Source: Hermatobates lingyangjiaoensis
Lineage: Eukaryota; Arthropoda; Insecta; Hemiptera; Hermatobatidae
NCBI GenBank assembly: GCA_026182355.1
Contig: JAPFBL010000997.1
Location: 88,501-152,500 of the forward strand
Length of the DNA stretch: 64,000 bases
Direction: 5' to 3'
The stretch's first letter is position 1. Every line of letters starts with the position of its first letter. The notes under the pieces were generated by a model. That model saw nothing but the letters and a program-made list of their open reading frames with translations, was not told the DNA's origin and did not search any database. This document shows positions 1-64,000 of this stretch, in pieces. Both the position numbers and the translations under genes were made by a program.

Positions 1-517
1 AATCGAAAACTGTGATTTGTACAATTTTTCATGTTACATTAATTAAAAATTCTCTATTGATGTAGCCCTAAAGATGTCTTAAAATAATGACGAAATATCA
101 GCTTAAAGGTGTTGCATTGTTTGAAGCTTAACCAAAACTTGGATGATAAAGAAAAATAGTATGAAATGTATGTGTTTGAGAAAAGCAAACATGTATTTTA
201 GTTTGTGTGTAAGGTTTATGAGAAAGGATAGTAAATGGTTTGACAGAAAGCAAAAATACCTTCTATCCTAATCTGTTTATTATGAAGTAGGCCTGCCTAT
301 GGGTCAGGTCATTACCTCTAGAGACTAGCTTCAGGTAGGAAACGGTAAAGTGCCTTCTGAGCTTATAAGGATTGGAAAAGTCATTTTAACTGGCCTTGTC
401 ACCCTGTTTATATATAGATGCATACAATATTTAAACTACAGTAAGGAAATCATAAACTATACTAAGACATTTCAAATAAAACAAGTCATCTTCACCAGGC
501 TCATTCATACTGACGTT

Positions 518-520
<3 letters not shown>
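1..520. other. Intronic/upstream sequence, no gene seen
   Basis: AT-rich unique-looking sequence left of the first MRL exon. I see no exon-like reading frame with splice sites and no clear repeat before the (TA)n run at about 523. It is probably an intron of the MRL gene, because the first visible exon at 1,679 begins with a splice acceptor. Confidence 0.5.
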
Positions 521-557
<37 letters not shown>

Positions 558-655
558 ATCAAACCACAATAAGAAATGGGAAAACAAGACTAAGATCTTT
601 CAACCGTAACAAGCGGTCTTCGTCAGAGTCAAAAACCCAACTGAAACACTAGATG
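521..655 (-). mobile_element. (TA)n plus PLE family A fragment
   Basis: A (TA)n run at 523-552 is followed by a single, non-palindromic copy of family A. Read on the minus strand, this family contains GACGAAGACCGC and the hammerhead-like core. The same sequence recurs at 10.7, 25.2, 30.1, 30.95, 32.5 and 34.4 kb, always next to (TA)n. The reading frame across it is incidental. Confidence 0.7.
588..630 (-). ncRNA. Hammerhead-like ribozyme motif, PLE family A
   Basis: On the minus strand: stem I GACT, CTGACGA, one extra A, stem II GACCG..CGGTT, GAAA, self-complementary AGATCT, T at the cleavage position, then AGTC pairing with GACT. Seen directly: all core boxes in hammerhead order with 4 bp in stem I. 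Known: hammerhead motifs occur in Penelope-like retroelements. Unusual: one unpaired base between CTGANGA and stem II. No cleavage activity can be asserted from sequence. Confidence 0.6.
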
Positions 656-1017
656 CAGAAAACATCTGGTGAGGGGTTGAGAAGAGTGGGAGGGAAGAGT
701 GGTATTGTATTTTAAAAGGGTGAAAGCACAGGAAAGGACTAATGTCCAGAAAGGGATGTTTGGGGAAACAAAGGAGTACAGTAAGAAAAAGTAAAAAACT
801 ATCCGCTAGCTGTCAACCCTCTTTGAAGAGGCTATTGCCCTCGTGACGAAAGTATCAAGTTTGAAGAGACCGTTACTAATGTTTATAATATTTGATCTAT
901 TAAATTTAATTAGAGACGATTCAATAATAATTCTTAATAATTCTTATTAATAGATCAGATCCTTATTAACGTCCTCTGTGTTCGTTCTGTATGTTTATTT
1001 ATATGTCCTGTGTCCTT

Positions 1018-1290
1018 TAGTTCAAGCTACCGATAAGGGAATATCGAGTACCTTGTCGGACATTATATAATATTAGTTTTTAGTCTTTTAGTATTGAGTG
1101 ATTCTTAGTTATAAGTTAGTTTAGTTTCAACCTCGAGGGAATATTTTAGTACCTTGAGGCGTAGCGATAAGTTGAGTTAGTCTTGATTGTGTATTTATAT
1201 GTCTTCGTTATATGTGTTCTCTAGTTAAAGTGCAACTGGTAAGGGAATTCTGAGTACCTTATCAGTAATTATCTCCGCATGTTACCTGGG
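1018..1290. repeat. Degenerate short repeat
   Basis: Three diverged copies of a motif around GATAAGGGAAT..GAGTACCTT (near 1,033, 1,133 and 1,230), separated by T-rich sequence. They look like an old tandem repeat or a decayed element. No coding sense. Confidence 0.35.
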
Positions 1291-1494
1291 CTTTAGTTTG
1301 TCTATTACTCTTGGCCTAGGTACCGTTTTGCGGTGTAACTGTCAGAATTCATGCTTAGGATTGCGTTGTTTGAGGTGCCCGAGGGCACCTCCATGCTTTC
1401 AATGGGGGTGGCTAAAGGGTAACTTGTCAAGAAGGCGGCCTGGCTTGACTAAGCGGTTATGGCACTAAATGCAGAGGAACGCGAAGATCAAAAC

Positions 1495-1640
1495 GGGTTT
1501 AACATCCTTCTCCGAGGGAGGACGTGCTCAGATTTATTCACCTCCCGCGTGAATAAATCGAGGGCCAGGTGAGGATTGAACCCAGGTCCTATCAGTTCAG
1601 AGGGGAGGACGTAACCACTGAGCTAGCCTGACCCCCCTAT
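1495..1640 (-). mobile_element. tRNA-derived SINE
   Basis: Read on the minus strand, the element starts with a tRNA-like head: an A-box-like TAGCTCAGTGG, then about 30 bp later a B-box-like GGTTCAATCC. A body follows, with CGCGGGAGGTGAATAAATC and GAGCACGTCC. A and B boxes form the RNA polymerase III internal promoter of tRNA-derived SINEs. Related copies are at 23.8-25.2 kb and 55.3-55.5 kb. It ends about 40 bp before a coding exon. Confidence 0.7.
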
Positions 1641-1678
1641 CGTTGATTGATCTAACGTGGATTGTTTTTCTGTTTCAG

Positions 1679-1805
1679 GGACTGGACAAGGTGTCCAACT
1701 GCCCCCCCAACCATGTGACGATGCGACCCCTCAGCTCGGACCTGCAGCCCCCTCCTCCCCCCAGTCCCCTAGACTCTTACCGCTTCTCAATGGTCAACAT
1801 GGAAG
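1679..1805 (+). CDS. mig-10/RAPH1: MRL family protein, first visible exon (N-terminal region)
   Basis: Exon preceded by the acceptor TTTCTGTTTCAG and followed by donor G|GTATGT. It gives 42 codons plus one base. The translation has a Pro-rich stretch (PPPPPSPLDS) and ends SYRFSMVNME, matching the SYRFS segment that precedes the RA domain in lamellipodin/RAPH1. MRL proteins are cytoplasmic adaptors that link Ras/Rap GTPases and phosphoinositides to Ena/VASP and actin at the leading edge. The acceptor shows that earlier exons, probably with the talin-binding N-terminus, lie upstream of the window. Exact reading frame at the left edge is inferred. Confidence 0.75.
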
Positions 1806-1985
1806 GTATGTCAGCCATAGGCGACCTCATTTGTCTTTCATTTTGCAAACGCTTCTCTATCCGTATTCTAACTTTCATCTTTCATTAAACTATCAAACAT
1901 TTCTCTTGTTTTGTATCTTTGTTTGGTTGCCTCAAACATTGTTTTATCTTTGTTACTCTTTCCTCCCTAATAATATAACCCGCGC

Positions 1986-2120
<135 letters not shown>

Positions 2121-2199
2121 GCTTATTCTTTCCACTCCACTCGGTACCTCTGTTTTCTTTTTTTATTTTTTTTCCATATACCTTACATCTCTAACGAAT

Positions 2200-2227
2200 T
2201 CTTTCTCTTTGTACTTTTGTCTCTCTC

Positions 2228-2285
<58 letters not shown>

Positions 2286-2654
2286 AACTGTGCCTCTGTA
2301 TTTCCTTTTTCAGAGTTCTTATATCTCTCAAATTCTAAAGTATTATCTCTCTCCCTCTTTCTATCTCTTTCTCTCTCCCTCTCTAAAAAACTGTGCCTCT
2401 GTATCTCCTTTTTCAGAGCTCATATATCTCACAAATTCTAAAGTATTATCTCTCTCCCTATTTCTCTCTCTCGCTCTCTTTCAGAGCCGTTATCACTCAC
2501 AAATTCTCTCTCTCTCCCCCTCTCTCTCCCTCTCTCAAAAACTGTGCCTCTGTATCTCCTTTTTCAGAGCTCTTGTATCTCACAAATTCTAAAGTATCAT
2601 CTCTCTTTCTCTCTCTCGCTCTCTTTCAGAGCCGATGTCTCTCACAAATTCTAA

Positions 2655-2715
<61 letters not shown>

Positions 2716-2973
2716 AACTGTATCTCTGTTTCTCCTTTTTCAGAGCTCTTATATCTCACAAATTCTATAGTATCATCTCTCTCTCGCTCTCTTTCAGGGA
2801 TGTTCTCTCTCACAAATTCTAAGTATTCTCTCTCCCTCTCTGTCTCAAAAACTGTACCTCTGTATCTCCTTTTTCAGAGCTCTTGTATCTCACAAATTCT
2901 AAAGTATCATCTCTCTTTCTCTCTCTCGCTCTCTTTCAGAGCCGATGTCTCTCACAAATTCTAAGTATTCTCT

Positions 2974-3068
<95 letters not shown>

Positions 3069-3329
3069 CTCTCCCTCTCTCTCTCAAAAACTGTATCTCT
3101 GTTTCTCCTTTTTCAGAGCTCTTATATCTCACAAATTCTATAGTATCATCTCTCTCTCGCTCTCTTTCAGGGACGTTCTCTCTCACAAATTCTAAGTATT
3201 CTCTCTCCCTCCCTGTCTCAAAAACTGTACCTCTGTATCTCCTTTTCCAGAGCTCTTATATCTCACAAATTCTAAAGTATTATCTCTCTCCTTCTTTCTT
3301 TCTCTCGCTCTCTTTCAGAGCCGATGTCT

Positions 3330-3394
<65 letters not shown>

Positions 3395-3476
3395 CTATCT
3401 CCCTCTCTCTCTCAAAAACTGTACCTCTGTTTCTCCTTTTTCAGAGCTCTTATATCTCACAAATTCTAAAGTATCA

Positions 3477-3526
<50 letters not shown>

Positions 3527-3530
3527 TCCT
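2200..3530. repeat. CT-rich composite minisatellite with acceptor-like motifs
   Basis: (CT)n and (CTAT)n blocks alternate with a conserved spacer: CAAAAACTGT.CCTCTGTATCTCC, TTTTTCAGAGCTCTTATATCTC, CACAAATTCTAAAGTAT, then CTCTCTTTCAGAGCCGATGT. About ten spacers are visible. Each carries one or two polypyrimidine tracts ending in CAG, which resemble 3' splice sites. The array lies in the intron between the first two visible MRL exons. Confidence 0.9.
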
Positions 3531-3656
3531 ACACAGACCCTGCCTTCTCCCCTCCTCCTTCCCTTGCCTGCATATATTTACTATCTTTGTCACACACACT
3601 CTATCCTCCATCATGTCCTCTCTTCTTAACAACACCCTTTGACATTTCTGTTTCAG

Positions 3657-3746
3657 ACTCCCACGACATTGACCTGGACGCCATTCTTGGTGAACTCAAT
3701 GCCCTCGACTCACAGTTTGAAGAAGCGCTCCAGTCTTCAAAGCCTG
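3657..3746 (+). CDS. mig-10/RAPH1: MRL family protein, DLDA exon
   Basis: Exon between acceptor CATTTCTGTTTCAG and donor G|GTACTA, entering and leaving in phase 1. The 30 residues include DIDLDAILGELNALDSQF, which aligns with the VDLDALMADL helix directly after SYRFS in lamellipodin. The helix is amphipathic and acidic. Splicing to the previous exon creates a GAC (Asp) codon at the junction. The match in order and phase supports one continuous gene. The donor is weaker than the consensus. Confidence 0.85.
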
Positions 3747-3956
3747 GTACTAGTCCTCACTAAACCATCCATAACAAACAATTCAATAAAGCTCAATAAA
3801 ACCAATATCTGTAGGGCACCATTATAGTTTTAATAAATAAAGCAACTTTTGAAAGTGACAGATATTTACATTTTTTAGAGTCTTTTAGTTAGTTATAATG
3901 AGAAAGAAAGTTTTAGGGGTTTAGACTTTTACACGTTTAGGGATTCCATTGAATAG

Positions 3957-4305
3957 TGGGGGGGGGGGGGGGATTTTGCAATGAAAAATGGGAAAGTAGA
4001 TAGACCTTGTTTGTGAGAGATAAAGAGAGGGAGGGAGGGAGAAAGAAAAAGATAGGGAGAGATTGGAAGAGATGTGAGAGAGAATGAGAGGGAGGGAGAG
4101 AGAAAGAAAAAAGATAGGGAGGGATTGCAAGAGATGTGAGAGAGAATGAGAGGGAGGGAGGGAGAAAGGAAAAAGATAGGGAGGGATTGCAAGAGATGTG
4201 AGAGAGAATGAGAGGGAGGGAGGGAGAAAGAAAAAAGATAGGGAGTGATTGCAAGAGATGTGAGGGAAAATGAGAGGGAGGGAGGGAGAAAGAAAAATGA
4301 TAGGG

Positions 4306-4351
<46 letters not shown>

Positions 4352-5235
4352 GAAGGATTGCATGAGATGTGAGGGATAATGAGAGGGAGGGAGGGAGAAA
4401 GAAAAAAGATAGGGAGGGATTGAGAGAGTGAGAGGGAGGGAGGGAGAAAGAAAAAAGATAGGGAGGGATTGCAAGAGATGTGAGAGAGAATGAGAGGGAG
4501 GGAGGGGAAAGAAAAAAGATAGGGAGGGAGGGAGAAAGAAAAAAGATAGGGAGGGATTGAGAGAGTGAGAGGGAGGGAGGGAGAAAGAAGGAGAGGGAAG
4601 AATTGCATGTAATGTGAAAGAGAATGAGAGGGAGGGAGGGAGAAAGAAAAAAGATAGGGAGGGATTGAGAGAGTGAGAGGGAGAAAGAAGAGGAAAGAAT
4701 TGTATGAGATGTGAAAGAGAATGAGAGGGAGGGAGGGAGAAAGAAAAAAGATAGGGAGGGATTGAGAGAGTGAGAGGGAATGAGAGAGAGGGAGGGAGAA
4801 AAAAGGAGGGGGAAGGGAAGGATTGCATGAGATGTGAGAGATAATGAGAGGGAGGGAGGGAGGGAGAAAAAAGATAGGGAGGGATTGAGAGAGTGAGAGG
4901 GAGAAAGGAGAGGAAAGAATTGTATGAGATGTGAAAGAGAATGAGAGGGAGGGAGGGAGAAAGAAAAAAGATAGGGAGGGATTGAGAGAGTGAGAGGGAA
5001 TGAGAGAGAGGGAGGGAGAAAAAAGGAGGGGGAAGGGAAGGATTGCATGAGATGTGAGAGATAATGAGAGGGAGGGAGGGAGGGAGAAAAAAGATAGGGA
5101 GGGATTGGAAGAGATGTGAGAGAGAATGAGAGGGAGGAAGGGAGAGAGAGTGAGACAGAGAAAAAGAGGGAGGGATTGCAGGAGATGTGAGAGAGAATGA
5201 GAGTGAGGGAGGGAGAGAAGGATAAGGAGGGATTG
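3957..5235. repeat. Poly-G tract and GA-rich minisatellite
   Basis: A 16-base G run is followed by about 1.2 kb of purine-rich tandem repeats of roughly 60 bp, built on GAGAGGGAGGGAGGGAGAAA, GATAGGGAGGGATTG and AGAGATGTGAGAGAGAATG. Some units have internal deletions, and a block near 4,690-4,860 recurs near 4,890-5,060. The long minus-strand frames rich in Ser, Pro and Leu come from the repeat. Confidence 0.9.
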
Positions 5236-5565
5236 AGAGAGTGAGAGAGAGAAAGATGGTGGGGGGTAGAAAGGGAAGGATTGAGAAAGTGAGGGAAAGA
5301 GAGGGAGGCGTGAGAAAGGGAGAGAGGGAGAGAGGGAGGATTGTGAGAGGTAGAGAAAATGAAAGTAAGAGATTTTATATTATATTATATTTTTGTATAT
5401 TATATTTTCTGCACCATATACAAAGTGTAGTTGTTCATGAAATTTTCCAATACCTTTTTAAAATCAGTCAAGTAGTTTGTATTATTCATTTCTCTTTTAG
5501 TTTAGTATATGCCACTTCAGATTATTTCTTATCAATTTTTTATTTTTTATTTTTGTTTTTTTTAG

Positions 5566-5699
5566 AAACAGATAAAGAATGCAAAGGAAGAACTCATTCT
5601 CCAGATAATGACTCAGCATTTTCTGATTGTGCTTCTCTTATGTCGAGCGACAGCAGTGCTTCAAGTGGCCGGTCAACGAACGACACGCAGTCAAATCAT
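5566..5699 (+). CDS. mig-10/RAPH1: MRL family protein, Ser-rich linker exon
   Basis: Acceptor TTTTGTTTTTTTTAG, donor CAT|GTAAGT. Enters in phase 1 and leaves in phase 0. The 45 residues are acidic then Ser/Thr-rich: HSPDNDSAFSDCASLMSSDS and SASSGRSTNDTQ. Lamellipodin has a comparable Ser-rich stretch between its DLDA helix and RA domain. It is likely disordered, with phosphorylatable serines, though no specific site can be assigned. The exon is surrounded by purine-rich and AT-rich repeats but is itself unique and open. Confidence 0.85.
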
Positions 5700-5984
5700 G
5701 TAAGTGTTTGTATTAATAGAGATTCTATATGATGTGTACGGGGAGAGGATTATGAGGTGAAAAGGCGAAAGTAGATACAGCTTGTCTATGAGAGAGAGAG
5801 AGAGAGAGAGCGCAAGCGAATTCTGTATTGTATGGGGAGAAGAAAAGATCTGTAGTATACTTTAAACTTAAGTGGTCACATTTAACAATGCACTATCTTT
5901 AAAGAGTATATTTAATAGTAGTCCATCTTGAAAAGGTACATTTAGCAGTACACAACTAATAAAAAATAAATAAAAAAAAATATA

Positions 5985-7110
5985 TTCTTTTTGTGTACTT
6001 CAGGTTTTTCCATGCCAAATCAATTTTTTTTTTGTCACATCAGGTTTTTCCATGTGAAATCAAAAAAATTTTCTCTTTGTACTTCAGGTTTTTCCATGTC
6101 AAATCAAAAAAAAATTTTTTTTGGTACTTCAGGTTTTTCCATGTCAAATCAAAAAAAAATTTTGTTGTTGTCATATCAGGTTTTTCCATGTGAATAAAAA
6201 AAAATTTTCTTTTGGCACTTCAAATTTTTCCATGTTAAATCAAAAAAAAAATTTTTTTTTTGGTACTTCAGGTTTTTCCATGTCAAATCAAAAAAAAAAA
6301 ATTTTTTTTTTGTACTTCAGGTTTTTTCATGTCAAATAAAAAAAAATTTCTTTTTGTACTTCAGGTTTTTCCATGTCAAATCAAAAAAAATTTTTTTTTG
6401 GTACTTCAGGTTTTTCCATGTCAAATCAAAAAATTTTTTCTTTTTGTACTTCAGGTTTTTTTCCATGTCAAATTAAAAAAAAAATTTTTTTGCGTACTTC
6501 AGGTTTTTCCATGCCAAATCAATTTTTTTTTGTCATATCAGGTTTTTCCATGTGAATAAAAAAAATTTTCTTTTGGCACTTCAAATTTTTCCATGTTAAA
6601 TAAAAAAAAAAAATTTTTTTTTGGTACTTCAGGTTTTTCCATGTCAAATCAAAAAAATTTTTTTTTTTGTACTTCAGGTTTTTCCATGTCAAATCAAAAA
6701 AATTTTTTTTTTGGTACTTCAGGTTTTTCCATGTCAAATCAAAAAAAAATTCATTTTGTACTTCAGGTTTTTCCATGTCAAATAAAAAAAAAATTTTTTT
6801 TGGTACTTCAGGTTTTTCCATGTCAAATAAAATAAAATTTCTTTTGGCACTTCAAATTTTTCCATGTTAAATTAAAAAAAAAATTTTTTTTGGTACTTCA
6901 GGTTTTTCCATGTCAAATCAAAAAATTTTTTCTTTTTGTACTTCAGGTTTTTCCATGTGAATAAAAAAAAATTTTTTTTTTGGTACTTCAGGTTTTTCCA
7001 TGTCAAATCAAAAAATTTTTTCTTTTTGTACTTCAGGTTTTTCCATGTCAAATCAAACAAATTTTTTTTGGTACTTAAGGTTTTTCCATGTCAAATCAAA
7101 ATCATTATTT
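5985..7110. repeat. About 45-bp minisatellite
   Basis: Roughly 24 tandem units of TACTTCAGGTTTTTCCATGT followed by CAAATC, A-run and T-run. Units vary mainly in A/T run length, and a few carry CACTTCAAATTTTTCCATG or a CATATCAGG variant. The ORFs on both strands over this block are repeat artefacts. Lies in the intron between the Ser-rich exon and the first RA exon. Confidence 0.95.
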
Positions 7111-7450
7111 ATTTATTTATTTATTTTGGTAAGGAAGTGAAATGCATTTACACACATTGTGCTGGGCTCCCAGATAAACCAGACTACCAACTAAAACACC
7201 CAATCTAAAACTTTTCTTCTAGGACTCTAGCCTGGAACTGTTTCCCACATTACCTCAGGCTAGACCAAACATTTTTTTATTTTTTATTTTTTTTTTTTTT
7301 GGTAAGGAGGTGAAATGTATTTACGCACATAGTGCTGGGCTCCCAGTAAACCAGACTACCAACTTTACCAGAAGAAAACACCCCCTTTCCTTCTAAGACA
7401 CTAGCCTGGAACTGTTTCCCACATTACCTCAGGCTAGGCCATTCATTCCT
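7110..7450. repeat. Tandem pair of about 173-bp repeat
   Basis: Two copies of a unit containing GGTAAGGAAGTGAAATGCAT, GTGCTGGGCTCCCAG, CCAGACTACCAACT and CCTGGAACTGTTTCCCACAT. They start near 7,128 and 7,301 and are each preceded by a T-rich run. They may be two insertions of one short element or a tandem duplication. No coding potential recognised. Confidence 0.75.
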
Positions 7451-7841
7451 TTACGTAATGCAGCCTTACTTCAGAATTTCTTATTCTAGCTCTTCTAAAT
7501 GTCTTTAAATCAAAAATTGCAGTAAAAATTAAATTTATAATAATAATAATAAAACTTTTTTTCCTTTATGGATCCCCAATTTATTATATTTTACTTGTGA
7601 GAGCCCTAGAAATATTCCATTGACCTCTAGGAGTCCATTTTGTCCCTGCATGAAAACCCCCTGTCTTAGAGACAAAGAAGAAACATTTAGACAGAAAAGA
7701 GTGAACCTCAGTGTGAGAGGAAAGAAGATAGAGATAGTGATAATAGAAGAAGACAGTAGAGTGACAGATAGTGAATGCATCAATCCAAGAGTAAATCAGA
7801 CAGTTTCAAATAAAAACTTGTTTTTTTTTGTTTTTTTCTAG

Positions 7842-7977
7842 GGAGACCCTGTATCCAACTCGAAAGCGGAAAAAATCAAATTAGCTTTACAAAAGATGAA
7901 AGATGCCTCTGTTAAGAAGCTATTTGTTAAAATCTTCAACAAGGATGGTAGCTCCAAGTCACTGCTTGTCGACGAAG
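7842..7977 (+). CDS. mig-10/RAPH1: MRL family protein, coiled-coil and RA-domain start
   Basis: Acceptor TTTTTTTCTAG, donor G|GTACCC. Phase 0 in, phase 1 out, 45 codons. [20 protein letters not shown] is the short helix preceding the RA domain in MRL proteins, followed by the first RA strands [19 protein letters not shown]. The RA domain takes a ubiquitin-like fold and binds Rap1 or Ras-GTP. In MRL proteins the preceding helix and the RA and PH domains act as one unit. The strong match to lamellipodin (AEKIRVALEKIKEAQVKKL) makes the family assignment secure. Confidence 0.93.
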
Positions 7978-8234
7978 GTACCCATTTATAGTAATAGAAA
8001 CCGTAACAACAACTTTAAGTAGAGAGGTATCACAATTTTTCTCTTTGTCGCATCACAAGAGGCCAGCTTGCTACCTATGTATATTCTCTCTCGGGACAGC
8101 CTCTGTAACCTAAACTAAAGTAGAAAGGGCATTGGTACTATATTTGACACTATAGTATAGAGAATATACTTTGGTACAGTGTTTTGAGACTGTAGTAGAG
8201 GTACTATATCTGAGACTTTGATTTTAGACCATTG

Positions 8235-9820
8235 CAGATACTATTTCTGAAAATAAGTTGGTTATATTGTAGTTATTTGAGTGTGGACCACTCCAGATAT
8301 TATTTCTGATAATAACAGAGTTATAGTTATTTAAGTGTGGACCACTCCAGATATTATTTTTGATAATAACAGATTTATAGTTATTTGAATGTCGACCATT
8401 CTAGATATTATTTCTTATAATTGGTTATATTTATTTCAGTGTCGACCTTTACAGATATTATTTTTGATAATAAGTTATTTATAGTTATTTGAGTATCGAC
8501 CATTCTAGATATTATTTCTGATAATTGGTTATATTTATTTGAGTGTTGACCACTGCAGATATTATTTCTGATAATAACTTTTGTTATAGTTATTTGAGGA
8601 TAGATCATTACAAATATTATTTCTGATAATAAGTTATTTATGGATATTTAAGTATGGACCACTCCAGATATTATTTCTTATAGTAACTTAGTTATAGTTA
8701 TTTGATTGTAGACCATTGCAGATATTATTTCTGATAATAAGTTGGTTATGTTTATTTGGGTGTCGACCACCCCAGATATTATTTTTGATAATAAGTTAGT
8801 TATGGTTATTTGATTGTAGACCACTGCAGATATTATTTCTGATAATAAGTTGGTTATATTTACTGATTGTAGACCATTGCAGATATTATTTCTGATAATA
8901 AGTTAGTTATAGTTATTTGATTGTAGACCACTGCAGATATTATTTCTGATAATAAGTTGGTTATGTTTATTTGAGTGTCGACCACCCCAGATATTATTTC
9001 TGATAATAAGTTAGTTATAGTTATTTCATTGTAGACCACTGCAGATATTATTTCTGATAATAAGTTGGTTATGTTTATTTGAGTGTCGACCACCCCAAAT
9101 ATTATTTCTGATAATAAGTTAGTTATAGTTATTTGATTGTAGACCACTGCAGATATTATTTCTGATAATAAGTTGGTTATGTTTATTTGGGTGTCGACCA
9201 CCCCAGATATTATTTCTGATAATAAGTTAGTTATAGTTATTTGATTGTAGACCACTGCAAATATTATTTCTGATAATAAGTTGATAATATTTATTTGAGT
9301 GTCGACCACTCCAGATATTATTTCTGATAATAAGTTGGTTATATTTACTGATTGTAGACCATTGCAGATATTATTTCTGATAATAAGTTAGTTATAGTTA
9401 TTTGATTGTAGACCACTGCAGATATTATTTCTGATAATAAGTTGGTTATGTTTATTTGAGTGTCGACCACCCCAGATATTATTTCTGATAATACGTTAGT
9501 TATAGTTATTTGATTGTAGACCACTGCAGATATTATTTCTGATAATAAGTTGGTTATATTTATTTGAGTGTCGACCACTCCAAATATTATTTCTGATAAT
9601 AAGTTAGTTATATTTATTTAAGTGTCAACCACTCCAGATATTATTTTTTATAATAAGTTGGTTATATTTACTGATTGTAGACCATTGCAGATATTATTTC
9701 TGATAATAAGTTAGTTATAGTCATTTGATTGTAGACCACTGCAGATATTATTTCTGATAATAAGTTAGTTATAGTTAATCACTCCAAATACTCGTATTAT
9801 TTCTGATAATAGGTTTATCA
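8235..9820. repeat. About 54-bp minisatellite
   Basis: Around 28 units of GACCACTGCAGATATTATTT, CTGATAATAAGTTGGTTATG and TTTATTTGAGTGTC. Two subtypes (TTGATTGTAGACC and TTGAGTGTCGACC) alternate, giving a higher-order period near 108 bp in the right half. Left-hand units are more diverged. The minus-strand frame of repeated INITNLLSEIIS is a by-product of a unit length divisible by three. Confidence 0.95.
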
Positions 9821-10049
9821 CAAAAGGAATGTCAAGGCACTACTTTCAAGCTGAAACAGACATTTCCTTATTTATTTCAGAATTTTTTTCCAGTTTTTGC
9901 AATATAATAACTGTTCTAGAGGAAAAAGCTTATTTCTTACATGAAATAATGAACTATTATCTGAACCAATATAGACAGAAATATGCTTCTCTATTCATAT
10001 TTGCATAAATTTTTTGTAAATTTGTAATTTTTTTTTTTTTGGTTATCAG

Positions 10050-10151
10050 GCATGACTTGCGGTTATATAACAAGAATTCTCGCAGAAAAAAATCATATCC
10101 CGTTGGAACCAAGTTTAGCCCTAGTGGAACAATTATCCGATCTTCATATGG
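10050..10151 (+). CDS. mig-10/RAPH1: MRL family protein, RA-domain middle exon
   Basis: Acceptor TTTTGGTTATCAG, donor ATGG|GTAAGT. Phase 1 in and out, 34 residues. GMTCGYITRILAEKNHIPLE and PSLALVEQLSDLHM align with the central helix and following strands of the MRL RA domain (lamellipodin: VRQVLDNLMDKSHCGYSLDW, SLVETVSELQM). The exon is short, unique and bounded by canonical splice signals. Confidence 0.93.
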
Positions 10152-10665
10152 GTAAGTTAAGTAGTACATAGCAGGTTGTAGTAGCTGTCTATATTGATAT
10201 TATTATTGTGCAAACATATTTTTTTTTAACTTTTAATTATTTTACTTCAGTAGTTTCCAATTTTTTCTTACTTCTAAAAAAATTTGTGCTCTTACCACAC
10301 CAGTAGTGTAGCAATGGCACCTGGGGGGCGTGGTACGTACCAGGGAGCAGCATTTTGAACTCGTAAAAAATAATAAAAAAATATATAAAATGATAAAAAA
10401 ACTAACAAAAAAAATCTGAAATTTTATACCAAAATCAAATTTTTAAGGTCATAATATTTTTTATATGTTCTGTGTATAATACTGTTTTTAAATGGATTTT
10501 TCAAATGTAATATTTACAAATTAAAAATAATTTTTTTTTAAATTAGTTTTTTTTAATAGGGTTGTAATTTTATTATATTTCTTTGCCTAGATAGTCAATT
10601 TTTTTTTTAAAGAAAAATTTTAATTATACTTTTTGTTTTGAAAAATCTTTGGTTTTCTTTGATGA
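10152..10665. other. AT-rich intron, nothing recognised
   Basis: Mostly A/T runs. A GC-richer patch at 10,303-10,360 (GCAATGGCACCTGGGGGGCG) stands out and could be the edge of an old insertion. No paired end was found. Confidence 0.4.
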
Positions 10666-10865
10666 TGACTGTATATATATATATATATTTGTTGACTCTG
10701 ACGAAGACCGCTTGTTACGGTTGAAAGATCTTAGTTTGTTTTCCCATTTCTTATCGTGGTTTGATCATTGATTGTTGTTTCACGTGTTTATGTGAAATCT
10801 TTATATATATATATATATATATATATATTAAGTTTGTTTTTTCACATAAACACGTGAATATATAT
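10666..10865 (+). mobile_element. PLE family A fragment between (TA)n runs
   Basis: A (TA)n run at 10,671-10,687 is followed by GACTCTGACGAAGACCGC, the hairpin and GAAAGATCT of family A at about 10,694-10,736. Then come TTTCCCATTTCTTAT and a TTTCACATAAACACGTG end. A second (TA)n follows at 10,801-10,828. The last base of the stem I 3' strand is mutated (AGTT instead of AGTC). Confidence 0.65.
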
Positions 10866-10867
10866 AT

Positions 10868-11575
10868 ATATTAATTAAACACCAGAATAAACAAATATAT
10901 ATTAATTACAATGCTCTAAGGCCTTTCGTTACAACATCATCAGACAGCTAAATGAACCAAACTAAAAATATAATAACAAGTTCACCTAATTGATTGAAGT
11001 CTTCATTCATTAATGATAGTAATTTGTTTAATAGGCTTGTTAATAATAAGGGGTAGGAAAAAAATAGTTGAGTATATAGGATACCTTGTACTGATTGCCA
11101 AGTGTCTTATATTGGACAGACGAGTAAAGGTCTGTTTACAAGAGTAAAACAACACCAATATTCAATCAGACGGGACGATGAAAAGAGTGCCTTGTTCTTA
11201 CATGTAAGGAACAAAAATCATATGATAAATTGGAGTGAAGCAAAGGAATTAATTTTTTTACCTTCAGAAAGGAGGAGAAATATTATTGAAAGTGTACTTC
11301 TGTGGAAATTTAATGAACAGTAGTCCGGGACTTTACAAACTAGATGGAATATTAATAAAAGAAATAAGTAAGCAGATCAAGACTCCTTCAATTTTAGGAA
11401 CATTAAATTCAGACAGGGATGCCAGCAATCCTAAAGACTTCAATCAACCAGGTTAACTTGTTATTATATTTTTAGTTTGGTTCATTTAGATCTCTGATGA
11501 TGTTGTAACAAAGGTCTTAGAGCATTGTAAGTAAGATATATTTGTTTATTGTGGTGTTTAATTCATATATTAAGA
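10868..11575 (+). mobile_element. Penelope-like element remnant with inverted ends
   Basis: A GIY-YIG endonuclease fragment is flanked by inverted copies of one sequence. The left end (10,868-11,010) has AATGCTCTAAGGCCTTTCGT and ACATCATCAGACAG, and the right end (11,430-11,570) has the reverse complement with changes. Each end carries a hammerhead-like core: left, minus strand, CTGATGA, T, GTTGTAAC, GAAA, AGGCCT, T. In the right copy the GAAA box has lost its G. The GIY-YIG piece with the inverted ends identifies the foldback families here as PLE-derived. Confidence 0.7.
11072..11323 (+). pseudogene. GIY-YIG endonuclease fragment of a Penelope-like element
   Basis: An open stretch reads VYRIPCTDCQVSYIGQTSKG, then LFTRVKQHQYSIRRDDEKSA, a histidine, and LIFLPSERRRNIIESVLLWK. 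This has the C-x2-C and YIGQT start, the Arg in the first helix, the H-x4-H-like spacing and the late Glu of the GIY-YIG nuclease that ends the Penelope ORF. In intact elements it follows a reverse transcriptase. No RT is present here, so this is a 5'-deleted copy with no function expected. Confidence 0.75.
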
Positions 11576-11579
11576 GTTA

Positions 11580-11960
11580 TTGTTGATTATTAATTTATAT
11601 ATATATATATATATATATAGGTGTGTTCTCTAATCGGGGTTCGGTCAATTTTCCAGGATAAAAAATCAAACTCTCGTTGCCAACGTTTCGGTTTTATTTA
11701 AAACCTTTTTCATAGGCAGAAGTAAGAATTTTTTAACTAAGAGAATGAAATGTACCTATTTAAAGGAACAACAATGTTAGCCGGACAAAACCTTCGACTA
11801 GACTAATAAGATAACGTAAATTGTAAATTTCATTTTCTTAGTTAAAAAATTCTTACTTCTGCCTATGAAAAAGGTTTTAAATAAAACCGAAACGTTGGCA
11901 ACGAGAGTTTGATTTTTTATCCTGGAAAATTGACCGAACCCCGATTAGAGAACACACCTA
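11580..11960. mobile_element. PLE family B palindrome after (TA)n
   Basis: The left arm (11,621-11,730) is repeated in reverse complement at about 11,835-11,957, with a non-palindromic centre near 11,760-11,820. Key sequences: TTCGGTCAATTTTCCAGGAT, CCGAAACGTTGGCAACGAGA and ATGAAAAAGGTTTTAAATAA. The GCC..hairpin..GAAACGTT..GGC arrangement follows hammerhead geometry, but CTGANGA is replaced by TATGAAAAA. Confidence 0.75.
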
Positions 11961-11993
11961 TTCTATCAAACGGTCGATATATTATTGAATATG

Positions 11994-12035
<42 letters not shown>

Positions 12036-12082
12036 CAATATAAACAAAGAAACATAGAGAAATCAAAAGAACACACTTAGAG

Positions 12083-12116
12083 TCTCTAATTTTCGGTTTG
12101 AACCGTCTTCAGGAGA
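12083..12116 (-). ncRNA. Hammerhead-like motif, PLE family C, left arm
   Basis: Minus strand: TCTC, CTGAAGA, extra C, hairpin GGTTCAAACC, GAAA, self-complementary AATT, A at the cleavage position, GAGA pairing with TCTC. This mirrors the plus-strand motif in the right arm. The order and pairing are visible directly; activity is not tested. Confidence 0.6.
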
Positions 12117-12219
12117 GATAAGAGAGGGAAACCAAGCGCACTGGTTCAGAGACGGTTGGAGACCAACGGTTGGTCTCCAACCGTCTCTGAACCAGTGCGC
12201 TTGGTTTCCCTCTCTTATC

Positions 12220-12253
12220 TCTCCTGAAGACGGTTCAAACCGAAAATTAGAGA
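12220..12253 (+). ncRNA. Hammerhead-like motif, PLE family C, right arm
   Basis: Plus strand: TCTC (12,220-12,223), CTGAAGA (12,224-12,230), extra C, hairpin GGTTCAAACC, GAAA (12,242-12,245), AATT, A, then GAGA (12,250-12,253) pairing with TCTC. Stem III is a 4-base self-complementary sequence with no loop, so a folded core would need two molecules pairing through it. Confidence 0.6.
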
Positions 12254-12339
12254 CTGTAAGTGTGTTCTTTTGATTTCTCTATGTTTCTTTGTTTATATTG
12301 AACTATATTGTCCGTTTTGGATCGTATTTCCAACGAAAA

Positions 12340-12342
12340 AAA

Positions 12343-12413
<71 letters not shown>

Positions 12414-12440
12414 ATATATATATATATTATATATATATTC
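12340..12440. repeat. (TA)n microsatellite
   Basis: About 100 bp of TA dinucleotides with minor interruptions, between two foldback elements. Confidence 0.95.
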
Positions 12441-12444
12441 TATG

Positions 12445-13125
12445 AGTTGTCCGGGGAAAGGAATATGATTCGTTGCAATGTTGACCAATAGGAGTGAAGT
12501 TTGCAGGTCCATGCGTAAGGTCCCAGTTGCCCGCTGCTCAGCAAAAAGCCTCAGTCGTTCTGCCAATAGGTATAGAGGTTGCACAGTCCCTCTGTGTTAA
12601 ATGATGTTTGGCAGAAAACATTAGCCTCACTTTACAGTGAACTCCTGTTCCCTTTCTATTTTTGATTTTTGTGGTGGTTGGGTGTTGTTGTTTACTATTT
12701 TCTGTTACGGATATTGCTAGATTTTAAATGATACTCTCGGTTGTTTACTGCGAAAAGCCGCCTTCATCTTCATGCCAACAGGGGTAGAGGTTGCACAGTC
12801 CCTCTTGATTATTAAAAGATGTTGGCCTGAAGATAACCAGAGAATGGTTGAAACATGTCGCAAATACCACCACCAGGTCAACAGTGCAGAACTTTTCATC
12901 ACCTACCAGCCATCCATCAATAGCAGCAATAACATTCGACTGAAGAGAAAACATGAAAATAAGAAACCGAAGAGGAAAGAAAACAAAACCTATAACTTGA
13001 AGATGTTTCTACGAGAAGGAGTTGGAATTCAGTGTCAGAGGCTTTTTGCTGAGCAGCGGGCAACTGGGACCTTATGCATGGACCTGCAAACTTCACTCCT
13101 ATTGGTCAACATTGCAACGATATAT
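12445..13125. mobile_element. Foldback element, probably PLE-derived
   Basis: The sequence at about 12,474-12,552 (GTTGACCAATAGGAGTGAAG, AGCAAAAAGCCT) returns inverted at 13,032-13,115 (AGGCTTTTTGCTGAGCAGCG). The interior holds a frame from 12,772 with NQRMVETCRKYHHQVNSAEL and a Lys-rich stretch, not recognised. A hammerhead-like core sits at 12,825-12,861. I assign it to the PLE group on the core and the foldback layout. Confidence 0.55.
12825..12861 (+). ncRNA. Hammerhead-like motif, separate family
   Basis: GC, CTGAAGA, extra T, stem II AACC..GGTT, GAAA, self-complementary ACATGT, C at the cleavage position, GC. Stem II and stem III sequences differ completely from the neighbouring families, while the core boxes and the extra base are kept. 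This pattern is best explained by structural conservation. Confidence 0.55.
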
Positions 13126-13600
13126 ATATATTCTATTGAAAATGATCGCAGTTTCTGCATTCATGTCCTTTTTATTAACAGATTCTAACCTCCATATTCT
13201 AATTTTCTTATTGTAGGAGGTAAACTATAAATCAGGTTCGCCAATGACATTTCCAAGTTCCTGTTCCAGTGAACGAAAGAAATTTAATAACATTTAGTAT
13301 ATAATAATATACTAAATGTATATTCACTCTACACTAATAAACTAGCTTTCAACCATCAATAGTGTAAGGTGAATGTACATTTAGACCATGTTTTTTAATT
13401 TCTTTCGTTCACCTGACCTATTTACTTGGAAATGTCATTGGCGAACCTGATTTATAGTTTACCTACTACAATAAGAAAATTAGAATCTGTTAATAAAAAG
13501 GTCGCGAATGCAGAAACAGCGATCATTTTCAATAGAGTATGCTTGAGAGAAGATCTGCTGCCAATATATACCAATATATATAACAAATTCAATAATATAT
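13125..13600. mobile_element. Foldback with PLE N-terminal-like peptide
   Basis: Sequence around 13,130-13,260 (GATCGCAGTTTCTGCATTC, GGTTCGCCAATGACATTTCC) is inverted at 13,425-13,545. The centre has a second inversion (TTTAGTATATAATAATATAC). The right arm encodes IIFNRVCLREDLLPIYTNIY, which shares FN.VC...LLP.YT with frames at 23.05 and 32.45 kb. Such a short conserved peptide is plausibly the N-terminal part of a Penelope ORF. Confidence 0.6.
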
Positions 13601-13604
13601 CAAC

Positions 13605-13975
13605 GGTTGGATAGAATAGGTGTATAATGTAATCGGGATTCGGTCAATTTTCCAGGATCAAAATCAAACTCTCAATGCCGACGTTTTGGTTTTATTTAAA
13701 ACCTTTTTCATAGGCAGAAGTCAGAATTTTTGAATTAGAAAAATGATGAAATTTACATTATATAAAATGAAGTAACAATAGATAGTTAGTGAACTAACAT
13801 CTTAACTGGTCAAAAACTTGGACCAGACTGATATTTCTGCCTATGAAAAAGGTTTTAAATAAAACCGAAACGTCGGCATTGAGAGTTTGATTTTGATCCT
13901 GGAAAATTGACCGAATCCCGATTACATTATACACCTAATATATATAACTATATATATATATATATATATTGATAT
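13605..13975. mobile_element. PLE family B palindrome and (TA)n
   Basis: Left arm from GGTGTATAATGTAATCGGGA (13,619), right arm ending TCCCGATTACATTATACACC (13,937). Contains two copies of the family B GAAACGTC core, one per strand, and the CCTATGAAAAAGG segment. The centre (13,745-13,830) is not palindromic. (TA)n follows to 13,970. This subtype (TAATGTAATCGGG ends) differs from the 11.6 kb subtype (TTCTCTAATCGGG ends). Confidence 0.75.
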
Positions 13976-14995
13976 AGTTTCTCGACCACTGATATTTCAA
14001 ATTCACATAAGGGGTTATTGAGGATTTTGGTCATAAAACATACAACTCCTGATCATCAGCCGACGTTTCGCCAAAAGTTGTCTGGCATTTTCAAGGCTAA
14101 AAAACAATTTATTAAACGACATAAGTAAAGCAAGATAAATACATCATCAGACACTATCCAACAGAAAACAAACGACACAAACAACAATTATAGTACCCAG
14201 AGAACCACAAAAGTATCATAAAATACCTAGTGTTATTATGATTATTATTATTATTATTTAAAAAACAGACATTTGTCCTTTTTTTATTACTTATTACTGC
14301 CTGTAATAAGCGATCAGATATATCAAGCCTTAGTTTAATTTATTCCAATCTCCTGCAATAGTTGCCATTGAACTGTTTCTCATGTTGACATTAGGGGAGT
14401 AGCTTGTTTTCCTTTCCTTTGTAGGGTTATGTAACCTTCCTGCATATGTGTATTTGTTATGATGTAGCCAGATATAAGCATGGACCAGTAAATTAGTGTT
14501 TTTTCTAAATCAAGGTAATATTTTTGTAAGGTTTTTGTTTTTCCCACTGAATTTCTTTTAATTTTTGACTCTTTTTTTCATGGTTTTTGTAATTTGCTGT
14601 GTTTATTACTGTGTGTTGTGGTTTTTGCTGTTTTGAAAATGTGTTTTTTTGGTGTTCTCAATAATTAATAATACGCAATTAGGTTTAAACGACAAATGTC
14701 TGTTTTTTAAATAATAATAATAATAATAATCATAATAACAGTAGGTATTTTATGATACTTTTGTGGTTCTTTGGGTACTATAATTGTTATTTGTGTCGTT
14801 TGTTTTCTGTTGGATGGTGTCTGATGATGTATTTATCTTGCTTTACTTATGTCGTTTAATAAATTGTATTTAGCCTTGAAAATGCCAAACAACTTTTGGC
14901 GAAACGTCGGCTGATGATCAGGAGTTGTATGTTTTATGACCAAAATCCTCAATAACCCCTTATGTGAATTTATATATATATATATATAATAGGAA
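13975..14995. mobile_element. 1-kb foldback element, PLE family F
   Basis: Left arm 14,000-14,290 is inverted at about 14,690-14,970. Markers are ACCAAAATCCTCAATAACCC, GATCATCAGCCGACGTTTCG, CAACTTTTGGCGAAACGTCG and an (ATT)n run. The unique centre spans about 14,300-14,690. The plus-strand core reads AGCC, TTGAAAAT, hairpin GCCA..TGGC, GAAA, ACGT, C, GGCT, like family B in its altered first box. It ends at (TA)n, 14,971-14,988. Confidence 0.7.
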
Positions 14996-17135
14996 TATTT
15001 CAAAATAAATATGTGAAACAGCAATCCATGTTCAAACCACAATAAGAAATGGGGAAAAAATGACTAAGTTAAGTCTTTTATTTATAAATTATAAATTATA
15101 ACTATAATTTATAAATTAATTGATTATAACTATTGGTTATAGTTAAGTTTGAAAAATCTTAGTTTTTTTCTCATATGTTATTGTGGTTTAAAAATTTTAG
15201 TTATGATGTATCAAAAAATATTTTTTTTTAATTTGAAAAAAAATTATATATTTAAAATGACATTTATCTAAATGTTACTTCTGTTTAGAGAGAACAATTT
15301 TTCTCTGATTTTTTTCATATAAAAAAAGAATTCAACCGTAACAAGCAGTTTTTGTCAGGTTTTTAATGTTTAAAGTTTTTAATTTAAAAAAATATATAAT
15401 TTTTATATATTTAAAATAACATTTATCTAAATGTTATTTCTGTTTACAAAGAAATTTTTTTCTCTGTTGTTTTCATAGTAAAAAAAAAAACTAACAGCCG
15501 TATCAAGCGGTCTTCGCCAGAGTAAAATCAGTTGGGCTTGTTACAGTTGAAAAATCTTAGTTTTGTCTTTCATTTCTTATTGTGGTTTAAACATTGATAA
15601 TTATGATGTATAAAAAAACATTTTTTTTTATTAAAAAAATAATATTAATATATTTAAAATAACATTTATCTATGTGTTATTTCCATTTAAAGAGAGAAAT
15701 TTTTCTGTTTTTTTTTTCAATTAAAAAAAAAAACTAAAATTTTTCAACCGTATTAAGCCCAACTAATTTGACTGAACATCTGGGATTAGACTTTGACGAA
15801 GACAGCTAAAAATCTTATTTTTTTTTTAATAAGAAAAAAAAAACAGAAAAATTTCTCCATGTAAACAGAAATAATATTTAGATAAATGTTATTTTAAATA
15901 TATAAATATAATTTTTTTGTTTTAATTAAAAAAAAAAATTTTAATACATCATAAGAATCAATATTTAAAACACAATAAGAAATGAGAAAAAAAACTAAGA
16001 TTTTTCAACCGAAACAAGCGGTCTTCGTCAGAGTCAAATCCCAGATGATCAGTCAAATCAGTTGGGCTGATTATTTACCGTAATAACCGTATTATTTACG
16101 GTTGAAAAATCTCGTTTTTTTTCCTCATATGTTATTGTGGTTTAAACATTCATTACTATAATATATGAAAAAATATTTTTTTTTAAGTATTAAAAAAAAA
16201 TAATGTTTATATATTTTAAATAGTATTTATCTAAATAATATTTCTGGTTATAGAGAGAAATTTATCTCTGTTTTTTTTTTTTCATATTAAAAAATAAAAC
16301 AGAATTTCAACCGTAAGAAGCAGTCTTCGTCACAGTTACATCAATTGGGATGTTTCGGTTGAAAAATCTAATTTTTTTCTCATTTCTTATTGTGATTTAA
16401 ACATTGATTATTATTATTATTATTATTATGATATATGAAAAAACATTTTTGTAATTTAAAGGAAAAAATAAATTTTATATATTCAAATAACATTTATCTA
16501 AATATTATTTCAGTTTACAGAGAGAAATTTTTCTCTGTTTTGTTTCATTTTAAAAAAAAAAGAAAAAAACTTATTTTTTTTTCTTATTCCTTATTGTAGT
16601 TTAAACATTGTTTAGTATGATGTATGTAAAAACTTCATTAATTTAAAAAAAAAATAAAATTTATTTAAATGTTTACTCTGTTTTTTTTTTATATTAGAAA
16701 AAAACTAACAACCGTAACAAGCGGTCTTCGTCAGAGTCAAATCAGTTGGGCTTGTTACGGTTGAAAAATCTAAGCTTTTTTTTTTTCAGTTAGTATTGTG
16801 GTTTAAACGTTCCTTATTATTTTTGTATGTAAGCACTTTTTTTTAATTTAAAAAAAAATAAAATTTATTTATTTAAATGTTAGTTCTGTTTACATAGAGA
16901 AATTATTCTCTGTTGTTTTTTGTATATTAAAAAAACAAATAATAACCTTAATAAACGGTCATTGTCAGAGTCAAATCAGTTGGGCTTATAACGGTTGAAA
17001 AATCTTAGTTTTTTTTCTCATTTCTAAGATTTGCAAAACTAAGATTCCTTTCTCATTTCTTATTGTGATTTAAATATTGATTATTATGTTTGTATGTAAA
17101 AATATTTTTTTTTAATTTTTTAAAAAAAATTTTTT
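14996..17135. repeat. Degenerate array of family A units abutting the RA exon
   Basis: Irregular tandem units of about 160-360 bp combining TTTATCTAAATGTTATTTCT, GTTTACAGAGAGAAATTTTT, a family A core (ACCGTAACAAGCGGTCTTCG) and TTCTTATTGTGGTTTAAACA. One unit near 15,836-15,925 is inverted. The last unit runs directly into the acceptor of the exon at 17,161, whose flank TTATTTCTGTTTACAG|AAAGAA is itself a copy of the repeat's internal sequence. Confidence 0.75.
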
Positions 17136-17160
17136 ATCCAAAAGTTATTTCTGTTTACAG

Positions 17161-17348
17161 AAAGAATATATGAAGATGACGAATGCCTAGTCAGTCAGTT
17201 AATGCAGTGGACGAGAGATTCTAAGAATCGGCTGATGTTTTGTTCTCGCCCAGTAGAAAGGACCTCACTTTTTACATCTCCTGCTACATATCTAGCGCCA
17301 ACAGACACCCACCTACACGACGCCTTCTCCAATAATAAAATGATACAG
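17161..17348 (+). CDS. mig-10/RAPH1: MRL family protein, RA-domain end exon
   Basis: Acceptor TTATTTCTGTTTACAG, donor CAG|GTGTAT. Phase 1 in, phase 0 out, 63 residues. ERIYEDDECLVSQLMQWTRD then SKNRLMFCSRPVERTSLF align closely with ERIFEDHENLVENLLNWTRD of lamellipodin, closing the RA domain. The remainder, SPATYLAPTDTHLHDAFSNN, leads to the PH domain. The acceptor lies inside a tandem array that carries near copies of itself upstream. Confidence 0.93.
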
Positions 17349-17409
17349 GTGTATAACGGAATTATTATTTATTTGATAACGGAACAATTTTGAAAGTTCT
17401 TATGGTTTG

Positions 17410-18316
17410 TTTAGGTGACCATAAATGGGATATTTATAGCTTATTAACTCAATTGTTTGTACATACAGACAGACAATTCTCTACGTATATTCATTCGTTT
17501 TACGTTTTTTTTTTTCAATTTTACTTTCAAAAATTTTATTATGAAAAAGCCAAAAAAAAATATTGATTTTTGACCATAAATGGGATATTTATAGCTTATT
17601 AACTCAATTGTTTGCACATACAGACAGACAATTCTCTACTTATATTCATTCGTTTTACTTTTTTTTTTTAAATTTTACTTTCAAAAATTTTATTATGAAA
17701 AAGCCAAAAAAAAATATTTATTTTTGACCATAAATGGGATATTTATAGCTTATTAACTCAATTGTTTGCACATACAGACAGACAATTCTCTACTTATAAT
17801 CATTCGTTTTACGTTTTTTTTTAAATTTTACTTTCATAAATTTTATTATGAAAAAGCCAAAAAAAAAAATATTGATTTTTGACCATAAATGGGATATTTA
17901 TAGCTTATTAACTCAATTGTTTGCACATACAGACAGACAATTCTCTACTTATATTCATTCGTTTTACGTTTTTTTTTTTCAATTTTACTTTCAAAAATTT
18001 TATTATGAAAAAGCCAAAAAAAATATTGATTTTTGACCATAAATGGGATATTTATAGCTTATTAACTCAATTGTTTGCACATACAGACAGACAATTCTCT
18101 ACGTATATTCATTCGTTTTACGTTTTTTTTCAATTTTACTTTCAAAAATTTTATTATGAAAAAGCCAAAAAAAAAATATTGATTTTTGACCATAAATGGG
18201 ATATTTATAGCTTATTAACTCAATTGTTTGCACATACAGACAGACAATTCTCTACGTATATTCATTCGTTTTACGTTTTTTTTTTCAATTTTACTTTCAA
18301 AAATTTATTATGAAAA
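17410..18316. repeat. 154-bp satellite, six tandem copies
   Basis: Units begin GACCATAAATGGGATATTTA at 17,417, 17,572, 17,726, 17,881, 18,035 and 18,188, with CACATACAGACAGACAATTC in the middle and ATTATGAAAAAGCC near the end. Copies differ mostly in homopolymer length, so the array is young. A seventh, partial unit is interrupted by a transposon at 18,317. The repeated KFYYEKAKK frame is incidental. Confidence 0.95.
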
Positions 18317-18368
18317 TTTGAGGTAAAATGGATAAATCAACAAAAGTCTCCACACAAATGAAGTTTTA

Positions 18369-18407
18369 TTCAACGCGTTTCGAACACTTTGTGTTCATCA
18401 TCAGGAA
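18369..18407 (-). ncRNA. Hammerhead-like motif, PLE family E, left arm
   Basis: Minus-strand mirror of the motif at 18,504-18,542, with the same boxes: TTC, CTGATGA, extra T, hairpin GAACAC..GTGTTC, GAAA, ACGCGT, T, GAA. Confidence 0.6.
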
Positions 18408-18503
18408 AACACCAAGGAAGTGGTACTGACGGGTTGGTCAAGTGACTGTCAAGTGACAGTTGTTTTCACTTGACGAACCCGTCAGTACCACTTCCTTGGT
18501 GTT

Positions 18504-18542
18504 TTCCTGATGATGAACACAAAGTGTTCGAAACGCGTTGAA
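18504..18542 (+). ncRNA. Hammerhead-like motif, PLE family E, right arm
   Basis: TTC, CTGATGA (18,507-18,513), extra T, stem II GAACAC-AAA-GTGTTC, GAAA (18,530-18,533), self-complementary ACGCGT (18,533-18,538), T (18,539), GAA pairing with TTC. Stem II is a perfect 6-bp hairpin. The same core recurs in the copies at 27.6-27.8, 42.5 and 57.7 kb. Confidence 0.65.
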
Positions 18543-18649
18543 TAAAACTTCATTTGTGTGGAGACTTTTGTTGATTTATCCATTTTACCTCAGAATGAGT
18601 AAATACCACACAATTACGGATTGCACAACTAATGATTTATTATGAAAAA

Positions 18650-19085
18650 GCCAAAAAAAATATTGATTTTTAAAATTATAAAAGATAATCTTTAGTGAGA
18701 GTAAATTTCGTTTTATTTCGAGTACCACTGCCAAATGTAAAATAAATTTGAATAAAACTCATTTAATTGTAATTTGGCCATTACAAACGATTCCACAGTA
18801 AAGTCTCAACTCATTCAAAGCCATTTGCTCCAAATCATTCTCTACTAGTAATTCTCACAAATCCCCCAAAGGCTACTAAAACGGCAATGGCCACGTAATC
18901 TTTTGTCGTGTTAATGATTTAATACAGTTACGGAGTGCTACCAATAGGTGTCCATCCGATTTCCGCTACAAACTCAAAAACCTAAAGGACCATCCCTAGA
19001 GGGGCCATGCAGCTATACCACAAGTTGCATTGGCTTTATTTTCCACGTGGTTCTTCAAATCGGTGGCTACAAGGGCCACTGACCC
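18650..19085. other. Intronic sequence, no recognised feature
   Basis: Moderately complex sequence without clear repeats or open frames. The GC-richer part at 18,920-19,080 could be an old element. I find no matching copy or terminal repeat in the window. Confidence 0.35.
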
Positions 19086-19505
19086 TACTTGCAGCTGAGC
19101 AGGTTCAGTAGGACCATTGGTCCGGAGTTTGCCCGAAAATTTGAGTTTGTAAGTGTTTCTTTACTTTGTGTGCTACCTATCTTCAATTTTAAACTGTTAT
19201 ATATACATAGACTGTCGTCCCTTCGTCAATTCACTTCTTCTCCTGAGGACGTCCGCCATTACCGTCGAAATATTGAAAAGTGAGACTTTGTTATGTTTCT
19301 GTCTATGTGTCACAGTTTATTTTTAGTGTATATATATGTATATATAGTTCACACAGGAAAGAGAAAACACAAATAAAGACACACACAAAAGACTCACAAC
19401 GATATTTCGACAGTCGTCGTCATCGGGCAGAACTAGTCCCTTTGAGTAGCTGAAGCTAACTCTATATGTATATATAGACTCTATATGTATATATATACAT
19501 AACTC

Positions 19506-19544
<39 letters not shown>

Positions 19545-19640
19545 TTTATATGAATATTTTAATATAAAATTAACCCCGAAGGTGGTCTATGATGACCGAA
19601 ACGTTGGTTTGTAATTGTATATTATATATGTTTTACTAAT
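19086..19640. mobile_element. Cluster of decayed PLE ends and (TA)n
   Basis: Three pieces are seen. The first, 19,089-19,320, resembles family D/G and has CTGAGGA..GAAATATTG near 19,243-19,275. The second is a minus-strand family H core (CGATATTTCGACAGTCGTCG) near 19,399-19,430, with CTGATGA mutated to CCGATGA. The third is a B-like CCGAAACGTTGG near 19,598. They are separated by (TA)n-rich runs at 19,460-19,540. Confidence 0.5.
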
Positions 19641-19688
19641 AGTTCTTTTGACGAACTTATTCATTTAACACCTGAACAATGGAAAAAA

Positions 19689-19719
<31 letters not shown>

Positions 19720-19730
19720 TGTGTGTGTGA
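19689..19730. repeat. (TG)n microsatellite
   Basis: TG dinucleotide run with one TA interruption. Confidence 0.9.
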
Positions 19731-19922
19731 TTAATGTTTCCATTGGGTGTTCGATATTGTACCTATTCCTGCTGATTGATGTCAGCCTCATATATAATGC
19801 ATAGTAAATACATTTTGTATAGTTTTCTCTTTGCTAGATAGAGTTAAGCAGTTGCCTAATGGTGTATAGACATGTAAAGTATCTGTTCCTCCCAAAATCT
19901 TCATTATTGTTTGTCTTTTCAG

Positions 19923-20108
19923 GAGTTCTTCAGTGGCAGTGGAGTACCCAGTGTGGAAGGACCGCTTTATTTGAAAACAGATTCAAAAAAAGGCTGGAAA
20001 CGGTTTCATTTTATGTTAAGAGCATCTGGTCTTTATTATTGGCCTAAAGATAAAGCAAAGTCCTGTTCGAAGGATCTCATCTGTTTGACCAGCTTCGACA
20101 ACAATCAG
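19923..20108 (+). CDS. mig-10/RAPH1: MRL family protein, PH-domain first exon
   Basis: Acceptor TTTGTCTTTTCAG, donor CAG|GTACTT. Phase 0 in and out, 62 codons. EFFSGSGVPSVEGPLYLKTD, then KKGWKRFHFMLRASGLYYWP, then KDKAKSCSKDLICLTSFDNN match lamellipodin EIEGVLWLKDDGKKSWKKRY and LLRASGIYYVPKGKAK. This is the start of the PH domain, with the WK+R basic signature in the region that can contact phosphoinositides and helps place the protein at the plasma membrane. Confidence 0.95.
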
Positions 20109-20239
20109 GTACTTGAGACAAATCTTTACTTATTATATAGAGTTAATGATGAACTGTGCGCTAAGCAGTGCTGGAACATGGGCCACTTATGAGGAACTGC
20201 GTAATAGCAAGACGACAGCAGCGAGTAAAACTGAAGGGT

Positions 20240-20540
20240 GTATAGAAAGACAGAGTACAAGGAATTTATATATATATATAACAGATTCAATAATATATCG
20301 ACCGTTTGATAGAATAGGTGTGTTCTCTAATCTAAACGTTGGCAACGAGAATTTGATTTTTTATCCTGGAAAATTGACCAAACCCCGATTAGAGAACACA
20401 CCTATATATATATATATTTGGGGAACAGTCCTTCATTTATACATGTGAGATTAAATTTTCTGCCCACTTTTCTTCGTGATTTGGAAAAGAAACCAGAAGA
20501 ATACAAAAGTGGGCAGAAAATTTAATCTCACACACACACA
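20240..20540. mobile_element. PLE family B half copy plus short palindrome
   Basis: 20,265-20,405 has AATAATATATCGACCGTTTG, a truncated GTTCTCTAATC end, AACGTTGGCAACGAGA and the right family B end. Next, 20,440-20,535 is a palindrome (GAGATTAAATTTTCTGCCCA inverted) next to a minus-strand peptide TCINEGLFPKY, related to the FN.VC...LLP.YT motif of the other copies. (CA)n and (TA)n follow. Confidence 0.6.
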
Positions 20541-20760
20541 CATATATATATATATATAACTTTTGTTTTTCCTTTTATTTTTAACTTATATATTCATATT
20601 CATATATATATTTTTTTATTTTATTATTTTTTTTTCTTTTTTTATTATATATATATTTTTTATTTTATTTATTTATTTATTTTTTTTTATTATTTCCTTT
20701 TTTATAATTTTTAATTTATAATTTTTAATTTTATAATTTTATCTATTGTTTTTGCTTTCT
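20541..20760. repeat. AT-rich low-complexity block
   Basis: (TA)n followed by T-rich runs with TTTATT and TTTTTA motifs. No feature beyond composition. Confidence 0.7.
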
Positions 20761-21000
20761 CCGTTCTCCGACGTTTAGTGCCTAGCTCCTTTTTTACGCT
20801 AGTGCTGCTCTCTTCGGTTGACTCTTTATTTCTTCATTCGCGCTCCGTTCTTCGACGTGGGGAGATCTCTCTCACTTCGTCCTCTCTACTAGTCTACTCT
20901 CCTGATGACGAACAACAGTTCGAAATATTGAATTCTGTAAGTTTTCTTTGTATTGTCTTTTCTGTGTCGTGCTTTGTGTAATTTAAAGTTATATATATCA
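20761..21000 (+). mobile_element. PLE family G end
   Basis: Contains CGTTCTTCGACGTGGGGAGA, CTACTAGTCTACTCTCCTGA and TTTTCTGTGTCGTGCTTTGT, and ends AATTTAAAGTTATATATA. The same sequence, inverted, is at 31,041-31,200. It holds the family G hammerhead-like core. Confidence 0.65.
20900..20931 (+). ncRNA. Hammerhead-like motif, PLE family G
   Basis: TC, CTGATGA (20,902-20,908), extra C, stem II GAAC-AACA-GTTC, GAAA (20,922-20,925), self-complementary ATAT (20,925-20,928), T, GA. Stem I is short here (2 bp), so this copy is weaker than families A, C and E. Confidence 0.5.
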
Positions 21001-21590
21001 AAAGGTATTTGTGAATGTATACATTTTAGAAACAATAAGAAAACAAATGGGGGAAAAACTAAAAAAAAAATTGATAAAAAACTTATAAAATAGATAAAAA
21101 GGTTTATGTATTAATATATAAAATATATGCAAGTATGTTTGATGAGTTGTAAGATGTCCTTGAATCTATTATATAACTGGCATTGTAGTTTATCTCTTTA
21201 AAGGTTCTGAAACAGAAAAAAAAAAGTATTAGACAGAATAGGCAAAAATGTCTAATGAGTTTCTCTAGGAAAGGTGTCAAAGTTACAAAAATATTTGCCT
21301 TCCTTTCTTGGTCCCATTGATGTTATATCGACAGTATGACATGAATTGGATGAAGTTTGGCAAGTATTTGTTTTAACCCTGACATCTTTGCTTCAGAATG
21401 GTTTTATTGACAATAAGAAGGAATTATTTGAATTATAAGTTTTGTACAACTAATACCAGAGCTAGGAAATTCAATACATCAACAATTAAATAACAATGTA
21501 TTTTTTCAAATTCAAATTGGGATATTTTTGTTTTGTTGGTGTTACTTTTGCTTCTGTTGTATCGTAATCAGTTTTTCTGGATCGAATTTT
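21000..21590. other. Unique-looking intron sequence
   Basis: No repeats, foldbacks or convincing exons recognised. Lies in the 17-kb intron between the two main PH-domain exons. Confidence 0.5.
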
Positions 21591-21599
21591 ACTTATATA

Positions 21600-22181
21600 T
21601 ACCATATATATATATATATATATATATATAACTAGAATTTAAAAAAGAACACATAGAAAGGAAACCACTGAACTCACTACTATATTTCGATGTCCTCGTC
21701 TTCAGGAAAAGAAGTGAATCGCTCCAAAGGCTGATAACGACTGACTTGGCGTTCGAACTGAAGCACTCAAACAGTGTAGCCAAGTTTCGGAGGAAAGGTA
21801 GACAGGAAGATAAAGAGATAAAAGCCAAATAAAAATTAAAAAATGAAAACATATAACTATAATAAAATTAAAAGTTGATAACAACTTTAAAAAAAAAAAA
21901 AAATCAACGATTGAGGTTAAGCCCAGGAGCCGATCTACCGCCCAGAAGACTAATAAGTGCTTCTTCTGAAGCTCTCAGAGTAACTTTCGAATTAGTCTGA
22001 TCAATCTGCCTCAGGACGACCTCTACACGGAAACAGTCATTAAAACTGAGTCCGTGAGAACTGGCATGAGTAGCAACGGGAAGGTCACTGCGTTTGCGAA
22101 CGGATGACCTGTGATTATTCATACGCAGGCTTAGCTTGGTGGAAGCCAAACCCACATAAAAAGAATCACACTGGGTGCAAT

Positions 22182-22229
<48 letters not shown>

Positions 22230-22325
22230 CTACCTTTCTCTTTTCTCCTGAAGACAGAATGACGGAAAATTTGTAAGCGTCTTTCTTTACTTTGTGTGTT
22301 AAAGACAATATATATATATACACGT
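21600..22325 (-). mobile_element. Penelope-like element remnant with GIY-YIG domain
   Basis: Bounded by (TA)n at 21,604-21,630, 22,183-22,224 and 22,310-22,322. From the right, minus strand: a GIY-YIG reading frame, a short A-rich stretch, then a 3' segment holding CTGAAGA, extra C, GA..TC, GAAA, TATA (core near 21,675-21,712). A separate degenerate D-like core is at 22,244-22,280, plus strand. The reverse transcriptase is missing. Confidence 0.7.
21904..22185 (-). pseudogene. GIY-YIG endonuclease domain of a Penelope-like element
   Basis: The open minus-strand frame MDCTQCDSFYVGLASTKLSL, then RMNNHRSSVRKRSDLPVATH, then ASSHGLSFNDCFRVEVVLRQ, ends EEALISLLGG..APGLNLNR and a stop. It has C-x2-C before YVG, R-x3-H in the first helix, H-x3-H and the catalytic-type Glu (EEALI), all typical of the nuclease at the end of the Penelope ORF. 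It is intact for about 94 residues, but no upstream RT frame remains, so it is a remnant despite the good preservation. Confidence 0.8.
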
Positions 22326-22590
22326 AAAAGTTGGGAGCAGTCCTTCTTCAATGCATGCTTTTATAAACTGGATGTCTGTTTCCACTTTGTTCAATTTCGT
22401 CTTATATTTTTCCAAATTACGAAATTTTGTCTTTAATTCCGAGTTCAACAAAAAAATTAAATCACCATAATTTTTATGTTGAACTCGGAATTAAAGACAA
22501 AATTTCGTAATTTGGAAAAATATAAGACGAAATTGAACAAAGTGGAAATAGATATCCAGTTTTTAAAAGCATATATATATGTAGTTCAAT
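22318..22590. mobile_element. Foldback of a PLE N-terminal segment
   Basis: Minus-strand AAAGTTGGGAGCAGTCCTTC..TTCCGAGTTCAAC, 22,325-22,447, returns inverted at 22,478-22,570. The encoded segment includes FLKACIEEGLLPTFT, matching the EGLLP peptide of the other foldbacks. Both ends are (TA)n. Confidence 0.65.
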
Positions 22591-22908
22591 CTACAGAAAG
22601 AAACATAGAGAAATTAAAAGCACACACCTACAGTCTCTAATTTTCGGTTGAACCATCTTCAGGAGAGATAAGAGCGGGAAACCAAGTGCACTGGTACAGA
22701 GACGGTTGGAGACAAGCTAGACAGTCTAGTGGAAGGTTTTGTCCCGTTAACATTGTTGTTCCTTTAAATAATGTTAACTTCATTTTCTTATTTAAAAAAT
22801 TCTTACTTCTGATTATGAAAAAGGTTTTAAATAAAACCGAAACGTTGACAACGACAGTTTGATTTTTTATCCTTGAAAATTGACCGAATCCTGATTAGAG
22901 AACACACC

Positions 22909-22915
<7 letters not shown>
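22583..22915. mobile_element. Joined family C and family B halves
   Basis: 22,583-22,715 is a single left half of family C, with its minus-strand core at about 22,632-22,664. At GGAGACAAGCTAGACAGTC it switches to the right half of family B (TTCCTTTAAATAATGTTAAC, AAACCGAAACGTTGACAACG) to 22,912. Two families joined without (TA)n between them suggest template switching or recombination. Confidence 0.6.
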
Positions 22916-22950
<35 letters not shown>

Positions 22951-23125
22951 ATTATTAAATTTCTTCCCAACTTCTCTATGTATTATTTTTCGATACAGTT
23001 TTTTAAGATTGAAAAACTGTATCGAAAAATAATACATAGAGAAGTTGGGAAGAAATTTAATAATGTTTGTATAAACGAAGGTCTGCTACCTAGTTACACT
23101 ATATATATATATATATATATATATA
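22915..23125. mobile_element. (TA)n and short PLE palindrome
   Basis: (TA)n at 22,913-22,946, then a palindrome centred near 23,010 (AAATTTCTTCCCAACTTCTC inverted as GAGAAGTTGGGAAGAAATTT). The right arm encodes KKFNNVCINEGLLPSYT, the recurrent N-terminal peptide. (TA)n follows at 23,100-23,126. Confidence 0.65.
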
Positions 23126-23482
23126 TCCACTTAAAATTCGAAAAAACGATCCAAACTGGACGCAAATCAGTTCACAAACGAAGAAATGCAACACACAGAG
23201 AAAGAGACACACTTACAAACTCAAATTTTGTAACAAACTCAAATGGGCGACCAAGCACGCCGGAAACACAACGGCAGGAAAACGTGGGTTTTCCTGCCGT
23301 TGTGTTTCCGGCGTGCTTGGTCGACCATTCTCTCTTTTCTCCTGAAGACGGATCATCCGAAAATTTGAGTTTGTAAGTGTGTCTCTTTCTCTGTGTGTTG
23401 CATTTCTTCGTTTGTGAACTGATTTGTGTCCAGTTTGGATCGTTTTTTCGAATTTTAAGTGGATATATATATATATACAGTT
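23126..23482. mobile_element. PLE family D palindrome
   Basis: Left arm 23,127-23,290 (CCACTTAAAATTCGAAAAAA, GAAGAAATGCAACACACAGA) is inverted at 23,290-23,462, with the centre at CCGTTGTGTTTCCGGCG/CGCCGGAAACACAACGG. The left core is partly deleted; the right core is intact. Ends in (TA)n. Confidence 0.8.
23339..23369 (+). ncRNA. Hammerhead-like motif, PLE family D
   Basis: CTC, CTGAAGA (23,342-23,348), extra C, hairpin GGATCATCC, GAAA (23,359-23,362), self-complementary AATT, T at the cleavage position, GAG pairing with CTC. Further family D copies at 31.4 and 34.8 kb have one or two stem II mismatches. Confidence 0.6.
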
Positions 23483-23785
23483 AGCAGATATGGAAAGTTT
23501 TATGTCTGTTTTGTAGAAATAGATTGGGGCAGTCTTAGATGAAACAAATAGACAGTATTGGAGAGTTTGAATAGAGTATCTGGTGTTCATCTTCTCTATC
23601 CTACTAGTACAGATATAGAATACTGACGTGTGGCTACACCAGAATGCCTGAGTAGAGGAGCCATAACGAGACAAGTAGACCAATCAAGATGAGGTACGTG
23701 GTCATCAGACTCTTGGCTTCCGTGCTCTCCTTCATCTGGAACAAAGGCTTCACTTAGACTAGATGAGGTGTGTAGTTAGGGAGGA
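23483..23785. other. Unique intron sequence, possible PLE interior
   Basis: Sequence following the (TA)n run, with ACATAAAACTTTCC-like stretches on the minus strand. No clear inverted copy or protein match recognised. Confidence 0.3.
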
Positions 23786-25178
23786 TAAGAGATCCGTACT
23801 GAGGATAGGGATAGGAGGCCATGTTAGGTGAGTGGTTAACGTGCACGCCTATGAGGGATAGGGGGCCAGGTTAGCTGAGTAGTTAAGATGCTAGCTTCTG
23901 TGAGAAAGGGGGCCATGTTAGCTGAGTAGTTTTACGTGCTCGTCTCTGAGGCATATTGGCCAGGTTAGCTCATTGGTTAACGTGCTGATCTTTGAGTCAT
24001 AGGGGGCCAGGTTATCTGAGTGGTTAACGTGCTCGCCACTGAGGGATAGCATGACTAGGTTAGCTGAGTAGTTAACATGCTAACTTCTGTGGGAAAGGGG
24101 GCCATATTAGATGAGTAGTTTTACGTGCTCGTCTCTGAGGCATATTGGCCAGGTTAGCTCACTGGTTAACGTGCTGTCTTCTGAGTCATAAGGGACCAGG
24201 TTAGCTGAGTGGTTAATGTGCTAGCCTCTGAGTCATAAGGGGCAGGTTAGCTCAGTGGTAACGTGCTTGATTCTGAAAGATAGGGGGCCTAGGTTAGTTC
24301 AGTGGTAACGTGTTCACCCCTGAGGGTCACGGGGACATTTTAGCTCAATGGTTAACGTGCTCGCCTCTGAGGGATAAGGGCAGGTTAGCTCACTGGTTAA
24401 CGTGCTAGCCTCTGAGGGATAGGGGGCCAGGTTAGCTCACTGGTTAAAGTGTTTGCCTCTGAGGGATAGGGCGCAGGTTAGCTCAGTGATTAACGTGCTC
24501 GCATCATAAGATTAAGGGGCTCCTTTAGCTCTGTGGTTATCGTGCTCGCCTCTGAGGGATAGGGGTCAGGTTAGCTCACTGGTTAACGTGCTAGCCTCTG
24601 AGGGATAGTGGATCAGGTTAGCTCACTGATTAACGTACTCGCATCATAAGAATAAGGGGCTCCTTTAGCTCTGTGGTTATCGTGCTCGCCTCTGAGGGAT
24701 AGGGGTCAGGTTAGCTCACTGTTTAACGTGCTAGCCTCTGAGGGATAAGGGACCAGGTTAGCTCACTGATTAACGTACTCGCATCATAAGAATAAGGGGC
24801 TCCTTTAGCTCTGTGGTTATCGTGCTCGCCTCTGAGGGATAGGGGTCAGGTTAGCTCACTGTTTAACGTGCTAGCCTCTGAGGGATAGTGGATCAGGTTA
24901 GCTCACTGGTTAACGTGCTAGCCTCTGAGGGATAAGGGACCAGGTTAGCTCACTGATTAACGTACTCGCATCATAAGAATAAGGGGCTCCTTTAGCTCTG
25001 TGGTTATCGTGCTCGCCTCTGAGGGATAGGGGGCCTAGGTTAGCTCAGTGGTTAACGTGCTAGCCTCTGTGGGAAAGGGGGGCAGGTTACTATCTGTGGC
25101 CCTCGACTTATTAGAGGTGGGAGGTGTGGATATCTCAGCACGTTGTCCCAAGGAAAAACTAGGTTGAGCGGTCACACG
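23786..25178 (+). mobile_element. SINE with a tandemly expanded tRNA-like head
   Basis: About 25-28 units of roughly 45-50 bp: GGTTAGCTCAGTGGTTAACG, TGCTCGCCTCTGAGGGATAG, GGGCCA. This matches the first half (A-box side) of the SINE read on the minus strand at 1,495-1,640. The array ends in a SINE-like body at 25,098-25,165 (GGCCCTCGACTTATTAGAGG, CTCAGCACGTTGTCCC). A larger unit with GCATCATAAGAATAAGGGGC recurs four times. No B box was seen in the repeat units. Confidence 0.75.
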
Positions 25179-25189
25179 AAACAACAATT

Positions 25190-25560
25190 AGTGTTCAAAT
25201 CACAATAGGAAATGGGAAACAAAGACTAAGATCTTTCAACTGTACAAGTGGTTTTGTCAGAGTCAAAAGCCCAACTTAAATAAAATATACGAGTATATAT
25301 ATACGTTTCACGATGAATCACAAACACAGAACTAAGGAACAAACACACTTACTGTCTCTAATTTTCGGTTGAACCGTCATCAAAGAGTTTAGAAAGGGAC
25401 ACCAAGCTCACTTGTGAAGCGACGGTTGTTGGAGACCTGGTCAACTCTCCTGATGACGGTTCAACCGAAAATTAGAGACAGTAAGTGTGTGTCTTCCTTA
25501 GTTCTGTGTTTGTGATTCATCGTGAAACGTTTCTTGTCCTTTTGGATTGTTTTCCTGTTT
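25190..25560. mobile_element. PLE family A half and family C-like palindrome
   Basis: 25,190-25,275 is a single family A copy with core mutations (CTGTACAAGTGGTTTTGTCA). After (TA)n a palindrome spans 25,300-25,530 with CGTTTCACGATGAATCACAA ends and family C cores. The left core is damaged (CTTTGATGACGG) and the right one intact. Confidence 0.7.
25446..25478 (+). ncRNA. Hammerhead-like motif, family C variant
   Basis: TCTC (25,446-25,449), CTGATGA (25,450-25,456), extra C, hairpin GGTTCAACC, GAAA (25,467-25,470), AATT, A, GAGA. Compared with the 12.2-kb copy, position 7 of the first box is T instead of A (CTGATGA versus CTGAAGA), which is the variable position in the hammerhead core. Confidence 0.6.
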
Positions 25561-25855
25561 AATATATATATATATATATTATATTTACTCTTCTTTATAT
25601 AATCTAGGAGGTCTCAGAGCTTATTTTTTCTTCATTCTGAAAACACGGGGGTTTCACGCACACCGCAGCTACTAGGTGACCAACCACCAGCTACTCGCCA
25701 AGCCGACACTCAGTCACCGCCCAGTATTCAGACCAGCAACACCTAAGATATGTATATGAGACAAAATGTCGTAGGAAGAATCAGAATGAAGAAAAAATAA
25801 GCTCTAAGACCACCTAGATCATATATATATATATATATATATATATTAGGTATGT
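25561..25855. mobile_element. Foldback between (TA)n runs
   Basis: CTAGGAGGTCTCAGAGCTTA at 25,605 returns inverted at 25,788-25,818 (TAAGCTCTAAGACCACCTAG), with arms of about 45 bp including ATTTTTTCTTCATTCTGA. The unpaired centre is GC-richer (CACACCGCAGCTACTAGGTG). No hammerhead core seen, so the family is unassigned. Confidence 0.6.
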
Positions 25856-26284
25856 ATATTGAACATAATTATATGAATATAATTGACAGAGATAATTTTA
25901 ATTGTTGTTTCTTGTTATTAAGGCACGGAAACAGATTGTTATATGGTCCAAGCTTTTGATATACTATTCTTAACATGATTCAAGATATATATACAGTAAA
26001 TATATATTTAGCAAAATAAAAATCATTTAAAAAAAATATCATTTATTTTATCATATAAATATATAAAACATCAATCAATTATATACACAGTGAAAACAAA
26101 CAAACAAAACTTGTAAATTGAAATATTCAATTTATTTACCTAACATAAAATAACATTAATAGGAGGATTGTGTCTTTATAATATTACCTTAGAACATTCG
26201 TATTTTATTTAACAGTTGGTTCAAGTTTGTTTCTAAAATTATCCATTTTTAACCTCTTGATGTAATAGTTTGTTATATATTTGT

Positions 26285-27105
26285 TACATTTATTTATAAT
26301 ACATTTGTAGTACTGTTGTCATCGAGCACGCAAGCCTCTGGGCTACTCCTGCTCCATGCCTTTATTTTATTGCTAGTGTTTATGTTTCGCAAATTTTAAA
26401 TTAATTTTTTTTTTACATTTATATATAATATATTTGCAATACTGTCATCGGCGAGCACACAAGCTAGTGGGCTACTCTGGCTCCATCTCTTTAGTTTATT
26501 ACCAGTGTTTATATTAGGCAAATATTGAATCTTATTACATTTATATGTAATACATTTGCACTACTCTCATCGGCAAGCACGCAAGCTAGTGGGCTACTCT
26601 GGCTCCATGTCTTTAGTTTATTACCAGTGTTTATATTACGCAAATATTAAATCTTATTACATTTATATGTAATACATTGCAATACTGTCATCGGCGAGCA
26701 CGCAAGCTATTGGGCTACTCTGGTTCCATGTCTTTAGTTTATTACCAGTGTTTATATTACGCAAATATTAAATCTTATTACATTTATATGTAATACATTT
26801 GCAATACTGTCATCGGCGAGCATGCAAGCTATTGGGCTACTCTGGTTCCATGTCTTTAGTTTATTACCAGTGTTTATATTACGCAAATATTAAATCTTAT
26901 TACATTTACATATAATACATTAGCACTACTGTCATCGGCGAGCACGCAAGCCAGTGGGCTACCCTGGCTCCATGCCTTTAGTTTATTACTAGTGTTTATA
27001 TTACTCAAATATGCAATTAAAAAAAAATGTTACATTTATGTATAATACATTTCCACTACTGTTATCAGCGAGTACGCAAGACACTTGCTACCCTGGCTCC
27101 AATTT
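26285..27105. repeat. About 122-bp satellite, seven copies
   Basis: Unit: ATTACATTTATATGTAATAC, ACTGTCATCGGCGAGCACGC, AAGCTATTGGGCTACTCTGG, CATGTCTTTAGTTTATTACC, GTTTATATTACGCAAATATT. The outer copies are more diverged than the inner ones, the usual pattern of unequal crossing over. Confidence 0.92.
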
Positions 27106-27490
27106 TGGGAATATACTGATAATTTTCTTGTATTTAACATTATTCAGGTAATAAATAATATATATTTAATATGAGGTCGCTGTCTCCACGGGAAATGAGT
27201 GAACAAACAAACAAACTCACAAACTTTATATATAGAGATAAACAGCTAATTATTACAAGCCGTTAAGACCGGAACTAATTTATCTGAGAGTCAACTGTAA
27301 CGTCATTGAACGGAGCTGGTCATTATCTATCCACCTGTTGTCTGTTAATTTGCCAAATTTATTTACGGCTTATTTAATTCGTGAATGATTTCATTAACTT
27401 CCTCAACTCATTCATAATTTTTTTGAAAAAATATCTTTAAATGTTTATTTTTTTTTTGTTTGTAGGATGTTGGAAGTTATCATAACAAAT
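27106..27490. other. Unique intron sequence
   Basis: AT-rich with TGAGTGAACAAACAAACAAA; no feature recognised. Confidence 0.4.
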
Positions 27491-27494
27491 GTAA

Positions 27495-27895
27495 TTAAAT
27501 CATTAGTTGTGCAATCCGTAATTGTGTGATATTTACTAATTCTGAGGTAAAATGGATAAACAAACAAAAGTCTCCACACAAATGAAGTTTTATTCAACGC
27601 GTTTCGAACACTTTGTGTTCATCATCAGGAAGACACTATAATACAAATTATATCTAATTAGTTACAAAAATTAGAGTGAAATAATAAAATTCAATTAAGA
27701 GAATTCAAGAATTAAGAGAATCCTTGGGTATGTCTTGAATTCTTTTAATTGAATTTTATTATTTCACTCTAATTTTTGTAACTAATTAGATATAATTTGT
27801 ATTCTTCCTGATGATAAACACAAAGTGTTCGAAACGCGTTGAATAAAACTTCATTTGTATGGAGACTTCTGTTGGTTTATCCATTTTACCTCAGA
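27495..27895. mobile_element. PLE family E foldback
   Basis: Starts CATTAGTTGTGCAATCCGTA, then GAGGTAAAATGGATAAACAA; inverted right arm ends CCATTTTACCTCAGAA at about 27,894. Both arms have the family E core (minus strand near 27,596-27,634, plus strand near 27,800-27,840). The extended end is on the left here and on the right at 18.3 kb. A first-box mutation (GATGATAAACAC) is present in the right arm. Confidence 0.75.
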
Positions 27896-28019
27896 AATAT
27901 AATTAGCTAGCTTACTTGTGGATTTATCAAATTTTATCCACATACTTGCAATGGTTGTCCCTGTGCTTTGTTAATGTTTATTTGTTTATTTTTATTATTT
28001 GTGGGTGACTATAGCACTG

Positions 28020-28285
28020 CGTCTTTAAAAAAAATCTATTGTACTTCCCCTCTTCTGTACTAAAGTACCCCAGCAGTTAGCTTCAACGCATCCAAGAAGC
28101 TCAGCACTTTTGCTGGTTCCAGCGGTAAAAGTGTTTCTATGGTTTGTTGAGTGTCCTGAAGCACCTGCCTCTCTGCAGCAAAGTTGACTTACAAGTTATC
28201 AGCAGGTGCAACGGTGTTTCTTTCTCTTTGCAGAATCTGCATAAATCATCATTGATAATGTCCATTCAGGCTCCCTATGTTTCGG
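28020..28285 (-). pseudogene. Non-LTR retrotransposon C-terminal fragment
   Basis: Minus-strand frame from about 28,263: MDIINDDLCRFCKEKETPLH, then LLITCKSTLLQRGRC, followed by stops. C-x2-C-x8-H-x4-C with ETPLHLL is the zinc-knuckle-like tail common after the RT/RNase H of Jockey/R1-type non-LTR elements. Further frames downstream (LLGYFSTEEGKYNRFF) keep the sense of the family's end but are interrupted. Upstream it adjoins the 99-bp repeat. Confidence 0.6.
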
Positions 28286-28760
28286 GAGAAAGAAACTTCC
28301 TTTCTCCTTCTTCGGGACAGTCTTCTTGGGGTCCTCAGGTGAACTTGTGGGAGGTTGGCTCCTACTAGTTAGCGCTTTTAGACCCTCGGCGCTTCCGGAA
28401 GATGGTCTACAAACTTCTTTCTCCTTCTTCAGGTCCTCAGGTGCACTTGTGGGAGGTTGGCTCCTACTAGTTAGCGCTTTTAGACCCTCGGCGCTTCCGG
28501 AAGATGGTCTCCAAACTTCTTTCTCCTTCTTCAGGTCCTCAGGTGCACTTGTGGGAGGTTGGCTCCTACTAGTTAGCGCTTTTGGACCATCTGCGCTTCC
28601 GGAGGATGGTCTCCAAACTTCTTTCTCCTTCTTCAGGTCCTTAGGTGCACTTATGGGAGGTTGGCTCCCACTAGTTAGTGCTTTTGGACCCTCTGCGCTT
28701 CCGGAGGATAGTCTCCGGACTTCCTTCTCCTTAGTATCATACAGGGGAAAATCCCTGAAG
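28286..28760 (-). repeat. 99-bp coding-like tandem repeat, four units
   Basis: Four units of about 99 bp (33 codons) with CTCCTACTAGTTAGCGCTTT, GCGCTTCCGGAAGATGGTCT and CTTCTTTCTCCTTCTTCAGG. The minus strand is open for 188 codons with a repeated EDLKKEKEVWRPSSGSAEGL / KALTSRSQPPTSAP unit, charged and Pro/Ser-rich. The plus strand is also open for 149 codons. Because the unit is a multiple of three, open frames are expected on both strands. Lying next to a non-LTR tail, it is most simply part of that element. Confidence 0.6.
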
Positions 28761-29110
28761 CTCAATCGGGGGTAGTTTGTCCGCTCCGTCAGAGCAACGC
28801 ATACCGGAGTAAGGCTATTTACTCAAGGTGGTCGACTGGTACCCTTGAGGCTCCGTTCATAATACAGTAACCCCTGTATCATCCATCCTTCTGCACGGAT
28901 CGCATAACACCTTAGATTAGGGCTGAGATAAAAGGAGGGGATTTGGGGATTAGGAAGGATGTGAAACGAAGGTGGTCAGGCCCAGCCCCTGATCACCTTC
29001 TTCTCCTCTTTCGTTTGTCCCTGCATACAGCAGGTTAACAGGGAAGCCTCGTGAAGGCCGGAGTTGACTGCTAGAGGCTATTAGAGGCACATAATCACTC
29101 CATTACTACC
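28761..29110. other. GC-richer block, probably part of the same retroelement
   Basis: Higher GC than its surroundings, with GTCCGCTCCGTCAGAGCAAC, GGTGGTCAGGCCCAGCCCCT and GTGAAGGCCGGAGTTGACTG. It continues directly from the 99-bp repeats on the side that would be upstream for a minus-strand retrotransposon. No protein match recognised. Confidence 0.35.
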
Positions 29111-29925
29111 CCTAATGGTCATTGCATCGGCTAGTCGTACAGTAAGCTGTAGTAGTTTTGTTGTAAATTCAAATGGAGTATCCATTGGCATCATACGAAC
29201 GCGTTGTAGCAGTACATTGTGGCCGAAAAATGACATTTACTGCCCCCCCCATCACAATATAAATAGAAAAAAAACATTCCAAAATAATAACAAATGAAGA
29301 AATTTTGTATTCTATGTATTTCACTATAATACATTCCATAAATAAATAAACTTACTTTTCAGTATCCATAATATTTAAATAATTTTAAGTCACTATTTTT
29401 TTTTTACAAGAAAACATACTTTTAAGATCAAGAAAAAAATAATGGTTTTTGTTTTTAAATGGCTGCCTCAATTATGTTATAAATGAATGAATTAATTAAT
29501 GAATTATTAATTATTAATGAATTAATTATTCAATAATTTGTTTACTAATAGCCTATAGCCTAGTCCCATTGCATAGTCGTGGTGGATTTATATTTCGTAG
29601 AAGGATGCTGGAACTTATGTTTTGTTTGATTAGTCAAACATTTGTTCGACAACTATCCATCACACCAAGTAATGCATCATGAAATATATTTTTTAAATAG
29701 GGTTAATTTTTTACATTTAACAATTTTATTATATTATTATATCATCTTAACTTATTAGAACATTTCAAATTTTTTTAAATAAACCTCTAAATAATAATTT
29801 TATTTCAGTTAAAAACTGTACAGGTCAATGAAAAGAATGTAAATATATGTAAACAATTCCGACCAGTAGGGCAGGTGATTCATTATTCCAAAAACAAAAT
29901 TTCAGTTTATATAATTTATTTGGGA
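29111..29925. other. AT-rich intron, nothing recognised
   Basis: Homopolymer-rich unique sequence with ATTAATGAATTAATT-type short repeats near 29,485-29,530. Confidence 0.4.
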
Positions 29926-30065
29926 GCACCTGAACCACAACTCTGATTTTAAAACAAAATTATATAAGCCTTCCCGGGGATATATCAAATAATTTCATAA
30001 ATTATCACGTCGATTGGATGTATGGTTTTTGAATCTATGGAGTACAGACAGACACACATTCATTC
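29926..30065 (-). mobile_element. Helitron-like fragment
   Basis: Minus strand: GAATGTGTGTCTGTCTGTAC, TCAAAAACCATACATCCAAT, CGACGTGATAATTTATGAAA, ATATCCCCGGGAAGGCTTAT, ending with CAGAGTTGTGGTTCAGG. The same sequence occurs twice at 40.44-40.76 kb. TCTATATATAT starts with this kind of continuation are common at 5' ends of animal Helitrons; the assignment is by resemblance only. Confidence 0.45.
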
Positions 30066-30279
30066 ATATATATATATAAAAAGATTTCACATAAACACGT
30101 GAAACAACAATCAATGATCAAACCACAATAAGAAATGGGAAAACAAGACTAAGATCTTTCAACCGTAACAAGCGGTCTTCGTCAGAAGATCAGTTGGGTT
30201 TTTGACTCTGACGAAGACCGCTTGTTACGGTTGAAAGATCTTAGTCTTGTTTTCCCATTTCTTATTGTGGTTTGATCAT

Positions 30280-30324
<45 letters not shown>
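30066..30324. mobile_element. PLE family A palindrome plus (TA)n
   Basis: AAGATTTCACATAAACACGT leads into two inverted family A copies meeting at TCAGAAGATCAG (about 30,185-30,190). Right copy intact, left copy lacking part of stem I. (TA)n at 30,283-30,324. Confidence 0.8.
30204..30246 (+). ncRNA. Hammerhead-like motif, PLE family A (intact)
   Basis: GACT (30,204-30,207), CTGACGA (30,208-30,214), extra A, stem II GACCG-CTTGTTA-CGGTT, GAAA (30,233-30,236), self-complementary AGATCT (30,236-30,241), T, AGTC (30,243-30,246). Four stem I pairs are all Watson-Crick. One of the best copies for testing cleavage, which would be expected after T30,242 if it acts as a hammerhead. Confidence 0.65.
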
Positions 30325-30326
<2 letters not shown>

Positions 30327-30850
30327 TGTATAATGTAATCGGGATTCAGTCAATTTTCCAGGATCAAAATCAAACTCTCAATGCCGACGTTTCGGTTTTA
30401 TTTAAAACCTTTTTCATAGGCCTACAAACAAAGGATGACAAGAAATCATATATAAACATCAACATATAACTAACATCAAAATGGAATATTACAGTTGTGA
30501 AAAAACAAAAATATATATACAAGTAGAAGTAATAGAAAAGCAATAAACATTTTTATGAACTTACAGAAGTCAGAAAAAAAAAAAAAAAAAAAAATTCTGA
30601 CTTCTGTAAGTTCATAAAAATGTTTATTGCTTTTCTATTACTTCTACTTGTATATATATTTTTGTTTTTTCACAACTGTAATATTCCATTTTGATGTTAG
30701 TTATATGTTGATGTTTATATATGATTTCTTGTCATCCTTTGTTTGTAGGCCTATGAAAAAGGTTTTAAATAAAACCGAAACGTCGGCATTGAGAGTTTGA
30801 TTTTGATCCTAGAAAATTGACCGAATCCCGATTACATTATACACCTATTC
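30325..30850. mobile_element. PLE family B palindrome (long arm version)
   Basis: Near-perfect foldback of two arms of about 250 bp around a 20-bp A run at 30,574-30,594. Arms carry GGTGTATAATGTAATCGGGA, CGACGTTTCGGTTTTATTTA, GGCCTACAAACAAAGGATGA and TATAACTAACATCAAAATGG. The arms match almost base for base, so the inversion is recent or under gene conversion. Confidence 0.85.
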
Positions 30851-30875
30851 TAACCAACGGTTGATATATTATTGA

Positions 30876-30932
<57 letters not shown>

Positions 30933-31040
30933 CAAACCAGAATATGAAAATGGTAAAACAAGACTAACATCTTTCAACCGTAACAAGCGGTCTTCGTCAG
31001 AGTCTAAAACGCAACTGATATATATATATATATATATATA
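30851..31040. mobile_element. (TA)n runs with single family A copy
   Basis: (TA)n at 30,881-30,929, family A minus strand at 30,930-31,015 (core at about 30,973-31,000), (TA)n at 31,018-31,040. Confidence 0.7.
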
Positions 31041-31214
31041 ACTTTAAATTACACAAAGCACGACACAGAAAAAAGAATAAAAAGAACACTTACAGAATTC
31101 AATATTTCTGAATACGAACTGTTGTTCGTCATCAGGAGTAGACTAGAAGAGAGGACGAAGTGAGAGAGATCTCCCCACGTCGAAGAACGAACCGCGAATA
31201 TATATATATATATA
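31041..31214 (-). mobile_element. PLE family G end, inverted copy
   Basis: Reverse complement of the 20.76-21.0 kb fragment, from ACTTTAAATTACACAAAGCA to CTCCCCACGTCGAAGAACG. The core near 31,105-31,137 has a changed GAAA neighbourhood (CAATATTTCTGAATACGAAC), so it is probably defective. Confidence 0.65.
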
Positions 31215-31513
31215 TTTCACTTAATGAAATGAAACACGATCCAAACTGGACACATTACGAGTTCAAAATTCAAGAATAGTAACACACAGAGTAAGGAAAC
31301 ACAATTACAGACTCAAATTTTCGAGTAATCCGTCTTCAGGAGAAAAGAGAAAAGGAGACCAATCAGGTTGTAGACGCAACGGCAAGTAACCGTTGCGTCT
31401 ACAACGTGCTTGGTCTCCTTTTCTCTTTTCTCCTGAAGACGGATTACTCGAAAATTTGAGTCTGTAAGTGTGTTTCCTTACTCTGTGTGTTGCTCTTCTT
31501 GAATTTTGAACTC

Positions 31514-31555
<42 letters not shown>
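31215..31555. mobile_element. PLE family D palindrome plus (TA)n
   Basis: Arms from TTCACTTAATGAAATGAAAC to the inverted TTGAATTTTGAACTCGTG, centre GTAGACGCAACGG..CCGTTGCGTCTAC near 31,385. Cores on both strands (about 31,318-31,348 minus, 31,430-31,462 plus) with stem II GGATTACTC, partly mismatched. Confidence 0.75.
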
Positions 31556-31561
<6 letters not shown>

Positions 31562-31894
31562 TAATAAATAAAAAACGAAGGAAACACACAGAAAGACACA
31601 GACATAACTCACATCGATATTTCGACAATCGTCGTCATCAGGAGGTGCGAAGAGCGAAGAGTCCCGCAGGAAGACAGGGCGGTACTGAACTCAGTACTGA
31701 GTTCTGAGTACTGAGTTCAGTACCGCCCTGTCTTCCTGCGGGACTCTTCGCTCTTCGCACCTCCTGATGACGACGATTGTCGAAATATCGATGTGAGTTA
31801 TGTCTGTGTCTTTCTGTGTGTTTCCTTCGTTTTTTATTTTATTGTAAAAAAGTCTGCTGGACCGTTTCTTTTAAATATATATATATATATACAC

Positions 31895-31928
<34 letters not shown>

Positions 31929-31930
31929 CT
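31556..31930. mobile_element. PLE family H palindrome between (TA)n
   Basis: Left arm AAAAACGAAGGAAACACACA..GTGCGAAGAGCGAAGAGTCC, inverted right arm to about 31,840, centre at CAGTACTGAGTTCTGAGTAC near 31,710. Half of this family is also at 58.74-58.9 kb and a decayed copy at 19.4 kb. Confidence 0.8.
31758..31795 (+). ncRNA. Hammerhead-like motif, PLE family H
   Basis: CACCTC (31,758-31,763), CTGATGA (31,764-31,770), extra C, stem II GAC-GATT-GTC, GAAA (31,782-31,785), self-complementary ATAT, C at the cleavage position (31,789), GATGTG pairing with CACCTC at five of six positions. The mirror copy is on the minus strand near 31,615-31,652. Confidence 0.62.
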
Positions 31931-32190
31931 TTTTCGTTGGAAATACGATCCAAAACGGACAAATATGGTTCAATATAGACAAAGAGACCTAGAGAAATCA
32001 AAAGAACCCACTTACAGTCTCTAATTTTTGGTTTGAACCGTCTTCAGGGTCTCCAACCGTCCCTGAACCAGTGCACATGGTTTCCCTCTCTTATCTCTCC
32101 TGAAGACGGTTCAAACCGAAAATTAGAGACTGTAAGTGTGTTCTTTTAATTTCTCTATGTTTCTTTGTCTATATTGAACCATATATATTG
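31931..32190. mobile_element. PLE family C palindrome
   Basis: CGTTGGAAATACGATCCAAA, then arms 31,966-32,045 and 32,100-32,182 inverted (TGGTTCAATATAGACAAAGA). The left arm core is truncated by a junction at GTCTTCAGGGTCTCCAACCG, and the right arm core (about 32,099-32,132) is intact. Confidence 0.75.
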
Positions 32191-32482
32191 GTATACTTTG
32201 GGAGCAGACCTTCTTTTAAACATACCTCATTAAATATCTTGCCAATATTAAGTTTAGTATGTTTCCTACATACCTTTTCAAGATTTCTAATGCTAATTTT
32301 CCATCTTTGTGGTATCATATAAATTAACTCTCGGATTTAATTTAATTTAATCGGAGAGTTAATTTATATGATACCACAAAGATGGAAAAGTAGCATTAGA
32401 AATCTTGAAAAGGTATGTAGGAAACATACTAAACTTAATGTTGGCAAGATATTTAATGAGGTATATATATATATATATATAT
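32190..32482. mobile_element. Foldback of PLE N-terminal segment
   Basis: GGTATACTTTGGGAGCAGAC..ACTCTCGGATTTAAT is inverted from 32,340 to 32,460. The right arm reads open with ALESLEKVCRKHTKLN-like coding and KIFNEVCLKEGLLPKYT (the last residues from the left arm on the minus strand). This is the best copy of the shared N-terminal peptide. (TA)n at 32,463-32,481. Confidence 0.65.
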
Positions 32483-32596
32483 GATCAAACCACAATAAGA
32501 AAATGGGAAAGCAAGACTAAGATCTTTCAACCGTAACAAGCGGTCTTCGTCAGAGTCAAAAACCCAACGGATATATATATATATATATATATATAA
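32483..32596 (-). mobile_element. PLE family A copy flanked by (TA)n
   Basis: Single minus-strand copy with the intact core at about 32,516-32,558 and (TA)n from 32,574. Confidence 0.75.
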
Positions 32597-33292
32597 AATT
32601 CAATAATATATCAACCGTTGGATAGAATAGGTGTATAATGTAATCGGGATTCGGTCAATTTTCCAGGATCAAAATCAAACTCTCAATGCCGACGTTTCGG
32701 TTTTATTTAAAACCTTTTTCATAGGCCTACAAACAAAGGATGATAAGAAATCATATATAAACATCAACATTTATAGAAGTAGTCATAGAAGAAGTATGTC
32801 ATAGAAGTGACATTACCAATTTGAACACTATTTATTCAGGAGTGTTAAGTTGATTTTAGTGAAATTTAATTTCCTTAGTTCCTTTTTGTGTTCTTTGAGT
32901 GAACAGTGTTTCGATTTACATGTAATTGTAATCAGTTAGTCTGGTCCAAGTTTTTGACCAGTTAAGATGTTAGTTCACTAACTATCTATTGTTACTTCAT
33001 TTTATATAATGTAAATTTTCATCATTTTTCTAATTCAAAAATTCTGACTTCTGTAAGTTCATAAAAATGTTTATTGCTTTTCTATTACTTCTACTTGTAT
33101 ATATATTGTTGTTTTTTCACAACTGTAATATTCCATTTTGATGTTAGTTATATGTTGATGTTTATATATGATTTCTTATCATCCTTTGTTTGTAGGCCTA
33201 TGAAAAAGGTTTTAAATAAAACCGAAAAGTCGACATTGAGAGTTTGATTTTGATCCTGGAAAATTGACCGAATCCCGATTACATTATACACC

Positions 33293-33300
<8 letters not shown>
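32597..33300. mobile_element. PLE family B element with unique centre
   Basis: Inverted family B ends (GGTGTATAATGTAATCGGGA at 32,630; TCCCGATTACATTATACACC at 33,272) flank about 250 bp of non-palindromic sequence (32,790-33,040), including GTCTGGTCCAAGTTTTTGAC, which also occurs at 13,810-13,826. The right core is mutated (GAAAAGTCGACA). It looks like a less contracted version of the 30.3-kb palindrome. Confidence 0.75.
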
Positions 33301-33304
<4 letters not shown>

Positions 33305-33333
<29 letters not shown>

Positions 33334-33992
33334 CAATGGCCAGAAAAGTGACTCATCAGTCCCATTTGTTCGGTCTCAATCACTCCTCTCTATCTCTCTC
33401 TCTTCTTCAAATCTGAGTACGTCGTCCCTCGGAAAGGACGCTAAACCTTCAGCCCCTAACCTGTACCTGTAGTCGTTAAAGATCCCCTACTCGAAAAAAA
33501 CTTGAATTAGGCCAAATTTAGGACTCCCCAATGTAGAATCTGTAGAATCACCGATCAAACTATAAGCCGGTAAACAGTTGACGTTTTCACCTACTAGGGG
33601 AATTGTTATTATATATGAAATGTTAACTCCTTTAGCCATCTTGAATATTCCTATTCCCACTAAATAATCGAAAATTAAGCAACATTATGCCTAGTTAGAA
33701 CTTGGATAGGTGACACGTTTCCTATAATACAGCTCTTCGATTTAGCAAATCAAATATGACCCACTCTTTACCTCCAGATAGTAAAAGTGTATGAAGCCTC
33801 TTTAAAGCTGGTTGGTAGCAATAAATTAATAAATACTTTATTCAATGGTGTTTTTTAAGCATAAAATATATATCAAATGGAGAAAAAAAACTTACTGTTT
33901 TTCTAGATGTGAAGTCCTATATGGCAGAATGACTTGGCGATTGAACGGTTTAACGAACAAGATGTGAAGTTGATGGAATCAGATAGAGAGTA

Positions 33993-34023
<31 letters not shown>

Positions 34024-34247
34024 TTTGAGGTGGGGGGGGGGGGGGGGCAGGAAATAGGAGCTACGCCATTGGTCATCTGTTTTAGACCAATCAACTTGCT
34101 TTACTTACTGGACTGCTGGAGTTATTTATGAATATGGTTTTTGAGTGGGAGAGTGGAAATACGCAAATCTGTTTTGAACAACCTTGAAGGGGGAAGTTAT
34201 TTTTAAAATTCACTTTTATGTAAAAATGGATTTGAAGGGGAGAGAGA

Positions 34248-34281
<34 letters not shown>

Positions 34282-34346
34282 GTGAGTGAGCGAGACCGAG
34301 CAAATTGGACTGATGAGTCACTTCCCTAGTCATTGCACCCTCCAGC

Positions 34347-34350
<4 letters not shown>
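33305..34350. mobile_element. DNA element with inverted ends, unassigned
   Basis: Terminal sequence GCAATGGCCAGAAAAGTGAC, TCATCAGTCCCATTTGTTCG at 33,332-33,375 returns inverted at 34,285-34,342 (AAATTGGACTGATGAGTCAC, TAGTCATTGCACCCTCCAGC), with (GA)n inside one end and outside the other. The interior has (TG)n at 33,998-34,024, a G run at 34,031-34,048 and no coding frame. Flanks are (TA)n, so any TA target duplication is hidden. Likely non-autonomous. Confidence 0.55.
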
Positions 34351-34378
<28 letters not shown>

Positions 34379-34590
34379 TTCACATAAACACGTGAAATAA
34401 CAATCAATTATCAAACCACAATAAGAAATGGGAAAACAAGACAAGATCTTTCAACCGTAACAAGTGGTCTTCGTCAGAGTTGCGTTCGTCAGTTGGTTTT
34501 TGACTCTGACGAAGACCGCTTGTTACGGTTGAAAGATCTTAGTCTTGTTTTTCCATTTCTTATTGTGGTTTGATAATTGATTATATATAT
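34351..34590. mobile_element. PLE family A palindrome
   Basis: Same layout as at 30.07-30.28 kb, beginning AAAAGATTTCACATAAACAC after (TA)n. Two inverted cores meet at GAGTTGCGTTCGTCAGTTGG. Right-hand core intact at about 34,504-34,546, left one with AAGTGGTC and a lost base. Confidence 0.8.
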
Positions 34591-34856
34591 ATTCACTTGA
34601 TAAACGGAAAGACGATCCAAACTGGACACAATAACAGTTCAAAATTGAAGATAGGTAGCACAGAAAGTAAAAGAAACACACTTACAGACTCAAATTTTCG
34701 GGTAATCCGTCTTCAGGAGAAAAGAGAAAAGGAGACCAAGCACATTGTAGACGCAACGGCTAGTAACTCTTTTCTCCTGAAGACGGATTACCCGAAAATT
34801 TGAGTCTGTAAGTGTGTTTCTTTTACTTTCTGTGCTACCTATCTTCAATTTTGAAC

Positions 34857-34914
<58 letters not shown>

Positions 34915-34915
34915 T
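34591..34915. mobile_element. PLE family D palindrome and long (TA)n
   Basis: Arms TTCACTTGATAAACGGAAAG..GACTCAAATTTTCGGGTAAT and the inverse to about 34,860. Cores near 34,694-34,724 (minus) and 34,768-34,800 (plus). Followed by 52 bp of pure (TA)n. Confidence 0.8.
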
Positions 34916-35770
34916 GAGATCAACTAACTGTGGTATACGTGTCAAATTTGAATTGCCACAGCTTTACACTGATACCAACTAATTGTAGTATACGTGTCAG
35001 ACTTGAATTGGCACAGCTTTAGACTGAGATCAACTAACTGCGGTTTACGTGTCAGACTTGAATTGCCACAGCTTTACACTGGTACCAACTAATTGTAGTA
35101 TACGTGTCAAACTTGAATTGCCACAGCTTTACACTGAGATCAACTAACTGTGGTATACGTGTCAAACTTGAATTGCCACAGCTTTACACTGATACCAACT
35201 AATTGTAGTATACGTGTCAGACTTGAATTGTCACAGCTTTACACTGATACCAACTAATTGTAGTATACATGTCAGACTTGAATTGTCACAGCTTTACACT
35301 GATACCAACTAATTGTAGTATACGTGTCAGACTTGAATTGCCACAGCTTTACACTGATACCAACTAATTGTAGTATACGTGACAAACTTGAATTGCCACA
35401 GCTTTACACTGATACCAACTAATTGTAGTATACGTGTCAGACTTGAATTGTCACAGCTTTACACTGATACCAACTAATTGTAGTATACGTGTCAGACTTG
35501 AATTGTCACAGCTTTACACTGATACCAACTGATTGTAGTATACGTGTCAGACTTGAATTGTCACAGCTTTACACTGATACCAACTAATTGTAGTATACGT
35601 GTCAGACTTGAATTGTCATAGCTTTACATTGATACCAACTAATTGTAGTATACGTGTCAGACTTGAATTGTCACAGCTTTACACTGAGATCAACTAACTG
35701 TGGTATACGTGTCAAACTTGAATTGTCACAGCTTTACACTGAGATCAACTAACTGCGGTATACATATTAA
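34914..35770. repeat. 55-bp satellite, about 16 copies
   Basis: Unit CAACTAATTGTAGTATACGT, GTCAGACTTGAATTGTCACA, GCTTTACACTGATAC. The first copies start at 34,921 and 34,976. Two subtypes (GATACCAACTAATTGTAG and GAGATCAACTAACTGTGG) are mixed at the edges and homogeneous in the middle. Confidence 0.95.
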
Positions 35771-36391
35771 ATACAAAGAACAACATCTTGAGTAGACGTG
35801 ATAGTGATATCAAGATACATTTTTGATTTTGACTGGATACATCTAACTTAGTTAGTTGGACATTTCTGCCTAAAGGTGTGTCACAATAACATTAGCACAC
35901 TCTTTCTAACTCATATATAACTCAACATTGAAATGCGTCTTTCACTCCAACACTTGCTAGCCTCCTCAGATAAATCATTTCTTTGCTAATTCTGGATTCC
36001 CTCTGATTCAGATAAAGGCTGATTTAATTTTAGCTCCTCCGTCTTTATTCCTTCTCTCTTTCTCTCTCACTTCCCCCTCTCTATCCTTTATCTTTTTCTA
36101 TCCATCTTTCCCCAATACTATACAGGTCACATTCCTAAACAAACTCTATCCTCAATACATCACTGAATACCTTTATAATAACAATTATAATACTCTAAAT
36201 TAATTTTTTTTAACATTTTACCATAATTCTCTTCAAACTAAGATAGCCCATCCAATGTTGAGAATTATCTTACTTCGAGGATATGATCTTTTCCTTTTTT
36301 TACTTTGTTATTATAGGTAAAGATATGACCATGAAAACATTTGAACTCAAGATTGTTGACAGATTTATGTGTTTAAAGGTCCCCTAAGTCC

Positions 36392-36422
<31 letters not shown>

Positions 36423-36470
36423 GGTGTAGGTATGTCAGTGTTTTGTGTATATGTGTGTGTTTTTCTTCTA
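35771..36470. other. Unique intron sequence
   Basis: No exon with supported splice sites and no repeat recognised, apart from a short CT-rich patch near 36,050. Confidence 0.45.
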
Positions 36471-36479
36471 GTTTCCTAT

Positions 36480-37022
36480 TTTTTTCCCATTTCCTCCTCT
36501 CTTCTCTCTCTCCTTCTATTCTCTCCTCTCTCCTATCACTCTCTCTCTCCATCCCTCCCTCTCTCCCTCTCTCTCTCCCTCTCTTTCTCTCCCCCTCTCC
36601 CTCTCTCTTTCTTTCTTTCTCTCTTTCTCTCTCCCTCTCTTTCTCTCTCTCCTTCTCTCTCTCCCTCCCTCCCTCCCTTTCTCCCTCTCTCTCTCTCTCT
36701 CTCTTTCTCTCCCCCCTCTCCCTCTCTCTTTCTTTCTTTCTCCCTCTCTCTTTCTCTCTCCCTCTCTCTCTCTTCCTCCCTCCCTCTCTCTCCCCCTCCC
36801 TCTCTCTCCCCCCTCTCTCTCCCCTCCCTCTCTCTCCCCCCTCTCTCTCCCCTCCCTCTCTCTCCCCCTCCCTCTCTCTCCCCCTCCCTCTCTCTCCCTT
36901 TCTCTCTCCCCCTCTCTCTCCCTCTCTCCCTTTCTCTCTCCCCCTCTTTCTCTCTCTCTCTCCCTTTCTCTCTCCCCCTCTCTCTCTCCCTCTTTCTCTC
37001 GCTCTCTCTCTCTCTCTCAACT
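36480..37022. repeat. CT-rich low-complexity block
   Basis: About 540 bp of almost pure pyrimidine on this strand, (CT)n with CCCTCTCT and TTTCTCT variants and a local 30-40 bp period. The SLSL/PPSL and RERE frames over it are spurious. It lies about 270 bp upstream of the second PH exon and could behave as a very long polypyrimidine tract. Confidence 0.95.
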
Positions 37023-37295
37023 TTCACTTCTCTGTTTTATTACCCCCTCCAGAATGTGTGTGGGGGTTTTAAATTCTCTCTATCTATCCCCTCCCCAGTT
37101 AAAGTCTACTCAAGTTGATTTATATCTAGCATAATCCACTGCACGTGAAGCCAGTTTTTTTAGAGCCAAGCGTAGATATTGGTATTATTTAAAAAGGTCT
37201 GTTGCGGCACTATAACAATTCACATATTCTTCCATTCTTTTGCTCTGAAGATAGATTCATTGTTTCTCATACGTCGTTTTGTTTGCCCCCTACAG

Positions 37296-37472
37296 GTATA
37301 CTACGGAGTAGGCTGGAAGAAGAAGCTAAAAGCCCCAACAGAATTTTGTTTCGCCGTCAAACACCCAGCTTTGCAGCAGCTCAACACAAAGTCAAGTCGC
37401 TACATCAAGTACATGTGCGCTGATGATGAGTCTACCCTGCACCGCTGGGTCACCGCCATCAGGATAATCAAG
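37296..37472 (+). CDS. mig-10/RAPH1: MRL family protein, PH-domain second exon
   Basis: Acceptor TTTGCCCCCTACAG, donor AAG|GTACTC. Phase 0 in and out, 59 codons. VYYGVGWKKKLKAPTEFCFA, VKHPALQQLNTKSSRYIKYM and CADDESTLHRWVTAIRIIK match lamellipodin VYYGQDYRNKYKAPTDYCLV and LCCDDVRTLHQWVNGIRIAK. It ends with the C-terminal PH helix containing the invariant Trp (HRWV). The preceding intron is about 17 kb, the longest in the gene as seen. Confidence 0.96.
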
Positions 37473-37639
37473 GTACTCCACACTCAAACTTGTCCAATCT
37501 TTTACAGTCTGTAGACGTAACATCCAAACCCCGAGTCCCAGTCGGGTTAGGTTCTGCCCGGGCTTCTCTTTCGCTAATTTTTCTTTCATATTTTTTTTTT
37601 ATTCAATAATATACCATTTCTAAAAAACCATGATCAGTG

Positions 37640-38335
37640 TAAATCACTATCTAAAAGTCCATATTAAACAATTCAGCAGTTTTAAAGGCTTATTATCAAC
37701 GAATCACTACCTTGAAGATTCATACTATAATACAATTAAAGACTCTAAAGAGTCATAATCAATAGCTCCCGCTCTTAATGCCCCCACAGCCCCTTAAAGA
37801 CCCCTGATCAATTATTCGGCTCCTTAAACACCCCTAATCAATAAAACAGCTCGTTAAAAACCCATAATGTATAATTCAACTCCTTAAAGACCCCTAATCA
37901 ATAATTCAACTCCTTAAAAACACATAATGTATAATTCAGCCCATAAAGACTCATAATCAATAATTCAGTCCTTTAGAGGCTCATAATCAATAATTCAGCC
38001 CTTTAAGGGCCCATAATCAATAATTCAATTATTCGGTTCCTTAAAAACCCATAATGCATAATTCAGCTCCTTAAAAACCCATAATGTATAATTCAGCCCC
38101 TTAAAGACTCTTAATCAATATTCAGTCCTTTAAAGGCTTATAATCAATAATTCAGCCCTTTAAGGGCCAATAATCAATAATTCAACTCCTTAAACGTACA
38201 TAATCAATAATTCAACCCCTTAAACGTACATAATCAATAATTCAACCCCTTTAAGGGCCATAATCAATAATTCAACCCCTTAAAGGTACATAATCAATAA
38301 TTCAAGCCCTTGAAGACCAATAACCAAAAGATAAT
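37640..38335. repeat. About 31-bp minisatellite
   Basis: Roughly 20 diverged units of CCTTAAAGACCCATAATCAA, TAATTCAGCCC, with CATAATGTATAATTCAGC variants. Confidence 0.88.
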
Positions 38336-38477
38336 TATGTTAAAGAATATACACAAGAATACTTTATCTGAAATACGCACATTCACGAATCACAGTTAAA
38401 AAGGGTTTTTATTAGTTTTATCTTCTCTGGTTGGTCTTGTGTTTGACTTTGTTTTGAATATTAACTTGTTCTTTCAG

Positions 38478-38694
38478 CGAGGTCGACAACTGCTTGTCAA
38501 CTACAAAGGACTCATAGAGGAAGCTACTCTTGAGCAGCAGCAGCAGCATCATCAGGAGGAGGGCAGCGACAGCGGGAGCAGCAGTGGCTGCGACGTGGCC
38601 TTTGAGGCTGACTTTCCTCAGGGGACCATTAAGAGGAAGCCGCCTAAGCTGCCTTTGACGGCCACCACGAGACAGCTCAAGGAAATCGCTATCG
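38478..38694 (+). CDS. mig-10/RAPH1: MRL family protein, post-PH exon
   Basis: Acceptor TTGTTCTTTCAG, donor ATCG|GTATGT. Phase 0 in, phase 1 out, 72 codons plus one base. RGRQLLVNYKGLIEEATLEQ continues from the PH helix like YGKQLYMNYQEALKR in lamellipodin. The rest is a Gln/His tract (QQQQHHQ), an acidic Ser-rich segment (EEGSDSGSSSGCD) and a basic TIKRKPPKLPLTATTRQLKE. The last 22 bp and the donor are copied three more times downstream at a 108-bp spacing. Confidence 0.92.
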
Positions 38695-39050
38695 GTATGT
38701 TTTACACTGCAGTCTGCAGTCCTCTTAGAGGGAAAATCTTAACTGTGGGTGGGGTCTAAAATGTCACCTCAACGACGAGGCAGCTCAAGGAAATCGCTAT
38801 CGGTATGTTTTACACTGCAGTCTGCAGTCCTCTTAGAGGGAAAATCTTAACTGTGGGTGGGGTCTAAAATGTCACCTCAACGACGAGGCAGCTCAAGGAA
38901 ATCGCTATCGGTATGTTTTACACTGCAGTCTGCAGTCCTCTTAGAGGGAAAATCTTAACTGTGGGTGGGGTCTAAAATGTCACCTTAACGACGAGACAGC
39001 TCAAGGAAATCGCTATCGGTATGTTTTACACTGCAGTATGCAGTCCTCTT
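38673..39050 (+). repeat. 108-bp tandem duplication carrying the exon end and splice donor
   Basis: CAGCTCAAGGAAATCGCTAT begins at 38,673, 38,781, 38,889 and 38,997, exactly 108 bp apart. Each is followed by CG|GTATGTTTTACACTGCAG and GTCCTCTTAGA. The first copy is the real exon end; the others lie in the intron. Reading past the first donor gives 22 residues (MFYTAVCSPLRGKILTVGGV and the preceding IG) and then a stop, so read-through or use of a distal donor would truncate the protein after the PH domain. Confidence 0.92.
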
Positions 39051-39500
39051 AGACCTGATAGAGTTTCACATGTCCAAATATTCGTGTAAAATATGATGTA
39101 CCAATTCAGTTGAGATGCCTACAGCAATCGCACTTTCATTCTCCGATCATCCAATATCATTTCATCGATTTTATCGACGATTTCCGGTGTGATCACTTCT
39201 TTTGGTTGACCTGAACGTTCGGTGTCACTAGTGCTGGTACGACCACAACGGCACTCTGCAGACCACTTCTTAACCATTGAAATTGCTGGTGCCGAGTCCC
39301 CCTTGTATTTATCAAGTCTTTCCTTAGTTTCAGTGATGAATTTTTTATGTAAAAAATAATGCTTAATCAGCACACGAAATTCACTTTTTTCCATTTTCGT
39401 AAAAATACACATAGGTTGTCTGCTTTGAATGACTATCAAAGACCGACTGCACGTGGTAGCTGGCTCATTTACGTACATAGTTGTCCAGGGGTGTGAATAA
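39051..39500 (-). pseudogene. Mariner transposase N-terminal fragment
   Basis: Minus strand from the Met at 39,394: MEKSEFRVLIKHYFLHKKFI, TETKERLDKYKGDSAPAISM, VKKWSAECRCGRTSTSDTER, SGQPKEVITPEIVDKIDEMI, ending DDRRMKVR. A frameshift near 39,128 then gives AVGISTELVHHILHEYLDM and a stop. This is the paired helix-turn-helix DNA-binding half of a mariner transposase, with its GRTST..ERSGQPKE linker. The catalytic D,D34D half is absent; the copy stops at the edge of the 108-bp repeat. Confidence 0.9.
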
Positions 39501-39569
39501 CACCCTTATTAAGGACCCTTTGTTTATATCAGTAATAGACTTATTGTTCATCTGTTCTATTGATTATAG

Positions 39570-39763
39570 GTGCTCCAGTACTAGAGGAAGAGCGTATCCT
39601 AGACGAATGTGAAAATCTCCCTCCTCCACCTCCAGAACTACTTGAACCGCCATCAGAAGAATACCCTGAACCACCACCGCCCCCTCCTCCGCCTAGATCT
39701 CAACCAAGGGACTCGCACCTCTTCTTACAGGACTTGGCCAGAGTTATGTCCAAGAAGTGGCAG
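39570..39763 (+). CDS. mig-10/RAPH1: MRL family protein, proline-rich exon
   Basis: Acceptor TCTATTGATTATAG, donor CAG|GTAAGC. Phase 1 in, phase 0 out. GAPVLEEERILDECENLPPP then PPELLEPPSEEYPEPPPPPP and RSQPRDSHLFLQDLARVMSK. LPPPPPELLE fits the L/F-P-P-P-P plus acidic pattern bound by Ena/VASP EVH1 domains, and the octaproline run suits profilin or SH3 ligands. Known for the family: this tail recruits Ena/VASP. Which partner binds here is inference. Confidence 0.92.
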
Positions 39764-39899
39764 GTAAGCATTATTTATCATGTTTGCTAAAATCAGCGCA
39801 AAACGTAGGAGAAAAGATACTTGGTAGTGTAGCGAGTAGCTGGGTCCTTCTGACAGATGCCTACTCCACTTCATCTTGACTCTTACATAAAACCATTAA

Positions 39900-40440
39900 C
39901 TTGACTTAACAAACAAAAAAAGTTATTATAAATAATCAGTATTTATATTATAATAATAATCAGTAATTATTTAATAATCAGTAGCGTTATAATAAACAAA
40001 ACTGTAATTATGTTATAATCATTAAATATAAACAAACAGTAATACTATAATAAACAAAGAGTAATTATATAATAATCAGTAATTATATGATAAACAAAGG
40101 GTAATTATATAATAATAAGTAATTTATGATAAAAAAGGATAATTATATAATAATCAGTGGCTATATATATAAACAATAGTAAATTTAATAAACAAAGAGT
40201 AATAATATAACAATCAATATTTATATTTTAAATAAACAATAATTATATTATAATCAGTTATTATATAATAAACAAAGAGTTATTATATAATAATCAGTAG
40301 TTATGTAATAAACAAACTGTAATTATATAATAATCAGTAATTATATAACAAACAAACAGTAATTATATAGTAACCAGTAATTATATAATAATAAGTGATT
40401 ATATATTAAACTAACTGTAATTATATAATAAGCAGTAATT
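39900..40440. repeat. Degenerate AT-rich minisatellite (about 38 bp)
   Basis: Units of AATAAACAAAGAGTAATTAT, ATAATAATCAGTAATTATAT, in about 13 diverged copies. Confidence 0.8.
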
Positions 40441-40765
40441 ATCTATATATATAAGTGAATGTGTGTCTGTGTGTTTGTACTCGATAGATTCAAAAACTAT
40501 ACATCCAATCGCCGTGAAAATTTAGGAAATTATTAGGTATATCCCCGGGAAGGTTTATGTAAAGTTTTTTAAAAATCACTATATATAGTATACTATACAA
40601 TATATCTCTATATATGTCTAATGAATGTATGCCTGTTTGTTTGTACTCGATAGATTCAAAAACTATACATCCGATCGCCGTGAAAATTTAGGAAATTATT
40701 AGGTATATCCCCGGGAAGGTTTATGTACAGTTTTTTTTAAAAATCAGAGTTGTGGTTCAGGTAAT
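40441..40765 (+). mobile_element. Two Helitron-like 5' fragments in tandem
   Basis: TCTATATATATAAGTGAATG at 40,443 and a second start near 40,602 are each followed by TTTGTACTCGATAGATTCAA, AAACTATACATCC, ATCGCCGTGAAAATTTAGGA and ATATCCCCGGGAAGGTTTAT. The second copy continues to CAGAGTTGTGGTTCAGG. A related minus-strand copy is at 29,926-30,065. Suggests two head-to-tail insertions; no CTRR hairpin end was located. Confidence 0.5.
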
Positions 40766-41050
40766 ATACCAAAAATATTATAATAGATAAGGTTTGCTGT
40801 TTAACCTGTTTGTTTACATTTTGACTTTAATTGGTAATGGCGGCTGCAGGTAGGTTATTCTTTATGATAATATTTCCACATGCTTTGTTCAATTGGAAAT
40901 AACCAGGTACCAGAAATTTTATTATTGTTTTCAGATTCATATTAAAGACAATTATTGTAATTTTATATGGGTTTTTTAATTAACTTTAACAAAGCTTTAG
41001 TTATTATCAATAGTTTACAATTAACTTTTCATATCTAATTGGTTTAACTT
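40766..41050. other. Unique intron sequence
   Basis: No recognised feature between the Helitron-like copies and the mariner element. Confidence 0.4.
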
Positions 41051-41056
41051 ACCTTA

Positions 41057-41952
41057 CGAGGTGTGTAAATAAAGTAGTGAGACTGATTTTTTTTAAATTT
41101 TCTATTCAAATATAATTACAATGTGATATTGTCACCTTCAAAATAGTTCCCTTCGGAAGCCACACAGCGCTGGAGACGGTCCTTCCAATCATTGTAGCAT
41201 TGCTGGAACTCGGATTCTGGAATGGCCTTCAGCTGGTCGGTTACAGCAGTTTGTATGTTTTGTAGTGTCCCGAAATGAGTTCTTGAGGTGATTTTTCAAT
41301 CTCGGGAAGAGGAAAAGTCACAAGGACTCAAGTCTGGTGAATAAGGAGGCTGAGGAGCAACAGGAATGTTTTTTCTGGCCAAAAACTCGTTTATTGAGAT
41401 GGCAGTGTGACAGGGCGCGTTGTCGTGATGCAACACACTTGTTTTGATGTTTGGCCGCACACGAAGGACTCTTTTTCTGTTCCCCGATCATTCTGACTGT
41501 CAAGCGTCGATCTGAACGCACAAGGTTCCGTACTCTGTTGACATTTTCATCGGTTTTGCACTTGAAGGCCTTCCGCTTCGTGGTTCATCTTCAATCGACT
41601 CTCTTCCTTCTGAAAAATTCCTTAAACCACCGAAAAAACCTGTGCCTTGATAAAACACGTTCTCCTAGGCCTCCTGAAGTTTTTCAAAAGTTTCGGTTGC
41701 ATTTATGTCCAGTCTGAAGCAAAATTTGATTGCACACCATGCTCAACTTTGAGGTCACTCATTTTTAAAACGCTCAAGAAAAAACCATTTCACGAAAACC
41801 AACGCTACGGACAAACAAATGACTGTGGCGAGTTCAGATTCATACTGGAGGCGCATCACACGTGCACCTGACGCTACTCAAGGCCACACGTCTCCAGCTT
41901 TGCCAGATCGAAAGCGACGTTGCCAGTCTCACTACTTTATTTACACACCTCG
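41057..41952 (-). mobile_element. Internally deleted mariner element with perfect TIRs
   Basis: Perfect 29-bp terminal inverted repeats at 41,057-41,085 and 41,924-41,952, each starting CGAGGTGTGTAAATAAAG, flanked by TA target duplications (41,055-41,056 and 41,953-41,954). Length 896 bp against about 1.3 kb for full mariners. The perfect TIRs suggest it could still have been mobilised in trans by a related transposase when it inserted. It lies in the last MRL intron. Confidence 0.93.
41090..41850 (-). pseudogene. Mariner transposase, frameshifted and deleted
   Basis: Minus-strand pieces in order, in shifting frames: SNFASDWT, AQVF.W/VV.GIFQKE, SSAKTDENVNRVRNLVRSDR, RLTVRMIGEQ, then after a deletion KRVLRVRPNIKTSVLHHDNA, PCHTAISINEFLARKNIPVA, PQPPYSPDLSPCDF. 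HHDNAPCHT and PPYSPDLSPCDF mark the second Asp and the D34D spacing of mariner transposases. The part with the first catalytic Asp is missing, about 130 residues. Not functional. Confidence 0.88.
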
Positions 41953-41954
41953 TA

Positions 41955-42430
41955 AGCATTAAAAAAAGTTATGCGTTAAATAATAACTTATTAACTTTAA
42001 GTATGCATAATAGTATTACGAATAATAATGATAGTATTTGAACCATTAATTCTAATCTTAAAAGAATAGTTAAAGTATTTTGTTTAAATTTAATAGATGT
42101 AAGGCTTCTTTATTTATTCCTGATTGATTAATTCGTTTGTTTAAAATATTTAATTATTAGTAATTAGTATCCGGCTCTACTCCATATAGTGGTTCCTAAT
42201 TGAAACGATTTGTGGGTTTACAATTCGTATCATTATAAGACATATCACATTTAATGAGCTTAGACGTCTTTCAACATTTCTTGATATATTGTTTGGCAAA
42301 AAATATTCTTTTTATTATTTGTTTAATCTAATCTATCAACTACTAATTGTATTAGACAATGTGTGCAATTTATAATCAATGAGTGTTAGATTATATCTTT
42401 TTTGCGTAATCTATAATTTTAATTCTTTTT
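41955..42430. other. Unique intron sequence
   Basis: AT-rich, no feature recognised. Confidence 0.45.
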
Positions 42431-42433
42431 CAA

Positions 42434-43133
42434 ATCATTAGTTGTGCAATCCGTAATTGTGTGGTATTTACTCATCCTGAGGTAAAATGGATAAACCAAC
42501 AAAAGTCTCCACACAAATGAAGTTTTATTCAACGCGTTTCGAACACTTTGTGTTCATCATCAGGAAACACTATAATACAAATTATATCTAATTAGTTACA
42601 AAAATTAGAGTGAAATAATAAAAATTCAATTAAGAGAATTCAAGACATACCCAAGGATGTGGTACTGACGGGTTGGTCCAGTGAACACAACTGGACAAAC
42701 GGAAACAAATCCGTTGCGAAAGAGTGGGGATAGGCAATTTAAGAGATAAGGGACAAAGGCTTCGGGTATGCTTGAAAAACCTTTAACTGAAATACAGAAG
42801 GCCAGATCCACTAATTTAGAGGAAAGAAACCTTTTTTTTCCCTCCTTCTTTTTTTTATATTTATTTATTTATTTATTTTTTTTTTAATTTATTCTATGAA
42901 CAGTTTAAGAAATTTTGGACACCCTGGAATTTGATCATTAAGACATAGAGAGGCAGAAGGATTGTTAATGACGGCCTTGTTTATTTGAAAAGCTTCCAAA
43001 TTACAAATTTCTTTAAACTTTCTATTTGCATGTAGGATGGTAAGGTTCAAGTTTGGAGACTTTTGTTGGTTTATCCATTTTACCTCAGAATGAGTAAATA
43101 CCACATAATTACGGATTGCACAACTAATGATTT
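42434..43133. mobile_element. PLE family E element, both long ends present
   Basis: Starts ATCATTAGTTGTGCAATCCG and ends CGGATTGCACAACTAATGAT, an inverted pair of about 85 bp including GGTATTTACTC and GAGGTAAAATGGATAAACCA. Inside the left arm the core CAACGCGTTTCGAACAC..CATCATCAGG is present on the minus strand at about 42,532-42,570. The inside of the right arm is missing. The interior (GATGTGGTACTGACGGGTTG, then minus-strand frames with LFRNGFVSVCPVVFTGP and KFKEICNLEAFQINKAV) includes more of the parent element than other copies. Confidence 0.75.
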
Positions 43134-43226
43134 AAGTGAAATTATAAGATGGAATGTATAATTAATATATTTGTATAAGATTAATTTAATTTAATGTATC
43201 AAGATTTGTGTTTGTTTTTATTTTAG

Positions 43227-43505
43227 GTGGCACAGAAATGTAAAATGGATAAAACAACGAGCCCACACGAAGTACTTGGCTTTCGCGACCCTGCATATGC
43301 CAATAAAGAGTCGTCTGTAAGCCAATGGGTCAATGATCACTATGGTGGGCCACCTGTAGCAAACCTCTATGAAAACGTCTATCAATCAGACTTCCCTGCT
43401 GCCCCACCAGAGGCTTTTAGAAGACCATCGGCAACAAGAAGACCTCCACCGCCTCCGCCTCCAAGAGCCGTCACCACACAGTTAACTACAGTCAACCAGA
43501 GCTGA
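43227..43505 (+). CDS. mig-10/RAPH1: MRL family protein, last exon with stop codon
   Basis: Acceptor TTTGTTTTTATTTTAG, phase 0 in, 92 codons to TGA at 43,503-43,505. VAQKCKMDKTTSPHEVLGFR, DPAYANKESSVSQWVNDHYG, GPPVANLYENVYQSDF and finally RRPPPPPPPRAVTTQLTTVN-QS. DPAY, NLYENVY and similar contain tyrosines in possible SH2-type settings, and the heptaproline run is a second profilin/SH3/EVH1-type site. The tail is much shorter than in vertebrate RAPH1, giving about 609 residues in the window, near the size of nematode MIG-10. Confidence 0.92.
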   Translation: MAQKCKMDKTTSPHEVLGFRDPAYANKESSVSQWVNDHYGGPPVANLYENVYQSDFPAAPPEAFRRPSATRRPPPPPPPRAVTTQLTTVNQS

Positions 43506-43640
43506 GCTTTTGTCTTTTTGTTTAGTATAGCAATATAATAATAATCAGGCCAGCCTGCAAAAAAAAAATATAAAATCAATATTTATGTCATCAAGTCGTC
43601 TTGTATGAAGACAGACTGCTACTTATTCGGGCTTCCTCCG
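43506..43640 (+). other. MRL 3' untranslated region, start
   Basis: Sequence directly after the stop. I see no clear AATAAA before the satellite begins near 43,640, so the transcript may end inside the satellite or use a variant signal. Confidence 0.4.
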
Positions 43641-46560
43641 CTTTTCTCAACGCCACCTAAAAGCCTTTAGCTGTCAGTATAACTTGACCTAAGACCTTAC
43701 AATATGACCTATCCTTATATGAAATCAATAAGGTCATATCCCTTATAAAAAAATACCCAATTGCAGTATCCCTTTTGTACATTTTTACAATAATATAAAA
43801 GACTTAAGTTATCAGTGTACTTGACCCAGAACTTTGTAAGGTCATATTGTAAGATCTTTTAAGGACCTGTCCTTATAAAAAAAAATACCCATTTCATTCA
43901 TCCTTTTGTACGTTTTTACAATAATATAAAAGCCTTTAGCTGTCAGCATAACGACCTAAGACCTTACAATATGGCCTATCCTTATATGAAATCAATAAGG
44001 TCATACCCCTTATAAAAAAAAATACACGATTTCAGTCACCCTTTTGTACATTTTTACAATACTTTATCTGTCAGTATAACTTGACCTAAGACCTTACAAT
44101 ATGACCTATCCTTATATGAAATCAATAAGGTCATATCCCTTATAAAAAAATACCTAATTTCAGTCACCTTTTTGTACATTTTTACAATATTATAAAAGAG
44201 TTGAGTTATCAGTGTTTTTGACCCAGGACCTTATGGTCATATTGTATAATCTTTTAAGGACCTGTCCTTATAAAAAAAAGACCCATTTCATTCATCCTTT
44301 TGTAAGTTTTTACAATAATATAAAAGCCTTTAGCTGTCAGTATAACTTGACCTAAGACATTACAATATGACCTATCCTTATATGAAATCAATAACATCAT
44401 ATCCCTTATAATAAAATACCTAATTTCAGTCACCCTTTTGTACATTTTTACAATATTATAAAAGAGTTAAGTTATCAGTGTTTTTGACCCAGGACCTTAA
44501 GGTCATATTGTAAGATCTTTTAAGGACCTGTCCTTATAAAAAAAATACCCATTTCATTCATCCTTTTGTAAGTTTTTACAATAATATAAAAGCCTTTATC
44601 TGTCAGTATAACTTGACCTAAGACATTACAATATGACCTATCCTTATATGAAATCAATAACATCATATCCCTTATAATAAAATACCTAATTTCAGTCACC
44701 CTTTTGTACATTTTTACAATATTATAAAAGAGTTGAGTTATCAGTGTTTTTGACCCAGGACTTTGTAAGGTCATTTAAGGACCTGTCCTTATAAAAAAAA
44801 ATGCCCACTTCATTCATCTTTTTGTACGTTTTTACAATAATAGAAATGCCTTGAGTTATTCGTATAACTTGACCTGAAACCTTGTAAGGTCATGTCGTTA
44901 TGAGAAATAGCCACTTATGTCACCATTTTTGTACGTTTTTACGGCTTCAATATAAGAATACGGAAACCTTGAGTTATCAGTGTAACTTGACTCAAGACCT
45001 TATACGGTCATTCCTTATAAGAAATTGCCACTTTTGTACATTTTTACAACTTTAACATAGCAGTATGTAAGCTTTAAGTTATCAGTGTAACTTGACCCAA
45101 GACCTTTAAGGTCATTCCTTATAAGAAATACCCACTTTAGTCAACCTTTTGTATGTTTTTAACAGCTTCAGTATATGGATGTAAAATCCTTTAGCTATCA
45201 GTGTAACTTGACCTAAGACCTTATATAAGGTCATTCCTCATAAGAAATATCTACTTTAGTCACTCTTTTGTACGTTTTTTCAACTACAGTATATGAATAT
45301 AAAAGCCTTTAGCTATCAGTGTAACTTGACCTTAGACCTTATGTAAGGTCATTTCTCATAAGAAATATCCACTTTAATCAACCTTTTGTTCGTTTTTACA
45401 GCTTCAGTAAATGAATATAAAAGCCTTTAGCTGTCAGTGTAACTTGACCTAAGACCTTATATAAGGTCATTCCTCATTAGAAATCTCCACTTTAGTCACC
45501 CTTTTGTACGTTTTTACAACTTCAGTATATGAATGTAAAAGCCTTTAGCTATCAGTGTAATTTGACCTAAGACCTTATATAAGGTCATTTCTTATAAGAA
45601 ATATCCACTTTCGTCACCCTTTTGTACGTTTTTACAACTTCAGTAAATGAATATAAAAGCCTTTAGCTGTTAGTGTAACTTGACCTAAGACCTAATATAA
45701 GGTCATTCCTCATAAGAAATATCCACTTTAGTCACCCTTTTGTACGTTTTTACAACTTCAATAGATTAATATAAAAGCCTTTAGCTGTCAGTGTAACTTG
45801 ACCTAAGACCTTATATAAGGTCATTCTTTATAAGAAATATTCACTTCAGTCAATCCCTTTTGTACGTTTTGACAACTTCAAAACGTCAGTGTTATTATCA
45901 GTATAACCGGACCCATGACTTTATAAGGTCAATTACTTATATAGCATTTCCATATTAATGACTCTCCCTGTATATGTTATTAACAACCTAAGTCCTTTAA
46001 TTATCAATATAACCGGACCCATGACCTTATAAGGTCAATTACTTACTCCAAATGTGATCACTCTTTTGTATGTTTATTACACTGCTCAAAGCCTTTATTC
46101 CACAATACCTTGAATGTCAAGGTCATTTGAATGAATAAATCCAGTCCTATATCTTACACAAAACCTTATAAGGTCATTTTAATGAATAAATCCAGTCCTA
46201 TTACCTTACACAAACCCTTTTAAGGTCATTTAAATGAATAAATCCAGTCTTATATCTTACACAAAAACTTATAAGGTCATTTAAATTAATACATCCAGTC
46301 CTATTACCTTGCACAAACCCTTATAAGGTCATTTGAATGAATAAATCCAGTCCTATATCGTACACAAAACCTTATAAGGTCATTTGAATGAATAAATCCA
46401 GTCCTATATCTTACACAAACCCTTTTAAGGTCATTTAAATGAATAAATCCAGTCCTATATCTTACACAAAACCTTATAAGGTCATTTGAATGAATAAATC
46501 CAGTCCTATATCTTACACAAAACCTTATAAGGTCATTTCCCTTTATGTCACAACCCTATT
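43640..46560. repeat. Satellite rich in ACCTTATAAGGTCA (part 1)
   Basis: From 43,640 to about 46,070 the units are about 120 bp: CCTTTAGCTGTCAGTGTAAC, TTGACCTAAGACCTTATATA, AGGTCATTCCTCATAAGAAA, CACCCTTTTGTACGTTTTTA, with a longer variant at 43,670-44,800. From 46,080 to 46,560 a shorter unit takes over: AAACCTTATAAGGTCATTTG, AATGAATAAATCCAGTCCTA, TATCTTACAC. The shared core is palindromic GACCTTATAAGGTC. Confidence 0.92.
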
Positions 46561-46992
46561 ATATATATGTTCATCTTTTATTGATTTCTGTTCAATATAA
46601 TGCCATTAGAAGTCAATATATTATAACTAAAACCTTATAAGGTCATTAGTTGTAATAGGTCCTAGTGACCTTTCCCCAAAGTAAAGCAAGGTCACTACTT
46701 AAAGTCTTTAGTTCTATACATATTTTTGCATTATACCTTATATTTAATGAGATAGCTATCACATTTTTTGTACTTTATTTGACAATTTAGTTTTTATTAT
46801 TTACAATTTTCTGAAAGTATTTAGACTCACTATACCTTAAATAAGGTATAGGAGTAAGATCATTAGCATTTTCTAAATAACCCTTAGTCATACTAACCCT
46901 TTTGTGTATTGTTGAGCTACTTAAAACCTTTGTAAGACCTTATAAGGGCATTTCCTTGTGTAAAACAGATTGTATTATCAATTTCATAATTA

Positions 46993-47629
46993 CAGTGGAA
47001 CCTCTACATACGAGCTACTCTACTTACGAGAAACTCGAGATACGAGAGGTCTTTCGAGCAAAAAATCTTGCTCTACATACGAGAGAAAATCCAAGTTACG
47101 AGAATTTCGAACATTTTGAAAGGAAGGCAGAGACAAACCTCCTTGGATAAGTTTTTCTTCAAAAGACCTATAGAAAGTGAAAGTGTTGAGATTCCAGCTA
47201 AAAGGGCAAAAGAAAGCGAAGAAAAGTAAAAACTGATAGAGTAATGTTAAAAACGAAAAAGCAATAAAAAATAATATGTGGAATAATTTATTTATTTATT
47301 TATTGTACGAATAAATAAATTAGTGCCGTAAAAAAATTAAGTTTTTTCATAAGTTAACTTTAATTTTAAGTGGAAGTGCTCATAATAACTCGCATTTTAT
47401 TTCATTAATATTCTTATTATCAATTACTGTATTTTTATGTTCAGTCACTATTTGAATGTGTTTTTAGTAATCAGGAAGATGTGTTCATAGTTATTTAGGG
47501 TTAACTTGAATGATTTTGGGAGGCCGGGAACAAATTAATTGGTTTTCAGTTATTTCTTATGGGAAAAATTCGCTCTAGATACGAGCACGATCCGGGAACG
47601 AATTAATCTCGTATGTAGAGGTTCCACTG
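46993..47629. mobile_element. Pogo/Tigger-like element, TA target duplication
   Basis: Inverted ends CAGTGGAACCTCTACATACG (46,993) and CGTATGTAGAGGTTCCACTG (to 47,629), flanked by TA on both sides. Sub-terminal ACTCGAGATACGAGAGGTC and GCTCTAGATACGAGCACGA extend the symmetry. CAGTG starts with TA duplication are typical of pogo-type Tc1/mariner-superfamily elements. At 637 bp, with only a short open frame (to 47,150), it is non-autonomous. It sits inside the satellite. Confidence 0.88.
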
Positions 47630-47634
47630 TATCA

Positions 47635-49330
47635 TACTACCTAAAGTCACAAAATTTATATTTTACCTAAACCTTTTATAAGGTCATTTATTTATTTAGT
47701 AAGGAACCGCAAACTTCTTTTACACATTATTTATTACTCCCTGAAGCCTTTAGGGTCAGAACCACAAAAGACCTTATAAGGTCATTTCTTTTTATAAGGA
47801 AATTTCGTATTTATTAATAACCCGATATATATGCTGTGCTATTTAAATTCTAAGACCTTATTAGGTCAAAACTTTTAAGAAGACGAACCCCAGATCCTTA
47901 TAAGTTATTTGATACTACCTGAAGTCTTTAGGGTCAGTATGTACCACATAAAACCTTATATATAAGGTCAAAACTTGTAATAAGACGAGCCCAGATTCTT
48001 TTGTTATTTAATACTACCTGAAGTCTTTAAGGTCAGAATATATATCACTTAAAACCTTATTAGGTCATTTCCATTTATATCTCATACAATAGTAAACTAT
48101 CGAAAACCTATAAAATATTGTATACCCACTCCCAAAAACCTTATAAGGTCACTTATAATGTCAAAACTTTTAATAATATTAGCCCCAGATTCTTTTATGT
48201 TATTTATTACTCCCTGAAGTCTTTAGGGTCAGAACCACAAAAGACCTTATAAGGTCATTTCTTTTATAAGCAAATTTCGTATTTATTAATAATCCGATAT
48301 ATATGCTGTGCTATTTAAACTCTAAGACCTTATAAGGTCAAAACATTTAATAAGACGAGCCCCAGATCCTTATAAGTTATTTGATACTACCTGAAGTCTT
48401 TAGGGTCAGTATGTACCACATAAAACCTAATATATAAGGTCAAAACTTGTAATAAGACGAGCCCCAGATTCTTTTATGTTGTTTATTACTCCCTGAAGTC
48501 TTTGGGTCAGAACCACAAAAGACCTTATAAGGTCATTTCTTTTTATAAGCAAATTTCGTATTTATTAATAATCCGATATATATGCTGTGCTATTTAAATT
48601 CTAAGACCTTATTAGGTCAAAACTTTTAATAAGACGAGCCCCAGATCCTTATGTTATTTAATACTACCTGAAGTCTTTAAGGTCAGTATATATCACTTAA
48701 ATCCTTATAAGGTCATTCCATTTATAAGCAGACTTCATATACTTTAACAATCTCATTTATTAGTATGCCCCCTGAATTCTATAAAAGTCATATATTTTAG
48801 CCAGGACTTTATAAGGTCAAAACTGTTCATAAGACAAGCCCCAGATCCTTATGTTATTTGATACTACCTGAAGTCTTTAAGGTCAGTATATATCACTTAA
48901 AACCTTATAAGGTCATTTCCATTTATATCTCATACAATATTATACTATCGAAAACCTATAAAAAATTGTATACCTACCCCCAAAAACCTTATAAGGTCAC
49001 TTATAAGGTCAAAATTTTAATAAGACGAGCCCCAGATTCTTTTATGTTATTTGATACTACCTGAAGTCTTTTGGGTCAGTATATACTATATAAGACCTTA
49101 TAAGGTCATTTCCATTTATATCTCATATAGTATTATACTATCTAAAACCTATAAAACATTGTATACCCACCCTCCAAAAACCTTATAAGGTCATTACTTT
49201 TAATAAGACAGACCTAACTTCTTTTATACGTTTCATGATCCCATCTAAAAACCTTTGAAGTCAATATACCTTACCTATGACCTTAATAAGGTCATATTCA
49301 CAAAACTTTTTTATTTCCTACTTATTTTTT
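47635..49330. repeat. Satellite rich in ACCTTATAAGGTCA (part 2)
   Basis: Longer units of about 120-190 bp: GACCTTATAAGGTCATTTCT, GCAAATTTCGTATTTATTAA, GATATATATGCTGTGCTATT, AATAAGACGAGCCCCAGATT, TGATACTACCTGAAGTCTTT. The palindromic core is retained in each, with Tyr-like coding absent. A nearly identical block recurs at about 47,750-48,010, 48,225-48,450 and 48,520-48,720. Confidence 0.92.
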
Positions 49331-49985
49331 TAAGCGTAATTTATTAATATAATAAAAATAAACTATTTAAATTGACAATATTAATCAATAATAATAATAA
49401 TAATAATAATTTATTAAACCAGTTTATGACTGTTTTCAGCTATTTATAGTATACTCACAGTTGACTAAATATGCATTTAAAAATTTTTGAAAAAAAAAAA
49501 ACAAAAAAAATCATATTTCAAATCTAAAAAGCTCGCTTTTGCCTTAGATACGAGTATGTAACAAAGGTGGTGCATTTATGACAAAAAAAAAATTTTTTTA
49601 ATAACATGTCGAGCTTTTTTTTTGTACTATTTATACAGGAAAATCATTTTTTACAATTATATATATATATATAATATATAAAGAGAGATATAAATGACGG
49701 ATGGACGGAAAGGTGAAATGACAAATAAGTTGAAAAGGTAAATGTTGAAATCCCAATTCTAGTCAGTGAATGTTGGGTTAGTATTTTTCTCCTCATATGT
49801 TTTGCTTTGCTCTGGTTACTGTGCTGTTATTGTCATCAGTGCTTTGCTTTAATATGAAATATATTATATATATATATATATATCAATAATTTTATTTGTA
49901 ATGGCTCAGACAGAGGGATATTTTTTTTTTTTGTGGTAGATTTAAAATTAATTTTGTTATTGTGTAATTTAAATGAAAGTTTTTT
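49331..49985. other. AT-rich intergenic sequence with (AAT)n and (TA)n
   Basis: (AAT)n at 49,390-49,410, short (TA)n runs at 49,660-49,680 and 49,862-49,882. No gene or element recognised. Confidence 0.6.
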
Positions 49986-49989
49986 ATGA

Positions 49990-51200
49990 TGTTATTATGT
50001 AAGTTATTCATCAATCATCAGTCTGTTTTAGATGATCCACAGATTTTTTTTTTAAATCATCAGTATCTTGTAGGTAAATCAGCTTGTTCTACTCCATGAG
50101 TGACCTTCCATAATCATCAGTCTTGTATTACATGATTCAAAGGTTTTTTTTTGGTAATCATCAGCCGTATGACTTTCCTTAATCATCAGTATCTTGTAGG
50201 TAAATCAGCTTTGTTGTACCATACTCCATGAATGACCTTCCATAATCATCAGTCTTGTATTACATGATTCAAAGGTTTTTTTTTGTAATCATCAGCCGTA
50301 TGACATTCCTTAATCATCAGTATCTTGTAGGTAAATCACCTTTGTTATACCATACTCCATGAGTGACTTTCCTTAATCATCAGTCTTGTATTACATGATT
50401 CAAGGGGTTTTTGTAATCATCAGCCTTATGACATTCCTTAATCATCAGTATCTTGTAGGTAAATCACCTTTGTTGTACCATACTCCATGAGTGACCTTCC
50501 ATAATCATCAGTCTTGTATCAGATGATTCAAAGTTTTTTTTTTAATCATCAACCCTATGACCTTGCGTAATCATCAGTATCTTCTAAGTAAATCAGCTTT
50601 GTTGTACCATACTCCATGAATGACCTTCCATAATCATCAGTCTTGTATTACATGATTCAAAGGGTTTTTTTTTGTAATCATCAGCCGTATGACATTCCTT
50701 AATCATCAGTATCTTGTAGGTAAATCAGCTTTGTTGTACTCCATGAGTGACCTTCCTTAATCATCAGTCTTGTATTACATGATTCAAAGGTTTTTTTTGT
50801 AATCATCAGCCCTATGACATTTCTTAATCATCAGTATCTTGTAGGTAAAACAGCTTTGTTGTACTCCATGAATGACATTCTTTAATCATCAGTCTTATAT
50901 TACATTATTCAATTTTTGTAATCATCAGTGTAATATCATTTACTTCATCAGTGACATTACTTTTCATCAATCCATTTAATCTTGTTTTTTTTTTCGTAAC
51001 CATCATCTAAATGACCTCCCATAATTATCAATATCTTGTAGGTAAATCACTATTGTTGTTCTTCAGTGATATACCGTAATCATCAGTCTTGTATTACATG
51101 AGTCACTATTCTTTGTAATCATCAGGCTTTGTGGATTCCCTTAAATCAATTTTTTTTTTGTATCATCAGCTTTTGTCTCTTCTTCAGATGCATCTATATT
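49990..51200. repeat. About 131-bp satellite with ATCATCAG core
   Basis: Eight or so units: TTCCTTAATCATCAGTATCT, TGTAGGTAAATCAGCTTTGT, CCATACTCCATGAGTGACCT, ATAATCATCAGTCTTGTATT, ACATGATTCAAAGG, TTTTTTTGTAATCATCAGCC. AATCATCAG occurs three times per unit. It decays towards the right edge. Confidence 0.93.
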
Positions 51201-52685
51201 TTTTATAACCTCCCTTAAATTTCAATATATGCATACACTCTTTTTAAACTCTCTCAGTTATTCCTTGTAATCAATATATTTTATGGCAATAAATCCTTCA
51301 ATAAAAAAAAAAACTTTCCGTTGTCATTCTTCGTTACAACAGTAAATAGCAATTTTTGTTTTAAATCCTCTTATAATCTAATTAAATTAAATTGAATCAT
51401 TTTTCACCGCTTAATCCCCCTCCTTTTGTCTGTTGCCAAAAAAAAATTCATTTTAAGTGGCATGACCTTAAAACACCAATTTGTATAGTAATTTGTACAA
51501 TTCCCATCTTTGTGTGTAAATAATTATATATATATATAAACACGAGAGATCTTGACTCTCTCTCCTTGTAGAATTGTATAATGCATTTTTTTTTTCAATT
51601 ATATATATTTATATTTCCATTAATAATCATTGTTACCAATTCAATATCTTTTTATAGCTTTTAGAAATGCTAATGTATGTTTACTATTTTATTTTAATTA
51701 TCTCTCTTTGTTCTAATCGAAAGGGATTTTTAAAGGAATACGCATATTCCCAAAGAGAAAGGATATTTTTGTATATATTTATATACATATATATATATAG
51801 AAAATGTTTGTGTTCCTTTTTTATTTTATTTTTTTTTGTTTTTGGTAACTTATTCATTATTGTAAGTTTAGTATTTAGGTATTATTTGGGCGTTTTTTTA
51901 TATAACCTTATTGAAACCTTCCTAATCAGTGTTGTCTTTCTTGTAACCTTCTGACTGTTATAGTGCTTGCAGTTTACAAATCAGTGGATCTATTCATCTG
52001 GTAAAAGTTATACCTACGGAAACAGTTTTGATTCCTCTATGTTATCTTTCATCTATGTTTATTTTCGATCGTAGATAACATAAATAATCCTGATATACTG
52101 GGAAGTACTCTTAAAGAGAATGCAAGTAGAATTATAACTTCTAATAATTTATTATTTTTATGAATAACCATATTAATTCCAACTTAAATTGAAAATTCTG
52201 TTTTACTGAATGAATTTCAAACTTTGTTTGATATTTGTATTTCTTTTCATTATGTACTAAATTATTTGAAACTGCAAATTTATGGAAATTTTTAATTTAA
52301 TATTATATGAAAAAGTTTTTTTTTTTGTTTTATTATAATTGAACTATAATAACCATACCTATTTTGAATACACCTGTTTTCAAAAGATTACTGTTAGTTA
52401 AGTAATATTTGGCATTGTTACTGCTTGTATGGGTCATTACTGCATGTCATTAGTGTCTTTTGTAACGTGTATAGGCCACATTAATGTGATCAGTATAATA
52501 TGAGCTGCATTAAGCGCTCATAATGTGGGATATTTATAAATGTGGGCATGAGTTATCATAAATGATAACAAATAATTATTTGTTAGATTTTAGATCCTGA
52601 TAAGAGTAGTGTATTGACACTAAGGTGATGTTTGATTGTTTTACTTTATATTGAGAAGAAGGGCATAGTCCAAAATATAACTGTT
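51201..52685. other. Intergenic sequence, nothing recognised
   Basis: AT-rich, mostly unique. A 95-codon frame at 51,667-51,954 is hydrophobic (Phe, Ile, Leu, Tyr) but lacks splice or start context and includes (TA)n; I do not call it a gene. Confidence 0.5.
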
Positions 52686-52689
52686 CTTT

Positions 52690-54245
52690 TTTACTTCTCC
52701 ATATCACATTTATAGGTTCAACATCTCAAAATTACTGTCCCTCCACATTTATAGACCCACCATTAACAAATGAGTGTATCTCCACATTTGTTGTTGGTCC
52801 AGCAATTATAAATTTGTATTTTCGCACATTTATAATTAAACGTTTCCCCACATTTATAGGTTCAGCATTATTAGTTGACATTTCCCAACATTTATAGGTT
52901 TATCTTTTATATTTTTGGCATTTCTCTCACTTTGATAGGTCCACAGATTTATTAAATTAGGCTGAAATGTAGACCAGGGTACCGGCGACATGGCGGCTGG
53001 CTAATAGCTGGGAGACAGTCGGTTGGGAATCCCTTTCTGGATTTTTTTTTTATTTCCATTCAACAAATTTTATAATAGTATCTCGTATACACATTGTCTT
53101 TTACTATTTCATACTTCCCTTTCTATTTTATAACCTTTATATTATCTTATTGTTCATTTTTTAATATTTCGCATTAAAAAAATTCATTTTAACTAATTTC
53201 AATCTATTTACGTTTATGACGTCATATACTTGTCAATTAGAACAATATATCCATACATAAACCATCAATATGCCGGATTTATTTCAAGTCGGCATATTTA
53301 CACCTGGTACCCTGATCTACATTTCTACCATTAAATTATTATTTCTCACATTTATAGTTCCACCGCATTAATACATTATTATTTCCCACATTTATAGGTC
53401 CACAGCATCAATAAATGATTATTTCCCACATTTATAGGCCCAAAGCATTAATATACGATTATTTCCCACATTTATAGGCCCAAAGCATTAATGAATGATT
53501 ATTTCCCACATTTATAGACCCACAGCATTACTAAATGATTTTTCCCACATTTATAGGTCCACAGCATCAATAAATGATTATTTCCCACATTTATAGGTCC
53601 AAAGCATTAACGAATGATTATTCCCACATTTATAGGTCCGAAGCATTAATGAATGATTATTCCCACATTTATAGGTCTAAAGCATTAATAAAGGATTATT
53701 TCGCACATTTATAGGTCCACACCATTTATAAAGGATTATTTCCCACATTCATTGGTCCAAAGCATTAAGAAATGATTATTTCCCACATTTATAGGCCCGA
53801 AGCATTAATGAATGATTATTTCCCACATTTATAGGTCCAAAGCATTAATATACGATTATTTGTCACATTTATAGGCCCAAAGCATTAATAAATGATTATT
53901 TCCCACATTTCTAGACCCACAGCATTACTAAATGATTATTCCCACATTTATAGGTTCGAAACATTGATGAATGATTATTTCCCACATTTTTAGGTCGACA
54001 GCATTAAAAGGATTATTTCCCACATTTCTAGACCCACAGCATTACTAAATGATTATTCCCACATTTATAGGCCCGAAGCATTAATGAATGATTATTTCCC
54101 ACATTTGTAGGTCCAAAGCATTAATATACGATTATTTCTCACATTTATAGGCCCAAAGCATTAATGAATGATTATTTCCCACATTTATAGGCCCAAAGCA
54201 TTAATAAATGTTGATTTCCCACATTTCTAGGTGCACCATTGTAAA
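52690..54245. repeat. About 40-bp satellite, interrupted
   Basis: Units TTCCCACATTTATAGGTCCA, CAGCATTAATAAATGATTAT. About 5 diverged copies at 52,690-52,950, then a transposon at 52,960-53,329, then about 22 more uniform copies to 54,245. Confidence 0.93.
52960..53329. mobile_element. 370-bp TIR element with 9-bp target duplication (MULE-like)
   Basis: Ends GGCTGAAATGTAGACCAGGG (52,960) and CCCTGATCTACATTTCTACC (to 53,329) form imperfect 24-bp inverted repeats ending in GGTACC. ATTAAATTA is repeated directly on both sides (52,951-52,959 and 53,330-53,338). A 9-bp duplication and GG-starting TIRs suggest a Mutator-like non-autonomous element. The interior has no coding. Confidence 0.75.
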
Positions 54246-55320
54246 TGGTTACTAGAGAATATTGTAAGTAGGTATTTTCCTCCTCTATAGAAGGAGGTTT
54301 GGCTTTATATTATATTGCTAACCCGGCATTTATAGGTCTCATTTTAAATGTTTTCTATTTCAACATTGTTAACGTCGACCTATTTGTATATATCCTTGGG
54401 CCCTACTACACCAAGAAGGTTACAAGAAAGGAAGGTTACAAAACAACAACAAATGTATATTGTTGCCCAAACATTACATGAATACCCCCATAAGTTAAAC
54501 ATGTTTCCTCTTTGTATATAGTGTTCTGTACAGAAAATATTTTTAGAATTGAACATTTTTTTTTAAAGTTTGTTTTTGTTTTTGTTGTTTATTTTTTTTT
54601 TTTGTTATAAATGGCTCTCAGTGTGAGGTAAGGTTAGGTTAGGTTACACTGTCTTTCAGTGGACAACCTATAGATTTTACCAATTGTAACACTGGAGTTT
54701 TTGGCCTTTCTATTCCGATTTAAATAAAAATGTGTAAAAATTTATATATTTCGTTATTTCAAGTGGTTTTATTTCCATGTATTCAGGAAGAGAAATAAAT
54801 AGATATATTCCCAGGTGAAAAACTCCCTGTGGTTATGCAGTATTTGTGCAGAAGAACAGATGTTGGTCTCAGGTTCTTTGTGATACTAACATAAGTATTG
54901 GTGAAAAGTGTTGACCGTGAAATAGAGACAAAATTAAAGTTTATCAGAGCTTTGGTCAACAATGACTCCTATTTTCCCATAGCCATACATGCCAATAGCC
55001 ACGGACTCCTCTTTATGATTGCTCCGGTTGCAGATTCCGCGATAGATCCCCTCTAATTGTAAAGATGTTTCGCTAGAGAGAGTAAAGGCAAAGGTAGATC
55101 GGGGAGTTCAATTCTTACTCGGACTTGTTGTGTTCTTGAGGAAGGTAAAAAAGGTTAGTTAGCAGTAGCCAGTTCCAAGAACACACTTAGCCAAGCTTAT
55201 TTGGTCCAATTGTAGATACCACACAATGAAGATCTTGGATTCTTACAATGGAAGTCCTTTAAAATTTTGCCTAACTCAAATGTATTTAGAGTAGGGATCC
55301 TTTAACGAGTACCTGATCAT
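54246..55320. other. Intergenic sequence with three TTAGG repeats
   Basis: Mostly unique. At about 54,629-54,646 the sequence reads AAGGTTAGGTTAGGTTAC, three adjoining TTAGG units, the telomere repeat of most arthropods. Too short to be more than a hint. Confidence 0.5.
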
Positions 55321-55324
55321 AGTA

Positions 55325-55490
55325 CCTAGAACTACGGGTAACCGACGGTTAGGAGTCCCTGTCTCCGAGGGCGACGTGCTCAGATTTTATTCACCTCCCG
55401 CGTGATATAAATGAGGCCGGTAGAGGATCGAACCACGGTGACCTATCAGTTCAGAGGTGATCCTCTGTAACCTGAGTCTCAGGATGGCCC
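55325..55490 (-). mobile_element. tRNA-derived SINE, second copy
   Basis: Shares CTCCGAGGGCGACGTGCTCA, CACCTCCCGCGTGATATAAA and GACCTATCAGTTCAGAGG with the 1.5-kb SINE, same orientation. The A-box-like part near 55,470 is more decayed and the B-box-like GGTTCGATCC (minus strand, about 55,422-55,435) is recognisable. Confidence 0.7.
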
Positions 55491-55689
55491 TCTTACTTGA
55501 GAAGGGTATAAAAGACCAGTGATGACGTTAAGATTAAAGATCCTTACTCTAAATACTCTTGAGTTAACTTTAATTTAGGATTCTCAATGTAGAATCTTAG
55601 GAAATCATAATATTCTCTTGGGAGTGTAGCTTTACAATACTTTCCTATTTAAAAAATATGTAACGCTAACTACTATCCACCAATTAAGA

Positions 55690-57312
55690 GTCTGGTGTCC
55701 CTTATTCGAGCTCACTAGGGTGACTTCATGAGGTATCCCTGCTTAGAACTTAACAGGGTAACCTCAGGAGGAGTCCCTGCTAGGATATCACTAGGGCGAC
55801 CTCAGTAGATGTCTTTGTATTCACCTCACCAGGGTGATCTCAGGATGTATCCCTGCGTAGAAATCACCACGGTGACCTCAGGAGGTATCCCTTCTTATAA
55901 CTCACCAGTACGACCTCAGGAGGTATCCCTGCTTAGAACTTAACAGGGTAACCTCAGGAGGATTCCCTGCTACGATATCATTAGGGCGACCTCAGTAGAT
56001 GTTCTTGTATTCACCTCACCAGGGTGATCTCAGGTTGTATCCCTGCGTAGAAATCACCACGGTGACCTCAGGAGTTATCCTTGCTTAGAACTTAACAGGG
56101 TAACCTCAGGAGGAGTCCCTGATACGATATCACTAGGGAGACCTCAGTAGATGTCCTTGTATTCACCTCACCAGGGTGATCTCAGGATGTATCCCTGCGT
56201 AGAAATCACCACGGTGACCTCGGGAGGTTCCCTACTTATAACTCACCAGTACGACCTCAGGAAGAGGTTCCTTCTCAACAGGGCGACCTCAGGAGGATTC
56301 CCTGCTACGATATCATTAGGGCGACCTCAGTAGATGTTCTTGTATTCACCTCACCAGGGTGATCTCAGGTTGTATCCCTGCGTAGAAATCACCACGGTGA
56401 CCTCAGGAGTTATCCTTGCTTAGAACTTAACAGGGTAACCTCAGGAGGAGTCCCTGATACGATATCACTAGGGAGACCTCAGTAGATGTCCTTGTATTCA
56501 CCTCACCAGGGTGATCTCAGGATGTATCCCTGCGTAGAAATCACCACGGTGACCTCGGGAGGTTCCCTACTTATAACTCACCAGTACGACCTCAGGAAGA
56601 GGTTCCTTCTCAACAGGGCGACCTCAGGAGGTGGTTCTCTATTTTGACCTCACCAGGAGGATCTTAGGAGGTGCCCCTGCTTAGAAATGAACAGGGTAAC
56701 CTCAGGAGGAGGTTTCCTGTTTGGACCTCAGGAGGGGTGCCCCTGTTTCGAACTTACCAGGGTTACCTCAGGAGGAGGTTTCAAATCTTAACCTCACCAG
56801 GAGGAGGTACTCTATTTTGACCTCAGGAGGAAGTTCTCTATTCTGACCTCACCAGGAAGACCTTAGGAGGTGCCCCTGCTTAGAACTGAACAGGGAGACC
56901 TCAGGAGGAGGTTCCCTATTTTGACCTCAACACGAGGACCTCAGGAGGGGTGCCCCTGTTTCGAACTTACCTGGGATACCTCAGGAGGAGGTTTCCTATC
57001 TTAACCTCATCAGGAGGTACTCTATTTTGACCTCAGGAGGAGGTTCTCTATTTTATCCTCACCATGAGGACCTCACAAGGTGTTTTGAACATACCAGGGC
57101 GACCTCATGAAAAGGTACCCTATTTCGACCTCACCAGGAGGACCTCAGAGGGTTGCCCCTGTTTCAAACTTACCAAGGTGACCTCAGGAGGTATCCCTGC
57201 TTAGAACTCACCTGGGCGATGTCAGAAGGATGTTCCCTATTTTGACCTCACCAGGAGATGCCCCTGCTTAGAACTCACCAGTACGACCTCTGTAGGTCTC
57301 CTTGCATCTCAA
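55690..57312. repeat. About 50-bp GC-richer satellite with GACCTCAGGAGG core
   Basis: Over 30 units of CACCAGGGTGACCTCAGGAG, GTATCCCTGCTTAGAACT and variants (CCTATTTTGACCTCACCAGG in the right half). Within it, 55,961-56,295 is repeated almost exactly at 56,296-56,630 (335-bp period), a recent segmental duplication of six or seven units. Confidence 0.93.
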
Positions 57313-57560
57313 ATGACAAGTATGAACTGATGAATTAGAAATGATACTATTATTTTAAATAAATTTTAAAGCAGCAAACATGAATAGCAACCTAATAATA
57401 TGACTTTTGTACAACTGAATGAGCTATATAGCCCATTTAACAAATGAGCTATATTCTACTAGCCTAGAGCAATGCTAAAAGTAAAACCCTGTAGTTGTGG
57501 CCTTAATAAACTAAGTCATGTCGATTATCTGTTAAAAATAAAAAATAAAAAAATTTAATA
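57313..57560. other. AT-rich intergenic sequence
   Basis: No feature recognised. Confidence 0.5.
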
Positions 57561-57965
57561 GGTCATTAGTTGTGCAATCCGTAATTGTGTGGTATTTACT
57601 CATTGTGAGGTAAAATGGATAAACCAACAAGTCTCCACACAAATGAAGTTTTATTCAACGCGTTTCGAACACTTTGTGTTCATCATCAGGAAGACACTAT
57701 AATACAAATTATATCTAATTAGTTACAAAAATTAGAGTGAAATAATAAAATTCAATTAAGAGAATTCAAGACATACCCAAGGATGTGGTACTGACGGGTT
57801 GGTCCAGTGAACACAACTAGTAGGAAACAAATCCATTGCGAAAGAGTGGGGATAGGCAATTTAGGAGATAAGGTGACAAAGGCTTCGGGTATGCTTGAAA
57901 AACCTTTAACTGAAGGTTAACTGAAACCTTTCAGTTAAAGGTTTTTCAAGCATACCCGAAGAATG
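57561..57965. mobile_element. PLE family E copy, truncated
   Basis: GTCATTAGTTGTGCAATCCG, GAGGTAAAATGGATAAACCA, TTCAACGCGTTTCGAACACT and ATCATCAGGAAGACACTATA follow the 42.4-kb copy closely (including GATGTGGTACTGACGGGTTG). Its core is on the minus strand at about 57,656-57,694. It ends in a small inverted repeat, AACCTTTAACTGAAGG.. around 57,920, instead of a full second arm. Confidence 0.75.
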
Positions 57966-58525
57966 AATGTCCTGTTGATACAAAATACTCCCGTAGTAGC
58001 ATTACCAGTGCCTCATCTACTGCATGTGTTCCATCTAAAGACATCTTAACCTACAACCTAACCTTAAAAACACAAAACTATCTTTTTACAAATATCTGAG
58101 CCAGTCCTAATTAAAAAAAAAAGTATTTGACAAAAAAATGTTTTAATAACATATAATTTTTTTATATCTATATAACATCTTATAGTCCTGTTAGTTTTGG
58201 TTCATTTAATTTTATTAAAAAAAAAAAACTAAATAAGTCGAATTGTTTAGCAATTACGTTTTTTTGTTTGTTTTTTTTTTGTTGGAAAGTGGACTTCATA
58301 AAAGAATGACCCCCCCCCCCCCCCAATTATGACATTATGCGATGATTTGTTTAAATTGAATTGTGATATATTTATATATGGCCATAGAAGAAAGAAAATA
58401 CTGGTAATGATGAACAGAGTGATATCAGTATAGTAAGGAAGTATAAGACTTCTCAACCACATTGTGTAATGGATTGTATGAATTAAAGTGTACATGGCAC
58501 GAGGTTTTCTTTTGTTTCATTATTT
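57966..58525. other. Intergenic sequence with poly-C tract
   Basis: A C run at 58,310-58,323 and short A/T runs. No gene seen. Confidence 0.5.
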
Positions 58526-58532
58526 TCCCCTA

Positions 58533-58580
<48 letters not shown>

Positions 58581-58740
58581 GGTGTATAATGTAATCGGGA
58601 TTCGGTCAATTTTGACTAATTCGGTGAATTTTTTTTGTCTAAAAATTGACCGAATCCCGATTACATTATACACCTATTCTATCCAACGGTTGATATATTA
58701 TTGAATTTGTTATATATATATTATATATATATATATAGCG
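58526..58740. mobile_element. (CT)n/(TA)n and minimal family B palindrome
   Basis: (CT)n 58,532-58,557, (TA)n 58,558-58,580, then GGTGTATAATGTAATCGGGA and its inverse with only about 20 bp between arms. The core is lost. (TA)n closes the element at 58,710-58,736. Confidence 0.7.
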
Positions 58741-58920
58741 GAGTACCGCCCTGTCTTCCTGCGGGACTCTTCACTCTTCGCTCTTCACACCTCCTGATGA
58801 CGACGATGGTCGAAATATCGATGTGAGTTATGTCTGTGTGTTTCCTTCGTTTTGAATTTATTTTATTTTAAAAAAGTCCGCTGGACCATTTCTTTTAATT
58901 GTATATATATATATATATAT
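58741..58920 (+). mobile_element. PLE family H right half
   Basis: GTACCGCCCTGTCTTCCTGC, TTCACACCTCCTGATGACGA, GGTCGAAATATCGATGTGAG as in the 31.7-kb palindrome. The core at about 58,788-58,825 has stem II GACGATGGTC (GAC/GTC with a changed loop), i.e. CTGATGA, extra C, hairpin, GAAA, ATAT, C. Ends in (TA)n. Confidence 0.75.
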
Positions 58921-60160
58921 TCTATGATTAATTATTTTTAAAAATTAGAAGCTTCCAACTATAAAAGTTTTAAATTATACTGAATAGTTGGCTATAACTT
59001 TGAGTTGAGTATGTAAACTGGCTAATTACTAATATATTTTTTCTCAATATACATTGGTAGCAACCTTGTTTCAGATTACAAGACACAGGAAAAAAGATAA
59101 CATCGCTCAGAAAAAATTGTTATGTATAATTTTTGACAAAGGGGAAGGCAAATGATTTTATTAAATACTAAGAAGCCATAAAATTTCCAGTATAATAATT
59201 CTATAAAAGACCAAAAACGTAAAACATAATTCAAAATTGAAATCTTTCGTTTGAAGATTAATAAATGTAATTATCGTACATCCTTAATTATAAATTATCA
59301 TAAAACGACATTTTTTCTTCGATCTTTATGATGTTTTTTAGAGAAAAAAAGAGTACTTTCTTGTTTTAAATTTAGAAATTTGCCTTAAATATTCAATATA
59401 GTAGGTCAAGTAAACCATGTAAGAAATCCACTGGCTATTTGAACAAAAGGCATGTTCTCTTGTAGGAGATTATTTTGTATCAAGAAATTTTTTTACTTTG
59501 GCTTCTCAAAAATGTTATTACTGCTGTAGTTATACCAGTGAGATTATTTGCATCAGTGGTGTGATATACAAAAATAAGCTTATATATTGATAAGTGGATG
59601 AATCACTACCTGTACTACCTCAGGAATGAAAGACTAATAAACATTACCATTTAGATGTTAACATTATGCTTAAATGAGATTTTATATACCCAAGAAGATT
59701 GATATTAAATTTACTTATAGTAAAGTTTAGTGTAGGCCCTCCAGATTTTTTTTCTTGATCTATGCTGTTTTATCACTTCGGTTATGCTATTAGAGGCCTT
59801 AGTGATATTGAAGTGAAAATTTAGTGACAAAAATTTTGATATGAATAGTATGTTTTACATTTACTAGAGGCAAACTTTTAAGTGGGTTCAGGTGGCCTCA
59901 ATACGCGTAAATTTAGTTTCATAATCACGATACTTTTTTTATTGTAAAAATAAATATTAAATTCATTCTTATTATATTCATTATAGAAAAATATGTATCG
60001 GCATTGTAATTATTAAAATAATATGAAATTTGCATTAAATTTTGTTGTTGCAAACCTGCTGTTTTAAAATCAGTTTAGCCAGCTGATGTAACTGTTGTAC
60101 TTCGACGTAGTTTTAACTTTTGTTAATTTATGATAGGTAATTTACTTTTATGTTGTTATA
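58921..60160 (+). promoter_or_regulatory. Region upstream of Rab18, promoter location not resolved
   Basis: About 1.2 kb with no satellites or foldbacks, the longest repeat-poor stretch near a gene start here. It presumably holds the Rab18 promoter and 5' UTR, but I see no decisive TATA or initiator element and cannot exclude an upstream non-coding exon. Confidence 0.35.
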
Positions 60161-60228
60161 ATGAATGAAGATATTGCAGCAACATTAAAAATTGTAGTTC
60201 TTGGTGAAAGTGGCGTAGGAAAATCAAG
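60161..60228 (+). CDS. Rab18: Rab18 small GTPase, first coding exon
   Basis: ATG at 60,161 gives MNEDIAATLKIVVLGESGVG then KS and two bases of the next codon, followed by donor AAG|GTGATT. GESGVGKS is the P-loop (Walker A) that binds the GTP phosphates. The short acidic N-terminus MNEDI..TLKI matches MDEDVLTTLKILIIGESGVG of Rab18 and differs from other Rabs. Rab18 works at the ER and lipid droplets. Introns split after the Ser codon of the P-loop. Confidence 0.93.
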
Positions 60229-61309
60229 GTGATTAAAACTTTACTTCTTCGTTTATAATTCTTTGAATTGAAGTTTAAAATAATATAATTATGAATAGTT
60301 TTTGTTGTATAATTATGAATTATGAATTATGAATTGTTAAATATTCGGTTTAATAATGTCCCAATAAATCTTGTAGAACCTTATAAAACCCAATCAGTTT
60401 GTCGTATAAGATTTCATGGAAATCCTTTTCAGCTCTCATGGGAGTAGTACTCCTAAAAATTATTTTCTGTTGAAATAAACGAAAAAAATTCTACTATACT
60501 ACTATTGAGCCATGTGGTTTCATGGGTGTTACCAAGTCAACAACTAAATTAAACTTCTAGCTTTAAACATTATTGAAATCCTACGTGCCTTAGTTTTAAA
60601 TTATGATTTTTGTTAGCTTTTACAAGATTCACTATTACTGGTGCTTTTTCGTTTTAATTTATTTACAATAGCCCATTGTAATAACTGTCTCAGCCTAATT
60701 ATTCTTTTGATAAAGAAATGAAAATATTTAAGAAAAATTTATAAATTTTAATATACTAATATCATATTAACTTAACAAATTGTTGAATAATTGTTTTAAT
60801 TTTAAAAGAAACATTGTTGAATAGAAGAGAAACCTTTATTTACCTTTCACTTTTTTTAGACTAGTCATAATCATTTAGATATCTTACTAAGAAGTATTAA
60901 GAGTGATTAACATTTTAAATAAGACATGTTTAAGAAGGTTATGAATTTTTACGTGGCTCTTTTTTGTTTACTGCCTGAAAGTAATGATAGTTCAAGGCCT
61001 TTGAAAACTTATTTAGATTTCAATAATTGTTGGAAAATATTTGTGGATATTTCAGGGAAGAAAAAAAAATTTTTTTTTATTTTTTAAAATCAAATGAAAA
61101 CTAGGTCCACCACTTCAGTAACAAAACAATATTGGGTTAAATACATGTAATGTCCAAAAACTATGTCAATCTTCTCTACCATTATACAATCATTTAGCTT
61201 TTGATTTATTTAATAATGTATGTAAAACATTAAGTTATAGAACTGTAGCAATAATAATAACTTGTATAACTCAAAACAAATGAATTATTATTGTTTCTTA
61301 TGTCTGTGA

Positions 61310-61580
61310 AATTAGAAAAAGATAGTATAGCTTTCTATTTCCTTCAGTAAATCACATTATAATGTTATTTATAGCATTATTAATATAAAAATATAATATA
61401 TTTTTGTATTTCTCTCAGTTAAATAGATTTTAATGTCATTTAAAGTATTATAAATAAAGAAATATGGTATAACTTTTGTATTTCGTTCAGTTAATCAGAT
61501 AATGACACTTATAGCATTATTAATAGGAAAATAGTATAGCTTTCTATTTCCTTCAATAAACATATTGCAATGCCGCATAT
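61310..61580. repeat. Degenerate 75-85-bp repeat
   Basis: Four diverged copies with ATAGTATAGCTTTCTATTTC, CTTCAGTAAATCA, TAATGTTATTTATAGCATTA. Confidence 0.75.
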
Positions 61581-61703
61581 TGCATTATTATTTACAACCT
61601 CTTGTACTGGCAGTGATATTTTATTTTATATATTGATATCTGACGAAATGAAGTGATAAGAAGGCATAGTCACAGGTGGAATGCTATATATATATATATA
61701 TAG

Positions 61704-61950
61704 ACGGCTAATTTGTAGTTTTTCAGATGTTACACCTGTAATAACATTTCAGAACTTTTCGTTAGCATTACCGTGTGATGCTAATATGTAGTCCTTCAGA
61801 GGTCTGATCTGCAATAGCATTTCAGAATTTTTCGTTAACATTATCGTATGATGCTAATATGTAGTCTTTCAGAGGTCTGTTCTGTAATAGCATTTCAGCA
61901 CTGTATGTTTACATACTGTATGATGCTAATATGTAGCTTTTTAAGTTTCT
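61704..61950. repeat. About 78-bp repeat, three and a half copies
   Basis: Units with GATGCTAATATGTAGTCTTT, CAGAGGTCTGTTCTGTAATA and GCATTTCAGAACTTTTCGTT, immediately right of (TA)n. Confidence 0.85.
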
Positions 61951-62074
61951 ACTCCTCTTAATTTGTATCACCTCTATACAAATAATGAACTAAACTCTTT
62001 CTATGATTCTTTGCTTATATGTTTTTTTTTTTTTAGTCTAACAAGTTGAATAACCCATTTTATTTTGGTTTCAG

Positions 62075-62192
62075 TCTCGTTTTACGACTAACTGATGATG
62101 AATTTAATCCCTCTCCTATTGTGACGATTGGAGTTGATTATAAAACGAAGATCCTAACAGTTGGTGGACTTACAGTTCGGTTAGCGATTTGG
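62075..62192 (+). CDS. Rab18: Rab18 small GTPase, second coding exon
   Basis: Acceptor TTTTGGTTTCAG; first base completes the split Ser codon. 39 further codons: LVLRLTDDEFNPSPIVTIGV, DYKTKILTVGGLTVRLAIW, then donor TGG|GTATGA in phase 0. The switch I Thr (VTIGVD) and the LAIW strand before DTAGQ are present, and the next exon should begin with Asp of DTAGQE. LRLTDDEF..TIGVDYKTK is Rab18-like. The remaining exons lie beyond the right edge. Confidence 0.93.
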
Positions 62193-62215
62193 GTATGAAT
62201 AGTGAAAACCTTGAT

Positions 62216-62242
62216 TAGCATTGATTGTCTATTATATATATA
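62216..62242. repeat. (TA)n microsatellite
   Basis: Short TA run just after the Rab18 exon 2 donor. Confidence 0.9.
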
Positions 62243-62394
62243 TATATATATATATATAATAAAGCACACGCTCTGTCGTAAACACCTTTTTTGTCTGTCT
62301 GTATTATGCAATCTCTTCTAACACTCTCTATCTGTCTGTCTGTCTCTTTGTCTCGTTTTAAATATTTCTCTGTCTTTCTTCACTCTCATTCTTT

Positions 62395-62407
62395 ACACTC
62401 TCTCTCA

Positions 62408-62444
<37 letters not shown>

Positions 62445-62526
62445 ATTCTATCTGTCTTCCTTGTCTGTTCCTCTTTCTCTCTATATTACAATCTCACTTT
62501 TTAGCTCTCTGTCTTTCCCTCACTCT

Positions 62527-62570
<44 letters not shown>

Positions 62571-62722
62571 ATTCGATCTGTCTTCCTTGCCTGTTTCTCT
62601 TTCTCTCTATATTACAATCTCACTCTTTAGCTCTCTGTCTCTCCCTCATTCGATCTGTCTTCCTTGTCTGTTCCTCTTTCTCTCTATATTACAATCTCAC
62701 TTTTTAGCTCTCTGGCTTTCCC

Positions 62723-62783
<61 letters not shown>

Positions 62784-64000
62784 CTATCTGTCTTCCTTGC
62801 CTGTTTCTCTTTCTCTCTATATTACAATCTCACTCTTTAGCTCTCTGTCTCTCCCTCATTTTATCTGTCTGCCTTGCCTGTTTCTCTTTCTCTCTATATT
62901 ACAATCTCACTCTTTAGCTCTCTGTCTCTCCCTCATTTTATCTGTCTTCCTTGCCTGTTTCTCTTTCTCTCTATATTACAATCTCACTCTTTAGCTCTCT
63001 GTCTCTCCCTCATTCTATCTGTCTTCCTTGCCTGTTTCTCTTTCTCTCTATATTACAATCTCACTCTTTAGCTCTCTGTCTCTCCCTCATTTTATCTGTC
63101 TGCCTTGCCTGTTTCTCTTTCTCTCTATATTACAATCTCACTCTTTAGCTCTCTGTCTCTCCCTCATTTTATCTGTCTCCTTGCCTGTTCTCTTTCTCTC
63201 TATATTACAATCTCACTCTTTAGCTCTCTGTCTCTCCTCATTCTATCTGTCTTCCTTGCCTGTTCCTCTTTCTCTCTATATTACAATCTCACTCTTTAGC
63301 TCTCTGTCTCTCCCTCATTTTATCTGTCTCCTTCCTGTTCTCTTTCTCTCTAATTACAATCTCACTCTTTAGCTCTCTGTCTCTCCCTCATTCTATCTGT
63401 CTTCCTTGCCTGTTTCTCTTTCTCTCTATATTACAATCTCACTCTTTAGCTCTCTGTCTCTCCCTCATTCGATCTGTCTTCCTTGCCTGTTCCTCTTTCT
63501 CTCTATATTACAATCTCACTCTTTAGCTCTCTGTCTCTCTCTCATTCGATCTGTCTTCCTTGCCTGTTCCTCTTTCTCTCTATATTACAATCTCACTCTT
63601 TAGCTCTCTGTCTCTCCCTCATTTTATCTGTCTTCCTTGCCTGTTTCTCTTTCTCTCTATATTACAATCTCACTCTTTAGCTCTCTGTCTCTCCCTCATT
63701 TTATCTGTCTGCCTTGCCTGTTTCTCTTTCTCTCTATATTACAATCTCACTCTTTAGCTCTCTGTCTCTCCCTCATTTTATCTGTCTGCCTTGCCTGTTC
63801 CTCTTTCTCTCTATATTACAATCTTACTCTTTAGCTCTCTGTCTCTCCCTCATTTTATCTGTCTGCCTTGCCTGTTTCTCTTTCTCTCTATATTACAATC
63901 TCACTCTTTAGCTCTCTGTCTCTCCCTCATTCTATCTGTCTCCTTGCCTGTTTCTCTTTCTCTCTATATTACAATCTCACTCTTTAGCTCTCTGTCTCTC
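62395..64000. repeat. 77-bp CT-rich satellite in Rab18 intron 2
   Basis: About 20 units of CATTCTATCTGTCTTCCTTG, CCTGTTTCTCTTTCTCTCTA, TATTACAATCTCACTCTTTA, GCTCTCTGTCTCTCCCT, with (CT)n expansions in the first units (62,395-62,440, 62,520-62,570, 62,720-62,780). The period of 77 is not a multiple of three, so the staggered 65-codon frames are artefacts. The array runs off the window's right edge. Confidence 0.95.

Follow-up and report, generated by a model that had tools for sequence, protein, structure and literature searches.

Hammerhead motifs of several families, probably belonging to Penelope-like elements, in head-to-head foldbacks of the Hermatobates lingyangjiaoensis genome

Hammerhead motifs in the window

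The window, i.e. the whole stretch of 64,000 nt analysed here within the 910 million bases of the H. lingyangjiaoensis genome, carries many copies of a short hammerhead motif, which are listed in Table 1 together with the foldbacks and a coding piece. A strict scan (CTGANGA, 0 or 1 extra base, a stem II of at least 3 bp, GAA, a palindrome beginning with A, a non-G base and a stem I of at least 2 bp) detected 22 copies, all 22 with one extra base, and none in 100 first-order Markov sequences. The hammerhead models of Rfam (release 15) had no match in the window, which thus represents a set of hammerhead-like motifs escaping that release, whereas a custom covariance model (R1), whose 12 training copies came from six families, namely A, C/Cb, D/Dd, E, G and H, gave 73 matches up to E 10 when run unfiltered over the whole window, including those 12, which match by construction. 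At E<0.01 there were 35 matches, 16 on the plus and 19 on the minus strand, of which 31 fall between positions 10,666 and 34,915; this agrees with an earlier note, made from the sequence alone, that had counted more than 30 copies on both strands in this interval. Copies also occur beyond it (626, 42,563, 57,689 and 58,794), and 53 places were found with blastn-short and 13 seeds when decayed copies are included.

Families J and O were recovered by R1 although absent from its training set, as were K and L (the latter with E 0.048), but these two are related to H and to C/D, respectively. Scores were weak for the untrained families X, I and B (0.17-0.4 for the last) and family N was matched on one strand only, in a search whose unexplained background begins at E 0.37.

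Both the CTGANGA and GAAA boxes are intact in 31 of the 35 R1 matches at E<0.01. Among these, one extra base after the first box gives the best pairing in 29, two of which tie with two extra bases, while stem II is absent in every register in two. A canonical hairpin stem III was not found: in 29 of the 31 copies its place is taken by a bare, perfect palindrome of 4 or 6 nt, as in the minimal hammerheads of Penelope-like elements (PLEs). The base at position 17 of these 29 copies is T in 20, A in 6 and C in 3 and never G, a non-G base having been a requirement in the strict scan. The single extra base and the A, C or T at position 17 had both been noticed before and are confirmed here.

The earlier note had further proposed that at least eight unrelated-looking families share this design. 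The common design is real, but the eight are reduced to about seven (A, C/D, E, G, H, I and X, an unnamed family at 12,827), because C, Cb, D, Dd and L show mutual cross-hits and common flanks and hence form one lineage; the variety itself holds, with families B, N and O newly added by a box-free scan. In family N, the core pair C3-G8 is replaced by a compensated U3-A8, and the core of family B has U3-A8 plus one inserted base. Stem I has only 2 bp before a mismatch in G, H and X and is broken in I and K.

Table 1. Hammerhead motifs, foldbacks and coding piece in the window (E, E value with model R1; trained, copy in the R1 training set; arm lengths in nt with identity)
Feature	Position	Strand	Remarks
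Family A hammerhead	30200..30250	+	palindrome AGATCT, extra base A; E 3.8e-8, trained
Further family A copies, e.g.	584-634, 30958-31008, 32511-32561, 34498-34548	-, -, -, +	
Family C hammerhead	12216..12257	+	AATT, extra base C; E 2e-11, trained; opposite arm 12079-12120 (-)
Subfamily Cb hammerhead	25442..25482	+	E 1e-10, trained
Family D hammerhead (C lineage)	23334..23374	+	E 4.2e-12, trained; cross-hits with C
Family E hammerhead	18499..18547	+	ACGCGT, extra base T, 6-bp stem II; E 2.9e-8, trained; opposite arm 18364-18412 (-)
Family G hammerhead	20894..20937	+	ATAT, extra base C, stem I 2 bp; E 1e-9, trained
Family H hammerhead	31756..31797	+	ATAT, extra base C; E 5.5e-10, trained; opposite arm 31608-31649 (-)
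Family I hammerhead	10910..10951	-	AGGCCT, extra base T; E 0.12, untrained; decayed + partner at 11494
Family X (unnamed), hammerhead-like	12819..12867	+	ACATGT, extra base T; E 0.032, untrained; strict scan
Family J, hammerhead-like	19235..19282	+	weak stem II; E 2.9e-4, untrained
Family K, hammerhead-like	21673..21713	-	weak stems, relative of H (cross-hits); E 1.5e-4, untrained
Family O, hammerhead-like	19568..19613	+	box with two changes (CCGAAGG); box-free scan; E 0.0035, untrained
Family N hammerhead	14868..14916	+	U3-A8 core TTGAAAA, extra base T, ACGT; box-free scan; no R1 match on this strand
Family N opposite arm	14054-14102	-	E 9.5 only
Family B, hammerhead-like	11856..11904	+	TATGAAAAA: U3-A8 plus inserted A; ACGT; box-free scan, 6 rows; E 0.4
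80-codon piece	11081..11320	+	translation; stop at 11321; the family I + hammerhead follows after about 171 nt
Foldback I	10925..11512		arms 79, 92%, 430 nt apart
Foldback B3	11617..11961		arms 139, 99%; tail one end
Foldback C1	12028..12308		arms 140, 99%, 1 nt apart; tail one end
Foldback B4	13595..13959		arms 125, 93%; tail one end
Foldback N	13999..14971		arms up to 159, 97-99%; tail one end
Foldback E1	18319..18592		arms 127, 99%; tail one end
Foldback D3	23112..23477		arms 118, 99%; tail both ends (exception)
Foldback Cb	25303..25530		arms 80, 98%; tail one end
Foldback E2	27537..27899		arms 97, 95%; tail one end
Foldback A1	30110..30283		arms 77, 100%; tail one end
Foldback B1	30322..30848		arms 254, 99%; tail one end (by eye)
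Foldback D1	31257..31515		arms 126, 96%; tail one end
Foldback H1	31566..31839		arms 136, 99%; tail one end (by eye)
Foldback C2	31963..32184		arms 86, 94%; tail one end
Foldback B2	32627..33295		arms 147, 98%; tail one end
Foldback A2	34403..34581		tail one end
Foldback D2	34633..34860		arms 94, 100%; tail one end
Foldback E3	42432..43133		arms 83, 96%; tail both ends (exception)

Foldback insertions and their tails

Most copies of the window are probably short insertions of PLEs that have the 3' region of the element at both ends, with the 3' ends pointing outward. Close neighbours are arranged head to head in 20 of 22, 9 of 10 and 24 of 29 cases in separate counts, direct order being confined to 1 of 22 (none in ++ and one in -- order), 1 of 10 and 4 of 29. 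Many of the foldbacks have arms of unequal length and long single-copy spacers. The region is also rich in TA repeats and in palindromes that are devoid of any hammerhead.

A tail occurs at one end only in 16 of 18 foldbacks of the window, as judged by eye, the two exceptions (D3 and E3) having it at both. Among 20 fetched head-to-head pairs, a single tailed end was seen in 18 and two tailed ends in none, while no tail was found in the remaining two. This one-ended pattern is the less expected part of the data; it constrains PLE insertion and is hard to reconcile with two independent choices of start site or with simple self-priming.

Covariation of the stems and the 3-8 core pair

In line with the former observation that stem sequences change together while the boxes stay fixed, 89.6% of the stem cells are paired versus 66.5% in shuffles, with none of 500 shuffles reaching this value, and both-sided changes occur in 7 of the 8 stem pairs (12 of 500 shuffles as high). 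The further pair types do not exceed the shuffles, 468 of the 500 reaching the same value. Overall, these in silico data support a predicted hammerhead blueprint with covarying stems.

When the whole genome was searched, pattern matches sorted by positions 3 and 8 amounted to 12,638 for C/G, 4,443 for U/A, 532 for U/G and 546 for C/A, as compared with 0-5 matches each for the reversed-pattern control, and the ACGT type alone accounted for 17,081 matches. The two positions thus go together genome-wide, as the hammerhead fold demands.

Association with Penelope-like elements

Elsewhere in the genome, six out of ten fetched loci have such a hammerhead 199-211 nt downstream of the end of an ORF that contains a YIG-type motif. 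This is a direct link to PLEs, in which hammerheads are established according to the earlier note. Pfam RVT_1 was above cut-off in two of eight ORFs (L063 and L059), with one more just below, and Pfam GIY-YIG had no match in any ORF scanned; L059 is a fetched foldback that combines a U3-A8 hammerhead with a reverse transcriptase ORF. Within the window, only family I has a coding piece, of 80 codons, which we take to resemble the GIY-YIG endonuclease of PLEs; Pfam, PDB and homologues gave it no support, and it had no BLASTP match to the reverse transcriptase-bearing ORFs L063 and L059.

The proximity of ORF and hammerhead at these other loci suggests that the motifs of the window are probably minimal type I hammerheads of PLEs, a known kind, which occur in head-to-head insertions that are also known. 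Judging from the sequence, the short RNA design shared by these PLE copies is probably self-cutting. Minimal PLE hammerheads have been described (Cervera and de la Pena 2014; Lunse, Weinberg and Breaker 2017) as having the type I order without a proper helix III, as being PLE-linked and present in thousands per genome, and as thought to act as dimers. Several families side by side, which the earlier note did not know from the literature, have a precedent in Acropora millepora, for which more than 6000 type I motifs in 16 families are reported, all but 1508 resembling the minimal PLE/Terminon type (PMC7229834).

Two further known systems resemble the present insertions. PAc, a Penelope/Poseidon element of Anolis carolinensis, is a PLE with a reverse transcriptase (RT), a YIG endonuclease and a hammerhead that inserts in AT-rich targets, but it is described in direct tandems, whereas in the present genome neighbouring copies mostly lie head to head and many of the copies have no coding sequence (PMC11167929). 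Penelope families of Adineta vaga have head-to-head pLTRs in simple AT-rich targets and a 31-bp tail that is optional at one inverted pLTR; they differ from the window copies, which are mostly short non-coding foldbacks, and the one-tail pattern has been counted here (PMC3846280).

Proposed mechanism and alternative explanations

A joint explanation by minimal type I PLE hammerheads, a dimer-type ribozyme and two-ended priming behind the foldbacks is likely. In each motif, stem I is followed by a CUGANGA or UUGANAA box, after which come one extra base, stem II and GAA, and a palindrome starting at A15.1 replaces the hairpin stem III. Since a 4-mer palindrome is unable to close on itself, two RNA copies would be needed; paired through it, they would form two active cores and, by analogy with published PLE and newt work, cleave after base 17. 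On the simplest account, both DNA ends at the target cut would prime reverse transcription near the 3' region of the element, each from a different one of two start sites, and the resulting cDNAs would be joined in the middle. The ribozyme probably processes the RNA, the insertion step itself probably having no need of it. For PAc, the protein cuts and extends both target strands in vitro, two RT start sites bound a tail, and start-site use is alike on both strands, offering no sign that the sites are coupled (PMC11167929).

Several results count against this explanation, among them the exceptions to the one-ended tail, the like start-site use in PAc and the lack of Pfam GIY-YIG and BLASTP matches given above. 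RNAcofold minimum-energy dimers of seven families are extended duplexes and not the hammerhead dimer, and whole foldback transcripts are predicted to form hairpins of high stability, in which the ribozyme would be hidden. The commonest extra base is C10 (16 of the 31 box-keeping copies), which in the predicted fold of family C is paired to G12 and which is reported to be strongly harmful in the hammerhead of CChMVd (PMC3705267). The frequency of C10 and this pairing would suit a fold kept mainly as a recognition structure, for the PLE protein or for RNA pairing, and hardly or not catalytic, with selection acting on the shape and not on cleavage, as would the predicted cut matching none of 13 placeable truncated arm starts (by an ungapped method, with some copies related), the stems and palindrome kept in family B despite the base inserted in its box, and the reports that PAc mutants abolished in cleavage still insert and that PAc RNA is uncut without protein (PMC11167929). 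This reading is nevertheless somewhat unlikely: the letters of the catalytic core, including C3-G8 or the compensated U3-A8, are kept though the stems differ, which goes beyond what mere stem structure would need, and PAc does cleave once its protein is added (PMC11167929).

Self-priming of one strand, in which a hairpin is copied on antisense RNA, instead of priming at both target ends, has been proposed for A. vaga Penelope from palindromes at head-to-head junctions (PMC3846280) and would fit C1 and H1, two symmetrical foldbacks whose arms lie 1-2 nt apart. As an origin of the foldbacks it is unlikely, since a self-copied hairpin should give like outer ends, whereas the fetched pairs nearly all have a one-ended tail; the unequal arms and long single-copy spacers of many foldbacks also argue against it, as does the extension of both target strands by PAc in vitro (PMC11167929). 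Retrozymes, i.e. small non-coding elements with hammerheads in direct tandem that spread as circular RNA, are common in animals with type I hammerheads (PMC7229834) and most window copies are indeed non-coding, but inverted order dominates close neighbours, a palindrome alone stands in place of stem III and the same hammerheads are found with coding PLE copies, making this a very improbable origin. As for chance matches, the abundance of TA repeats and hammerhead-less palindromes would favour them, but they are refuted, with practically no likelihood left, by the strict-scan and reversed-pattern controls and by the covarying stems.

Two-ended priming with a dimer-type ribozyme may be extended in a speculative and quite unlikely direction, in which the palindromic stem III would, besides completing the ribozyme, be the dimer signal of the PLE RNA and the RNA pair would sit on a two-fold protein with each RNA priming one DNA end and the protomers forced to different start sites. 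The large class with U3-A8 would then represent another hammerhead core that sustains itself in the same element group. If this were true, foldbacks tailed at one end and tailless at the other would be expected, and a single assembly would underlie both the dimerisation of the ribozyme and integration.

Natural variation of the hammerhead core

Elements of this kind are already known, but their great number here and the regular architecture of the inserts bring unanswered questions on PLEs within reach of testing. A single genome that combines many families with two types of core and various extra bases amounts to a natural mutagenesis set, which predicts fast cutting for U10 families and slow cutting for C10 and bears on whether U3-A8 cores work. 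The plus-strand hammerhead of CChMVd likewise has one extra base, A10, between A9 and 10.1, but it belongs to a viroid, while the base here is C, A or T depending on the family (PMC3705267). Natural hammerheads with the same compensated U3-A8 pair were active in vitro in published cases, several examples being given (PMC3088659) as against the thousands of U/A pattern matches in this genome, where young insertions exist with either core.

Hammerhead motifs sharing one design

A strict motif scan of the window recovered 22 hammerhead copies. Each has a single extra base following CTGANGA, and 100 Markov sequences gave no such copy. A covariance model trained on 12 copies of families A, C/Cb, D/Dd, E, G and H gave 35 places at E<0.01 (16 on the + strand and 19 on the - strand), 31 of them at 10666-34915; matches to the 12 training copies are built into the model. 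The common hammerhead blueprint read from the sequence in the earlier note, with more than 30 copies on both strands, is thus real. Both Rfam and custom models had been proposed there for checking it: the custom model yielded these places while Rfam hammerhead models had no match in the window, whether at the gathering score or at E 10, and 121 bases of family E gave none either. The custom model also picked up families on which it had not been trained, namely J (E 2.9e-4) and O (E 0.0035), together with K (E 1.5e-4) and L (E 0.048), which are relatives of trained lineages; scores were weak for X (0.032), I (0.12), B (0.17-0.4) and N (9.5), with background starting at E 0.37. A box-free scan returned 22 rows, some of which represent one copy in several registers (mean 1.6 and maximum 5 rows in 30 Markov sequences), and also recovered B, N and O, the last differing from CTGANGA at two positions.

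The motif consists of a stem I strand, CTGANGA, one base, the stem II hairpin, GAA, a palindrome, base 17 and the second stem I strand. Among 31 copies with both boxes, the extra base is C in 16, A in 8 and T in 7; 29 of them pair best with one extra base, two of these tying with two, and the other two have no stem II. The constancy of the extra base applies to the window; the genome patterns assume this base. The palindrome starts at A15.1 and is, depending on the family, AGATCT, AATT, ACGCGT, ATAT, ACATGT, AGGCCT or ACGT. Base 17 is, as had been claimed, always A, C or T (T 20, A 6, C 3; n=29). Families A and C have a stem I of 4 bp, and D and E one of 3 bp; for G, H and X the stem meets a mismatch after 2 bp.

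Stem sequences do change together: 89.6% of stem cells are paired versus 66.5% in shuffles, and the covariation score is 0.758 versus 0.304, neither value being reached in 500 shuffles. Shifting the partner by one column lowers this score to 0.208 or 0.104. By one covariation measure, further pair types were not above shuffles (468 of 500 as high). An earlier permutation test on 10 families gave values as high in 52 (stem I), 0 (stem II) and 11 (stem III) of 20,000, with an input in which N was one base out of register and I was a decayed copy; the shuffle test is relied on instead. Of the eight unrelated-looking families initially proposed, C and D do not stand apart, as C, Cb, D, Dd and L form a single lineage by cross-matches and common flanks.

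Other features of the window are listed in the Table. The 5' end common to several family A copies, which we take to be initiator-like, is perhaps an RNA start, and the two regions with several open frames are perhaps tandem repeats rather than genes. Some of the foldbacks (pairs of inverted arms) without a recognised hammerhead are near-perfect.

Table. Coordinates of additional features in the window
Positions	Feature	Observation
584-634, 30200-30250, 30958-31008, 32511-32561	Family A copies	Common 5' end ~18-19 nt upstream of the box, resembling TCAGTTGGG
3921-5384, 36360-37134	Several frames open at once	Scanned ORFs without confident Pfam family
8884-9769	Short repeats with regular spacing	Steps mostly multiples of ~54 bases; equal weak model matches
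13132-13536	Foldback without recognised hammerhead	
~15100-17100	Group of incomplete, decayed family A copies	Nested, in inverted and repeated arrangement; several share one truncation inside loop II
18404/18507 versus 27628, 27808, 42563, 57689	Family E copies	All shared from stem I onward; two different upstream sequences, fused at the hammerhead
22357-22570, 22948-23067, 32225-32461	Foldbacks without recognised hammerhead	92-97% over palindrome

A compensated core pair

In family N the box reads TTGAAAA plus T, so that U3 and A8 replace C3 and G8, and family B combines the same change with an inserted A. Both were considered as core-dead look-alikes and this reading was dropped, for N because the box-free scan recovers it as a compensated U3-A8 form and a joint change of C3 and G8 to U3 and A8 is reported for several natural hammerheads, ribozymes of this kind having proved active in vitro (PMC3088659), and for B because relatives without the insertion occur among the genomic U/A matches. 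Exact patterns with the extra base and an ACGT palindrome fixed were searched in 909,949,117 bases (1,629 contigs) and matched 12,638 places with C/G at positions 3/8, 4,443 with U/A, 532 with U/G and 546 with C/A (reversed-pattern controls: 0, 3, 5 and 4, respectively). The odds ratio for pairing of these positions is 193, in counts inflated by shared descent within families, the events not being independent; selection on the pair would be expected to keep both singly changed classes small, and they are. Foldbacks with arms 100% identical over ~120 nt occur in both main classes, which means that decay alone does not account for the U3-A8 form.

Foldbacks with a single tail

Within the window, 104 pairs of inverted sequences, each 35 nt or longer, lie no more than 1,500 bases apart. 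Many of them hold head-to-head hammerheads whose 3' ends face outward and often abut TA repeats. Across the genome, the first 100 U/A places include 22 neighbours no more than 5 kb apart, of which 20 have the same -/+ order; in the first 100 places of two other genome searches, the second of them for C/G, this order holds for 9/10 and 24/29 neighbours, chosen by eye. The outer ends of foldbacks are unlike, one stopping short and the other being extended by a family-specific tail of 30-45 nt. When every -/+ neighbour among these first 100 U/A places was fetched (20 pairs) and scored with two tail words derived from the same pairs, the tail was on exactly one end in 18, on neither in 2 and on both in none. 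Were the ends to choose independently, at most half would differ, and 18/18 scorable pairs would have a chance of 4e-6. Of the 18 window pairs scored, by eye and with the pattern already known, 16 are one-tailed; the family I tail is taken from one copy, and the scoring did not extend to X, to single copies or to the family A copies at 15-17 kb. Two foldbacks, D3 and E3, are tailed at both ends.

The side of the tail relative to the longer arm was mixed by eye, and no link was retained; the window arm comparison was ungapped and gave no result for foldback A2 or for I. Candidate target-site duplications were sought in 29 foldbacks, with a 12-base word at both ends of locus L083 and a second, possible case in L071, but this signal is not relied on because 21 of 812 mismatched-arm control comparisons reach at least 12 and many foldbacks end in TA repeats.

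For Penelope, the tail is described as optional at one of the inverted pLTRs (PMC3846280). For PAc, a Penelope-like element (PLE) of Anolis carolinensis, two RT start sites that bound the tail are reported, with both strands extended and no difference in start site between strands (PMC11167929). A strict one-tail rule was not found stated in the portions of the Penelope literature consulted, from one open library.

Relation to Penelope-like elements

Ten loci were fetched around paired or tandem hammerheads elsewhere in the genome. In six, the arms enclose ORFs that are 110 residues or longer, carry a YIG-type motif and stop 199-211 nt upstream of the hammerhead; the other four lack such ORFs. 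Pfam RVT_1 was above cut-off in two of the eight ORFs scanned (L063, 3.4e-11; L059, 5.4e-11, whose hammerheads are U3-A8), just below it in the L048 ORF and without a match in the other five, and no GIY-YIG family matched any of the eight. The connection of these hammerheads to PLEs is thereby supported. In the window, family I alone has a coding-like piece, of 80 codons with a CxxC-YIG-H-H pattern, presumably typical of PLE endonucleases, and a stop ~171 nt before a + strand hammerhead. For this fragment a homologue search found none, a PDB sequence search gave no meaningful match or support, and BLASTP against the L063 and L059 ORFs gave no match; its AlphaFold model (mean pLDDT 46) was left unused. 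Neither RT nor GIY-YIG was found among 49 window ORFs compared with Pfam.

PLEs are already known to carry minimal type I hammerheads, which number in the thousands per genome and possibly act as dimers (PMC7761336, PMC6155905, PMC7229834), and the last of these papers reports sixteen type I families in one coral, so the window families belong to this known kind. Three features stand out: their density in 24 kb, the U3-A8 copies in their thousands, and the count of one-tailed pairs.

Putative mechanism and catalysis

The hammerhead would be carried by the PLE RNA and completed when two copies pair at the palindrome, the paired hammerheads then cleaving after base 17; the PLE protein may assist in this, as it does in PAc. 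Priming from both DNA ends would yield the head-to-head form. Insertion seems to use uncut RNA, because none of 13 placed truncated arm starts, some from related copies, coincides with the predicted cut. In the CChMVd hammerhead, exchanging A10 for C does strong harm while exchanging it for U is of benefit (PMC3705267), and in the predicted family C fold C10 is paired to G12; by this analogy and folding, C10 would stand against efficient catalysis. RNAcofold dimers of seven families are extended duplexes and whole foldback transcripts are predicted to form very stable hairpins (-235 to -402 kcal/mol), so the transcript of a foldback itself may not cut.

Finally, motif scans of IMG/VR with and without the extra base gave 18 and 27 viral stretches, with L010 in both. 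None was accepted as a PLE, and by eye they were read as phage-type hammerheads or chance matches. Eight of the 18 (L002, L005, L007, L008, L009, L011, L012 and L013) have an extra base after CTGANGA and a stem II of at least 4 bp; these may represent phage hammerheads that share this feature.
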